A stretch of DNA of 64,000 nt from Nymphaea colorata (taxonomy: Eukaryota > Streptophyta > Magnoliopsida > Nymphaeales > Nymphaeaceae): NCBI RefSeq assembly GCF_008831285.2, contig NC_045144.1:7725886-7789885 (forward strand), read 5' to 3'. Positions 1-64,000 of the stretch are shown in pieces. Within the stretch, counting starts at the first letter, position 1. Each line of letters begins with the position of its first letter. The position numbers and the translations under genes are program-made. A model generated the notes under the pieces. It saw nothing but the letters and a program-made list of their open reading frames with translations, did not search any database and was not told where the DNA came from.

Positions 1-3320
<3,320 letters not shown>

Positions 3321-3329
3321 ACTGTACAT

Positions 3330-3670
3330 GAGTCATGATTTTAACTCGACTCAGAAAACTCCAGCTTGAGCTTCGCATGAACTCGAGTCGAGCTCCATAG
3401 AATGGCTCGAGCCAACGCCGAGCACCATAAATCGTTTTTGTTAAGCCTACCTGGCTTCTTTTGGTTTGTTAACTCGTTTAGCTATTCTTTCATTACATTT
3501 TTTGCATTCGTTGTCGTCGAATCAAGTTTAAATGAATCGATTTCTTATAACTCAAAGCCAACTCATTTAACATTTTGAGTGTGCATTTGAACTCGAGCTC
3601 GACTCATTTATAAATGTGTTAGAGTTACAAGGAGCTCGTTCAAGACAAACTTGAGGTGGCTCGACTAGAT
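3330..3670. repeat. Degenerate CTCGAG/GACTCGAG-rich repeat, transposon-like
   Basis: The words ACTCGA, CTCGAG and GAGCTCG recur on both strands across about 340 bp, giving a partly self-complementary block. Related words reappear at about 17220-17300. Such degenerate palindromic CTCGAG tracts are common in plant non-autonomous transposons, but I could not define termini or a target-site duplication, so the class is unknown. Confidence 0.4.
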
Positions 3671-4376
3671 GTTCAACCCTGCGACGCCTGCATGTTGTGA
3701 ACGTTCACACACACACGTAGAGGAATGCTTCGAACTCACGCTTCAACCTCAGACTATCACTTCCTGCAGCTTCTTTATATATTGCTATATATATATATAT
3801 ACATATATAGTCTTTTTTGTGTTAACGAAAGCTCTCGGGAAGCTGATCAGTGCACGCACTACACCACCAAGCAAAAAATTAAAAAAAAAAGGACCATTTG
3901 CGAGTTTAAAATTTCATTAATAATAATGGTTATTCAGAAAAAGTTAAAGCAAATTCACCAACTTGTAGATTATCTATAGGAACAAAAGTTGGTGATTTAT
4001 TTAACATATATAAATCTTGATCTCATCTGTACAAGAGTTGGTGCAGCTGGTTGATATATGTTCTTGGGATCCAACTTCCATGGGCAGTAACAAATAATAC
4101 GCATGTGCATGCACGCACACACACATGAATATATAAAAGCAAGTTGGGTTCAAGGAAACTACCACCATTAGTAGCAGGGTGTGCTGAATTTGTTCTCTAC
4201 TTTGTTCAACTTAAATGGTTTTAATTCTGGCCCTTTGTTTAGCACTCTCGATCCTAACCAGCGGTGGGTCTTTCGGTCAGGTAGTCCACACAATTACTAG
4301 AGAGACGTGCGTCGATTATTGAACTCTGTTTCCCATTATTCTTTTACTGTGAAGATCTCCTGCCCAAACTACAGCC
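3671..4376. other. Intergenic DNA with short TA tracts
   Basis: The stretch holds a short (TA)n tract at about 3785-3808 and a CA-rich patch near 4100-4125. No coding region is recognised. Confidence 0.4.
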
Positions 4377-4986
4377 ATGAAACCCGTCTCGAGCTTCCGC
4401 TCTCAAGCAAAAGATTCTAACTTATCGGCGCAGATCGAGCGTTTGCCACCACAAATGTTATACGGAAGGAGCTGCCAGATACAGATCAGATTTGCTGCCG
4501 TGTGCTTGGCTTTCGTGGCTGGGACCCTGTCAGCTGTTGCTGGTTGCCTGTCGGTTGCCCTATTTGCAGCAGCCTCTTTTGTTTTTGGCACACGATGACA
4601 GTCTTTCTGTCCATTTCTGCGCCTCCTCCTGCCGTCGCCGTCTTAGTTCAGAAAAGAGTGAATTTCCGCCTTGTGTGGACGTTCTACAGAGATGATCGCT
4701 AGCTGCGCCCATCGTCTGAGCCCATAGGTTGCATGGAAGCCCATGGTTTCTCTCCTGTCAGGTTGCCGATGCAATGGCACTCCCACCTAAGAGCGTGGCC
4801 CCTGCTGCCATAAACTTTGATGGGGTTTTTAAATTAAAGTTTATTAAAGAAAATTTTGCGGCCACTCTTTTAGATTTGACAAGTTTTATACTGAAGTTTT
4901 TCAAAGATATTTTCTGCATATATACACAAGAATGGAGGGTAGGCAATCAGACAGGGTACCCATTAGATGAGTTATGCTAGGATTTG

Positions 4987-4988
<2 letters not shown>
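4377..4988. other. Moderately GC-rich unassigned block with TGGGCT motifs
   Basis: Base composition rises here and short overlapping ORFs occur in several frames (for example 4377-4598 plus strand, 73 codons), but none matches a known family. The segment 4705-4760 carries the AAACNRTGGGCY motif in minus orientation, as do the spacers between paired SERAT genes. The block may therefore be a relic of an older array spacer. Function unknown. Confidence 0.3.
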
Positions 4989-5029
<41 letters not shown>

Positions 5030-5112
5030 TTATCTCTTTACATTTTTTTAATTTGTTTTTCTTTTCTCTCACTCTCTCTCTCTTTATATATGTATATATA
5101 TATATATATATC
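4989..5112. repeat. (TA)n microsatellites
   Basis: Pure TA tracts lie at about 4989-5026 and 5092-5112, separated by a T-rich, CT-rich stretch. ORFs of Ile-Tyr repeats here are low-complexity artefacts. Confidence 0.9.
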
Positions 5113-7247
5113 CTTTTTAGCAATAACAGGCTCACTTTAAAATTTTTGTTGATGGCTTCCTTGAAAACTTTCATGTGTTGTGTTGACGATGGCTCATTTA
5201 GAAACTTTGATATGTGGATATTAACTTCAATACTAAGATATGAAATGTAATTAAACATTTTTAAAAGTGAGTATTAAACTAAGTACCCAATGAACTTCAA
5301 GTTGAATGTTGGGTTTGATCAGATAATTAAGCCCGCAGTAAGAGATTTGGGTCAGTTGGAGCCTAACTTTTTCGAGCTTTGGGTCAAATCTTGTTCTTTG
5401 GCTTTCCCTGGAAGTGAAGTGACCTGGTCTGACCTAGAGTATAGAAGAACTTGTCAAGGTTAGCTATAAGACAATTAGCTCAATGACTAGGACCTTAGAT
5501 GAAAATTACCAAATATTGGCAATATTGAATAATAAAAGTTTAATCGTGTGCATGCATCCCGTAACATATGCATATGTATAAACACGTACATTTATGAATA
5601 CGGCACATATATGTATGTATAAATACGTGCATATATACACACATATATTTAAAATATTGCAAAATGTCTCAACGAGATTTTCAATTTTTAATATACTATA
5701 TATGATTACAATCAAACCACTAATGCATTTTGTCGCACCGATCTAATTAATTTAAATTTGAACGGTTGTACTTGTGTTCAGGCTCCCGTTTCCAAGTACT
5801 CGGACTGATTACTAAAATGCCTTTAGTTCACATCGAAAAAGAAATTTTTTTGTAAAAACAAAATAAAATAAAATGACTACGGGTGATATTTTTTTAATAA
5901 ATATTGTAAAAACATGTAAAAGAAGTATTGTCGTTTATTTGTAAAATTTGTGACATAACAATTTAAAAAATAACGAACTCCAATATTCAGCTATGCATGG
6001 TAAGAATAAATAAATAAAGAAATCTAATTAGTTGACAATCCGAAGTGACTTAGATTGGCAAGCCTGCCAACTACACTGGAAGGAAGTCATAGCCACTCTC
6101 AAACTTTGGAACAAGGAGACAGGCTCCAGCCATTGGAGCGGAGGTACGAGATTCTAAGAAAGAAGAAAATAAGTTTGCAGTCGCTTTGGCTTCTTCACTT
6201 TTCTACAATTTCAAACTAAGCTAGCTTTCTTGGTTACAACGTCCAAAAAGACTCGAGCTTCAATGAAAACAGATAATTAAGAGCAAAATTCATCTTTCAC
6301 CATTTACTCATCGACCACGGGTAATGAAGAACAACAAAATTCGTCTAATTTCACCACTTAAGAGAAAATGTCTCGCCTCGGCCACAATAGTAGAAGTTTG
6401 ATTGCCCTGACAACATCTCACTTGAACTTCTCCAGATGCAAATTCTCCTATTGCCTGTATTCGAATCTCGATCAAGAGGTCATTCATGTTTCTTTTTCTT
6501 TAAATGGAGACGGACTATCCAGGCAGCTAAACATGCCTTAAAGTCTGCAGCAATGGTTCCTATCCAATGATGAGCTCGGCAGAAAAGGTTGAGAGTTGAA
6601 TTCTTCTCTGTGGGAACGTTTCACGCCTCCAATTTCCAATTATGATCTTGGCAAAAGGTTGGTAGCTGAGTTCTTCTGCTACATTTGAGTTCTTCTGCTA
6701 CATGTGATAGGATCGATCCCATGTAACTCTTCATTGTAGCTATCTCTGATAGCTTCGGAATTCGTATCCAAGGACCGACCCCGTCCAACTCTTCTTTGTA
6801 GGTATGTTTGATAGCCACCGATTTCATATCGGAGATCAATTGAACTCCACTTTATGAAATCCACTGTTCAGAAGAACAGTGCGCTTCAGCACTGTAGATT
6901 TTAATTCCATGTTAAATATGAAAATCTTCGAATGTATGCTCAACGAGAAAGGGAAAGAGCTAATTGCCGCTGCAAAACTCGCAAAGCCTTTTTCCTCGAC
7001 ATTCACCTCTATATTCTTTCGGCTTACGGGAAGGCTTACGTCGCCGGCCAGTCAAACAATGACTGCCGGGAAACCTGCGAAGTTCACACTCCCTTTCATC
7101 AGCTTTATTAAAGGGTCAAACAAATGTTTACAAATTCAAATCGTATCTGTCATGAATGTCTGATGTTTCTTCTTTCATCATTATTTTTAAGCGAGAGCGA
7201 CAGAGAGAGATTCGTAGAAAAAAAAAAAACCAAGATGATTTATGAAG
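5113..7247. other. Intergenic DNA upstream (plus sense) of the SERAT array
   Basis: No gene is recognised. An imperfect direct repeat of about 45 bp lies within 6710-6830, and a short local repeat at about 6670-6705. The stretch ends at the 3' UTR of the first SERAT gene, since the array is transcribed from the minus strand. Confidence 0.4.
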
Positions 7248-7270
7248 GTTTTCAGCGAGTTGCTGAAAAC
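7248..7270 (-). promoter_or_regulatory. 3'-UTR hairpin of SERAT gene 1
   Basis: A perfect 9-bp stem (GTTTTCAGC with GCTGAAAAC) closes a 5-nt loop (GAGTT on the plus strand), about 100 nt downstream of the stop codon. The same stem core and the first three loop bases occur at nearly the same distance behind five other SERAT genes. An ATAAA-like A-rich signal follows within about 15 nt in mRNA sense, so the hairpin would sit just before the poly(A) site. Role unknown. Confidence 0.7.
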
Positions 7271-7368
7271 AAGGTACATTTACTGCCACCAGGCCCACTC
7301 TTTTATGTACAGAAGCTTTCAAACAGGGAAAACAAGAAGTCCACAACGAAAAGGAAAGCAGATGATGA

Positions 7369-8316
7369 CTAGATGACATAGTCAGACCACTGGGACACGA
7401 AGGAAGTATGGTCCATGGTGAAGCTTGGCACGTTGGTCAGCTTGATCGGCTTGTCCCTCCCGCACAGCAGCCTCGCCGGATTACCAACAGCAGTTGTCCT
7501 CTCCGGCACTTCCTTGAGCACGATTGAGCCGGCCCCAATCTTAGCCCCCGAACCAATCTTGATGTTTCCCAACACATGCGTTCCAGCACCCACCAGGACG
7601 CCGTCCCCAATTTTCGGATGCCGGTCTCCGTCCACCTTGCCGGTGCCCCCTAGCGTTACGTTGTGCAAGATCGACACATTGTCGCCGATGACGGCGGTCT
7701 CGCCGATCACAGTGCCGGTAGCATGGTCCAGCAGCACCCCCTTCCCGACCTGGGCTCCGGGATGTATATCCACGGTAAAGACCTCAGACACCCTGTTCTG
7801 GATGACGAGGGCCAGGGGCACCCTGCCCAAGGTCCAGAGCCGGTGAGCCGCCCGGTGGGACTGAATTGCCAGGAACCCTTTGAAGTTGAGCATGATCTGC
7901 ACGTAGCTCACACACGCTGGGTCCCTTTCTTTGATCGCCTTCAGGTCCTCTCGAACCTTGACGCCGATCGAGCGGTCCTCGAGGAACACCGCCAGGAAGA
8001 CGGCGGCGAGGCTGGGACCTGGCAGGGAGGTGGTGGCGAGCCGGTAGCCCAGATGGGTGGCCAGCGCGCTTTCGAGGGAGTCATGGGCGAGGATGGCAGA
8101 TACATAGTAACTGCCCAAGACGGGCTCTTGCTCCACATCCCTCCTGGCCTCCTCCTTCATCTTCAGCCAGAGGTCATCCCTCTCCCCGCTGTTGGTACAG
8201 CCGAAAGCCCTCGAGTACTCGACAAAGTTGTAAATGGTGGCCGGGTTAGCAAAGAGGGACGGGTCCACGTTGAACCTCGCCGTTCTGGCCTTGGAGCGCT
8301 CGACGCAGGTTGCCAT
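7369..8316 (-). CDS. SERAT: Serine acetyltransferase, SERAT gene 1 (subtype A)
   Basis: This intronless gene encodes a 315-aa serine O-acetyltransferase (EC 2.3.1.30), which makes O-acetylserine from serine and acetyl-CoA for cysteine synthesis. The N-terminal helical SAT domain (about residues 45-165) is followed by the left-handed beta-helix hexapeptide repeats (about 180-285). Residues matching E. coli CysE Asp143, His158, Arg192 and His193 are Asp183, His198, Arg232 and His233. The C-terminus ends in SDYVI, the Ile tail that docks into O-acetylserine(thiol)lyase in the cysteine synthase complex. No transit peptide is evident and the length fits cytosolic SERAT1, so a cytosolic location is inferred. 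The chosen ATG has a good context (A at -3, G at +4) and sits below a TATA box. The CDS is almost identical to gene 3 (I see two amino-acid changes: N/D in the TNSG motif near residue 42 and A/P at residue 10). Confidence 0.97.
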   Translation of the reverse strand: MATCVERSKARTARFNVDPSLFANPATIYNFVEYSRAFGCTNSGERDDLWLKMKEEARRDVEQEPVLGSYYVSAILAHDSLESALATHLGYRLATTSLPGPSLAAVFLAVFLEDRSIGVKVREDLKAIKERDPACVSYVQIMLNFKGFLAIQSHRAAHRLWTLGRVPLALVIQNRVSEVFTVDIHPGAQVGKGVLLDHATGTVIGETAVIGDNVSILHNVTLGGTGKVDGDRHPKIGDGVLVGAGTHVLGNIKIGSGAKIGAGSIVLKEVPERTTAVGNPARLLCGRDKPIKLTNVPSFTMDHTSFVSQWSDYVI

Positions 8317-8439
8317 TTTCTCTCGGTGGAACCTTAAACTTTTGGGGGTGTAGTTGCAGAAGGGAGGAGGATGGGTTTCTCGAAAAGAGAAGAAGCTCAG
8401 TAAGAAGGAGAAATCAAGTTCTGTAGAGGCTTGAGCCCT

Positions 8440-8601
8440 CTGTGGAGAGTTTATATGCGGCCGTGGAGCTTATATAGAGGAGGTTGAGGGGATGAATAGG
8501 TCAGCTTTTGGAGTTTTGACCCGTCATGTTAAAAGTATTATTCTATTCATTGCTTAAGAAGACGGGCTTGGCAAGGGTTGTGGGCGCTTCCTAGCTTCTT
8601 G
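8440..8601 (-). promoter_or_regulatory. SERAT gene 1 promoter (TATA box and GTGGGCG block)
   Basis: In minus sense a TATATAAG box lies at 8470-8477, about 155 bp before the ATG, and a second TATA-like word at 8450-8457. The conserved upstream block at 8578-8601 (plus strand TTGTGGGCGCTTCC followed by CTTG) recurs before all seven SERAT genes. Between TATA and ATG the word CTCTGTGGA (plus strand), expected near the transcription start, is also shared by all copies. Confidence 0.7.
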
Positions 8602-10715
8602 TGCTTGTTTCTTTGGATTAATATATTGAAAAGAGATTAGTTTGCTAACTATTTGCTTATTTCCATCCAAATTAAGTTGTACATGATTAAAAAAATAATA
8701 ATTTTATGGGTGAGGGGGAGGTTTATTCATTCTTCAAAAATCTCCTTGTTCTTCTTTGTGCACCCTTTAATTTGAAATAATATCCATAGAAATCTAATTA
8801 GAGATATTCAGACCCTTACCCTAATCACCTGTCCTAGAATTATTATTTCCATTAACTTTAGTTATACCAAATGGAATTTATGCATTAGTTGTAGCCAGGT
8901 GTGTTGGGGGTGATCATTTCTTGCACGAACAACTTTAAGGAACAAAAAACTATAGATTTTTAATATATGCTACATCTTTTTCTTCAAATTTTCACGATGA
9001 TGATAAATGTTTCATTTACCATATAAAAGTAGAGCCCAAGTTGTCGTCTAATCCTTCGTCCCAAAAGCATATAAAGTCATTCGTTTTGAGTGCTGCTTTT
9101 ACCGTGTTCAACTTGTTCGGCAGCTTCTATGAATATATTGAACAAGTGATCGCCATTTTCTTCGACAACAGTTGCGGTGATACATACTTTCTTGGTGCTC
9201 CCTTTGACAAGCAATGGCGTTCGACATGTGGGACCGTTCAATCGGAGGCTAAATTTGATGAGCTCATGCCTTACGCAGGTGCATATTTTTATGAGCAATT
9301 CTTTATAAAACAAATTAAGATTTTCATTTATGTAACAAAAAGATTTTCTAACAAGCGCTAAGTTCTACATAATATCAACATCACGAGCGATTAATTATTC
9401 ATTCATCGTTATCATCTTCGCGTAAGCATTTCCTTTTCTGGCCTTTGTTTGATAACCAGGCAACAAGGCAAAGATTTTGGTTAAAAATTATAAGGTAACA
9501 AGGGTTTGCTTTTCTTGTTCAACGTTCTAATTAAGTAGAAGTTCTTTATTTTTTAAACCTTACGCAAGGGCATGCTCTCGCTTTGTTTAAGCATTGAGCC
9601 GATAAAATGAGAATATATAATAAAATTTGGGGACAAGAGGTCTCCTAAGTACATCTGCAAAAAACAAACCGTAAAAACAGAATTAGGAAGAGGAAATATA
9701 CAATACAATGCACAGAAAAATAAGAGAGAGAGGAAAGGCAGTGCGGCACAGTCACCCAGTCGCAGACGGACAGCGGCGCTTCAACCGAATGGCAAACTGG
9801 CGCTTTATTTAAGCGTGGAGGGTTTTACTTTCTCTCTACCATCAATCAAACAAAGCAAAAGTTTTACTAGATAAAAGAATACTTTCTCTAAAGGATTTTC
9901 TTGGAATCAAACGTTCTAGGGACACATTATTTCATAAAACAAATATATAGTTGGATGGCTGGAAGAGATTTTGGAAATTTTCCGAGTGCTTGGTACCCAT
10001 AAGTGATTCATTTTCAGGTGTAGTATGTATCCATCGTTTGATTATTAATTTGGGTGGCGATATTATTATAATTTTTTTTCTTATTACTTCCAATAGCATT
10101 GGAATCTGCATTACCTTTTTTTTTTGTTTGGTGAAATACATGGCAATAATATTCATGACTTGAGATAGATGTTCTCCCACTCTATATCAAGGAAGCTTAT
10201 GATGCAACTTGTAGCAAAAAAAAAATGGTAATAATTTTTTCATTGTATTGACACGGCTAGAAGATGGTGCTATTGAGGAACATGAGATAGACATCGGTGG
10301 GTTCGAGTCGAGCCCAAGTTGCAAAGATTGGTGAGAATCCAATTCCTCCGCAAGGCTCGTCCACATAGGGTGACTCAGGGCCTAAGATCAGGCCGAAAGG
10401 CGTAGTCTATGGACAACAGGCTTACTCTTTGTAGGTCGCTAGATCTGGTATGCCCTTCAAATTCACAAATAAAGCACTCTTTCTCTATAGCATTTGAGGT
10501 TTGTATTGCTTGCCTTTGATGACTCTTTCTCTTCCATCTTGCTAAAGTATCCTCCTACGCTGCATATGTTCAGATCCATTTGCTTGCACAAAGTTCGTGC
10601 ATGTGTATATTATATTATATTTGCATGCAGATCGTACCAATGTTCACATATCTTACCCATACATGGAATAAAAAAAATCATACACTAAAGTTTTTAAGAA
10701 GGTGGATATTTTGAG
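8602..10715. other. Array spacer 1 with a segment duplicated in spacer 3
   Basis: No gene is recognised. Segment 9173-9365 clearly resembles 16912-17092: both share the word CTCATGCCTTACGCA, a GTGGGAC/GTGGGACAT context and a similar AT-rich tail. The two lie about 0.85 kb upstream of the nearly identical SERAT genes 1 and 3. This is part of the evidence that the array grew by duplication of gene-plus-spacer units. Confidence 0.5.
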
Positions 10716-11060
10716 GTCGGCTGACGATTCTATAGAAGTATATACACAATGTACAAAGACTGCTCATTGGGCACTTGCGAAGCCCAGCAAGCTGACAAAA
10801 ACGAGCAGTTTGCGATTTGGGGAATGAATAATGGAGAGCTCTTTGTTATATTCGTGGGCTTATCATCTTCCTGTGTTGGCCTACTGATAAAGTCTGGCCT
10901 ACGATTAAGGTATTTCCTCCAACAATGGAGGTTCGCCCGTTGTTTCGAGTCCACAGATATCAGAAGCAGCACATTGTTTCTCCCTTGAGGTCATCCGTGT
11001 AAATCTCCTGATCTTCAATAATGTGGAACAGATGCCAAACGCAAAAGGATCTTTAGTAGA
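10716..11060. repeat. Spacer block D, copy 1 (between SERAT genes 1 and 2)
   Basis: This block shares ordered words with 18665-18965 and 28500-28880: an AAGCTGACAAA word, a CAACAATGGAGGTT word, a pair of imperfect GTGGGCT/GTGGACT motifs, then GAGGTCATCC. All three copies lie about 2.3-2.6 kb upstream of a subtype A SERAT start codon. I find no intact ORF common to the copies, so the block is better read as duplicated spacer than as a gene. Confidence 0.5.
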
Positions 11061-12073
11061 ACGAGATATTAATCTTAAGGCAACTGGGACTGAAGTAAGT
11101 TTTTTTTTTTTTCCAAAAAAAAAAAGATATGGCTTTAATAACTTTTTGTCCTCAACATAAAGATAAATCGATATGAAAGAAGACGTTTTTGTGTAGTGAA
11201 AATTGGGTTGACGTGTGTTTGATGAAGGAATAACTTTTACGATGTTGAGGTAAAAACTTTTTCCTCTAATAGCAGCTTTAAGAAGCTTCAGAATTTGCAG
11301 GGCAAATAACAACAGTTTTTCATGCATAAGGACCTCAACTTAACTTCAAATTTGGCTAAAACTCAAGATTCGACGAAGGCATCCAGAGTTCAGACTTCTG
11401 GTGCTTAGCTATTATAGTGGGGAGATAGTGATAAAGGAAGGAGAGTGAAGATGGTAAGAGGAGAATCTAAGGATATCAAGTGGAAAACCCTGGACAAGTA
11501 AACTCTACCATTATGTTTCCAGACAGTTTTCTTGGTGTTGTCCTCATAAGCCATGCAAGATCATTAGAGCATCTCCTTGTTACAGTGCAATCCCCAATTG
11601 AGAAAAACTTACTGTCATCTTGAAACTTCTTGAGGTGCTCTGGTCCTTCAAAATTTTGCCTCAATCGTTTCTACTTATGTTCAATGGGTTCAAATATAAG
11701 ATTAGGGAGAACTTGAACAACATTATCACACAGGCATGATTTCTACATTTCTTCAATAAAATGACAAACAAAGAAGATCAGTGTCCTGTTGATATGGCAG
11801 CTCATTGTCGGGTCGAGCTTCATGAGATTGGATAGAGTTTTCCTTGCCTCATGGGTTCATCAACCAAAGGATTAGCACATTAACGTTTGAGCTACGCCTA
11901 CTGTATACCATTCTTAAAAGAAATATAAGTATCGGCAGAGTGCGATCTTCAGCTTCTTGATTCTTCTATGTTTGGAGTACCCGGTTTTGCTTCATCCTGC
12001 TCAGGTGATTTGGAGAGAGAGAGAGAGAGAGAGAGGGGCTACCCAAGAAAGATATATTCTTCATTACAGAAAA
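11061..12073. other. Array spacer 2 before SERAT gene 2
   Basis: No gene is recognised. Segments around 11325-11400 and 11940-12010 have recognisable counterparts at about 19550-19610 and 19860-19920 (shared words near GCATAAGGA, GGCTAAAACT and GATCTGC/GATCTTCAGCTT). A (GA)n run of about 18 bp lies at 12016-12034. Confidence 0.4.
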
Positions 12074-12094
12074 TTTTCAGCGAGACGCTGAAAA
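12074..12094 (-). promoter_or_regulatory. 3'-UTR hairpin of SERAT gene 2
   Basis: An 8-bp stem (TTTTCAGC with GCTGAAAA) closes the 5-nt loop GAGAC, about 95 nt beyond the stop codon. It has the same stem core and loop start as the hairpins behind genes 1, 3, 5, 6 and 8. Confidence 0.7.
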
Positions 12095-12189
12095 AAAAAG
12101 AGTATGTACACCGGCCATTCCTCACGAGGGAAAAAGAAAATGAAAGAGCTCTATAAGAAAAAACAGGGAGAAACACAAGCCAAATTTTG

Positions 12190-13143
12190 TCAGATGACAT
12201 AGCCTGACCACTCATAGGTATGGTCCATTGTGAGGCCCGGGATCTTGGTTAGCTTGATGGGGTTGTCCCTCCCACCTAGCAACCTCGCCGGGTTCCCTAC
12301 CGCAGTTGTCTTCTCCGGCACCTCCTTCAGGACGATCGAACCAGCTCCGATCTTTGCGCCGGCACCAATCTTGATATTGCCCAAGACGTGTGTCCCAGCA
12401 CCCACCAGCACACCATCACCAATTTTCGGGTGCCGGTCGCCTGTGGCCTTGCCGGTACCTCCGAGCGTCACGTTGTGCAAGATGGACACGTTGTCGCCGA
12501 TGACAGCAGTCTCGCCGATCACGGTTCCAGTAGCATGGTCCAGCAGCACTCCCTTCCCAATCCTCGCACCTGGGTGTATGTCCACAGCAAAGACCTCAGA
12601 CACCCTGTTCTGGATGACCAAGGCCAAGGGCACCCGGCCCATGAGCCACAGCCGGTGAGCCACCCGCTGCGCCTGAATTGCTAGGAACCCCTTGAAGTTG
12701 AGCATGACCTGCACGTAGCTGACACATGCTGGGTCCCTTTCCTTGATTGCTCTCATGTCTTCCCGGACCGCGGCGCGAATGCTGCGGTCTTCGAGGAACG
12801 CCGCCAGGAAGACCTCGGCCAGGTTCTGGCCGGGCAAGTAAGGTGTGGCGAGCCTGTAGCCTAGGTGAGTGGCTAGAGCGCTCTCCAGGGAGTCGTAGGC
12901 AAGGATTGAGGATATGTAGTAACTGCCCAAGACGGGCTCTTTCTCTACATCCTTCCAGGCCTCCTCCCTCATCTTCAACCAGAGGTCATCCCTGTGCTCC
13001 TCATTGTTCGCACGCCGGTAAGCCGTCGATAGCTCGACGAACTTGTAAATGGTGGATGGATCGGCAAAGAGGGGTCGGTCCAAGTTGAATGGCAGCGGCT
13101 TTGCCGCCATTCCGGACGTCAATTGCTCTATGCAAGCGGCCAT
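12190..13143 (-). CDS. SERAT: Serine acetyltransferase, SERAT gene 2 (subtype B)
   Basis: This intronless gene encodes a 317-aa serine O-acetyltransferase. The SAT N-terminal domain spans about residues 50-170 and the hexapeptide beta-helix about 185-290. Catalytic counterparts of CysE Asp143, His158 and His193 are Asp188, His203 and His238. Compared with subtype A, the N-terminus differs (MAACIEQL...GMAAKPL) and the tail is EWSGYVI. Gly314 replaces the Asp found at this position in genes 1, 3, 5, 6 and 8 and in the stub near 20 kb, within the segment that binds O-acetylserine(thiol)lyase. The terminal Ile is kept. The CDS is nearly identical to gene 4 (I see two amino-acid differences, K15T and R127Q in gene 4), yet the flanks differ. 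A cytosolic enzyme is inferred because there is no obvious targeting peptide. Confidence 0.97.
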   Translation of the reverse strand: MAACIEQLTSGMAAKPLPFNLDRPLFADPSTIYKFVELSTAYRRANNEEHRDDLWLKMREEAWKDVEKEPVLGSYYISSILAYDSLESALATHLGYRLATPYLPGQNLAEVFLAAFLEDRSIRAAVREDMRAIKERDPACVSYVQVMLNFKGFLAIQAQRVAHRLWLMGRVPLALVIQNRVSEVFAVDIHPGARIGKGVLLDHATGTVIGETAVIGDNVSILHNVTLGGTGKATGDRHPKIGDGVLVGAGTHVLGNIKIGAGAKIGAGSIVLKEVPEKTTAVGNPARLLGGRDNPIKLTKIPGLTMDHTYEWSGYVI

Positions 13144-13249
13144 CTCAGTGGGGAGCTTTCTACAGGGATGGCTGTAAAGAAGGCGAGAGTTTTTAGATGG
13201 GGAAGAGCAAGGTTAAGCAGAAGGATCCTTGTAGAGGCTGAAGCACTCT

Positions 13250-13461
13250 GTGGAACTCTGGAGATGGACGTGGAGTATATATAGAGGAACAAGGGGAAGC
13301 ACATGGCCAGGGGATGAGTCCAGTTTTCAGAGACAGGGACTCAACACCTAGAAATTATCTAGAACTCGTGGACCTGAGTTATTTCTGCGTGGAAACAGAC
13401 ACTGTAGCTTTCTTTTTTTTTCCCCTTTTATAAAAAATTGTGGGCGTTTCCCAGCCTCTTG
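13250..13461 (-). promoter_or_regulatory. SERAT gene 2 promoter
   Basis: The TATA box (minus sense CTATATATA) is at 13276-13284, about 135 bp before the ATG, with the shared CTCTGTGGA word near the expected transcription start. The conserved TTGTGGGCGTTTCCCAG block lies at 13438-13461. A further conserved word, TGGACCTGAG at about 13369, is shared with genes 4 and 6. Confidence 0.7.
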
Positions 13462-15057
13462 TAGCGGTTATTAAATTGGAGTAGATGACAAAAGAATAGA
13501 ACTATACCTAAACAACAATTATGCAAACTTCTGCATGTTTATCCTGCTCGATATAAATAACTCCCTATTGTAATAAATTAACAACCGAAAAACTTAATAA
13601 CGCATTTGATGAGTTAACCTTTGACGCTTGAAACCATGCCTATCTTAGCAAGCCATAAGCCCCCCTGCCTAGGATTCTGCTCCAATACTAGTAGAAACGG
13701 GCATGATCCTTAGCATTGAGAAATCAGAGCCTCTGTGGCTGCAGACACTTGTATGATCAAAGGGATTAAGGATGAGCTGTGGCTGCCGACCATTTTCTCA
13801 ACATGTCAAAGTCTTCGATTCACTGTCTCCATTGAGATCACTATCATGACCGTAAATAATTCTGTTTAAATAAATCCCAAAGCGGTATGAAACTCTCTCT
13901 CTCTCTCTCACTCTCTTTCTCTCCCACACACACACGCACACACAAATTTATGTAACAAGAAAATGACTACAGAGCAGCCCCAGAATAAAATCGGTTTTTC
14001 GAGTCTGTCTCTTCTAAAGCTATATCGATCTTCTGATAGGGAAGATTGTCAAAATGAAAAGACACAAGAAGAGAGAGGTAGATTGCTCAAGGTAGGTAAC
14101 AGGTTAGTGGTGAAAAAATGTAATAATATGATTGAAAAATCTGGTTTCTTGCTATGTATTGTGTTAAGAGGGAAAGTATATGTAATCGATTAGTAAAGGA
14201 AGGGAAAACTTTTGAAGATAGGAATTTGAAAATATCTTTTTTTCGGAAGCGAAAGGGGGTTCAGTCACTTGACTCACTAGTGTCTTCCAAGCTACTCCTG
14301 TGTACGTAAAAGCAGAGACAGAAAGACTTGACTGTGTCTATTGTAGGAAGATGTGTCAAGTAATACGAAAACCATGTACAATGATCAAGTAATACGAAAA
14401 CCATGTACAATGATCAGGCGCTGTTCTAAAACTTTGATTAAATTTTTGCAAGTAGAATCAGACGTATTCTTTGCAGCAAATGTTGGTAGCCATGTTAATG
14501 CGATGCAAAGGGTCAAGGTGACGCAAATTTATGGAGTCCTCAAATGACCATCTACTTCTAAGTAACCCCTAAAACTCTAGAAGCAGTACTGCCGAAATTT
14601 TGAGACAAAAATGAGTTAGACTTAGAACTGCTGAATGCACATACTCCAAGAACCCAAGCAATTTGAAATAAACTTCTCTGTGACAAAGATGGCAATTTTT
14701 GAAGTCTTATATCCAGAGACAGCTATGTCAGAAATTGGCCATGGCTGAACTTCTCAATTAGGTTGAGCTGGGAGATCCGCCATTCACGAACTGCCATAAC
14801 AAGAGAAAAGAGGAACAATCCTGAGATTTCTATTCGCGAACAAAATAATCATCATGGTTCTCACAAAGTGCACACAAAACGAATTCGTAGACAAAGGGGC
14901 TTCATATGTCAGAAATCAAACACCAGATGATTTAAAACTAAAGGCTGTCTGCAGCACAAGATGTAACAAGAAAAATATTCGCTAGCATTTGCCTCGTACT
15001 TGAACCAGAGAGATCGACAGAAAGAGATCATGAAAACCAAAATTCTTTATAGTAACA
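13462..15057. other. Array spacer between SERAT genes 2 and 3
   Basis: No gene is recognised. Near 13520-13590 there is a single copy of the segment that is triplicated upstream of gene 4. CT and CA microsatellite runs lie at about 13891-13945. An exact 29-bp tandem duplication occupies 14357-14414. Confidence 0.45.
14357..14414. repeat. 29-bp tandem duplication
   Basis: Two exact copies, 14357-14385 and 14386-14414, stand head to tail. They are not coding as far as I can see. Confidence 0.95.
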
Positions 15058-15074
15058 TTCAGCGAGATGCTGAA
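15058..15074 (-). promoter_or_regulatory. 3'-UTR hairpin of SERAT gene 3
   Basis: A 6-bp stem (TTCAGC with GCTGAA) closes loop GAGAT, about 83 nt past the stop codon. In mRNA sense ATAAAGAAT follows within about 10 nt, a plausible poly(A) near-upstream element. Confidence 0.65.
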
Positions 15075-15157
15075 GGTAGCTTATGTTACCACCACCACTC
15101 TTACATGTACAAAAAGCACGCGAGGAAAAATGGCGAAAAACAAGGAACAGATGATGA

Positions 15158-16105
15158 CTAGATGACATAGTCAGACCACTGAGACACGAAGGAAGTATGG
15201 TCCATGGTGAAGCTTGGCACGTTGGTCAGCTTGATCGGCTTGTCCCTCCCGCACAGCAGCCTCGCCGGATTACCAACAGCAGTTGTCCTCTCCGGCACTT
15301 CCTTGAGCACGATTGAGCCGGCCCCAATCTTAGCCCCTGAACCAATCTTGATGTTTCCCAACACATGCGTTCCAGCACCCACCAGGACGCCGTCCCCAAT
15401 TTTCGGATGCCGGTCTCCGTCCACCTTGCCGGTGCCCCCTAGCGTTACGTTGTGCAAGATCGACACATTGTCGCCGATGACGGCGGTCTCGCCGATCACA
15501 GTGCCGGTAGCATGGTCCAGCAGCACCCCCTTCCCGACCTGGGCTCCGGGATGTATATCCACGGTAAAGACCTCAGACACCCTGTTCTGGATGACGAGGG
15601 CCAGGGGAACCCTGCCCAAGGTCCAGAGCCGGTGAGCCGCCCGGTGGGACTGAATTGCCAGGAACCCTTTGAAGTTGAGCATGATCTGCACGTAGCTCAC
15701 ACACGCTGGGTCCCTTTCTTTGATCGCCTTCAGGTCCTCTCGAACCTTGACGCCGATCGAGCGGTCCTCGAGGAACACCGCCAGGAAGACGGCGGCGAGG
15801 CTGGGACCTGGCAGGGAGGTGGTGGCGAGCCGGTAGCCCAGATGGGTGGCCAGCGCGCTTTCGAGGGAGTCATGGGCGAGGATGGCAGATACATAGTAAC
15901 TGCCCAAGACGGGCTCTTGCTCCACATCCCTCCTGGCCTCCTCCTTCATCTTCAGCCAGAGGTCATCCCTCTCCCCGCTGTCGGTACAGCCGAAAGCCCT
16001 CGAGTACTCGACAAAGTTGTAAATGGTGGCCGGGTTAGCAAAGAGGGACGGGTCCACGTTGAACCTCGCCGTTCTGGGCTTCGAGCGCTCGACGCAGGTT
16101 GCCAT
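15158..16105 (-). CDS. SERAT: Serine acetyltransferase, SERAT gene 3 (subtype A)
   Basis: This is a 315-aa intronless serine O-acetyltransferase with the same domain order and catalytic residues as gene 1 (Asp183, His198, Arg232, His233) and the tail SDYVI. Along the whole CDS I count only about seven nucleotide differences from gene 1, including synonymous sites. The identity continues through the 5' leader to about the TATA region and then falls away, and the 3' UTRs differ clearly outside the hairpin. This pattern suggests recent gene conversion or a very local duplication rather than duplication of the whole flanking segment. No premature stop or frameshift is present, so the copy should be functional. 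Confidence 0.97.
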   Translation of the reverse strand: MATCVERSKPRTARFNVDPSLFANPATIYNFVEYSRAFGCTDSGERDDLWLKMKEEARRDVEQEPVLGSYYVSAILAHDSLESALATHLGYRLATTSLPGPSLAAVFLAVFLEDRSIGVKVREDLKAIKERDPACVSYVQIMLNFKGFLAIQSHRAAHRLWTLGRVPLALVIQNRVSEVFTVDIHPGAQVGKGVLLDHATGTVIGETAVIGDNVSILHNVTLGGTGKVDGDRHPKIGDGVLVGAGTHVLGNIKIGSGAKIGAGSIVLKEVPERTTAVGNPARLLCGRDKPIKLTNVPSFTMDHTSFVSQWSDYVI

Positions 16106-16234
16106 TTTCTCTCGGTGGAACCTTAAACTTTTGGGGGTGTAGTTGCAGAAGGGAGGAGGATGGGTTTCTCGAAAAGAGAAGAAGCTCAGTAAGAAGGAGA
16201 AATCAAGTTCTGTAGAGGCTTCAGCCCTCTGTGG

Positions 16235-16374
16235 AGAGTTATACGCGGCCGTGGAGCTTATATAGAGGAGGTTGAGGGGGTTCGATCATCGATAGGTCAG
16301 CTTTTGAGGCGTTGGGAACCTTCATGCTAAATTGATTCCCCAGAAAGGAATTGTGGGCGGTTCCAAGCGTCTTG
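16235..16374 (-). promoter_or_regulatory. SERAT gene 3 promoter
   Basis: The TATA box (minus sense TATATAAG) is at 16258-16265, about 155 bp before the ATG. The conserved block TTGTGGGCGGTTCC is at 16351-16374 and ends in CTTG. The downstream part is nearly identical to that of gene 1, while sequence upstream of the block is not. Confidence 0.7.
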
Positions 16375-17632
16375 TTCTTTTGTTGGAATTAATGGAGTGC
16401 CGTTTCCATCTAAATAAGTTTTGCCTTTTTAAAAGAAACTATTATTTTTCTGGTTTGATTGTTACCAAGTGAACTTTTAATTTATGCACTGATCATCAAG
16501 TCCTTGTTGATGATCTTCTAGTCATAGATAAGGAAATCCTGAAAATTTTTCTCACCTTTGAGAGAATATAACGCCCAAAAAGTTGTAACATTGCGTCAGT
16601 TTACAATGTAAAATCGTGTGGTTTTTCCAGATTTTCTGCCTCCCCAATTTGCTCCGACTCTTCTTTTGAGGAAAACCCACACCAGTGTGTATATATGATT
16701 TGTATAACTCATCCAAAGTAGCAGTACAGACTCAAGACATAAGCAAGCACGTCTCATGTCGCAAGTTTTTTGGGAAAAAAAAGAAGGGGAAAGTTTGAAT
16801 TGAAAATGAAGAAAGAATTCAGCAGCTTTCATGATCGCCCGATTAGTTACTTGCAATTTTCTTCGATAAACTGTTATATGGTGATGGTGATATATATATA
16901 TATATATATATTGTCACCGTTTCTTTTGACGAGGAACGCCGGTTGAGCAGTGGGACATCTTGTCGGAGGATTTGATTACCTCATGCCTTACGCACCTCCT
17001 ACTAGTGGGTATTTTTATGTCTCTTTATAAACAAAATTAAGATTTTCAATTATGTTAAAAATTTCCCAACAAGATGTGAACTTCGTTTGTTAAAATTTTT
17101 ACAAGGATAATGTTACATCATTTCTCTAAATCTTTATAAGTGATCGGATAAAAAGTTAAAAAATACAATTAGCAAATTTTGATTTTCAAAATCTTGGGGC
17201 CCTTGGCCCCTGCCAGCCCCCTGTCAACTCAAACTCGAGTCGAGTTTGAGCCGAGTTCTGGTTATGGCTTAAAGTGCTCGATCTAAGTTCGAGCCGGCTT
17301 AACTTTACTTTGTTGGAACTCTTATTGTGTTCAAGCATAAGCGGAGGCTGATAAAAGGATAGTGAAAGAATGGATAAAATATTCCTAAGAAAATAAAACT
17401 ACCAAACATATCTTCTCCTAGTGCAAATATACGTAAGAAGGTGCGAAGGTTCCTTAGACACAAGTTTGTGCAATGTGACTCGACAATCAATGATCCCTGG
17501 GAATTTGTTCCCAAATGAATAAGAGAGGATGAATGTTAGATATGTGTGAAATTAAGGTCGTCTTCTCTAGCTATAGGAAATATTTGGAAGCTCATAAATA
17601 AATGTGTCTGACATGAGAATGCACCCTCTTTG

Positions 17633-17734
17633 ACCAAGATTTTTTACTATACACCTTTGGGAGGACATGTGAAACTTACGGTTACCAAGATTTTTTGTTA
17701 TACACCTTTGGGAGGACATGTGAAACTTACGGTT
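17633..17734. repeat. 51-bp tandem duplication
   Basis: Two copies (17633-17683 and 17684-17734) are nearly exact, differing at about two positions. Their reading frames produce an apparently repeated peptide on the minus strand, which is an artefact. Confidence 0.9.
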
Positions 17735-18094
17735 GAAGGGGGAACACGGGAATCTCAATGGATGTAGTGGAAGTGGTGAGAGTCTGGTTGTAATTTGATT
17801 TCTATGAACACTACATTTCTAAACTGTAAGTCGTGATAGTACAATATTCTAGTTGATGAGTATACCATGAATCTACTCATGTCTTGAATTAGTACTAAAC
17901 CTCAAGGATAGGAAGAAGGAAAGAGAGACTTGGCTCCTTTTTTGAACGGCTTCTAGTTACCCTAGGCATTAGCACACTCAAAAAAATTTGCTGAAGAGAC
18001 AATTGTTTAAAAATACTCATATTTGGTGAGACACCTTTACATATATATATTTATATATATATTAAGATTCTCATTTAAAAAAATAAATTAAAAA

Positions 18095-18143
18095 AACTGG
18101 TGTGACAATTGCCCACACCAGTCACAATGTCGCTACGCCATTG
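18095..18143 (-). mobile_element. Fragment related to the hAT-type MITE at 51878
   Basis: In minus sense the segment begins CAATGGCGTAGC and contains GTGTGGGCAATTG, matching the first 50 bp or so of the intact MITE at 51878-52055 (CAGTGGCGGAGC, GAGTGGGCAATTG). The other terminus could not be placed. Confidence 0.45.
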
Positions 18144-18220
18144 AACAAAGGTGCTTTTGGCCAGCTCCATTTGCTTGTACACATATATTATATCTTACAT
18201 AAAAGACCATATTAATTTTC

Positions 18221-18312
18221 AGATATTCTACACCATAGTCACAAATATTGTTTTCACATAACAACGAGATATTCTACATCATAGTCACAAATATTGTTTT
18301 CACATAACAACG
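18221..18312. repeat. 46-bp tandem duplication
   Basis: Two copies, 18221-18266 and 18267-18312, differ at one position that I can see. Noncoding. Confidence 0.92.
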
Positions 18313-18664
18313 AGGTTCAATTTTATTGGGTATAATACATGAATATGAAAATAGCATGAAAAGGAATAAAAATTGGATAAATTCTTTTAAAAAATAAAAA
18401 TTAATGGAAATTAAAAGATAAAACAGCAAGATAAGCAGTACATAAAAATTAAAAATAAAAACAAGCAGTTTGATGTTAAAAAACATGAAAAATGTGTTTA
18501 AATAAAAAAAAGATAGAGAAAAAAGTGAAAACATGCATTTTTTTCATTTTGGTGTTTTTTAAATTAAAAATAAAGTTTTTTGCCTTTTCCATTGATTTAG
18601 TTTTTGGATTTTTTAAGTGTACTTTTGAAAAAAAAAAGTTTTTTTTTCATTGAAACTTAAAAAA

Positions 18665-18965
18665 AAAACGTGAAGATTTTGAGGTGCGCTACTATAATAA
18701 AAGTCCCCCGACAAAAGAGTACAGCTCGTCGTGCCTTTGCCAGATCCAGCAAGCTGACAAAAGACGAGCAATTTGCAACGAAAGGGATGAATGAATATAG
18801 AGAACCAGGTGATCAGTTTTGTCCTTCTAATATGGCGCTTCCTCCAACAATGGAGGTTAGCCCATAGTTTGGAGTCCATAGATTGATGCAGAAGCCCACT
18901 GTTTATCCTATGGGGTCATCCATGCATGAAATTGTACTGGTCTTTGAATAATGCACTGAAATGCT
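18665..18965. repeat. Spacer block D, copy 2 (between SERAT gene 3 and the stub)
   Basis: The block carries the ordered words AAGCTGACAAAAGACGAGCA, CAACAATGGAGGTT, two imperfect RTGGGCT motifs and GGGTCATCC, as in block D copies at 10716 and 28500. It lies about 2.6 kb upstream of the gene 3 start codon. Confidence 0.5.
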
Positions 18966-19920
18966 AAGAGGCTTTCAAATTGAAGGAGATATAATATAAT
19001 TAAGGCATGTGGGATGGAAGAACTGAACTTCCTACCCGTATATTGAAAGTAAAAGAAATATAAGTTCAATAGTAAACTCTCCCTCCTTAATTATCTAGAG
19101 ATAAATTGCTAGGAAAGGAGACACAGGCCCATATTGAATTGAAGATAGAATATGTTGCCCTAAAAGTGTGGTGAAAGCCATCCTCAAGGAGTTGGTCAGT
19201 CGGGATCGTGTAGAGGTTCGATACTTTGTGCTGCAAATGAGAAACCACCAACATGCAAGTTGAACCACTACAAGAATGAAATCTCAAGGTACTCATGCAT
19301 GTCCTCCACTCCAAGGGATGAAGAGGGGTGGAAGTTTTGACCTTCTTCGAATGATAGGTGAAACCCCACTCATCCAAAACTGTGGTGGAAGTCTACTGTG
19401 GTGGAAGTCTACCAATGCTAAGTATAAGAATATTGATTTCAATTTTCCTCTATTAGCTAACATTAGCTTTCAAGTACTTAAGCCCGGCTGAGGAAGAGTT
19501 ACGGGGAATAACTTGGCAGGGAAACCAAGAGAAGCTCTTCCCCGCATAAGGAACCCAACCTTGACATGTAAATATATGGCTAAAACTTGAGCCATCCAAA
19601 GCTCAGAGCGTTTTGATGACTGGCAATACATGATAGTACTGATGAGGAATGTAGAGGTAGTCGAGTCAAAAAGCTGTGATATAAGCCTCAACATCTCTCG
19701 ATTGGACACGACCATGAAAAACTAAAGCTCTAAACTTACGAGCCGTCCAGGCTTCGAGTGCCCATGAAACAACCAAAAGCTTGGCACATTTGGGCAGGGC
19801 CAACAAATAACTAGTTAACTATAAGATCCAAGAACTGCAGCTAGGCTTCCTACTTCCAGACTGAGATCTGCTTTTCTGCTTCAACTGTTGAGTACTCAGG
19901 TGGCATTTAGACAGAGATGT
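18966..19920. other. Array spacer 3, second half
   Basis: No gene is recognised. Segments near 19550-19610 and 19860-19920 match spacer 2 in the same order. This supports a collinear duplicated unit that ends at the SERAT stub. Confidence 0.4.
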
Positions 19921-20092
19921 CAATGCACTTCTCAAGAAAGATTTCTTCGTTAAACTTTTTAGCGAGTCGATCGAGAGAAGGTATACGTACACTGCCCACT
20001 CTTGAGGATGAGGAGGGCGCCAGAAAAACGCCTAAAAAGTGAACACACTCTCAGAAACACAAGCAGGTTAGCTAGATGACATAGTCCGACCA
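19921..20092 (-). pseudogene. SERAT stub: 3' flank and last six codons only
   Basis: The codons for W-S-D-Y-V-I and a TAG stop are intact at 20072-20092, in the same frame and spacing as in the functional genes, and preceded on the plus strand by sequence like the subtype B 3' UTR. That UTR includes a decayed hairpin (AGCGAGTCG near 19960) and a GTACACTGCCCACTC word like that of gene 2. Homology stops abruptly at the Trp codon. This looks like the collinear B gene of the second duplicated unit, deleted except for its end. It keeps Asp where genes 2 and 4 have Gly. Confidence 0.75.
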
Positions 20093-22016
20093 CGTTTAGA
20101 ATCACTTTTTTATGATAAATTCAGGATTAAAATATATTTCGTAAATTCCTTAGTAACTTCAACATCTTATTCCAATATGGTCAACAATGTTTTCCAAAAT
20201 AACTACTGTCTACTGCTAAAGTTAGTTTCATAAAATTTGCAGGGTAGAATAAGAAGCAAGCTTTGGAAGCCATGTTGATGCATGTGCCATTTATCCTCAT
20301 CTTTAGCAACACAAAAACCACATCTGCTTCTGGGAAGCTGAATGCAGTTGATGACCTTGAATCCATTTTTTGGAGCTTTGCTGCCTCGGTGAACACACAA
20401 CTGCAGTGGATCTTCCACACGTACATGATTTGCATCTGTTTCTTCCCAACTTCTTTAAGAAAAACTTTATCCATGGTGCAGAAATGTATAAACCTTATTG
20501 ACATGCTAAAGAGTCTCTTAAATTCTTGGCTTTCCTCTCTTCAGTTACGTTAAAACTCACGATCTCATGGGCATAATGACCTGTAGCGATCTAGATCTCC
20601 TCAAACTCACAACTATGGACAAAGCCACAAAGAGTGTAGCTGTGGAACATAATCGCTGTGACAAAAAATTTAAAAAGTATGTAATTAAGACTGCTCTTAT
20701 TGATTTTTCTACTATTTTTTATATGCGATTCATTCCTTTCTTCATTTGTAGGGCAAGGAATTACATATTTTGCATGGTATGATTGATAATGAGGAATCAT
20801 TCAAAACCCAGTATTTTTTGTTCTTCACGGGGCAAAAATCGCTTATGTAGTATGGTGAAAGAATGACAAAGTTGTAATACATAAAGGATTTCACAACTAT
20901 TCACTGCAATTATCTTCCTTCCTATCTAAGAGATAATCCTTGTTCCAGTTGCAAGGAGTCTCATGGGCCACTACTGTAGCTGTCGTATGTGCTTCCAAAT
21001 TCAATCTCAATTGGTTCATGTTTATCCTTCCTGTGAATGTCTTATTGGTCCTTAATTTGAAAGCAAATCCAGTTACAACTTCGTGTTCCTATAGTTAGCT
21101 TTCACATATGAGATGCTTTAGGCTCATTTTCCAACTCCCTTTCCTTGCCGATGATTATATATCTTTTATATTCTTTGAGTATCAGATTACTGAGCCTGTT
21201 TCAGTTTGACGTGCTAATTTTGTAACAGGAGGGGCATAACCAACATTAAAATCAGGATAAGCGAGGGAGAGTGGGATGAAACCAATATTGACGTAGGTAT
21301 AGAACTAATTCCAGTATTGTATACAATATTGCTCTCTAATCACATGAAATTTTTTTTATCATGTGGGTCCATTTATATAAAATTGTAACTGATTTTAACG
21401 AAGAAATGGTCTTTCCACCCATGCTCACTACGTAGAAACATAATGTTCAAGAATCAAACTAAAAAGTTATCTTTATTAAGCTCCTAGCCGGACCACCTAA
21501 ACTGGCACTTAAGAAAATTACCACACTCTGACAATTCATTTGTAGACAAGTCCATCATCCGTAAAATCAAGAACTAAAAAATCTCAAGCTTTAGTAATTA
21601 TAGGGCAACTCAATTTCTAGACAGGGTTCCATGAAATTTCCATGCCTGGTGGCTCCAAGTAACTGCCAAAGAATTGGTTATTTAGAAAAGGTCAAATAAA
21701 TTCAAACCTCGTTAATCTTAGAAATTGAATTGACGACTTCAATGGAGGGCAGCTTCAACCTTTCATAATATTCGAGATGGTAAGCGAAATAAACCGTATG
21801 CCAAAAAATTGCACCATTCTTCGAGAAATAACGATAACGGAAACTAAAAAAACTGCTGAAACAATGAGATCTTCAGCTTTCCGGTTACTACTCTGTCCTG
21901 AGTACACGGTTTCACCAAATCCATCCTTATTTCTCCATGTGAACCTTACAAAGCATATGTACACTGCCTGCTTTTCAGACAAAAAGTCTTACAAAAAAAA
22001 ACAGAGAAAATTTTTA
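20093..22016. other. Spacer between the SERAT stub and gene 4
   Basis: No confident gene. An ORF cluster at 20203-20504 (minus) has weak coding character but no family I can defend. The stretch 21840-21990 is the 3' flank of gene 4 and aligns loosely with that of gene 2 (GATCTTCAGCTT, GAGTACACGG, CATATGTACACTGCC), but the hairpin present behind the other genes is missing here. Confidence 0.4.
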
Positions 22017-22970
22017 TTAGATGACATAGCCTGACCACTCGTAGGTATGGTCCATTGTGAGGCCCGGGATCTTGGTTAGCTTGATGGGGTTGTCCCTCCC
22101 ACCTAGCAACCTCGCCGGGTTCCCTACCGCAGTTGTCTTCTCCGGCACCTCCTTCAGGACGATCGAACCAGCTCCGATCTTTGCGCCGGCACCAATCTTG
22201 ATATTGCCCAAGACGTGTGTCCCAGCACCCACCAGCACACCATCACCAATTTTCGGGTGCCGATCGCCGGTGGCCTTGCCGGTACCTCCGAGCGTCACGT
22301 TGTGCAAGATGGACACGTTGTCGCCGATGACAGCAGTCTCGCCGATCACGGTTCCAGTAGCATGGTCCAGCAGCACTCCCTTCCCAATCCTCGCACCTGG
22401 GTGTATGTCCACAGCAAAGACCTCAGACACCCTGTTCTGGATGACCAAGGCCAAGGGCACCCGGCCCATGAGCCACAGCCGGTGAGCCACCCGCTGCGCC
22501 TGAATTGCTAGGAACCCCTTGAAGTTGAGCATGACCTGCACGTAGCTGACACATGCTGGGTCCCTTTCCTTGATTGCTCTCATGTCTTCCTGGACCGCGG
22601 CGCGAATGCTGCGGTCTTCGAGGAACGCCGCCAGGAAGACCTCGGCCAGGTTCTGGCCGGGCAAGTAAGGTGTGGCGAGCCTGTAGCCTAGGTGAGTGGC
22701 TAGAGCGCTCTCCAGGGAGTCGTAGGCAAGGATTGAGGATATGTAGTAACTGCCCAAGACGGGCTCTTTCTCTACATCCTTCCACGCCTCCTCCCTCATC
22801 TTCAACCAGAGGTCATCCCTGTGCTCCTCATTGTTGGCACGCCGGTAAGCCGTCGATAGCTCGACGAACTTGTAAATGGTGGATGGATCGGCAAAGAGGG
22901 GTCGGTCCAAGTTGAATGGCAGCGGCGTTGCCGCCATTCCGGACGTCAATTGCTCTATGCAAGCGGCCAT
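22017..22970 (-). CDS. SERAT: Serine acetyltransferase, SERAT gene 4 (subtype B)
   Basis: This is a 317-aa intronless serine O-acetyltransferase with catalytic Asp188, His203 and His238, intact hexapeptide repeats and the tail EWSGYVI (Gly at the fourth position from the end, as in gene 2). It differs from gene 2 at two residues and about seven nucleotides. Identity with gene 2 ends about 25 bp upstream of the ATG and near the stop codon, so nearly all the similarity is confined to the coding region. It is the only intact member without the conserved 3'-UTR hairpin, and its distal promoter carries a triplicated 62-71 bp segment. Regulation may therefore differ from that of gene 2 although the proteins are almost the same. 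Confidence 0.97.
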   Translation of the reverse strand: MAACIEQLTSGMAATPLPFNLDRPLFADPSTIYKFVELSTAYRRANNEEHRDDLWLKMREEAWKDVEKEPVLGSYYISSILAYDSLESALATHLGYRLATPYLPGQNLAEVFLAAFLEDRSIRAAVQEDMRAIKERDPACVSYVQVMLNFKGFLAIQAQRVAHRLWLMGRVPLALVIQNRVSEVFAVDIHPGARIGKGVLLDHATGTVIGETAVIGDNVSILHNVTLGGTGKATGDRHPKIGDGVLVGAGTHVLGNIKIGAGAKIGAGSIVLKEVPEKTTAVGNPARLLGGRDNPIKLTKIPGLTMDHTYEWSGYVI

Positions 22971-23079
22971 CTCAGTGGGGAGCTTTCTACAGGGATTAGT
23001 GATGGAGAGATTTCGGAGGGAGAAGAGGTACCTAGGCTTAGCAGAAGGATCCTTGTGGAGGCTGGAGCCCTCTGTGGAA

Positions 23080-23280
23080 CTTCGGCGACGGCTGTGGAGT
23101 TTATATAGGGAAACAGGGAGGGAGAAGATGCTGAAGGGATAAGTCAGCTATTAAGAGGCTGGGACCCAACAGCTGCAAATTATTGAGAATTCATGGACCT
23201 GAGCGGTTTCTGCTTCTCCTTTTTTTTTTCTTCTGCTTTTCCTTCTCTCATAGAAATCGGTGGGCGTTTCCACTCTTTTA
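23080..23280 (-). promoter_or_regulatory. SERAT gene 4 promoter
   Basis: The TATA box (minus sense CTATATAA) is at 23100-23107, about 130 bp before the ATG, with CTCTGTGGA just downstream. The conserved GTGGGCGTTTCC block is at 23258-23280, somewhat degraded at its 3' half, and TGGACCTGAG lies near 23194. Confidence 0.7.
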
Positions 23281-23334
23281 GTTGTTTACCAAATTGGAGT
23301 GCGTTACAAAAGAGTTGAACTTACATATAAATTA

Positions 23335-23535
23335 CCTTATGCAAACTTCTCCAAATTTATCCTTCTTAATATGAATAACTCTTTGTTTTACTACTATATT
23401 ATGCAAACTTCTCCAAATTTATCCTTCTTAATATGAATAACACTTTATTTTACTACTATATTACTTACCTTATGCAAACTTCTCCAAATTTATCCTTCTT
23501 AATATGAATAACTCTTTATTTTACTACTATATTAC
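23335..23535. repeat. Threefold repeat (62 and 71 bp periods) upstream of SERAT gene 4
   Basis: Three copies begin with ATGCAAACTTCTCC at 23339, 23401 and 23472 and end with a TTACTACTATATTA word. A single diverged copy sits at the equivalent place upstream of gene 2 (about 13520-13590). The expansion is therefore local to gene 4 and lies just upstream of the GTGGGCG block. Confidence 0.93.
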
Positions 23536-25271
23536 AATTGGAAAAACTTTGAACTGGTAATTTGATTGTTGATGCATGGAATCTGATTGGGGCTGACCGA
23601 CTCTTCTTCAACTGAAGGCCAAAGTCTCCATCTAATTGTTTGTTTTTCTGTGCTACATATGGCTTACTTTGGGTGTTGCATGACCGTGACCTCTCCTTCT
23701 GCTCAAAACCTCGATCGCAACCTACTATCTTTCAGCTGGTTAAACTCTTAAAGAGCGTTTTAGTAACACACCATATCTCACTATAAAGCTATATTCAGGG
23801 ATGCGAAGGGAGGTGTGGAGCATGTGTGGGCTGTTGCCTACACAGAACCCAAATATTCTTTCAAATTTTGTATTAATATTTTTAAGTAACCTTTTTCACT
23901 TACAGTTGCTGCTCCTGAAAATTTTAAATTTTATATCTAGTGCCCCTTAACCAGTTATGCCCCAGGATATATATTCCCTTGTAATTACAGAGTTCAGAAT
24001 TAATATTAATACTTCATAATAAAAAGCAATAGAAAATTGTCAAGCAATGACAGATATATATATGTAAACGCATTATCAAACACGAAAACTCTTGTGCACT
24101 AGTTAAAATCATATCGTCTCATCGATATGATCAGACGGCTTAAACATGAATTTAATTTTCAAAAGATCAACTCAAACAGCTTTATGAGTTGGAAAGTTCC
24201 TTTTCCGGTTAACATTCTTTCTACCTATAAATCAAGTTTAATCCAACAGTTCCGGAAAAAACTCAACTAGTGCTCTTGCTTGGTGATCATGTGTGCACAG
24301 TCTAAAAAATGTGTACCCTTAATAAGGATAACAGGGACAGAAATTTGGAGAATTAAGTGGAAAGAAAAAAAATCGTAGGAACTAATGCTGTAATTAATCA
24401 AATATTAAGTAGCATCAACTGTAACTTTAAATGCCCATCAATCCTATGTAACAATCACATGTCATACTTACTAGGTTCTAAAATATGCGCCTCTGGAAGT
24501 AAACATGAGAAAAGGAGTACTACCACTGATAATTCTCAATTTTAATTTTTTACTGGGGAAACTTCAGAACATCTGAAAGGCAAGATGATTAACTTGAATA
24601 AGTAATAAATGTGGACGGCAAATTCTTTCTGTTTCTATTTGGTAAGCAGGAGAACTAAAAGTGGGAGAGTCTCATATAGAGTGTGTTAGATAGTTGCCAA
24701 ATAGCTAAAATGTAAAATACTATAAAAACGACTCTTATATGTTTGGGACTTGTTTTAACATGTTTGAGTTTTAAACAGCGAAGTTTTCCTCAGTATAGTA
24801 CGTGAGCTTGAAGAAAATAGAAAAAAATAATAAATTAAAAAAAAGCAGAAAAAAATAAAATAAGTGAGAAACTAATGACAAAATCACAATATAAGTAGAT
24901 TTGCAACAAATAAAAAACATAAAATGAAAAAAATGGTTTGGCATTAAAAAACGGAAAAAATGAAAAAATGCGTTAAAACACGTTTAAAATGTATTTTTTT
25001 GTTAAAGAAAAGTTTTTTTTTTTTAGTTTTGAACGGCCATTTAATTTATCATGTTCGTGTTTTTTTTTTTTTTTGAAAAAAGGCGTTTTCTATGATTATG
25101 GTTTTAACTAAATTGAAGATGACATCCCATAACCTGCAGTCTGTTTTCATTCATTTGAATTGTAGGCTGTCTATATGTGATCCTTTCATCCAATTTGCTG
25201 CAAAGCTTCTTCCCCATTGGCACCGGAGAGAGAGAGAGAAAGAGTTAAATTGAAAATCCTTTATAGCATTT
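23536..25271. other. Spacer between SERAT genes 4 and 5
   Basis: No gene is recognised. Segment 23805-23970 resembles the hAT-type MITE family (GTGTGGGCTGTTGCC near one end, GTGCCCCTTAACCAG near the other). The rest is AT-rich with long A/T runs, notably 24840-25080. Confidence 0.45.
23805..23970 (+). mobile_element. Degenerate hAT-type MITE-like element
   Basis: It has the same order of words as the intact MITE at 51878-52055: a GTGGGCNNTTGCC word near the left end, then an AT-rich middle, then GTGCCCCTTAAC near the right end. The termini are too eroded to identify target duplications. Confidence 0.45.
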
Positions 25272-25288
25272 TTCAGCGAGCTGCTGAA
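25272..25288 (-). promoter_or_regulatory. 3'-UTR hairpin of SERAT gene 5
   Basis: A 6-bp stem (TTCAGC with GCTGAA), extendable by a G:U pair in the plus-sense fold, closes loop GAGCT, about 88 nt beyond the stop codon. In mRNA sense CTATAAAGGATTTTC follows. Confidence 0.65.
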
Positions 25289-25376
25289 GACAACTTATAT
25301 ATATTACAGCCAGTACTGTTATGTGTGCGCAAAAGCTTAATTAGAACAAGGCCAAAAGCAGAACAGATGATTACAT

Positions 25377-26324
25377 TTATATGACGTAGTCGGACCACTG
25401 GGTCAAGAAGGAGGTCCGGTCCATGGTGAAGCCCGGCATGCTGGTTAGCTTGATGGGCTTGTCTCTCCCACATAGCAACCTCGCCGGGTTCCCAACTGCA
25501 GTGCTACTCTCCGGCACTTCCTTCAGCACGATTGAGCCAGCCCCAATCTTAGCACCAGCCCCGATCTTGATGTTCCCTAGTACATGGGTACCAGCACCCA
25601 CCAGCACCCCATTCCCAAGTTTCGGGTGCCGGTCCCCATTCGCCTTGCCGGTACCCCCTAGCGTCACGTTATGCAAGATCGACACGTCGTCGCCGATGAC
25701 CGCAGTCTCCCCAATCACAGTGCCGGTAGCATGGTCCAGCAGCACTCCCTTCCCGACCTGGGCGCCGGGGTGTATGTCAACAGCAAAGACCTCGGACACC
25801 CTGTTCTGGATGACCAGCGCCAAGGGCACCCGGCCCATGGTCCAGAGCCGGTGAGCCACCCGGTGGGACTGAATTGCTAGGAACCCTTTGAAGTTGAGCA
25901 TGACTTGCACGTAGCTAGCACATGCCGGGTCCCTTTCCTTAATTGCTTTCAGGTCAGCCCGAACCTTGGCCCCGATTGCACGGTCTTCCAGGAGCACGGT
26001 CATGAAGACTGCAGCAAGGCTGGAACCAGGCAGGGAGGTTGTGGCGAGCCTATAGCCCAAGTGGGTGGCCAGTGCGCTCTCAAGTGAGTCATGGGCAAGT
26101 ATGGCGGCTATGTAGTAACTGGCCAAGACAGGCTCTTGCTCCACATCCTTCCTGGCCTCCTCCCTCATCTTCACCCACAGTTCATCCCTCTCCTCATTGT
26201 TGGCATGGCTAAAAGACCTTGAGTACCCCACGAAATCGTAAATGGTGGGATCAGCATACATGGGCATTGGGTCCACGTTTAACCCTGCCATTACAGACCT
26301 TGAGCTGTCTATGCAGGTTGCCAT
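25377..26324 (-). CDS. SERAT: Serine acetyltransferase, SERAT gene 5 (subtype A)
   Basis: This is a 315-aa intronless serine O-acetyltransferase of subtype A, clearly diverged from genes 1 and 3, mainly in the first 60 residues and in the helical domain. Catalytic Asp183, His198 and His233 are present and the tail is SDYVI. Asp213 replaces the Asn found in the other copies (IGDDVS against IGDNVS) in the beta-helix. The start codon context is strong (AAAAAATGGC). It forms the A member of the third A-B pair with gene 6. A cytosolic SERAT1-like enzyme is inferred. Confidence 0.97.
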   Translation of the reverse strand: MATCIDSSRSVMAGLNVDPMPMYADPTIYDFVGYSRSFSHANNEERDELWVKMREEARKDVEQEPVLASYYIAAILAHDSLESALATHLGYRLATTSLPGSSLAAVFMTVLLEDRAIGAKVRADLKAIKERDPACASYVQVMLNFKGFLAIQSHRVAHRLWTMGRVPLALVIQNRVSEVFAVDIHPGAQVGKGVLLDHATGTVIGETAVIGDDVSILHNVTLGGTGKANGDRHPKLGNGVLVGAGTHVLGNIKIGAGAKIGAGSIVLKEVPESSTAVGNPARLLCGRDKPIKLTSMPGFTMDRTSFLTQWSDYVI

Positions 26325-26459
26325 TTTTTCTGGGAAACTTTTGGGGTGCAGTTGCAGAACAGATGATGAGTATTACAAATGGGAAAGAAGAGCAAGAAGG
26401 AGAAATTAATTGGTCTTGTGGTAGAGCCGTAGAGGGCTGGAGGCTGGAGCTCTCTGTGG

Positions 26460-26638
26460 AGATCTCGAGGTGGCTGTGGGGTTTATATGGAGGAATTGGA
26501 AAGGAAAGAATGGGAGGGAAAAAGTTACTAGCTTTTAGGGCAGATGGGACCCTTCATGTTAGAATTATTCATTCATTGTTCATGGCCATCGAGACTTCGG
26601 TTTCCTGAAAACAATTGTGGGCGGTTCCCAACCTCTTG
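26460..26638 (-). promoter_or_regulatory. SERAT gene 5 promoter
   Basis: A TATA-like box (minus sense CATATAAAC) lies at 26481-26489, about 160 bp before the ATG. The conserved block ATTGTGGGCGGTTCCCA is at 26614-26638. A GGGACCCTTCATG word near 26547 is shared with the equivalent region of gene 3 (GGGAACCTTCATG). Confidence 0.7.
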
Positions 26639-28499
26639 CACTTGTTTGCTGGTTGGAATTTGTGCCCAAAAGTTTTCCAACTTGTTTGCTGCTTCCAGTC
26701 CCTATTCCCAAAACAAAGAAAAAAAAAATCTTTTGTCAATGGAGGTATAGGCAGGCAGACTCTTCACAGGTTAAGCCAGAAATGAGCCTTACAGAATTGA
26801 AAAATGTGTTGAGCCTTTTTTTTTTTTTTTCTCTACTTGAATTCAAGCCCAAGCCAATTAAATGAACCTCTTCTTCACAGTAGGAGATAACCATTTAGCA
26901 CTAGTAATTCGCTGTTTCCTTTATAAGTCTGTTAACTTTTGATTGACCTTACAACAAAAGAAGGGTTTCAAATTGGAATACCTTTCTTTTGCCCAAGCGC
27001 TTTGTTTGATTGAATAGAACTTGTCATAGATGAGCTATCTTATTTTAGTCAGTGAAAATGATTCCTTTTCTTTATTTTTTTATCATTAAAAGTTGGGGGA
27101 AAAATTTCCCAGCAGGGTGGAATCAGAATGGGTAGATTTTATGTCATAAAAGTTATATTGTGGGACAAGCAATCATATTGTGATCTCATTGTCAATCACA
27201 GTAATAACTTTTCTTCTCCTCAAGAACCTAACTTAAAAAAAAAAAATAAATTTTAAGTCAACCAAAAACAAAAAATGTGTCTTTTTAAAAAAGAAGCTAA
27301 AAATGCAAAAAAAAATCCCTTTTTTTCATTTTCACTTTTTTTAACATTTTTTACAATTTCTATTACCACATTTCTTGACATTTGATTTTTTGAGATCTCT
27401 TTTTCAATTATTTTAAAATTTACGAAGATTTTCTTCAGAAAAACAACCCTACTATATCATGCATGTGAAATTCATAACCGTTTAAATCCTGAAAACGATA
27501 TTTATGACTATAGTTGTAGATCTGAACTGGTGTGGTGGTGAGATAAGATGAGCATCCAGATAGAGAACATGCAGTACGTCTTGAATTAAGAAGGAAAAAA
27601 ACAAAAATCAGCAGTCCTGAAAATTACCGATAAGTTACTTGGTCTTTTAATAATTCTAGGACAACAAGTGCAGGTAGAGTGTCAGCTTCAAGATAAGATC
27701 ACGCTGGCGATATGAACACCTCATGGCTGACGAAGCTCGTGTTGGCAGTACAGGCAAAAGATTCAGATTTATCACAAAGAGCTTTTCTGATCACCACAAG
27801 CATTGTTGTGTTAGATTATAAGTTCTTTATTGGGACCTTCCCAAGTAGTATTATTATAGATTATAAGTTCTTTGTTTATCGGGGATCATCCCACATTATA
27901 CCTACCCTATGAGCCATTTGTGTACGCATCCATACCTTAACAAGTTGCCTAATCTTTAGACAATTGCTAGTCTTTGAATTGACGATAGACGTTATCGTCA
28001 ACAAATGAGTTCACACAACTGTTCTTGAAAGAAGAAGGAAACAGGTTTGGTAGATTTTCTATCTAAAGCGACATCTACTAACCCTGGTCAAACCGACGAA
28101 AAAGTGAAAATGAACGGAGACCAAGCTTATCTGTGATCGGAACTTTCCGATTTCTCCCGTGTTCTCACGGCAGACACTGCCGGATGCAATACATCAAGAA
28201 GTGGTTACGATCGGACCAAGCTCAAAACGGCCGGAGGATTTCATTCCTTTATTTGCATGTGTATATGCACCTTATCTTAAACTGTTACATGTGAAATAAT
28301 CAAATTGCATGTATTATACATGAAAAATGATAAGCATTAACTGCTTCGCTTTGTATGTGAAATATCTAGTTTGGTGTATGTATAGGTCGACTTTACCGAG
28401 CCAAGCCGTCCATGGCTCATTCGCAAGACCGACGAACCGAGAGCGAGCTGAGCTGAGCTGATCTTGAGATAAGGACTCAACGAGGATCTGTTCGTCGTT
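26639..28499. other. Spacer between SERAT genes 5 and 6, first part
   Basis: AT-rich, with long A and T runs at about 27230-27430. No ORF with recognisable similarity; I see no gene. Confidence 0.4.
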
Positions 28500-28880
28500 T
28501 ACCTGACCTAGTTGACAAAAATCAAGTTCCAATTTGGGGGGTGAATTTGAAAAGAGACAGAGAGATGAGGAAAAGAACTCTTGTTGTCTCTTGCATGTGG
28601 GCTTGTCTCCTACCGCTGGTGGCTGGGGATTCAGCCTGTGAGGGCAGCACTTTCTTTCCTTTTTGTTTGGCTGCTGGTTATTAACTATTGTTTTCCTTTC
28701 TCTTCTTCCTTGGATTCCTACTCTCTTCTCCACCTGCTGTGGACACCTACGCTTTATGTACGAAAGAGATGGAGTTAGCCCCATGTTTTGAGCCCACAGT
28801 TTGCTCTAGGAGCCCATTGTTTCTGTTTTGCCTGAGGTCATCCATGCATATCGCCTGCTCTTGATCAACGAGAAATAATA
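28500..28880. repeat. Spacer block D, copy 3 (between SERAT genes 5 and 6)
   Basis: The block carries TTGACAAAAATCA, a GATGGAGTTAGCCC word, three GTGGGCT/ATGGGCT motifs (minus sense) and GAGGTCATCCATGCAT, in the same order as copies 1 and 2. Its distance from the upstream A-type start codon (about 2.4 kb) also matches. The copy is the most diverged, as expected if genes 5 and 6 belong to an older unit. Confidence 0.45.
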
Positions 28881-29038
28881 GACGCCAAAAGGAGATACAA
28901 CCACTTGCAATGATAAAATCGGCTTCAACACTTGCATGGCAGCAGGGATGGTGGTTTATAGTCTTATCTTTTTAACTCGATTGATTGTCATCTATATCAT
29001 ATACACTGTTTAAATCACACCTATTAAAAATCAAACAA

Positions 29039-29104
29039 CTAAACCCGACCAACTATGCTATGCCTCTCGAGCTAAACCCGACCAACTATGCTATGCCTCT
29101 CGAG
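29039..29104. repeat. 33-bp tandem duplication
   Basis: Two exact copies, 29039-29071 and 29072-29104. Confidence 0.93.
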
Positions 29105-30128
29105 CTCATGACAAGGATGAGAACGTTGGGGACTCAAGTAAAATTCAAGATTATTACTGAATCTGGCTTAAATTGGATCTTATTGATCAAATTCTGATTA
29201 TTCCACCCTCACTTCAACTTTAAAACAGAATTCTGACTCCGACTGACATAAGATCCTGAAAATTTGCTTGTAGCAAGGACAAATCTATGTCGGACCCTTG
29301 GACTCGAACTTGGGTTTCGTCTCACAAGCACATTCGATGTGGATCCAAATCTAACTGGTGTACATATACACTTTTCTTTTGATTACCAAGCAATGGATTT
29401 ACACAAGAAACACAAGCTTCAATATCTAAGCTCAAGCTTCTAATGATAAACTAACATACATTTATGTATGACTGCGCCCGGGTCAAGGTTATTCTCTCAT
29501 TATAGGGGCAATCAAACACGTAAATGTTTGGGCCTGAACGGATGAGTTGGCTGTTGGAAGCCTGTGATGACCAAAGTGCCCCTTTGTTTTCAAAAGGAGA
29601 CACCTCCTTTTATAGGGGCAAAACTGGGTTAAAGCTCCCCTGAAACCAGGTTTTTGGAAAAGTAAGTTCATGGAAATTGAAATCACAAATAACGAATAAA
29701 ATATCCTTATCCTATCATCCACCTAGTGAGATTTTTTTTTTTTTCTTTCATATCAAGTAACTTTTTGATAACTTAGTAAGTAAACCTTTTAGATGGCAAA
29801 GATCTTTAAGTGCTTGTTGTGCAACAAATGCATCTACCTTGAAGAAAAAGCGCATTCCATGAGTTTATAATATGAATTAAAACAAGATTACGTGGGAAAG
29901 ACAACAGAAGGTATGCTTTCATTTTTATTTTTTGGGTTTTCAGGATCAAAGAAGTCTTGATCAAAATAACTATTCACTTCCCTAATTCAGTCTCTCTTGT
30001 AGTACAAGTTGTAATGGATAAAAAAGTTAAATATCTGTTGATAGAGGCAACTCAATTTCAACAGTACTTGGACTAAGTTTCATGAAATTGGCTGGAGCTT
30101 TACTTAATCTAGCATCATCACACCAAAT

Positions 30129-30180
30129 ATATATAGATATATATATATATAAAGAAAGAGAGAGAGAGAGAGAGAGAGAG
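30129..30180. repeat. (TA)n/(GA)n microsatellite
   Basis: Short TA runs are followed by about 24 bp of GA dinucleotides, just beyond the predicted 3' end of SERAT gene 6. A GA run lies in the same position behind gene 2 (12016-12034). Confidence 0.9.
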
Positions 30181-30218
30181 CACTACCCAAAAAAAGGTTA
30201 TATTCTTCATTTACGTAC

Positions 30219-30239
30219 CTTTCAGCGAGCCGCTGAAAG
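30219..30239 (-). promoter_or_regulatory. 3'-UTR hairpin of SERAT gene 6
   Basis: An 8-bp stem (CTTTCAGC with GCTGAAAG) closes loop GAGCC, about 106 nt past the stop. The outermost pair is C:G here where genes 2 and 8 have T:A, a paired change that keeps the stem. Confidence 0.7.
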
Positions 30240-30344
30240 TAAAGTCTAATTTACAACACCGGCCTCTTGAAGGGGGAACAAAAATTACAAGTGTCTCGGA
30301 AAGAAAAAGAGAAAAACACGACGCATAACGCAAGCAAGTTTTTA

Positions 30345-31298
30345 TTAGATGACATAGTCTGACCACTCGTAGGTATGGTCCATCGTAAGGCTCGGAATAT
30401 TGGTTAGCTTGATCGGGTTTTCCCTCCCACCAAGCAGCCTGGCCGGGTTACCTACCGCGGTCGTCTTCTCCGGCACCTCCTTGAGCACGACCGAACCCGC
30501 CCCGATCTTCGCCCCGGCACCAATCTTGACGTTACCTAGAACATGCGTTCCGGCACCCACTAGCACACCGTCGCCAATTTTCGGGTGCCGGTCACCGGTG
30601 GCCTTGCCGGTACCTCCGAGCGTCACGTTATGCAAGATCGACACGTTGTCGCCGATGACAGCAGTCTCGCCGATCACGGTTCCAGTAGCATGGTCCAGCA
30701 GCACCCCGTTCCCGATCCTAGCGCCGGGGTGTATGTCCACGGCAAAGACCTCGGACACCCTGTTCTGGATGACCAAGGCCAAGGGCACCCGGCCCCTCAG
30801 CCACAGCCTGTGAGCCACCCGCTGCGCCTGAATTGCTAGGAACCCCTTGAAGTTGAGCATGATTTGAACGTAGCTGACACAGGCTGGGTCCCGTTCCTTG
30901 ATTGCTCTCAGGTCTTCTCTGACTGCGGCCCGGATGGCGCGGTCTTCCTGGAGCACGGCCAGGAAGACCTCGGCCAGGTTCGAACCAGGCAGAGAAGGCG
31001 TGGCGAGCCTGTAGCCCAGATGGGTAGCCAGTGCGCTCTCGAGTGAATCATGTGCAAGGATAGCTGATATATAGTAACTGCCCAAGACGGGCTCTTGCTC
31101 CACATCCTTCCTGGCCTCCTCCCTCATCTTCGCCCACAGTTCATCCCTGAGCTCCTCACTGTTGACACGCCGGAAAGCCGTCGATAGCTCGACGAACTTG
31201 TAAATGGTAGACGGATCAGCAAAGAGGGTTTGGTCCAAGTTGAACGACAGCGGCTTCGCGGCCATTCCGGACCTCAGCTGCTCGATGCATGCCGCCAT
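30345..31298 (-). CDS. SERAT: Serine acetyltransferase, SERAT gene 6 (subtype B)
   Basis: This is a 317-aa intronless serine O-acetyltransferase. Asp188, His203 and His238 are the catalytic counterparts. The tail is EWSDYVI, so this B member keeps Asp where genes 2 and 4 have Gly. Asn appears in IGNGVLLDHATG where the other copies have Lys (IGKGV), five residues before the catalytic Asp-His pair. It is diverged from genes 2 and 4 throughout and has its own promoter, so it escaped the homogenisation seen between those two. The N-terminus (MAACIEQLRSGMAAKPL) is not transit-peptide-like in length, and a cytosolic location is inferred. Confidence 0.97.
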   Translation of the reverse strand: MAACIEQLRSGMAAKPLSFNLDQTLFADPSTIYKFVELSTAFRRVNSEELRDELWAKMREEARKDVEQEPVLGSYYISAILAHDSLESALATHLGYRLATPSLPGSNLAEVFLAVLQEDRAIRAAVREDLRAIKERDPACVSYVQIMLNFKGFLAIQAQRVAHRLWLRGRVPLALVIQNRVSEVFAVDIHPGARIGNGVLLDHATGTVIGETAVIGDNVSILHNVTLGGTGKATGDRHPKIGDGVLVGAGTHVLGNVKIGAGAKIGAGSVVLKEVPEKTTAVGNPARLLGGRENPIKLTNIPSLTMDHTYEWSDYVI

Positions 31299-31399
31299 CT
31301 TTGTGAGGAGCTTTTACAGGGATTGCTGTAAGGAAGGTCTGGTTGTGGAAGCTAAAGGAAGGAGCAAGGCCGGACAGAAGGTTCCCTGTGGAGTTAGGA

Positions 31400-31618
31400 G
31401 CCCTCTGTGGAACTGTGGAGACAGCGGTGGAGTTTATATAGGAGAAGGAGGAGGTGGAGACTGTGAGGAGATAAGTTTGCTTTAAAGGCACTGGGACCCT
31501 GCGTCTTCAAGTTATTAAATAACTCATGGACCTGAGTCATTCTTGCTCGGGGGAGAGATTGATGCCTATTTTTTCTTCTCTATTTTATAATGAATTGTGG
31601 GCGGCTCCAAATGTCTTG
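31400..31618 (-). promoter_or_regulatory. SERAT gene 6 promoter
   Basis: The TATA box (minus sense TATATAAA) is at 31433-31440, about 140 bp before the ATG, followed by CTCTGTGGAACTGTGG (plus strand) near the start site. The conserved block ATTGTGGGCGGCTCC is at 31594-31618, and TGGACCTGAG at about 31528 is shared with genes 2 and 4. Confidence 0.7.
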
Positions 31619-33860
31619 TTACTTTTTCCTGTTTTCGGGAAATTAAAAAGTTCGTTGGCAGGATTCTAATTGGAAAAATTCTTGGTGCTTAAATGTATAC
31701 GTAACTTTGTTCAAAGAGTTTCCTCTTGCAAGTTTCAAATAATCAAACGCGCAGCAGATAAGCCACTTTGACAAGACAATGATTTAACAAATGCAAGTAT
31801 ACCACTAAAAGACGCATGAATTATTTTATGGTACAGTTGGTGGTGCAGGTTGATAAGGAAATCTGAGCTGCTTTATTTGAATAAACTTGTGGATTTGTGA
31901 CTAATTATGCTTGGTCAGAAACCTTCGTGCCTCTCTTTCTTGACATTACAGACCTTTGTTCTGAAGTAACCAATCTCAGCATCTGCCCTTTTCATGGTTG
32001 AGGTTGAGGAGTTGCTGTTCATTATTCGGCAAGTGAAAGTCCTCGGTAGCAGATTGACAAGTTAAAGAGAATGATCACGACCAATTAAAACCAGTTGGTA
32101 TTGTATACACACACACACACACACATGTAGACCTCTACTCTTTCTTCCTCTACCCAAATCAAAAGTTTTGAGTCAATCAAGTTTTCATCAAAAGTTTTGA
32201 GTCAATCAAGTTTTCATCAAAAGTTTTGAGTCAATCAAGTTTTCAGATGCAGTTAAGAAGTCCAATTCAGGTCCCAATGTAGGAAACCCAGCCATAGGCA
32301 GGACATATGTATGTCTTTGTGCTCTCTTGATGACTACCCTTTTTTTAATTCAGGAATAACCCACCCCCAGAAACCTATGACAAAATTGACTCTTATCTAG
32401 AATATCATTCAAGCATAACTTCAAGGATTGTATGCAGATCTAATATTGCAATGCTCATATGCATCAAACACAAGTAGGAAATATAAGATCTGATGATGTT
32501 TGTGGCTAGAGATGTAAATGGGTCAGATATGCAATAGCTAAATGCATGCTTGTGGCTGGAGTTAAATGGATCAGACTTAGGACTGCAGAACACATAGACA
32601 CTCAGATCCTTGTCAATCTGAAACAAACCTTATTGAGACAATTTTAGATACAGTTTATATCTTCTATCAAGTGCAAGTTTCGTATGTAGCCAGCTGCAAA
32701 CGTACTGAAAACCTTATATTTGATACTATACAAAATCAGACTTGGTGCTAATGCCCTGCTGTCATACTAGCTATTTGGCAAGTTAATTAGCTTGAAATGG
32801 GCAGTAGATAGATATGACTTTACCAACTCAAGATAAGCAATAAAAAAAATTAATGAACTATAGTCAAGCCTAGCTGTAAACCGCAATACACTAAGGACTA
32901 TAGTCAAAACTAGCTCTAAACTTGAATATACTAGACAATAGATGATGACTAGAGCTTGGCTATGATGCTTTGTAGAAATTGATCACTTCTGGACTCCCAA
33001 TTATTTTGAGCCAAGAATTCACACACAACATAACCAGAGAAAAGCAGATGAAATATTAAGGTTTCTGTTCATGAATAGACCACAAGGCTTCATATCAGGC
33101 CTGAAGCCCAAGTGATTGAACTCAATGTCGAAAAAGAATAATAAAAGGTTATTTATCAATGTGACAATGTACATATTTCTAAATAAACATGTCCATGTAG
33201 TTATCTTTCGTAGATATGTTACCCATCAAAGAGATAAAAGGAAAAACAGAAGTCTGATCTTGTCGCTCAGTACATTGAAGAAACAGAGAAGTCTAGGGAC
33301 ACACACACAGTTAAGATATATACAGCTAATTAATTATGGAGGAAATAATTGTATATACAGATAATTAATTGCTGAAAATAAACCCTATAAGTCAAGGGAC
33401 ACACAGAGTTAAGATATGGTTCTGAATTTTTCTTTTTCCTTTTTAGGCACTATAGCTTCAAGTCCATATGAAAATTCAGTTTTGGCGACCTTTAGAAGGG
33501 TCGATTAATCTGGACAAAGAGCATGACATAAGGGTGGGTCGTTTCCCAAACTATAATAGAGGTTTTACATATATTTGGCATACCCTTAGTCGCCATCTGA
33601 TTGCAAAACAAGTTTTTATGCAGAAATGAAAATTTTATTTCATTACTTTTTCAAGAAAAGTTTTATACTTTCCCTAAAATTCTGTGTTTGCAGAAGAAGG
33701 AAATCTTTTTCAAGTCTTTTCCTTGACTTTTCTTGTGTTTGTTTGCATAGAAAACTAGAAAAGTGGATGCTCTCTCTCTCTCTCTCTCTCTCTCGCAAAA
33801 GGAGATATGTGGTGCGTGTAACAGGCATTTCTATCACCGCAACTGTAAAAGCCATAACTG
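31619..33860. other. Spacer between SERAT gene 6 and the SERAT pseudogene
   Basis: No gene is recognised. Contents: a (CA)n run at 32107-32125, a threefold 29-bp tandem repeat at 32161-32246, and a (CT)n run at about 33773-33795 just beside the pseudogene fragment. Confidence 0.45.
32161..32246. repeat. Threefold 29-bp tandem repeat
   Basis: Units begin with AAAAGTTTTGAGTCAATCAA at 32161, 32190 and 32219 and are identical apart from the last few bases. Confidence 0.95.
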
Positions 33861-34173
33861 CAGGAAAACCTCGGCCATGTTCTGGCCGGGCAAGTAAGGT
33901 GTGGCGAGCCTGTAGCCCAAGTGAGTGGCTAGAGCGCCCTTGAGTGAGTCGAACGCGAGGATTGAAGATATGTAAGTAGCTGCCCGAGGGGGGCTCTTTC
34001 TCCATATCCTTCCAGGCCTCCTCCCTCATCTTCAACCAGAGGTCATCCCTGTGGTCCTCATTGTTGGCACGGCGGTAAGCCGTCGATAGCTCGACGAACT
34101 TGTAAATGGTGGAAGGGATCGGCAACAGATGTCTGTCCAAATTGAATGGCAGCGGCTTTGCCTCCATTTCGGA
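33861..34173 (-). pseudogene. Internal SERAT fragment (subtype B), broken
   Basis: The fragment matches about codons 13-113 of genes 2 and 4 on the minus strand (for example KPLPFNLD, TIYKFVELSTAYRRANNE and DDLWLKMREEAWKD are readable). The authentic start codon region and everything after the helical domain are missing, including the whole catalytic beta-helix. At least two small insertions shift the frame: one near 33975, and one near 34113 in the segment matching FADPSTIY. Both ends are abrupt. It cannot make an enzyme. It sits between genes 6 and 8, where another array member once stood or where a fragment was inserted. Confidence 0.9.
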
Positions 34174-37227
<3,054 letters not shown>

Positions 37228-37248
37228 TTTTCAGCGAGATGCTGAAAA
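37228..37248 (-). promoter_or_regulatory. 3'-UTR hairpin of SERAT gene 8
   Basis: An 8-bp stem (TTTTCAGC with GCTGAAAA) closes loop GAGAT, about 86 nt beyond the stop codon. In mRNA sense GATAAAAGGATC follows within about 10 nt. Confidence 0.7.
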
Positions 37249-37333
37249 AGAGGCACAACGCCACCCACTTTTGGAAAAGGAAGAAAGCATAAAAAGCAAA
37301 TAACCAGGACCAAAACCAGTCTTATAAACCTTG

Positions 37334-38281
37334 TTAGATCACATAGTCTGACCACTCATAAGTCTGGTCCATGGTGAAGCTGGGCACCTTGGTCAGCTTC
37401 ACCGGGTTCTCCCTTCCGCCCAGCAACCTCGCCGGGTTCCCAACTGCAGTGGTGCTCTCCGGCACCTCCTTCAGCACCACCGAGCCCGCCCCAATCTTGG
37501 CCCCAGCACCAACCCTGACGTTGCCCAATACATGCGTCCCGGCGCCCACTAGGACCCCGTCGCCGATTTTCGGGTGCCGGTCTCCGACGACCTTGCCGGT
37601 GCCGCCAAGTGTCACATTGTGCAGGATCGACACGTTGTCGCCGATAATTGCAGTCTCGCCAATCACGGTCCCGGTAGCATGGTCCAGCAGCACACCCTTC
37701 CCGACCCGGGCACCGGGGTGTATGTCCACAGCAAAGGCCTCAGACACCCTGTTTTGGATAACCAAGGCCAATGGCACCCGGCCCATGAGCCACAGCCTGT
37801 GAGCCACCCTGTGCGCCTGGATCGCTAGGAACCCCTTGAAGTTGAGCATGATTTGAACGTAGCTGACACAGGCTGGGTCCCTTTCCTTAATTGCTTTCAG
37901 GTCTTCCCGGACTTCGGCCCCGATGGCGCGGTCCTCTGAGAACACGGCCTGGAAGACTTGGGCTAGGTTCGGACCAGGCAGGGAAGGTGTGCCCAGCCTG
38001 TAGCCCAGATGGGTGGCTAGGGCACTCTCAAGTGTGTCATGTGCAAGTATTGCAGAAACATAGTAACTACCCAACAGAGGCTCCTCCTCCACATCTTTCT
38101 TGGCTTCTTCCTTCATCTTCGTCCACAGCTCATCTGCCTGAGTCTCATTGCGGCCATGGCTGAATGCCTGCGAGAATTCATGAGCCAAGTTGCAAATGGT
38201 GGTGTCCGGCTTATCGAGCTGGGACTCGAAAGAGAGCAATTTTCCGGCCATGCCGGACCTCGAGAACTCACAGGCTGCCAT
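37334..38281 (-). CDS. SERAT: Serine acetyltransferase, SERAT gene 8 (most divergent copy)
   Basis: This is a 315-aa intronless serine O-acetyltransferase at the far end of the array. I number it 8 because the pseudogene fragment stands as member 7. Catalytic counterparts are Asp186, His201 and His236, and the tail is EWSDYVI. The first 45 residues differ from both subtypes A and B, and several beta-helix substitutions (for example AIIGDNVS and NVRVGAGAKIGAGSV) are private to it. Codon use is the most GC-rich of the set. It shares the promoter block and the 3' hairpin, so it descends from the same ancestor. Being the transcriptionally most upstream copy with the greatest divergence, it may be the oldest lineage in the array (inference). 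Cytosolic location is inferred. Confidence 0.97.
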   Translation of the reverse strand: MAACEFSRSGMAGKLLSFESQLDKPDTTICNLAHEFSQAFSHGRNETQADELWTKMKEEAKKDVEEEPLLGSYYVSAILAHDTLESALATHLGYRLGTPSLPGPNLAQVFQAVFSEDRAIGAEVREDLKAIKERDPACVSYVQIMLNFKGFLAIQAHRVAHRLWLMGRVPLALVIQNRVSEAFAVDIHPGARVGKGVLLDHATGTVIGETAIIGDNVSILHNVTLGGTGKVVGDRHPKIGDGVLVGAGTHVLGNVRVGAGAKIGAGSVVLKEVPESTTAVGNPARLLGGRENPVKLTKVPSFTMDQTYEWSDYVI

Positions 38282-38374
38282 GGGACCTCTCTAGAGAGCT
38301 TCAAGCACAGGGAGGGAGAGGAAGGGGAAGAGAAAGAAAAGAGCAAATCTTGAAGAGGGTGATGCCTCTGTGGA

Positions 38375-38582
38375 ACTTTTGAAGTTGGTCTAGGGGCTTA
38401 TATAGGGAAAGGATGAAAGAGGGTCAGAGAGTTGTTAAGGGATAAACTCAGTTGATTTGTAAACACATTTGGGACTCAACAGAAATTGAATTTATTAATA
38501 ACTTAATGAACTTAAAGTAATTGTCCTTGGGAGTGGACATTGGGAATCTTTTCTTAAAGAATTGTGGGCTCCCAACAGCTTG
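38375..38582 (-). promoter_or_regulatory. SERAT gene 8 promoter
   Basis: The TATA box (minus sense TATATAAG) is at 38398-38405, about 120 bp before the ATG, and CCTCTGTGGAACTTTTG (plus strand) lies near the start site. The upstream block at 38561-38582 is shorter than in the other genes (ATTGTGGGCTCCCAACAG), lacking the central GGTT. Confidence 0.65.
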
Positions 38583-39710
38583 CACTTACATGATATTAAA
38601 ATGTTATGTTACGACAAAGGAAGTTCAAGTTATTAGCCATTTGGACGTAGAAAAACTTGAACCAATTTCCCGTTAACACATCCAACACACAAACAATTGT
38701 TATTTTTTTAGTTTAAACCCCAAATTTTACTGCAATTATCAACTTTTTCCATTAAAGAATGAGTTCTTAATTAGGTATACGTGTTTATTGCTTTGTATTG
38801 CATGGTGAAGTGAGTTCCACTAGCTTATTACGTGATAGGTTTCTTTAAGAAAATAATTATGCAAATGTGAACTGCCTGTTCGAAGCCTACCAAACCAACT
38901 TGGTCATGTTCTTCTACAAAGTAAGAAGAGTTTTGAAGGCAAAGAATTCGTATATATACAATTTATTTGAAATCGTTATCTAGACTTCTGAAAAACTAAT
39001 TGATTTTGTATTAGATGTAATTTGATAATGCTTTGAATGTGAAAATCATGCATCCCTAAGGTATATAGTTTAATAGCAAAGCAGCTCATACTAAAGGGCT
39101 CCAAATCAACCATAAACGGCGTGATTTTTATGTATAAGGATTTAACAGTCAACAAAACTTTTCACGTTTGTGGAATTCGTAGTATGAAACTATAGTGAGA
39201 GAAAGAAAGAGAGTGGAAATTATGGATAAACTTTGATTCATACATCTTTTAATGCGCTGCCGTTCCTTTTTTGTTTTCCAATTCCAAGAAGACGATGTGA
39301 TCCACGTAAAGAAATGCAATCGAATCTATTTTTTGAATCCGTCACGCATGCAAAGACCTCGGAATACGGATTTAAGAGCTCCCGATGCAAAATTTTAAAT
39401 GATATTCATAGATTTCTTTAAGTCCTGAATCAGATCTTCGATAATATAAACTGGGTATGGACCAGATGCCCGTGCACATTTCTTGGGTCCCATTTGTTTA
39501 AATCGAGTTGAAAAATGTTTGATTCCCATCTAAAGCCTGAAATCAACATCCCACCAACTCTCTCTCTCGCCATTCGGCTTGTGCATCGTCTTCTTTCTGC
39601 AGCTGGGTGATGGTGTCGTTCCGTCCTTTCACTTTCTTTCCTCCCCTCTTATTTCTTTTTTTTTAGTTATATTGTATATTTCCTCATTTGCTTCTTTTTT
39701 GCAATAACTG

Positions 39711-39890
39711 CTAACTTGTATGTTTTGTTCTTTATTTTGTTTTTGCAGTTTGTTCTTATAATTAGAGGACTCTTTCTTCACCCTCTTATTTGTGCAGGAA
39801 ATCTTCACCCTCTTATTTATTCTATTGTGCTGCTAACTTGTATGTTTTGTTCTTTTATTTTGTTTTTGCAATTTGTTCTCATGATTAGAG
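39711..39890. repeat. Direct repeat with 122-bp period
   Basis: The words CTAACTTGTATGTTTTGTTC and TTATTTTGTTTTTGCA recur 122 bp apart. Within the first unit a second, shorter repeat (TTCACCCTCTTATTT) is also present. Confidence 0.85.
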
Positions 39891-41237
39891 AACTACTTAA
39901 ATTTTATTATATATTTCCGTTTTTCTTTCTCTAATCATAAGCAGTCAAGGCCAAAGACGAGGGGGAAATTTGTCGTCAAAGGAAGAATTTTTCAAATCGT
40001 TCACCGACTTTTATGTACAATATTAAGAAACTTCCCCTTGTCTTATTTTATTGTCAACTCCGGCTTTAGGTAGTTGGATTTTTAGGACAAATAATTCAAA
40101 CTTTTGTTACTTGAGCCTCGTGTAAAAGCAGGTTTTAGCATTTATTTACAGGGGCAGAGCAAGAAATTCTGGGGCTAACGAACAAGACCATAACATTTAT
40201 TTACAAGGGTGGAGCCAAAAATTTTGGACAAGCAATCAATTTGTCAAAAAAATGCCCAATGCCTTATAAGTCAGTTACAAATACAAAAAAGAAAAGAAAA
40301 GGAAAAAACTAAAACTGATGATTAAAAATTTGAAGATCTTGGTCATCACTCTTAAGGCGAATGGCTAGTGGCATAGCTGGTTGGACCTGAACCTGGTGGG
40401 AAAGGATTTATGTAGCTTGCCAAGGATCAGTTTCAACCCGTGGCAATTATTTGACCAACTATAGTGTCAATTTCTACCAACTTTGAGTTAAAGGAGCACT
40501 AAGTATAAAGTTTTAAATTTGTAAGGGACACTATGTAAATTAAAAAAAAATAATTTGAAATATCAATATGAAACCAATATGTAAATGAGAAAAGTTACCT
40601 TGAAATATCAATATAAAAATAAAAACATTTTTGGTGTCTATGCGGGCAATTGCCTATACTTAGCTCACACTAGCCTCGGCCCCTGATCCAAATGCATAGG
40701 ATCTTATGCCAGCATAACCATACATACGTTCCACCGTTGATGCCATTTATGACCACTTTGGCATTAGAGAAAAAAAAAAATTATGAGGGGGGTGTTAGAA
40801 TAAATCAAACTCGAATTTGTTAGGCATACAATCAACAATACAACAACTAGTTTGTTTCATGAACCTATCCTAATCTTTGGGGTAGACTTGTGAGACACTT
40901 CTGAAGTGTCTCTTCCGCCAAACAACCCCAAGGGTCCACTCTTGAACTTATGTCCTTCAACATCTTTTTGTACATTCTTGTAGATATATGTGGGATTTGC
41001 TGGAAATGGAGCAAGAGGTTTTCCTTTTAATCTCCAAGGGAGTTGGCGCAATGGTCGGGGCAAGGGTATTAGGCAACTGGTTCTCATTTCAAAATTTCTG
41101 TGGTGTCAACCCTCTGTGCTGCAAAAGAGAGCTCGAAGCACCTAAAGAAAGCCATGTATCCAAGAAGCATAGGGAGTTGGGCGTGGACGGCTTAATGTAT
41201 TCTTTGATTGTAAAACTCTCTGCAGACGTGGTAGGAA

Positions 41238-41424
41238 AATCGTGTCTACAAATAACATAAAGTCCTTGTGACTTTTTCTTCCTTCTCTTCTGTTTTTTCT
41301 CTTGGTGTCGTAAGAGAGACAGAAATGGCAGGAGAATCTTGTCTACAAATCACATAAAATCCTTGTGAATTTTTCTTCCTTCTCTTGGGTTTTTTCTCTT
41401 GGTGTCGTAAGAGAGATAGAAAGA
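41238..41424. repeat. 97-bp tandem duplication
   Basis: The word GTCTACAAAT begins units at 41244 and 41341, and the copies agree through CTCTTGGTGTCGTAAGAGAG with scattered differences. The apparently repeated peptide on the minus strand follows from this duplication. Confidence 0.9.
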
Positions 41425-41689
41425 GGGCCTTGTTCCTACACGAGCTCCCACAACCATTACTTCCCAGCAACGTTACAAGCCCCACAATGAAAAGCCCCAC
41501 AATGAAGGACAAAATCCAGTTTACGACCCCGATGAGAAACTTGTTCTGAAGCCTTTAGTATATCAAACTTAAGCACGGTTCATGTATATATGTGTACATG
41601 TGGATGTTTAAAATTGATGATGACAATATATTTGCATATGGTTAGGTTAGATTGTTGTTTCAAGTTTAACAATCTATTGGAATTTAAAT

Positions 41690-41962
41690 AAAGAAAAGTC
41701 ATATCGAATCTAAATCTGATTTTATATTATATTTGAATCTGAATTTTGAACAGAATTTTACCAATTTTCAAGTTTTAATAGCATTAGATATAGGATATTT
41801 GTTTAAAAATGAATCTGATCCGAATCTGTATCAGAATCTGTATATTTATGTATATCGGAATCCGAACCTATTTCTTAATCGGATATTAAATTTTTTTTCA
41901 TATCTGTTTTTTCGGATCGGTTCGGTCAGATGTCCGATTCAAATCGGATATATTAACGTCCC
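41690..41962 (+). repeat. GAATCTGAATCC-rich repeat, copy 1
   Basis: A degenerate run of AATCTGAATC/ATCCGAATC words with shared landmarks in order: AAGTCATATC, GAATTTTGAAC, GCATTAGATATAGGA and a TTTTTTC-rich end. The second copy at 42655-42960 repeats these landmarks in the same order. Probably a non-autonomous transposon family; no termini could be fixed. Confidence 0.6.
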
Positions 41963-42654
41963 TACATGGACGTTACTCCTACGTAATGCAAATGGTGTCA
42001 TGCGCAATGTTCGAGCGAAAGGGTATAATGCAGGGCCATCGGGTCCGAAAGCAACCCTGTACCTTGGCGGCAGGAGGGGAAGTAGGCTAGCTTCACCTCT
42101 CACTAACCACCACCTCTCTATCTTCATCATTTTCCTTGTCTCGGACTTATAAGGCCATTATACAGCAGCAATTTAATGGTTCAACTGTAGTTGTCTCTAG
42201 CAGAGCAATTAGAAATTGTTAATAATACAAAAAGATAGTTCCTAATTGCTTGAAGACACAATTATTGCTTTGATGGATCAATTTATATGATAGTGACTCC
42301 ATTGTGTGTCACTTCTTACGCAATCTGATGTTATTGGTGCATACAACCGGGGACTAAATGCATTTAAGAGATTTTACGGCTTCTCCCAAGATGATTTAAT
42401 TAATTGGGCTTTGTTCATAATAATAACAGGAAAAAATTCACACATAAATACAAAAACAAAAAGACTTTACTAACCTGTTTAGAGGCTGCAAAATTGGTTG
42501 AATATAATAAGAAGATCTTGTCATTTTTTGTTGCTTTAAATATGAACATGTCTAGGCAGTAGTGGAGCCAAGTATAGTGTCCACAGATCAGATTTAAATC
42601 GGGTATATCCTTGACCAAATCCATCCTTTTGGATATTTACATATTTTGGATTAT
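41963..42654. other. Segment between two direct repeats, no gene recognised
   Basis: About 0.7 kb of sequence lies between two related direct repeats. I looked for long terminal repeat hallmarks (primer binding site, polypurine tract, gag or pol peptides) and saw none. Confidence 0.35.
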
Positions 42655-42960
42655 ATTTTGGACAAAAAAAGTCATATCCAAATCTAAAACGCGATTTGGC
42701 GATCCTCATCCAATCTAAATCCAATTTTATATTCATATCTAAATCCGAATTTTGAACCAAAATTAGCTCATTTTCAAAATGTAAGAGCATTAGATATAGG
42801 ACGTTTGTTTAGAAATAAATCATATCTGAATTCGATCGAACACTCATGTATATTAGAATCTGAATCTGATCCAAGCTCAATTCTTAAATCTGAATCTGAT
42901 CTGATTTCTTAATCGCATGTCAATTTTTTTTTCCATATACGTTTTTTCATATATTGTTGT
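42655..42960 (+). repeat. GAATCTGAATCC-rich repeat, copy 2
   Basis: It has the same ordered landmarks as copy 1 (AAAGTCATATC, CGAATTTTGAAC, GCATTAGATATAGGA, GTTTAGAAAT) about 965 bp further on. Inverted relatives lie at 52640-52960 and 54425-54700. Confidence 0.6.
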
Positions 42961-43576
42961 CTCTAATAAGTAGGTGCAGTCTGTTGTGACACCAGTTCTA
43001 TAAAACTCCTTTATTTTTATATTGCTGTCTTAAGCGATTTGCTCATCTATCTATAGCTTTTCAATGCAAGATCAACTTAAGTTAGGCAATTCCAGAGAAG
43101 ATTTTACAGATCAGATCCGGTTGAATCCAGGCCTTTACCAAATCCTACTTAGTTGGATCTCATGCAACTGGATATGTGTTCAGGCTTATATTACTGAGAC
43201 TTTATTTTCGAAATGAAATCTGGGTCCGACCATTGTAAGATGTAGGCATGTATTCGAGTCGCGGCCTCTGTCAGGTCCAAGATTATGAAACTGCAGAATG
43301 AATTCAAATCTAGTTAACAGAGATACAAGAATATATGTCACACCCTAAGACTTAATCGCCTAAGTAATTGGCCGTCTTAAATACATCTTACGCGACTGTT
43401 TTTAATTATATAAAATAAAAAATAACTGTCCGGTCACAAAGGTAACTAGTTGATTTCAATTATATATACTTCTTATTATTATTAAAAAAACTATGGGCTT
43501 CCTTCAAACCATGTTCCCCAAAACAGCGGGCCAATTTTTTGTATTATAAACTAACTAAAAGAAAGACAACTGAAAC

Positions 43577-43627
<51 letters not shown>

Positions 43628-45218
43628 TCTTGGGTTTTCTGTTGAATCTGACATCATAGATGTGCTGATCATGGTCCGTTCGCTAAAGATATTATATTTT
43701 GAAATAAATTATGATGCTGAAAACAAAGGACTTCCTTCACCCAATTTTGACAAGTTGGAGATATATAAGGGATGTGTTGGATCATAGTCTATTTCCTAAG
43801 AATAAATATTTCACTGCTATGGAACTTATCTATACATACGGCCGCATTGACAAATGACATAGATTACATACTTATGTGGTTTCGGAAAGCGTCTTATATA
43901 TATTTTTACATCTTTCTGAATTACTGTCATAATATTTTTCTCCGAGATTATAAGCAATTCGACCGAATGGCTGAAATTATCAATTCACTGAATTGGCATC
44001 CTGGAGATTCGGTTCAATTTGCGTTTTTTACAGCACTAGCAAAAATGGGTTTTACATTGTCATGAGGTTTTTCTCTTTTTCTTTCTAGAAATATCAAAAA
44101 TCCAATCAGAACTAGATTCCCTATAATCCACTGAAGTTTTCTTAGATCCCGCTATATTTCTTTTGGATGTTTTTGTGGATGCTTAATTTATATCTAATTT
44201 GATATTTCAACAGCAGCATGATCTTCTACCATGAAATTCTTCTCTTGAGAACCATATGAACATTGCCATTATCCTCCATGATTCTGGCGCTATCATCTAT
44301 TAATATTCACTCCTTGATTTTAGTTTGGCTTTGATATGTTCATCCCATACATGACGCGGGCCATAAGTTATTGCTTTCACAAGGTAGGAGTAAGTTATCA
44401 ATTTCATCAATGCTTAGTGGAAGAAGGATTAAATTCTATGTGACTAGAGGCCCTTGACCTTGCCAAATATTAGAAACAGTTGCAGAAGTGTGGAAGGCCG
44501 CCGTAAATAATGCGCGAGTCGAGTATGATCTGCAGCACACGTGAGAACCAGAGTGAAGTTTAAGCTCGCCAAGCTCGACGAGTTCATAATGGCATTCTCA
44601 TATGAATTGCAGAAGCATTAATTTCTTAGTAAAATCATATGGCAGAAAAGGTTGATCCGTACTGAGATATATCATAGAGTTGAGCAAGTTTGTGATGAGT
44701 TGGTTGCTACTGAGAAATGAATCCTAATAATGTATGTATTTTGGTCCACTGTTCTAGTTTAATGGAGATCATAGATTATATGAGGCAACAGATTAAATCT
44801 ATCACAATGATCGATTAGAAAATTGTGAAAGAGAGAAAGATGTTTAGTGAGAATCTGATAAATCCGCTCACTTCGTGATTTAGAAGAGAATCATTTAGCA
44901 AACAGGATACTGCAGAGATTGCTGTAATCCGAGAACAGTTCAACCAAAGGAGACCAAGGCATGTTCCAGGTTCATGCTCCTCAACAGCTGAACCACATCA
45001 CACATTGCTTATTGACAATTACACCAATCTAAAACTGCGTACCATTAGGCAACCGAAATTATTATTGATGTTTCATCTTCATTGTCATTACCGTACTTGA
45101 TTTCTTTTCTTCTCATTCCTACCATTTTCCATCGTCATCTGCCAATACAGGGTTCTGTCAACAGTACCCAGTCCTGCACCGTTACTAAAGGAAGACAGCC
45201 TTGCATTCTCCATCTCCA
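42961..45218. other. Intergenic DNA downstream (mRNA sense) of the response regulator
   Basis: A (TA)n(TG)n microsatellite lies at 43583-43626. The AAACNRTGGGCY motif occurs at 43490-43532. A 97-codon ORF at 43772-44065 is not recognised. I see no supported gene. Confidence 0.4.
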
Positions 45219-48200
45219 TTACCAAGACCATCTACTTCTCCCTGCCGAATTCTGCAAGTCTTCAGCTCCATTATTCGAATGATAAGACATTGGTTGGAAG
45301 CTGCCTTCAGTAAAGCTCGGAGTCGGCAGGTTTCCCCCAATCACAGGACCTCGTTGAAGGGCTTCTGCTGTTGTACCCATATCACTAGTATTTGCTGGAA
45401 ATGGCGGAGTGGTATCACACGTTAGACCAGAAGAGAAGTTGCCAAGAGCACTAGTATTTGCTTGAAATGGTGGAGTGGTATCACACATTAGACCAGAAGA
45501 GAAGTTTCCCATGGTTGTTAGATTATCAGTTGATCCTCTACCGAGGGCGTTCCCCTGTGGAAGAAAGTTATTCCGCAGATGATCAACCCTGGCATTGAAA
45601 CAGGGAGCTCTGGAAGGAGCAGTACTCCAACCTCTGCTGGGCATGTATGAACTTGAATTCCATGTGGAGAACTGGTGTTGGTATCCTGTTGGTACAGAGT
45701 GTAACGGCATGTTAGAGCTCCCTGACACTCTTCCTGGCAGACTCAATTGCCTGCGGAATCTTGGTATCGATCCCCCAGTTGTATAGTAGCTGTGCCCTCT
45801 GAAACCTGTTAGTCCACGTCCGTTGAACTTATTGGTCAGCAGATGATCTTTTGAAGTTGAAAGAAGAGGGCCGGTTGTTGAGGGCTGGGGTGCCTGGTTC
45901 ACCATTGAGCCTGCCGAATAGGCGAGCTCACTGTGCCGGTCTGTGAGATCTTGATTTTGCATAGAAACAGTGGCAGCTATTCTAGCTTCCTGTTCTCTTT
46001 TCGAATTCAGCCTGTACTTCTGCAACCACGATGAAAATTTTTCAGGCTTGTCCAGTTACTACTGCCAAAATGACATATAATGCATTTTAATTGTTTGATA
46101 ATATGGAGAACAGAACCATCTTCAGAGCTCATGAGCATAATTAAGATGGTGGTAGATACGGCCAGCAGATGTTAAGGTGCATGCTTAATCATAAATTCAT
46201 AATGGGATTTGCGAGTTTGATTAAATGGTCGATATAGATGGTAGAAAGATAACAATTTAATCACATAAGAAGCAGATTATTTTGGATGATTACTGAATCT
46301 AACTTTGAAGCTTAGAGTTTCAAGACATGGAGATGATAAGGCGCACTGAAGTTGTCACCTGCAGATGGCTGGCAACGTTTTGCAGTGTCAACCCCGGTAC
46401 ATTCATGGCCCTAAGAATCAGCCTTGGGACAGCTCCTGATGAAGCATTTGTTAGTGATTTTTTGCTCAACACTGTACGCAAATCCAAAAACAGAAGAAAA
46501 TTTAAGGGAAAAACAGAAGAAAGAAGAAAAAGATACAAAATACATAAGTTAATTTACGTACTCTGAGGATTTATCATATTCATTGCTTCAATAAATTTAC
46601 CGTGCAGTTCGTTCGTCCAGACCACTCTCCTCTTCCTCCTACTCAACGAACCTTCATTGGAATCGCCATTATCAGTTTCCATCTCCATCTGTTCATAACT
46701 ACTCTCCTCCTCTGAAGCATTCGATTCAGAAGCAGCCATGACACTTTTCCCATGGTCGACGTCGTCATCTTCTTCTTCTTCTTCATCTTCATCTTCATTG
46801 ACACATTCAATGCCCTCTTCACCAACATCATTTGTTGGGCTTCTTTCGACGAATTCAAATGCCTTTTTTCTCTCTACATGAAGCCAAATATTCTTGATCT
46901 CTTCCAGTCTTATCGGTTTTATCAAAAAGTCTTTTGCTCCACTAAGAACTGCTTTAGTTATGGCCTCTGTGTCTGCAGTTGCTGAGATCACTAAATTGCA
47001 AAACAATATGGATGTCAAATATTTTATGGTATACGCTGAAGCTAGCTAAAAGCTGGAGGAACTTCTTCTTTTGATAGGAAACAAAGCTAAAAACTAAAAC
47101 AATATGAATTGCATGAGTTGCTGCTCAACTTCAAACTTTAAATAGGTATTATATATACCATGTGTGTGTGTGTGTGTGATGGATATGACCTTTTGTCTTA
47201 AGGTTATCAATCTGGGTTGTGGACAATCAACACTAATTTAGCTTAGAGATTATGGATGTCGTCCAAGTTTTTAATGCGAATAAGAACTTGATAATCTGAA
47301 ACTCAGTTTGAACATAATGTGACTTATTTCGATCACTTTCTTGTTCAGAATGCTAGTAAAATTCTGTGATATTGTAAAAAAAAATATATGAAACTGATTT
47401 CGACAAAGGTATCCTAATTTTAGCTAGCTTTATTGGGGTTTTTTCTTTGGGAGGGAGATTGAGGAAACCGCACTTGATGGCATAAAACTCCGAGGCTAAT
47501 ACTTTCACCATCAAGTTGGCGCCCATGAAAATGGAACCCGCAACTAACCTTATACCAGCCACTGATCCAACCATCTACACCGGGGCCGAAGCCAAAGGGC
47601 CGCCAAAGGCCATGCCGCCCCCTCCACCCCGAACTCAAATTTTCAATAAGAAAATGCATGTAATTTTAAAAACTTTTCATTTAGCCCGTATAACAAAATT
47701 TTGAGAAAATTAGACTTGTGTGTCTATTAAAATTTTGAAACTATAGCAAATGTACACAAATCATTTGGGGTATATTATGCTAATTAAACTTCATCATTTT
47801 ACTGCTTTCCTCTGCAAAACATCCAAATCCAGGTGAATGAACTTTAGGACATAAATGTGTAAGACCCAAGTTGGATAAAGAAGTGTATTTCGAATCTGAA
47901 GTGTGGAAATAAGTTTCAAAATGGTTGGAGAAATAAGTTTGTATATGTAAGTAAAAAAGAAAGTAAATCAACATAAATACATGAAAGAGGGAAAAGTTGG
48001 ATAAAAGGTTCATGAAAAAAGTGAAGTGCATGTCTATAATAATATAATGCCATAGGTACTCTGTCAAAAACACAAAATATGAAAAAGCACAAAGCAAGTA
48101 ATAGAAAAAAAAAATGAGAGAAACGGCTAATAAGATCAAATTAAGTAATTAATCAGAAAACAAGTTCTCAAATCTAAATGAAACGGGTTCGTCTAAATCA

Positions 48201-50163
48201 CAATTACAATTCTCCGTCTATAGGATGTTTTAGCAGTGTCGTCAATATCTGTGTCGTGCTCCAATTGACTCCAAATTAAAATGGTTTTGGCCATTATAGA
48301 TCTTAAGATCTTACATTTCTATTTATTTGAATGTTTTAAAATGTTTATTAATTATTTAACATAAAAATTAAGGTAATTACTAGATACAAACCGATTCATA
48401 TTATGCCATGAAATGGAAATCGAGATTTGCAACATCACAGAAGGCATTTGATTGCCTATGATCTAAAATCATCAGGATTTGAGAACCGTGGATTTAAGAT
48501 CAGATTCTCTTCATCCATCTTAAATCCAACTTTTTTAGAGAAAAGCTAAGGTCTGACCTGAAAAGATAAAATAAGAATTTTAAGTATAGATATTAGATCT
48601 GACCTAAGATCCTTATTAAAATTATCCATGAATTTTGCTGTGGATGGTTTGTCACATCTACCACATCATGTTCACATAAAAGTTCATGGATTTCAAATGT
48701 GAATAATCAAAAGCTCTTAACATTTTTAGTGACTATGAGCTTGTGGGTGTTGCGGGAGTCGGGCACTAACAAACGACAGGCAAATCCATTTCCCCGTTGG
48801 CTACATCGAAGAGCTCGGAGCCCTCCATCTGCATCATGCGCGCATCGCCAACGAAAATATCATAAGATCCTTGGCTTTGATCCTTTAACATCTGCATCGC
48901 CGTCGCCGGACTGCTCGTCGCCGTCACTGTGAAAACAAGAAGAATAAATGCATGATTATCCTAAAGAAAGACAACCAAATACAATACAAAGTCGCAGCCA
49001 AATCAGATTCAGTACAATAAATAAAAAACGCCGGAATCTTCACATTATGTTCCAGACATTTACATCCATGGCTACCATCTTACACCATCGCTCAGCAGAT
49101 ATCAATCACTTTTTTCTTGTAGAAGGGTGAGTGGTTCATTCATACCTTGAGAGGGGCCACAGCTCCACTTTGTGCCTGCTACCCTCAGATTTTACAGAGC
49201 TTGTTTTGGATTTATTACAGTTTGATTTATTACAGGTTACAGGAAGAGTTTAAACCCAAATCCCTTAACAGATTGACGGTCTTACTGTATCAAGAATACA
49301 ATTTGTGAATCTAATTATGAAAAAGGAAATCCCGAAGCACTCAAGTCACCACTGTAACGATCATCACCTTACACAGGTAAGTTTCAACAAACAGTGGAAA
49401 AAGACATTGAACTTTTGGATTCTTTACTCTGTTGATTACTCCATCACCATCAACGCAGAACAGACAAACCATAAGAAATCATCAGAACCCACTTATGTCT
49501 CTTCTAGTTCTATACGAATCAGAATTCATCATTGAATCTTCACCGTGGACATAAGCATGTCGATGAGAATCGATCCTCTAATCACCCACAAGAAAATGCA
49601 AATTATGTTTTAGATTCGAAGTTTAAGTTTTAAGTTTCAGAACTCTGAAATATGTGTGTGTATTTTTTCTGCAATAATAATGTTTGCAGCCTATTTTGGC
49701 CCTCGAATACCACTGTATAGTATTCAAAGATGTGATGCAAAATCCTTCCCACAAAATCTTATAATATTGTAGAAGTCCTGAGAATTAGATCTGAGAGTTG
49801 ATTGGTAAGTTCTCATTCACGTGGTTAGAACTATTTCGAGGAAGAACATCAGAAATCAAATCTTTAATGTCATAAGTTCACTGCAACAATCCCTATTTTC
49901 CGTCAATATCATGTGAAATATTTTGCTAACTGCTCCTAGGAATCAAGCAGGTTATACCCATCATAAAAATAAAATAAAATAAAATAAGAAACAAAATCAG
50001 AAAACCAGAAAGAAAATCTTCCTCAAAATCCTCTGCGTCCTGAGGAATTAAAGAAAAATAGCAAATAAATCTCACCGTCATATTCGCAGTGCTGAAGCAT
50101 CTTCTCCAGCAGCTTCAACGAAGATGGATCGTCGTCAACCAGCAGCACTCTGACCACAGTCAT
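45219..50163 (-). CDS. Type-B response regulator (receiver plus GARP/Myb), five exons
   Basis: The exons, assembled from splice sites with phase checks, are 50163-50076, 48926-48771, 46990-46562, 46435-46359 and 46019-45219, giving 1551 nt and 516 aa. Every intron is GT-AG. The product resembles plant type-B ARR transcription factors of cytokinin phosphorelay: a receiver (about residues 1-122) with Asp10/Asp11, phospho-acceptor Asp57, Ser84 and Lys106 (LIKPIR); an acidic linker rich in Asp/Glu (about 145-165); a basic patch; a GARP domain (about 201-257) ending in SHLQKYR; and a Ser/Asn/Thr-rich tail. The nuclear transcription role is family knowledge. Odd points: the segment around Asp57 reads GDARMMQMEG instead of the usual SDVxMPxMDG, and a 22-residue unit is exactly tandem in the tail (421-442 and 443-464). 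The stop at 45219-45221 is the first in frame; a further exon cannot be excluded. Confidence 0.88.
45378..45509 (-). repeat. 66-bp in-frame tandem duplication in the last exon
   Basis: Two 66-bp units encode 22 residues each (both begin GNFSSGL and contain CDTTPPF). They differ at a few bases and three or four residues. The repeat leaves the frame open and lies in the low-complexity tail, outside the receiver and GARP domains. Confidence 0.92.
46991..48770 (-). other. Intron 2 of the response regulator, with a transposon relic
   Basis: This 1780-bp intron (donor GTTAGT, acceptor TTTAG) contains a short (GT)n run at 47161-47178 and, at about 47583-47770, a segment with words like the family at 52384-52575 (a GGCCGCCAAAGGCCATGCC word followed by AACTCAAATTTT). 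No other gene is seen inside. Confidence 0.6.
48927..50075 (-). other. Intron 1 of the response regulator
   Basis: This 1149-bp intron separates the first 29 codons from the rest of the receiver domain (donor GTGAG, acceptor TTTTCACAG). The joined codon gives the usual Y-D-V sequence at the boundary. Nothing else is recognised in it. Confidence 0.7.
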
Positions 50164-50299
50164 CTTTTCTTCGCTTTTTCCACGATTGGTGATACAGCAG
50201 GTTCAAATCCTTCGCTCTCAAGTGAATCTTATTTGCTTCTGATTATAGAAAAGGAAAAGAAAAATAAAACGAAAACGATATCTCCAGCAAAGAAGATAT

Positions 50300-50330
50300 C
50301 GCAAATAGCCATATATAGAACAGCAAGGAG
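50300..50330 (-). promoter_or_regulatory. Putative TATA box of the response regulator
   Basis: A minus-sense CTATATATGG word lies at 50309-50318, about 150 bp upstream of the start codon. It is a single-sequence prediction without a comparative copy. Confidence 0.35.
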
Positions 50331-50449
50331 TGGAAAGAATAGATGCAGAAAATCTTCCTCTCATCTCACTGATAAGAAAATAACATCTGTAGAAGATCAT
50401 GAAAATGAATGGCTCAAGATTTGGAAACCATAAAAGAAAATGGTGCAAG

Positions 50450-51877
50450 TAATTGGCCTCTGATCCTCATCAGACTCTCCCAATGTTGATCACCTGAATC
50501 GTTTTTTGAATGGAATCGGTCAAGTCAATCAAGCGGTGAATCGGTCACTTAAATTATTCAGCCAAATCCGCTGTGAATCGGTAAAAAAAAAATACTTACA
50601 ATTATTTCAAACAAATAATAGAAAATATTATCAAATTTAACTCAAGATAAAAAAATTCTTAAACTTTATGAAAAATATTTTAAAAACAGCATGCAGCACT
50701 TTCTGAATCAAGAGTAAATGTTGATTCAAGTTACAAGTAGGATATGATATCTCAATCTAACATGCATATTCAGCTTTATTAATATACAAAGGGATTGAAT
50801 ATGGTGAGACTTATGAAGATGGAATTTGATGTGTATGAGAGCTATACATTTTATCATTTTTACAAGTATTATATGCTCTTAACCGGTATACAACATCCTT
50901 TCGGTCCTTCGTAGGGCCATAAAATCCATTTCTCAGTATGTATATGAGAAACTCACATAATACTTTTCTCATCATGCGAGAGTCGGAGAATGTTGGAAAT
51001 TGGATTTGGATCTTCCCATATAGAAAAAGGATCTGATTTGTTCTTTTCATATTCAAATTTGAATTTTTCTTAATTTCAAAGTTTGAACAAGTTAAAAAGT
51101 GTGCATTTGTCTCATTTTGTAAGTAGATTTATGAAAATATACACTTCTCGAGTTCTGTGAGAATCTTGGGCAAATTTCATCTTCATTCAAGTATAATTTT
51201 TTACTTGAATTATGTTTGAATTTCCTTACACCATCTATCCATCAAGAACATATTTAACACGAACAGTTTTGTGCAAAATTCGATTGTGATATACGACTGT
51301 CTCTGAGTTCTTTACAAGAAGAATCAAAAAGAAATCTAGCATACTCTGTTCTATGTTGCTAGCAACCGATTGTTCCTAGAAAGTAAGAAACAAGTGAAAT
51401 TTTAATATTGCAAAAAGACATAGTCACATATGTAGTGTATGGATATTATACAGCAAAAAATTTCTCGGTTGTAATACTGCAAAGTTATATAACTTTAAAA
51501 TATCTCAAGAAAATCTTCGTAAATTTTAAAAAAAAAATAAACATTTAATAAATTCTGAAAATTATTTAAAAAATAAAAAATACAAAAAAACATTAAAAGA
51601 ACACGTATAATATGTGTTTTTTTTTCACATTTTTGATTTCTAGCGTTTTTTTTAAGACGCGTTTAATTGCCGTTTTATATGGCTGACTTACTTCTCGGAC
51701 ATTATATGCATTTTTTTATAATGTGTTTTATGTGACAATGCAAGAAACAAAGGGGATTTTATTGTGGGAACATGCTTGGCAACAATTTGCTGCTCTTATT
51801 TCTTGCTTTTCTTCAGGTTGGTTGTTGCTGAATCATTAGGTCTTGGTGGGTGCAGGAGAAAGAGAAAGAGTCGTAAG
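50450..51877. other. Intergenic DNA, no gene recognised
   Basis: AT-rich. A short GAATCGGT-rich patch lies at 50500-50585 and long A/T runs at 51480-51660. No coding signal. Confidence 0.4.
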
Positions 51878-52055
51878 CAGTGGCGGAGCCACATTGTGGC
51901 TGGAGTGGGCAATTGCCCACACCAGACCAATAAGCTTACATTATTTATGTATAAAAACCTCATTAATTTTTCATTTTTTACATGTGAATGCCCCTTCAAG
52001 TTTGAAATTTATACTTAGAGCGCCCCTTAACAAGAAATTTCTAGCTTCGCCACTG
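51878..52055 (+). mobile_element. hAT-type MITE with intact target-site duplication
   Basis: This 178-bp element has imperfect terminal inverted repeats (CAGTGGCGGAGCCA at the left, CAGTGGCGAAGCTA as the reverse complement of the right) and a perfect 8-bp target-site duplication, GTCGTAAG, at 51870-51877 and 52056-52063. An 8-bp duplication with CAG-starting ends fits the hAT superfamily. It encodes nothing and must rely on a transposase elsewhere. An internal GGGCAATTGCCC palindrome lies near its left end. Relatives occur at 18095, 23805, 55134, 63795 and inside the palindrome at 53120-53652. Confidence 0.88.
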
Positions 52056-52383
52056 GTCGTAAGGATGCATACGAAGATCTAATGAACTGCATGTTGTGGT
52101 CGTAGACATGTGTAAAGAAAGATTAATTGTCTTCAACGAATAAACAGGAATATATCGCTTTCTTTATTTTTTGGTTTTTTCTTTCCTCATAAAATTTGTT
52201 TGTTACATTAGAACTATGCATCCTTTCTCACGAAAAATGGAAAGCACTCACTCAAAAAATGTTAAAAGTACATAAAATGAGTGGTTTGAGTTATATGCCA
52301 TAATATATATATAAATAAGAAATGTTTTTTTTTAACGTTTGTAAATCACATTTTAATCACTTTTGTATCCACTGTATATGCAA
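52056..52383. other. Intergenic DNA between two mobile elements
   Basis: AT-rich, no gene seen. The right copy of the MITE target duplication occupies the first 8 bp. Confidence 0.4.
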
Positions 52384-52575
52384 GGGCGACGCCAAGGGGG
52401 GTCTACATGGGCCCTGGCCCCATCTCAAAATTTAAAAAAAAAAATACACGTAAATTTTAGAAAATTTTACATGTTGTATATAAACATTTTAAAAAATGAT
52501 ATTTTGGCTCCTATCAAAATTTAGAAATTTTAATTCGGTCCCTCTCATAAAAAATTTCTGGCTCCACCCTTATAT
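52384..52575 (+). mobile_element. Second small transposon-like family, copy 1
   Basis: The element begins AAGGGCGACGCCAAGG and ends with the inverted relative CTGGCTCCACCCTT, with GGGCCCTGGCCCCATCTC near the left end. An inverted copy of the same order lies at 54944-55136. Target-site duplications are not clear. Confidence 0.5.
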
Positions 52576-52639
52576 ATACACAATATTGCATTATGGTAGC
52601 AGGATATGGTGGCATGATCATCGGTTACGCTTGAACCAA

Positions 52640-52960
52640 ACTGTTCCAAAAGAAAATCTAATATGAAAAAAATACTTAGTATCTGATTAAGAAATCAGAT
52701 TTGGATTCGGAATTAAGAAAGAAATCTTACCAGATTCAGGCATACATAAATATCTAATCGGATTCGGGCTCAGATCGGATTTAGTTTTAAATGAATCCTA
52801 TATTCATTGCTTTTAGGTTTTGAAAATCGGACGGATTCAGTTCAAAATTCAGATTCTGTTGTGAATGTCAAAAATGGCTTTGGATTGTATTTGGATGATG
52901 AAATCAAATTTCAGATTCAGATATGACTTTCTTTCGTTCTTGTTCGAATCTGAATACGTG
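52640..52960 (-). repeat. GAATCTGAATCC-rich repeat, copy 3 (inverted)
   Basis: Read on the minus strand it carries the same order of words as the copies at 41690 and 42655 (GAATTTTGAAC, a TATAGGATTCAT-like word and AATCTGATC runs). Further relatives are at 54425-54700, 60655-60850 and, more diffusely, 62050-63330. Confidence 0.5.
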
Positions 52961-53119
52961 ATATATTTTATTCAAATCTGGTCTCTTGGCATCCATATCA
53001 TCAGCATAGATGCCGGTGACACTGGTATAAGCCTTGTCCTTTGTAACATTCTTTCAAACACTGTTTGACAATTTGAATGTCTCGTGGCCAAGAGGCAGTA
53101 TAGGTCGATTCACAATGCT

Positions 53120-53652
53120 ATAAAGCTGTGGCTGAGTTATAAAATATGGTCTGATAGTTGGGGACTATATGTAACTGTGGGTAAGGGCCGAGACCCGGGC
53201 TGCCGGGCCGAGACCCGGGCTACCGGGCCGGATCGGGCCGGCTCGGCCTGGCCCGATGCCCACCCTATATGGGGGAGTAAGACTTTGTTCCAGTGGCGGA
53301 GCCAGCCATATGTTGCGCAACGGACCACACCAGCCCATCCAAAAATCTTTATTTGTACATGGACTCTTCAAACATTTGTTCAAACATTTGTTTGAAGAGT
53401 CCATGTACAAATAAAGATTTTTGGATGGGCTGGTGTGGTCCGTTGCGCAACATATGGCTGGCTCCGCCACTGGAACAAAGTCTTACTCCCCCATATAGGG
53501 TGGGCATCGGGCCAGGCCGAGCCGGCCCGATCCGGCCCGGTAGCCCGGGTCTCGGCCCGGCAGCCCGGGTCTCGGCCCGGCCCAGCCTTACCCACAGTTA
53601 CATATAGTCCCCAACTATCAGACCATATTTTATAACTCAGCCACAGCTTTAT
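53120..53652. repeat. Near-perfect 533-bp palindrome without spacer
   Basis: The left arm (53120-53381) and right arm (53382-53652) are inverted copies with essentially no spacer. The only clear differences I find are a 9-nt insertion near 53583 in the right arm and two mismatched positions next to the centre. Each arm contains, from the outside inwards, unique DNA, a GC-rich hAT-like end (GGGCCGAGACCCGGGCT twice, then GCCCGATGCCCACCCTA), and a MITE end (CAGTGGCGGAGCCAG). The duplicated region extends past the MITE ends, so the palindrome is not just one transposon with inverted repeats. ORFs on the two strands are mirror images and not genes. A transcript would fold into a hairpin of about 260 bp. 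Confidence 0.95.
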
Positions 53653-55133
53653 GTTGATTTATATATATTACTGCCCTTTAAAGTATAAGAGCTTTTAAAT
53701 TAGTGGCCCTCGGCCCAAAATTTCTGGCTCCCCCACTGCTTTGTGTTGTAGTCCTTTTGGCATGGTGGGCAGATTATTTTGAAGTATATATGGTGGGCTT
53801 TCTTTTTTCCTTTTTTTTTAAAAAAAAGTTGAAATATTTTAAGATGATTTTGAAAGTAAAAAGTGACTTTTACAAACTAAGTAGATTTTGATCATCTCTC
53901 TTGAACATGATCAGGACCTTTATATGCCTTTTACGTCAAAATTATCTTATAAAACCGTCGGTCAACTTATATTTTTCCCTTGAGGGCAATGAGGTCGAAG
54001 CGCATCAATTGTTGGTTGAAAATTTCACTGTCACAAAAAACTCATTTAAAAAAAAAATGTGATAAATTAAATAGTCGTTTAAAACTTTTAAAAAAGTGTT
54101 TTTTTAACCTCAAAAACTAATTTTTCGCATTTTTTCACTTTTTTATTTTTTTAATATTAAACAGTTGTTTTATTTTTATTTTTTTATTTTTTGCAAATCT
54201 ATTATCTTTCAATGTTTGTGTTAAACTCACTTATTTTATTTTTCCCTTATTTTTAATTGTTTTTTATTTTTAAAGTCTTACCATATTTTTTCTGTTTTTT
54301 TCAGACTCGCCATATTATACCTGAAAAAAACCTCAATGAGTCAAACAGATTTTTAAATGTCAGCAGAGACAGCTAATTCTTTCCATGTCGACCAATGAGT
54401 CACTTTTAAAACATAAAAAAAAATCCAATATATTAATTAAGATATCAGATCGGATCTGAATATCACAAATTGTATTCAGTTAGATTCTAATTATGATTTG
54501 TATAAATATTCAATCGAATCCAAGTTCGGATTTCGATGAGATATAGTTTTACACAAATATATGCGGTTCAGAAGATTCAGTTTAAAAGTCGGATGCAAAT
54601 TCATATGTTAATCTAGAAACTAGATTCAGATCGAATTTGGATTGTGAAGTAGGATTCCTACTGGGTATGGAACATACTTTTCTTCATTCATATTCAAATT
54701 GAATATATAAACATCTGAAAAACTGGATATCCTAAAAAGCATAAATCAGATCTGCTGACATCCTCACAACCCAACTATAACGGCTGATATTTCATGACAC
54801 AACCAAAAATATTTTTATGGCTTGAAAATGTGTGCGTAAAATCAAGAAAAAAAAAAATAAATTATACCATCTTCAACGGTGTCTATCATACCTATTCTTC
54901 CTAGATGAAATAAGAAACGCTTTCTTCCTAGATGAAATAAGAAACGCTAGGAGCGTAGTCAGAAATTTTTCATGAGGGGACCAAATTAAAGTTTATAAAT
55001 TTTGGTACAGGCCAAAATATTATTTTTCAAAATTTTTATATAGTACAAGCAAAATTTTTTAAAATTTATATGTAATTTTTAAAAAAAAATTGAGATGGGG
55101 TCACGGCCCATGCAGCCCCCCTTCCCTCTCCCC
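53653..55133. other. Intergenic DNA with transposon relics
   Basis: Contents: A/T-rich DNA; a GAATCTGAATC-type repeat at 54425-54700 on the minus strand; a 27-bp tandem duplication at 54897-54950; and an inverted copy of the element at 52384 (54944-55136). No gene. Confidence 0.45.
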
Positions 55134-55136
55134 TAT
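54944..55136 (-). mobile_element. Second small transposon-like family, copy 2 (inverted)
   Basis: On the minus strand it reads AGGGGAGAGGGAAGGGGGG, then GGGCCGTGACCCCATCTCAA, and ends near TTTCTGACTACGCTCCTA, the same order as copy 1. The ends are diverged. Confidence 0.5.
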
Positions 55137-55266
55137 GAGGCAGAGCTAGCCCACAAAATTTACTTTATTTACTTATGTATAAAAATTCTATTAATTTTCA
55201 GTTTTTTACATATAAGTTCTCTTTAAAGTTTGAAATTTAAAACTAAAGTATCCTTCAGCTAGACCC
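55134..55266 (+). mobile_element. hAT-type MITE relative, internally similar to 51878-52055
   Basis: It shares the middle of the intact MITE in order (TTATGTATAAAAATTCTATTAA, then TTTTTACAT, then AAGTTTGAAATTTA). The left GGCAATTGCCC part is missing and the ends are degraded. Confidence 0.5.
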
Positions 55267-55326
55267 CTGCAAATGAATGGCACCAGCTGACCGGTCCACC
55301 AAGTGATGAATTCTTTCACCTTTACC

Positions 55327-55330
<4 letters not shown>

Positions 55331-55396
<66 letters not shown>
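55331..55396. repeat. (TA)n microsatellite
   Basis: About 66 bp of pure TA dinucleotides. Confidence 0.97.
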
Positions 55397-55399
<3 letters not shown>

Positions 55400-55669
55400 T
55401 TTAAATGTGCTTCCATGTCTAGATTATGGAAGTAAATTAGACATGCAATATGAGTCTTGTAAGAATAAACGAAAAAAATTTTGACTGTTAATTATTAAAC
55501 TTTTAATTCAATCTTAATCACACGCTTGAAATAAGCAAGTTATGCAAGTTTTAAACAGATTTATAATACTTCTGTTAAGAAAATCACATCCACATGATTG
55601 ATTCTCCAAGAAAATGACAAAAAAAACGTAAAAGACCATTTTTACTGAACCCATTCAATAAAATGCCGT

Positions 55670-55671
<2 letters not shown>

Positions 55672-55709
<38 letters not shown>

Positions 55710-55738
55710 CGCGTGTGTGTGTGGTTGTGTGTGTGTGT
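55672..55738. repeat. (CT)n(GT)n microsatellite
   Basis: About 24 bp of CT dinucleotides is followed by an interrupted GT run. ORFs here are low-complexity. Confidence 0.93.
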
Positions 55739-57367
55739 AGAGGGAATTTTATACACTGCAGAAGGGTACGAGAGAATCTTGAAGAGATCTGAACTATAGT
55801 TGTCCCATGTGGTTCACTTACCTTACCATGAATGAAGCGGTAAATTATGTTTTTTATTATAAAACACGACTTTATATTACACCAAGGTTTCATTGATAAT
55901 GAGCTGTCAATTTTTTAAGGGTTTCCATAACCTACATCACTGTCAAGGTCACATGACCCAAAACTTCTTTCTAATAAATAAAGCATGATGAGATTTTAGG
56001 ATTATTTATCAGGCAGAATTCATTGGCATCAGTTCTCATGCCCTGTATGTTGTCAACGCTTGAAGCAAGTAGGGAGCCTACTTGTGTGTCAGAATCACAT
56101 GATGCAGGAGTCCTTTAATACTGAAAAAGATGGTGCAGATCACACTTTCAGGTCTAATATACAAAAATTGAACAAAAAAATGAAAAGGAAATAACATTTT
56201 GCTCGTTAGGTTTTGTATCTTCATAGTAACTTTCAACTGTCAAGTAAATAAAATACATACTAAAAAAGCGTATAACTTTCAGTGAGACAAAGTAAACATG
56301 GTCAAATTCAAAAAGTTTCATGTGAATGCCCAGTTGGTGATATATATATATATATATATATATATAAGGACCATCAGAAGCCACCTTTTAAGTTGATCTT
56401 GAAATGGAAGATGCTTCCAACGTGGATGGTGAATTAAACATATGCTTCTTAAGCAAACATGGAGATAGTACCACTACGAGGTATTCATGCAAGTTTTCGA
56501 GGTCATGAAAATTGTGGCACCTCGATTTCTTTCCATAAATATAAGGCCAACAAAATCTCTGCATAAGAAGCACAATCAAATTATGCAGGAACTATACTTG
56601 TACGGTAATTGATTCTCATCCTCAGAGATTTGGTTATTTGGTTTCCACATGCAAATATCTTGTCCTTCTATGCTCCATATCCTGGAAAAAGTACAGTGTC
56701 TTTGACAAGCGCCCCTTCATCTCTGGAGTAATAATAGTTACTAAACTTATATAGCAGAACTAGCTTAACTACCACAAAAAAGGAACCAAGAAATTGACTA
56801 CTTCATTGACATGTAACTAAAGGATAGTTCAAGCTGCACCAACAGCACCCGCTTCCATTGCTTGCCAGCAAAAGGAAAGAAAACATACTAACTGTTGTTC
56901 ATAAATATATGATTCCCCTATGCAGGAAGCATTTACACTTTTATGTATGGGGAAACAACTAAAACTATTTCTTGATCATCCTACAGGAAAAGTGTAACAA
57001 ATTTGTGGATTTTCATTTCCATAAATTGCATTGTGTCGCAGGAGAACACAAATAAATTTGCTTGTATTTAGATTCTAATAACAAAACGGCTACTGTGGTC
57101 TCTGTGATTCATAAAGTACAATAATCATGGGTTAAATCCAAATACTTGGATAGAATTATCTAAAAAATAAAAATAACAGATAATGAACGGCAGAAAATGT
57201 CAACTTTCATGACCTTCGAATTTGGTCATGAAGCATCCAATGCATTTATCTAAGAAAAGTCATCCCCAGGAATTTTCCTGATGTGCATTTTTCTCAAACC
57301 TGGCCATGTCCATCAGACAATATTTTGTATCCTAATCTCCCCATCTGTGTGTTCAACAGTTTCCAGG
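55739..57367. other. 3' flank of the DnaJ gene and intergenic DNA
   Basis: A (TA)n tract lies at 56340-56366. No ORF is recognised. The DnaJ 3' UTR and poly(A) site should lie in the last few hundred bases before 57368, but I cannot place them precisely. Confidence 0.4.
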
Positions 57368-59518
57368 CTATGATGCACTAGTTATTTCACCTTCTGCTCC
57401 TGCTGTAGCATAAAGCAATTCCTGTGGGGTGGCTGCAGTGTCTAGATCACGACAACCATTTGGCGTGTTCTTAGCTTGTGCTTCTGTGAGGTTCCAAGAT
57501 GGAACCTGGTGTGAAAACTGAAGCATCTCATTCCTTGGTATCCATCGAACAGCATTTGGGTCCATATCTTTTCCATATACAGTCCTGAAACCAGCAACTT
57601 TAACAAGTGGAACTACACATGTGCCTTCTCTCTCTGTGTAATCTTCAAGAACCTCCACCATTTCATATTTGTGTCTTACTGCAGCTGGTGTACAGGAGCT
57701 CCAATCAGCTGACCAGTTCTTGTAAATAGCCCAAGTATCACCTTTTCTAGGGAATATTTGAACTTTCTTTCTCTTTTGAATTTCTGCATGAACAATATGA
57801 GAGAACACATTGACTTGATCGATCATCTCCACTTTTTCTACTACCTTGAAATTACCACATGATTTAGCAAACCTGTGATTGACCCATGTAACTGGAGCAA
57901 ACTCGTCATTTCCTTTACCATTCAAATAACTAATTTCTACTTTGAAAGGGATTAGAGAAATGACTTTACGAATTTTGGCATAAATACGTGGCATACCATC
58001 ATCACTATCATACAGAGCCCATATCTGATTTCGCCGAAAGCAATTCTCCATCCGGTGTTTATCAAAATCATAAAAGTCTGGATCAGGTACTTTCAACAAA
58101 TCCAACTCATCTTCTGAAGCACCGACTGAATCATCAGCTTTTGGTAACTTGTCTTTGTAAAAGCCTGTAAATTTGACAACCTTGAATTGAAGGGACTCCA
58201 TTGGCTTTGGCTTTTCCTCTGCTGTCTCTGTTGCTTGTGCAGATTTCATCTCTTCTAATCGCTTCCTTATGTCCATCCTTGCCTTGTCAATTAACAACTT
58301 CCGAGTATCAAAAGCAGGAGCAGCACCAGATCGTTTGACCAGAAATCTCACATCATCTTGGTTTGAAGGTTTCCCATTGGACAAACCATTCTGCTGCACT
58401 GCACCTGGTCCATCGCTTTCATAGGAAGGGTTTGTGCACATATTTTGACCGGCCTTGGCAACCTTGTTTTTCTTCCTTCCTGCAGATTTCACTGTTGCTA
58501 TGGAACTGCCATTTCCAACAGCAGAAAGAGCTTCTTCTTCATAAGCACAGAAACCTTTCTCAGCTTTCCTTCGCTTGATGGACCTTTCTGTGTTCTGGGC
58601 CATTTCTTGTGGCAGACTCTTGCCAAGACCTGAAAATGTCTCATGAAAATCATTCATGGTGCAATTTTTCTTCGCAGAGTTTAGCATGTCTTTGTCCTTA
58701 GCAGTCGAATTCGGCTTCCTGATCTGCTTATGATCGCTTTGACCATCCTCGCATGTAAGTGACCAATTAAACGTGGCATCAGAACCATTTACAGGAACGA
58801 CGGCAATTTCTATAGCCAAAAAACAGCTTCTGCAGTTTCGACAAATGAGCCGATAGTTGAGATAGATCCTAAGATACTCATACTGCATTCTACAAGATGT
58901 ACATTCTGTCCAAAAAGTGAGTGATTTTAGTTGATGATGGGAAGACGACTGAGGTGGTCCCACGTAAGCTACCTCTGAAGTCTGAGTGTGGGATGCACTA
59001 CTAGCTGTCCCCTCCAGAGAATTATTGCCAACGTTTGCAGCAACATGAGAACTTGTGCAGAAGGAAGCTGCAGCCTTGCTGCTGGACTGCGAAGCCTTCC
59101 TATGTGATGTTACAGATGACTGTAGATTTCTCTTCTGGTCATATTGTGATCGCCTGCTTTGATCCGACAGAACATTCCATGCCTCTGAGACATACTTAAA
59201 TGCTCCATCAGCACCAAAAGATCGATTCTTGTCAGGATGAAGGATAACAGCCAATCTCCTGTACTGTTTCTTGACAGTTCTTTTCTTAGCCCAGGGATCC
59301 AACTGAAGAACTGCATAAAAGTCTGTGACACCATTGATCTCAATTCCAGCAGCAATATGGACATCCAGTATTGTCAACAACTGAGAGATACCCTCCAACT
59401 CAGGGTTCAGTTTTTGTGCTTTCAAGGCGTACTCTTTAGCACCCAACAAGTCATTCTCAGAGAACTTTCTCTCAGCAATTGCCTTGGATTCAGCAGCCTC
59501 ATCTCTCTGGCACTCCAT
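57368..59518 (-). CDS. DnaJ (type III J-protein) with DUF3444 C-terminal domain
   Basis: The uninterrupted 716-codon frame matches plant J-proteins that carry DUF3444. Order: an N-terminal helical segment (residues 1-60); a J domain (about 66-130) with the HPD motif at 94-96, which in this family stimulates Hsp70 ATPase; a Ser-rich linker; a small four-cysteine motif (CxxC at 206-209 and 226-229, possible zinc site); a basic, Lys-rich middle; and DUF3444 (about 477-680, starting VPDPDFYDFDKHR). No signal peptide or membrane segment is visible. The client and the partner Hsp70 are not known from sequence. The ATG at 59516-59518 starts the conserved MECQRDEA-type N-terminus, and a likely 5'-UTR intron ends just upstream. 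Related plant genes commonly have an intronless CDS, as here. Confidence 0.95.
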   Translation of the reverse strand: MECQRDEAAESKAIAERKFSENDLLGAKEYALKAQKLNPELEGISQLLTILDVHIAAGIEINGVTDFYAVLQLDPWAKKRTVKKQYRRLAVILHPDKNRSFGADGAFKYVSEAWNVLSDQSRRSQYDQKRNLQSSVTSHRKASQSSSKAAASFCTSSHVAANVGNNSLEGTASSASHTQTSEVAYVGPPQSSSHHQLKSLTFWTECTSCRMQYEYLRIYLNYRLICRNCRSCFLAIEIAVVPVNGSDATFNWSLTCEDGQSDHKQIRKPNSTAKDKDMLNSAKKNCTMNDFHETFSGLGKSLPQEMAQNTERSIKRRKAEKGFCAYEEEALSAVGNGSSIATVKSAGRKKNKVAKAGQNMCTNPSYESDGPGAVQQNGLSNGKPSNQDDVRFLVKRSGAAPAFDTRKLLIDKARMDIRKRLEEMKSAQATETAEEKPKPMESLQFKVVKFTGFYKDKLPKADDSVGASEDELDLLKVPDPDFYDFDKHRMENCFRRNQIWALYDSDDGMPRIYAKIRKVISLIPFKVEISYLNGKGNDEFAPVTWVNHRFAKSCGNFKVVEKVEMIDQVNVFSHIVHAEIQKRKKVQIFPRKGDTWAIYKNWSADWSSCTPAAVRHKYEMVEVLEDYTEREGTCVVPLVKVAGFRTVYGKDMDPNAVRWIPRNEMLQFSHQVPSWNLTEAQAKNTPNGCRDLDTAATPQELLYATAGAEGEITSAS

Positions 59519-59523
59519 TTGCG

Positions 59524-60345
59524 TCTTAAATTCCCAAAGAGAGAACGACCAAAATGAATTAACTATTCTTTTGAATATCTAAAGCCATCTGTTCAAATTC
59601 ATAAAGAACCCTTTACAATCCAATCGATAGTGAGTCTGTCACCTTTCATCTCGAACCAACTCTCAACGAACGTAGCAGGACGAGAAACATCCTAGATCGG
59701 GATTTGCAAACAACAGAGAAAAGAAAATAACGACAACTTCCGATTCCAAATGCAACAAGGAAGCCCAGGTGTCAAAATTTAGCAAGAATTTTGCAAAATT
59801 TAGTGACTGGGAGCAATAACTACGCGGAGTTAGTGAATGGAAAAAAAACCTATCTCCGCGGTTGGAATTTTAGGCGTTAATTCTGCATTTTTACGGTGAT
59901 CCAAATGAAATTGGAATTTCATGGAATTCAACCGAAAAGAAAAAGATTCTGATATTGGTGGCCTCAATTTGAGCACGAATCAACTTCTTGTTGTTTTACA
60001 TAACTAAACGAATTAGAATAAACACACAGAAAACCGTAAAACCCCAAATTCTCCCCTCAGGTAGCAAAACAGAAGGAAGTTACGAATCCGAAGCTGAAAC
60101 CGGACCTCCTAAGAAAATTCAAATTCTCAGCAGGAGCTCTCATGAAATAGAAGACAAGTTCCACTAGGCATCCAACAGATGAATACAGACCCTAGGGAAA
60201 AAAATCATCTCAACTTGGCCGGGACTGAAGACTCCTGGTCGTCAAAACCAAAGAACAAGGAAGAAAAGCCCCACCACCTCGTCATTCTCAGTCACAGCAG
60301 GGGTTAAACGGAAATCAGGAACAAAGTTTTCGGAGGAGACTTACA
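59524..60345 (-). other. Probable 5'-UTR intron of the DnaJ gene
   Basis: In minus sense a strong donor (CTTGTAAGT, GT at 60344-60343) lies about 825 bp upstream of the ATG, and a pyrimidine-rich acceptor (TTTAAG, AG at 59526-59525) lies 6 nt before it. The interval has no long ORF in the DnaJ frame. This is a splice-site prediction only. Confidence 0.5.
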
Positions 60346-60910
60346 AGCCGAGCCCAGATCCGCCATTGATAAGAACTAAAGGTCACGATCGCTGGTCGCT
60401 CAATTTCTCTCCCCTCGACTCCATTGATGCAAGGATCGAGATCTTTTTGGTTCCCCTTTGCTTCTTTCGTCAACTTTGGACAAACAGGTTTTTGACTTGC
60501 CCGAAGCTTTGTGATGGTTGAAAGAATTATGTCCTGCGACCCCACTTTTTCTGATAAATTCCACAATGGTGCTTCTGTTTTTCTATTTATTGTTAATTGG
60601 CTAGCCAGGAGTCGGCAAAGCTTTCGCCACTTCCCGCTGGGGCAAACGGATCGGACTTACCATCTATCAGACCTGACCAGATCAGATTTTATCTAATCAG
60701 ATTTGGACCCGAAGTTAACTTGTAAATGCAATCTGCATTCAATAGGCACATAATTCAAAACTTATGTCCAAATGGGTCACCTTGAAGAATCTGGGATTTT
60801 AATTCAGGTTCTATAAGAAAACTTGAATATCAAATCCGAATCCAGTTATCCTTTTTTTACTATGCCAACTAAGCCCATTCGGATTGAAATCCATGAATTT
60901 ACCCCAAAAA

Positions 60911-61242
60911 AATTGATGCATATTCATGAACCAATAGTTCGAATGTTCAATGAACCTACCTCAATTTTTTTAACAGATTCATTAAACACTCGTAAAGCGT
61001 TTCTGCTAACAAACGACCCATTAGGTGTCGTATAGAAATTGAAATCAATAAACTGTCGCATGTTCTTGGATGACAAAATTGATACGGATTCATGAAACAA
61101 TAGTTCTAGTGTCCAGTGAACCTACCTCAATTTTTTTATCATATTCATGAAGCACTCGTAAAGTGTTTCTGCTACCAAACGATCCGTTAGGTGTCATGTA
61201 GGAATTGGATTCAATAAGTTGTCACGTGTTCTTGGCTGACAA
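60911..61242. repeat. 166-bp imperfect tandem duplication
   Basis: The words TTCATGAA, CCTACCTCAATTTTTTTA, ACTCGTAAAG and GTTCTTGG recur with a constant 166-bp offset. Scattered substitutions suggest an older duplication than the other tandem repeats in the window. Confidence 0.85.
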
Positions 61243-63794
61243 AATGTTGTAAAACTGTCACTAAAAACTTCATACAACAAAAGCACTAGTGATGGATTAT
61301 GGTATAACCACAGTTTATATTGTTTTTAATAACTACTTATGGTATATCTAGTCATAATTTTGAAATATTTAGTCATCCAACAACATCTAACAACCAGCAG
61401 ATTTCAATTTTCGTATAAAGATATTGAAGTATGTCAGTTGTTTGCCGGATGGATTCATTAAAATCTAAAAAACTGTCCTAATAAGTTGCAAAAAACATAC
61501 TGATCTAATGCACTTGTAACATACATGAGGTTTGGTTATCTAGTATAATAAATTCAGAATTTTCTTTTTCTTTCGACGGCTAATGTGGAAAAATTCAAAG
61601 GCCTGCACTATTTTTAATAAAAAAATAAAAATACAAAACTAGGTAAGAGAGCGTGATCTTAGGTAGAGAAAAAGGTTGAGAAAACCAGTCTCAAATTAAT
61701 ATTTTTCAGTAAATGATGCAATATTAAAAACTCACAGTGAAAATCATTTTTTGTTTAAATATTTGATCCCAAAAAATTCTAAAAAAATGTGGAATTTTAT
61801 TGGTAAAATAATCATTTGTTGAGGAAAAAGTAGCCAATCATGAGCCGTCGTAAAGGTTGCAAGGAAAAGAAAAATAAGTTGCCTCGTTTAATAATCAATC
61901 GGTTCACGTTTGAAAAACTTAGAATAAAGTACCAAATCGAATTTCGTTGCAAGTTATTGGTCAAGTTTGAAAAACTTATAATAAAGTGGAAGAAGACGTT
62001 AGGTTCACGGTCGGGTTAGCCAAAGCACGTGGTTCACCTTGTGTTAGTTGTTGGACCCCAGTAGCTTCACTGAAAATCCAGATCTTGGCCTGAGTTGACC
62101 GGGTCCAATATCCAATTGAATTTGGATCTCACTTTTTTGGATCGGTTTACAGATTCATATCTGATCCTACAAAGCTGGTTTTGGGATCTCGTTCAGTAAA
62201 TCCAGTGATGGACCTGGATCGCCGATCGGATATGATAACAGGGATGCAGTCTCTTGTATCATCCATTTGAACCCAATATAACATTTCTGTGCTTCGGTCG
62301 CGCCTGGATCAAGACGAACCAGATCCAGACATTAAGCGTGAGTTGGAAGAGATCTCAAAGCTTGAAATGGTGTTAGGCAGGGAGCTGGATCTAGATGGAG
62401 ATGAGAAAGAAATTTGATAGTGATGATGTGATCCGGATCCAATCATTAATCAAATGAATATGTCATACTTATCGGGTAAGTGGGAGGCTAATCTCGCCAC
62501 TTGAATGAAGGTCGAAGCCTTCTTTCATTCTTCAAGGTCTAGGGCTGCTTTTGGTGCCGTGGGATGACTTCAAAATGGAGACTGGCCGCCTCAGCTAATT
62601 GGCAACTCGATCGAGTTGCCTACTCATAGATAGGTCATACTTAATTGCATCTAAATTTCATAGAGTTTTAGTAAGATTGAATTATTTCATCAAAACATAT
62701 ATGATTTAGATGTAGATCCAGATCCAATACCCTAAAGTCAGTCCAACCTGTTAAGTATAAACGGGTACAATTTTATGCTTGGATCCAAGTTGGGAGTATT
62801 AAGTTGTTTGGACACTTGGACATCCAAAACCAAATCCGGTATACTTCTGTCCCCTTCTATGTAAACCTTTTCATGTTATGGATCTAAATTTGGTTTCTAG
62901 ATCGCCAAAGTTTGGTTGGGAAAAGCGGCTGACCGGATCCAGATCCAATTAAGAGATTCCTCTTGGATCTGGCTGATATCAATCTTGACCATGCACATCC
63001 AAATCCAAACACCATATGATTACCTGGGCTTAGAGATGATTATCCTTTACTGGAAATTGAATGGTAGCAGGCATTTATATCCCAATGCAGAACATGGATT
63101 AGTTGGACCTAAATACTGATCCGAATCTGAATCCAGCCAGTTGTGCTTGAAAGAAACCTATTAAGATCCAATTCCTAACAACGATCGCATTCAACAGTAT
63201 TCCTGCATCCGAATCTGATTTCGAACAATAAACAAACATTAGACACATCTGCCTCTGATTTTAAGCTGCTTAGATTTGGATCTAATAAAAAGTTTAAACC
63301 TTTCTTATGGTCTAAATTATAAATCTGGTTACTTTCAATCAGGCCTAGAATCGAAACCTCTAGAAGGACATTTGATAAGAAGAATATTTTACGTATTCTT
63401 ACAACACATTATTCAAAAACACTATACTCTTATCAAGAAAATGATTCGATTATAAAGATTGTTACTACATCCAACCATCAAATACTGGATTTAGTTATAT
63501 CAAGTTGTTTGAAATAAGAACATGGTATTCCTGAAACATGTTATTTAAGAAAAATATGTACTCAATATGATCTGATATTTGATTCAAATTTGAAATTGAG
63601 CACCAACGTTTTATAAAGAAAATTGTCTTGTTTTAATCAGATATTACATTAGCGTTTTTTTTTATTGAATTTGATATATATTTGTTCTAATTAGAAGTTT
63701 GGACTGAGGAGCACTCACTAAAATAAAAGACACTCGTAGTTTTAGGAGCACCTCTATATATAAATGAACGAATCATATAAAACACATATATGAA

Positions 63795-63900
63795 AACTAA
63801 AAGATTTTTATAGGGCTAGTGCAGACAACTGCACATACAAATCATATATGAAATAAAAGATTTTTGTGGGACTGGTGTAGGCAACTGCCCACACGGCCAC
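63795..63900 (+). mobile_element. Tandem MITE-like fragment
   Basis: Two neighbouring copies of an AAAAGATTTTTRTRGG-G-CTRGTG word are each followed by GCAACTGC/ACAACTGC. They resemble the left part of the hAT-type MITE (TGGGCAATTGCCCACACC). Ends not defined. Confidence 0.4.
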
Positions 63901-64000
63901 CAAAATTTGATTCCAAGTAATGATCTGGACAAGGGTTTGTATCTTCTATATTGAAATTCAAACCTGGTTTCAAATCATCTATATCGTAATAGCTATAACT

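Follow-up and report, generated by a model that had tools for sequence, protein, structure and literature searches.

In plants the serine acetyltransferase (SERAT) step is normally held in check in two ways, by feedback and through the complex of SERAT with OASTL. In the plant SERATs of groups 1 and 2 that bind OASTL, the tail carries the motif EWSDY(V/I)I and ends in Ile, according to the portion of PMC4330696 on which we draw. The same paper describes a tobacco group-2 SERAT with a three-residue tail deletion as nearly insensitive to cysteine, on a par with grape VvSERAT2;1, which has no tail and whose IC50 for cysteine is 1.9 mM compared with 0.188 mM for VvSERAT2;2. Published families number four genes in grapevine and tomato, five in Arabidopsis, six in rice, seven in tea, eight in Cardamine and ten in soybean. 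As far as the cited parts of their descriptions go, the soybean family shows segmental duplications and no tandem ones, and the seven tea genes are spread over six chromosomes, whereas the locus described here holds eight copies in one array. Tandem growth in the same pathway is known from the potato OASTL cluster, where 7 of 11 genes lie on one chromosome with four tandem pairs (PMC11641898, in the part used here). In potato, however, it is the partner enzyme OASTL that has multiplied, whereas here it is the committing enzyme SERAT, the assembly having at least four clear OASTL (cysK-family) loci and two doubtful ones.

The window, a stretch of 64,000 nucleotides from Nymphaea colorata, contains seven intact, intronless SERAT open reading frames, each 315-317 codons long, which follow one another head to tail on the minus strand: S1 (7369..8316), S2 (12190..13143), S3 (15158..16105), S4 (22017..22970), S5 (25377..26324), S6 (30345..31298) and S7 (37334..38281). 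S1, S3 and S5 form class A, with a full-length tail; S2, S4 and S6 form class B, whose tail is three residues shorter; and S7 stands on a branch of its own, its tail being short and B-like, so that the gene order is A B A B A B, then S7. Two further minus-strand pieces accompany them. The first (33861..34173) is certainly a remnant, matching the 5' part of class B over codons ~10-112 with a frame break (nhmmer E 6e-80). The second (19900..20093, low-coordinate edge approximate) is a weak candidate made of last codons and a decayed B-type 3'UTR; its coding part, 20072-20093, is marginal alone (E 0.2), but the sequence on its 3' side can be aligned to B-copy 3'UTRs. Pfam SATase_N matches (E 2e-33 to 4.3e-36) together with hexapeptide-repeat domains were found in all five copies scanned (S1, S2, S5, S6 and S7), to two of which, S1 and S2, the remaining S3 and S4 are respectively 99% identical. 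ERDPAC, VDIHPG, LLDHATG, GDRHPK and the C-terminal Ile are present in 7/7 window copies. The sequence-only reading, which had described seven intact head-to-tail genes with complete catalytic and substrate-binding residues and C-terminal Ile plus two remnants, thus stands, with one of the remnants certain and the other weak. It had missed an inverted eighth copy, the two tail classes, and two pairs that are near-identical almost only over their coding sequences (CDSs). The eighth copy, P0, is intact and ends 868 bases before the window, so that the array extends to the left.

A tree of the SERATs of this genome places the eight array copies in one clade (support 100/98), within which class A (100/98) and S2+S4+S6 (97/96) are recovered. 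The array, the C8 copies and C2 (100/99) are split from three group-1-like genes (99/97). From this within-genome split and from comparison with known plant sequences, the tree itself containing no reference group-2 sequence, the array would belong to plant SERAT group 2. Arabidopsis SERAT2;1 and SERAT2;2 are intronless, with an N terminus resembling that of the array copies. The array has in common with group 2 (these two genes, grape VvSERAT2;1 and VvSERAT2;2, and the tobacco group-2 SERAT) the enzyme family, the (E/Q)WSDYVI-type tail and the active-site motifs; it differs in having eight copies in one array, two adjoining tail classes, a 3'UTR palindrome and conversion between copies. Soybean serine acetyltransferase PDB 4n69 aligns with S1 (E 5.4e-110) and S6 (3.4e-107) across both the core of the enzyme and its tail, S6 lacking three tail residues that are present in 4n69, and the 4n69 tail (PGESMDHTSFIS...) is closer to C6a and C1 of this genome than to the array. 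Searches of bacterial genomes and viral contigs, collections that contain no plants, returned among the matches listed (80 of 566 and 22 of 22) only distant CysE relatives, 45-57% identical.

Across the 408 Mb assembly there are 15 intact one-exon SERATs, eight of them in the one array, plus exon-like pieces of another. The enzyme family is that of other plant SATs, which have one-exon and intron-bearing members, and its one-exon form is here represented 15 times. The unusual dosage that had been proposed is therefore borne out and is larger than claimed, in view of the 4 to 10 genes published elsewhere, and the SERAT:OASTL ratio is the opposite of that in four published plants. Had a demand for beta-substituted alanines been the meaning of this dosage, as had been offered, additional OASTL-like synthases should be present; the four clear cysK-family loci found, a lower bound, lend this no support. 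An excess of SERATs over the OASTL loci found would be odd if all of them served cysteine synthesis, and group-3 SERATs are suspected of using other substrates (PMC4330696, in the part consulted). It might thus be imagined that some array members now acetylate a compound other than serine. We consider this improbable, because the catalytic and serine-binding residues named in the cited part of PMC8786284 (Asp96, Asp147, Asp161, His162, Arg196 and His197, N. gonorrhoeae numbering) are kept in 7/7 window copies, as mapped by hand on alignments with Asp147 equated with E. coli Asp143 by counting. Homeology of the array (C7) with the C8 cluster was considered and is unsupported: among the matches listed, the neighboring DnaJ gene has no paralog near the C8 cluster (best C2, 44%), a comparison that covers one gene only.

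Are these copies merely the residue of duplication? Neutral tandem expansion by unequal crossing-over would leave mostly redundant copies, no net rise in flux and an array caught in the middle of birth and death. Such an account fits the two remnants, the absence of a 3'UTR palindrome at S4 and the altered tails of several paralogs outside the array (C8a, C8b, C2, C6a and C1). However, pairwise dS among the copies is 0.48-1.15, S1/S3 and S2/S4 excepted, and all eight array ORFs are intact at dS values of up to 1.15. Moreover, dN/dS is 0.10-0.18 in 21/21 window pairs, and judging from this substitution pattern the copies are under purifying selection. When neutral evolution was simulated to 0.1 substitutions per site, 0/2000 runs with indels kept an intact ORF, compared with 8% of runs without indels; since the actual divergence is far above 0.1 per site, seven intact ORFs are not a matter of chance. 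The promoters also argue against neutrality: all seven window copies have a TATA box and, at a fixed spacing, the element TCCACAGAG, which in S1 lies at 8438..8446 on the minus strand, 29-30 nt downstream of the TATA box at the predicted transcription start. It occurs once in each of the other six genes (starts 13246, 16227, 23070, 26452, 31403 and 38366), and within the window it is confined to these seven sites. We therefore regard purely neutral expansion as unlikely. The sulfur-response core GAGAC, searched on either strand, is scattered, with none within 1 kb for S1 or S7.

The two exceptional pairs show a pattern of concerted evolution, that is, a near-identity tract between diverged homologous flanks, in 2/21 pairs. 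S1 and S3 differ at 6/948 CDS positions compared with 40/138 positions upstream and 39/103 of the 3'UTR (Fisher p = 3e-32 and 1e-36), and S2 and S4 at 7/954 CDS positions compared with 113/379 upstream (p = 2e-58). Identity of 99% might suggest haplotypes or misjoined repeats in the assembly, but the flanks of the pairs are ~30% different and the window contains no N. Haplotypes would show neither such flanks nor the dS of at least 0.48 in all other copy pairs, and an assembly artefact is very improbable. A segmental duplication of S1-S2 giving S3-S4 was ruled out, as spacers and flanks are not near-identical. Near-identity that is restricted almost entirely to the CDSs, between homologous flanks that have diverged, marks gene conversion, with tracts, whose edges are approximate, on the minus strand at 7359..8480 in S1 (partner ~15148-16270 in S3) and at 12190..13169 in S2 (partner ~22017-22996 in S4). 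Purely mRNA-mediated conversion is disfavored for S1/S3, since the tract runs past the predicted start as far as the TATA box; for S2/S4 it is possible. A run-length permutation for conversion between classes gave p < 0.05 in 3/20 pair tests (0.043, 0.045 and 0.007, uncorrected), and we claim none. That the tracts stop almost at the CDS ends shows that selection or mechanism keeps the enzymes similar despite diverging promoters and 3'UTRs.

The classes are distinguished by the number of residues beyond a conserved tail Met, which is 14 in S1, S3 and S5, as in 6/7 of the non-array paralogs (C6a has 17), and 11 in S2, S4, S6, S7 and P0. The division of labor that had been suggested thus takes concrete form as two tail classes, and the length of the deletion in the short class (three residues) resembles that in the cysteine-insensitive tobacco SERAT. 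The five short-tailed copies group together with support of only 79/83, so that descent from a single deletion is a tentative reading. Among the window copies, only S6 and S7 end exactly in EWSDYVI, S1, S3 and S5 ending in QWSDYVI and S2 and S4 in EWSGYVI; as the latter two end in WSGYVI and P0 in WCDYVI, their OASTL binding may be weakened relative to the canonical form. The tail Met, which we take to be the residue linked to cysteine sensitivity in PMC4330696, is retained in 7/7 window copies, and the short-tailed class may for that reason still be inhibited by cysteine.

We propose that selection and conversion have shaped an old tandem amplification of SERATs that supplies O-acetylserine under split feedback control, and on the sequence evidence this seems to us a fairly likely explanation. 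Amplification would have come chiefly from an A-B gene pair that was duplicated several times over, with function retained by purifying selection, and conversion within classes would recently have overwritten the CDSs of S1/S3 and S2/S4, sparing most promoter sequence and the 3'UTRs. The copies would be expressed enzymes: class A presumably retains ordinary cysteine feedback and OASTL binding, feedback may be weakened in the short-tailed class, and the two classes together could raise and diversify the O-acetylserine supply.

A further feature of the array is the palindrome TTCAGCNNCTCGCTGAA, found on the minus strand in the 3'UTRs of S1 (7251..7267), S2 (12076..12092), S3 (15058..15074), S5 (25272..25288), S6 (30221..30237) and S7 (37230..37246). 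Counting the P0 version, which has one change, it lies downstream of 7/8 array genes; S4 lacks it although its CDS is intact. These are the only six exact matches in the assembly, and a reversed control gave 0; Rfam yielded 0 matches at gathering score in the window. The probable role of the palindrome is that of an mRNA hairpin close to the poly(A) signal, which would place the array under common post-transcriptional control. That it instead serves as a site in the DNA, or as a sequence-specific one in the RNA, is a substantial possibility, somewhat short of an even chance. The stem columns hardly vary, which makes conservation of structure and of sequence inseparable, the covariation score was reached by 26/500 shuffles, and the minimum-energy fold of S5 lacks the hairpin. 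However, the single change in P0 preserves its pair as U-G, in two sequences one outer pair has C-G in place of U-A, both sides having changed, and 96.4% of cells pair compared with 25-50% when the palindrome is slid. Folding stability of the 3'UTR is not unusual in 6/7 copies (z +0.70 to -1.43), S3 having z -2.93. With its exact form found only in this array within the assembly, the palindrome makes a specific candidate regulatory element that would be new.

A bolder reading, which we hold to be rather doubtful, is that the array overproduces O-acetylserine through short-tailed SERATs that are largely free of cysteine feedback and OASTL pairing, outnumber OASTL and are co-controlled by a new array-specific 3'UTR stem-loop. 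If so, O-acetylserine might be a product or signal itself, beyond its role as a cysteine precursor. With 15 intact SERATs of one exon, an array in which both tail classes adjoin, and few OASTL loci, this genome is a natural experiment on the purpose of the SERAT brakes.

In support of duplication by A-B units, all three A-to-B spacers have in common a segment with 73-79% identity (10914-10999, 18839-18924 and 28769-28862). The only repeats of note around P0 are simple ones.

Seven serine acetyltransferase (SERAT) open reading frames of 315-317 codons each, S1 to S7, lie on the minus strand across 7369-38281 of the window, which is free of N in an assembly of 407.8 Mb and 783 contigs. Pfam SATase_N and Hexapep were matched in all five array copies scanned, alignment to soybean SAT 4n69 gave E values of 5.4e-110 for S1 and 3.4e-107 for S6, and the catalytic and serine-binding residues, with roles as assigned in the available text of PMC8786284, are retained in all seven window copies. 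dN/dS lies within 0.10-0.18 for each of the 21 window pairs, with dS of 0.48-0.88 save in two near-identical pairs at 0.017 and 0.022. The window spans C7:7725886-7789885, and the array runs past its edge: P0, an intact SERAT on the opposite strand (C7:7724088-7725017), stands tail to tail with S1 at a distance of 8.2 kb from the S1 stop; its dS against the other array copies is 0.83-1.15. Two minus-strand remnants are also present, a clear one at 33861-34173 (r34k) and one at 20072-20093 (r20k) that scores poorly as coding sequence (nhmmer E 0.2).

The genes share signals on both sides of the coding region. The window holds seven copies of the motif TCCACAGAG, one for each gene, on the gene's strand and 29-30 nt downstream of a TATA box, at the predicted transcription start; it was not found within 400 nt upstream of P0 or of seven SERAT paralogs outside the array. 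Past the stop, the palindrome TTCAGCNNCTCGCTGAA lies at 84-108 nt in six of the seven window genes, S4 being without it. With S4 left out, there is no variation in 15 of its 17 columns vs 11 of the 112 other gap-free 3'UTR columns (Fisher p 6e-11). Nine matches with up to two mismatches were found in the window vs a shuffle mean of 0.10, namely six exact sites and three of these sites on the opposite strand. The assembly holds six exact copies, every one within the array, and none of the reversed control. By letters alone about one chance match is expected in 408 Mb (our own estimate), so that the clustering of six in the array is telling and the absence elsewhere is not. P0 carries the palindrome 112 nt past its stop with one change, from a C-G pair to U-G, and within 400 nt of the seven non-array paralogs it was not found, the best candidates having 5-7 mismatches. 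Because an ATAAA- or AATGAAG-like stretch comes after it in six of seven genes (AATGCAG in P0), the palindrome may adjoin a poly(A) signal. Whether it acts as an RNA hairpin touches one part of our explanation, with which a palindromic DNA site would be compatible; we give a DNA site or a sequence-specific RNA site, taken together, a little under an even chance. Against a hairpin, whole 3'UTRs fold no more stably than shuffles except in S3, the S5 fold lacks the hairpin, and covariation is thin, with one pair changed on both sides and a score reached by 26 of 500 shuffles.

Two tail forms alternate along the array. The residues past the conserved tail Met number 14 in S1, S3 and S5 (class A) and 11 in S2, S4, S6 (class B), S7 and P0. 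Since 14 residues are found in six of the seven non-array paralogs and 17 in the other (C6a), the short tail is most simply read as derived, although tree support for a cluster of the five short-tailed copies is only 79/83. In the window the genes run A B A B A B and end with S7, and all three A-to-B spacers hold a common diverged segment (10914-10999, 18839-18924 and 28769-28862; 73-79% identity), which supports growth of the array by a process in which an A-B unit was duplicated repeatedly. The remnant r20k lies at the expected site of the middle unit's B gene, and its 3' flank is alignable with B-type 3'UTRs and contains an apparent decayed palindrome. The S4 3'UTR resembles that of r20k over one stretch and diverges ahead of the palindrome; on the simplest reading, S4 would be a tandem copy of the now-decayed r20k gene, with loss of the palindrome at the breakpoint of the copy.

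Between S1 and S3 there are differences at 6 of 948 coding positions and at 1 of the 127 directly before the ATG, but farther upstream 40 of 138 aligned positions differ, and in the 3'UTR 39 of 103. For S2 and S4 the figures are 7 of 954 in the coding sequence but 113 of 379 upstream of -27. Because these flanks are homologous yet diverged, the coding sequences of both pairs were replaced recently by gene conversion, and their like dS would be consistent with a single in-register pairing of two A-B units. FastTree joins S1 with S3 and S2 with S4 on upstream flanks and makes neither pair sisters on 3'UTRs, so that the flank trees are concordant only in part.

Beyond the array, the assembly holds seven intact one-exon SERATs (three on contig C8 within 115 kb, two on C6, one each on C2 and C1); on C9, exon-like matches, two of three with a stop, are what an intron-bearing SERAT gene would give. 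Long SERAT frames are open in 15 of 15 copies assembly-wide, and all four short motifs tested are present in 13, the exceptions being C8b (RDPAW) and C6a (RDPSC) for RDPAC. The WSDYVI end is kept outside the array in C8c and C6b only, and C8a, C8b, C2, C6a and C1 deviate. The C8 copies (dS 0.77-1.21 vs the array) form a second, looser cluster at C8:8373081-8487950, one on the plus and two on the minus strand, with 14-residue tails and, in C8b, an end altered to WIEYEI. Changed tails also occur at C1:27668896 (ending LLAEFAG, without Ile) and at C2:33620835 (ending CSDDVI), the latter extended at its N terminus by what may be a transit peptide.

For the partner enzyme O-acetylserine(thiol)lyase (OASTL), a search of the assembly with TIGR01139 (cysK family) gave 29 candidates resolving into at least 17 matched pieces, with exon series at at least four loci (C1, C3, C9 and C12) and further single pieces on C8 (E 4.5e-13) and on C244. 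Counts of such large families being lower bounds, SERAT to OASTL stands at about 15 to 4-6, the OASTL figure a minimum; counts obtained by other methods, in the published text available, are 5 to 9 in Arabidopsis, 6 to 12 in rice, 4 to 8 in tomato and 8 to 13 in Cardamine. The C244 piece, an intronless cysK-like stretch at C244:25619-26413, covers 268 model positions with three in-frame stops and is perhaps a decayed retrocopy or contamination.

At the sequence level, then, the array comprises many intact, constrained genes with common 3'UTR and predicted start-site signals and two tail forms. According to the accessible parts of PMC8786284 and PMC4330696, the SERAT tail closes the active site upon cysteine binding and also docks into OASTL, and a tobacco group-2 SERAT whose tail has a three-residue deletion shows cysteine insensitivity about equal to that of the tailless grape VvSERAT2;1 (PMC4330696). 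On our reading, class A is probably subject to normal cysteine inhibition, the short-tailed class is probably less inhibited, and the array would boost O-acetylserine supply under common control. The tail Met, which by its numbering we take to be the feedback Met, is kept in all seven window copies, so that full cysteine insensitivity is not assured.

Within the openly licensed literature on SERAT arrays, expansion and feedback, as far as its accessible text extends, no plant SERAT tandem array was found, an absence that carries little weight; a soybean SERAT paper, in its available portion, reports no tandem duplication, and the words 'serine' and 'sulfur' are absent from the main text of the Nymphaea colorata genome paper.

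Elsewhere in the window, a near-perfect palindrome of about 530 bases (53120-53652; 95.6% self-complementary, with CG-rich 20-base repeats) looks like a foldback or MITE-type element. Minus-strand frame pieces at 45222-47045 resemble a B-type response regulator; the Response_reg match on 46557-47045 is weak (E 0.0045, under the curated cut-off), and the piece at 45222-46055 contains a 66-base tandem repeat. A one-exon DnaJ-DUF3444 gene with a zinc ribbon lies on the minus strand at 57368-59518, its best paralog (44%) being on C2.
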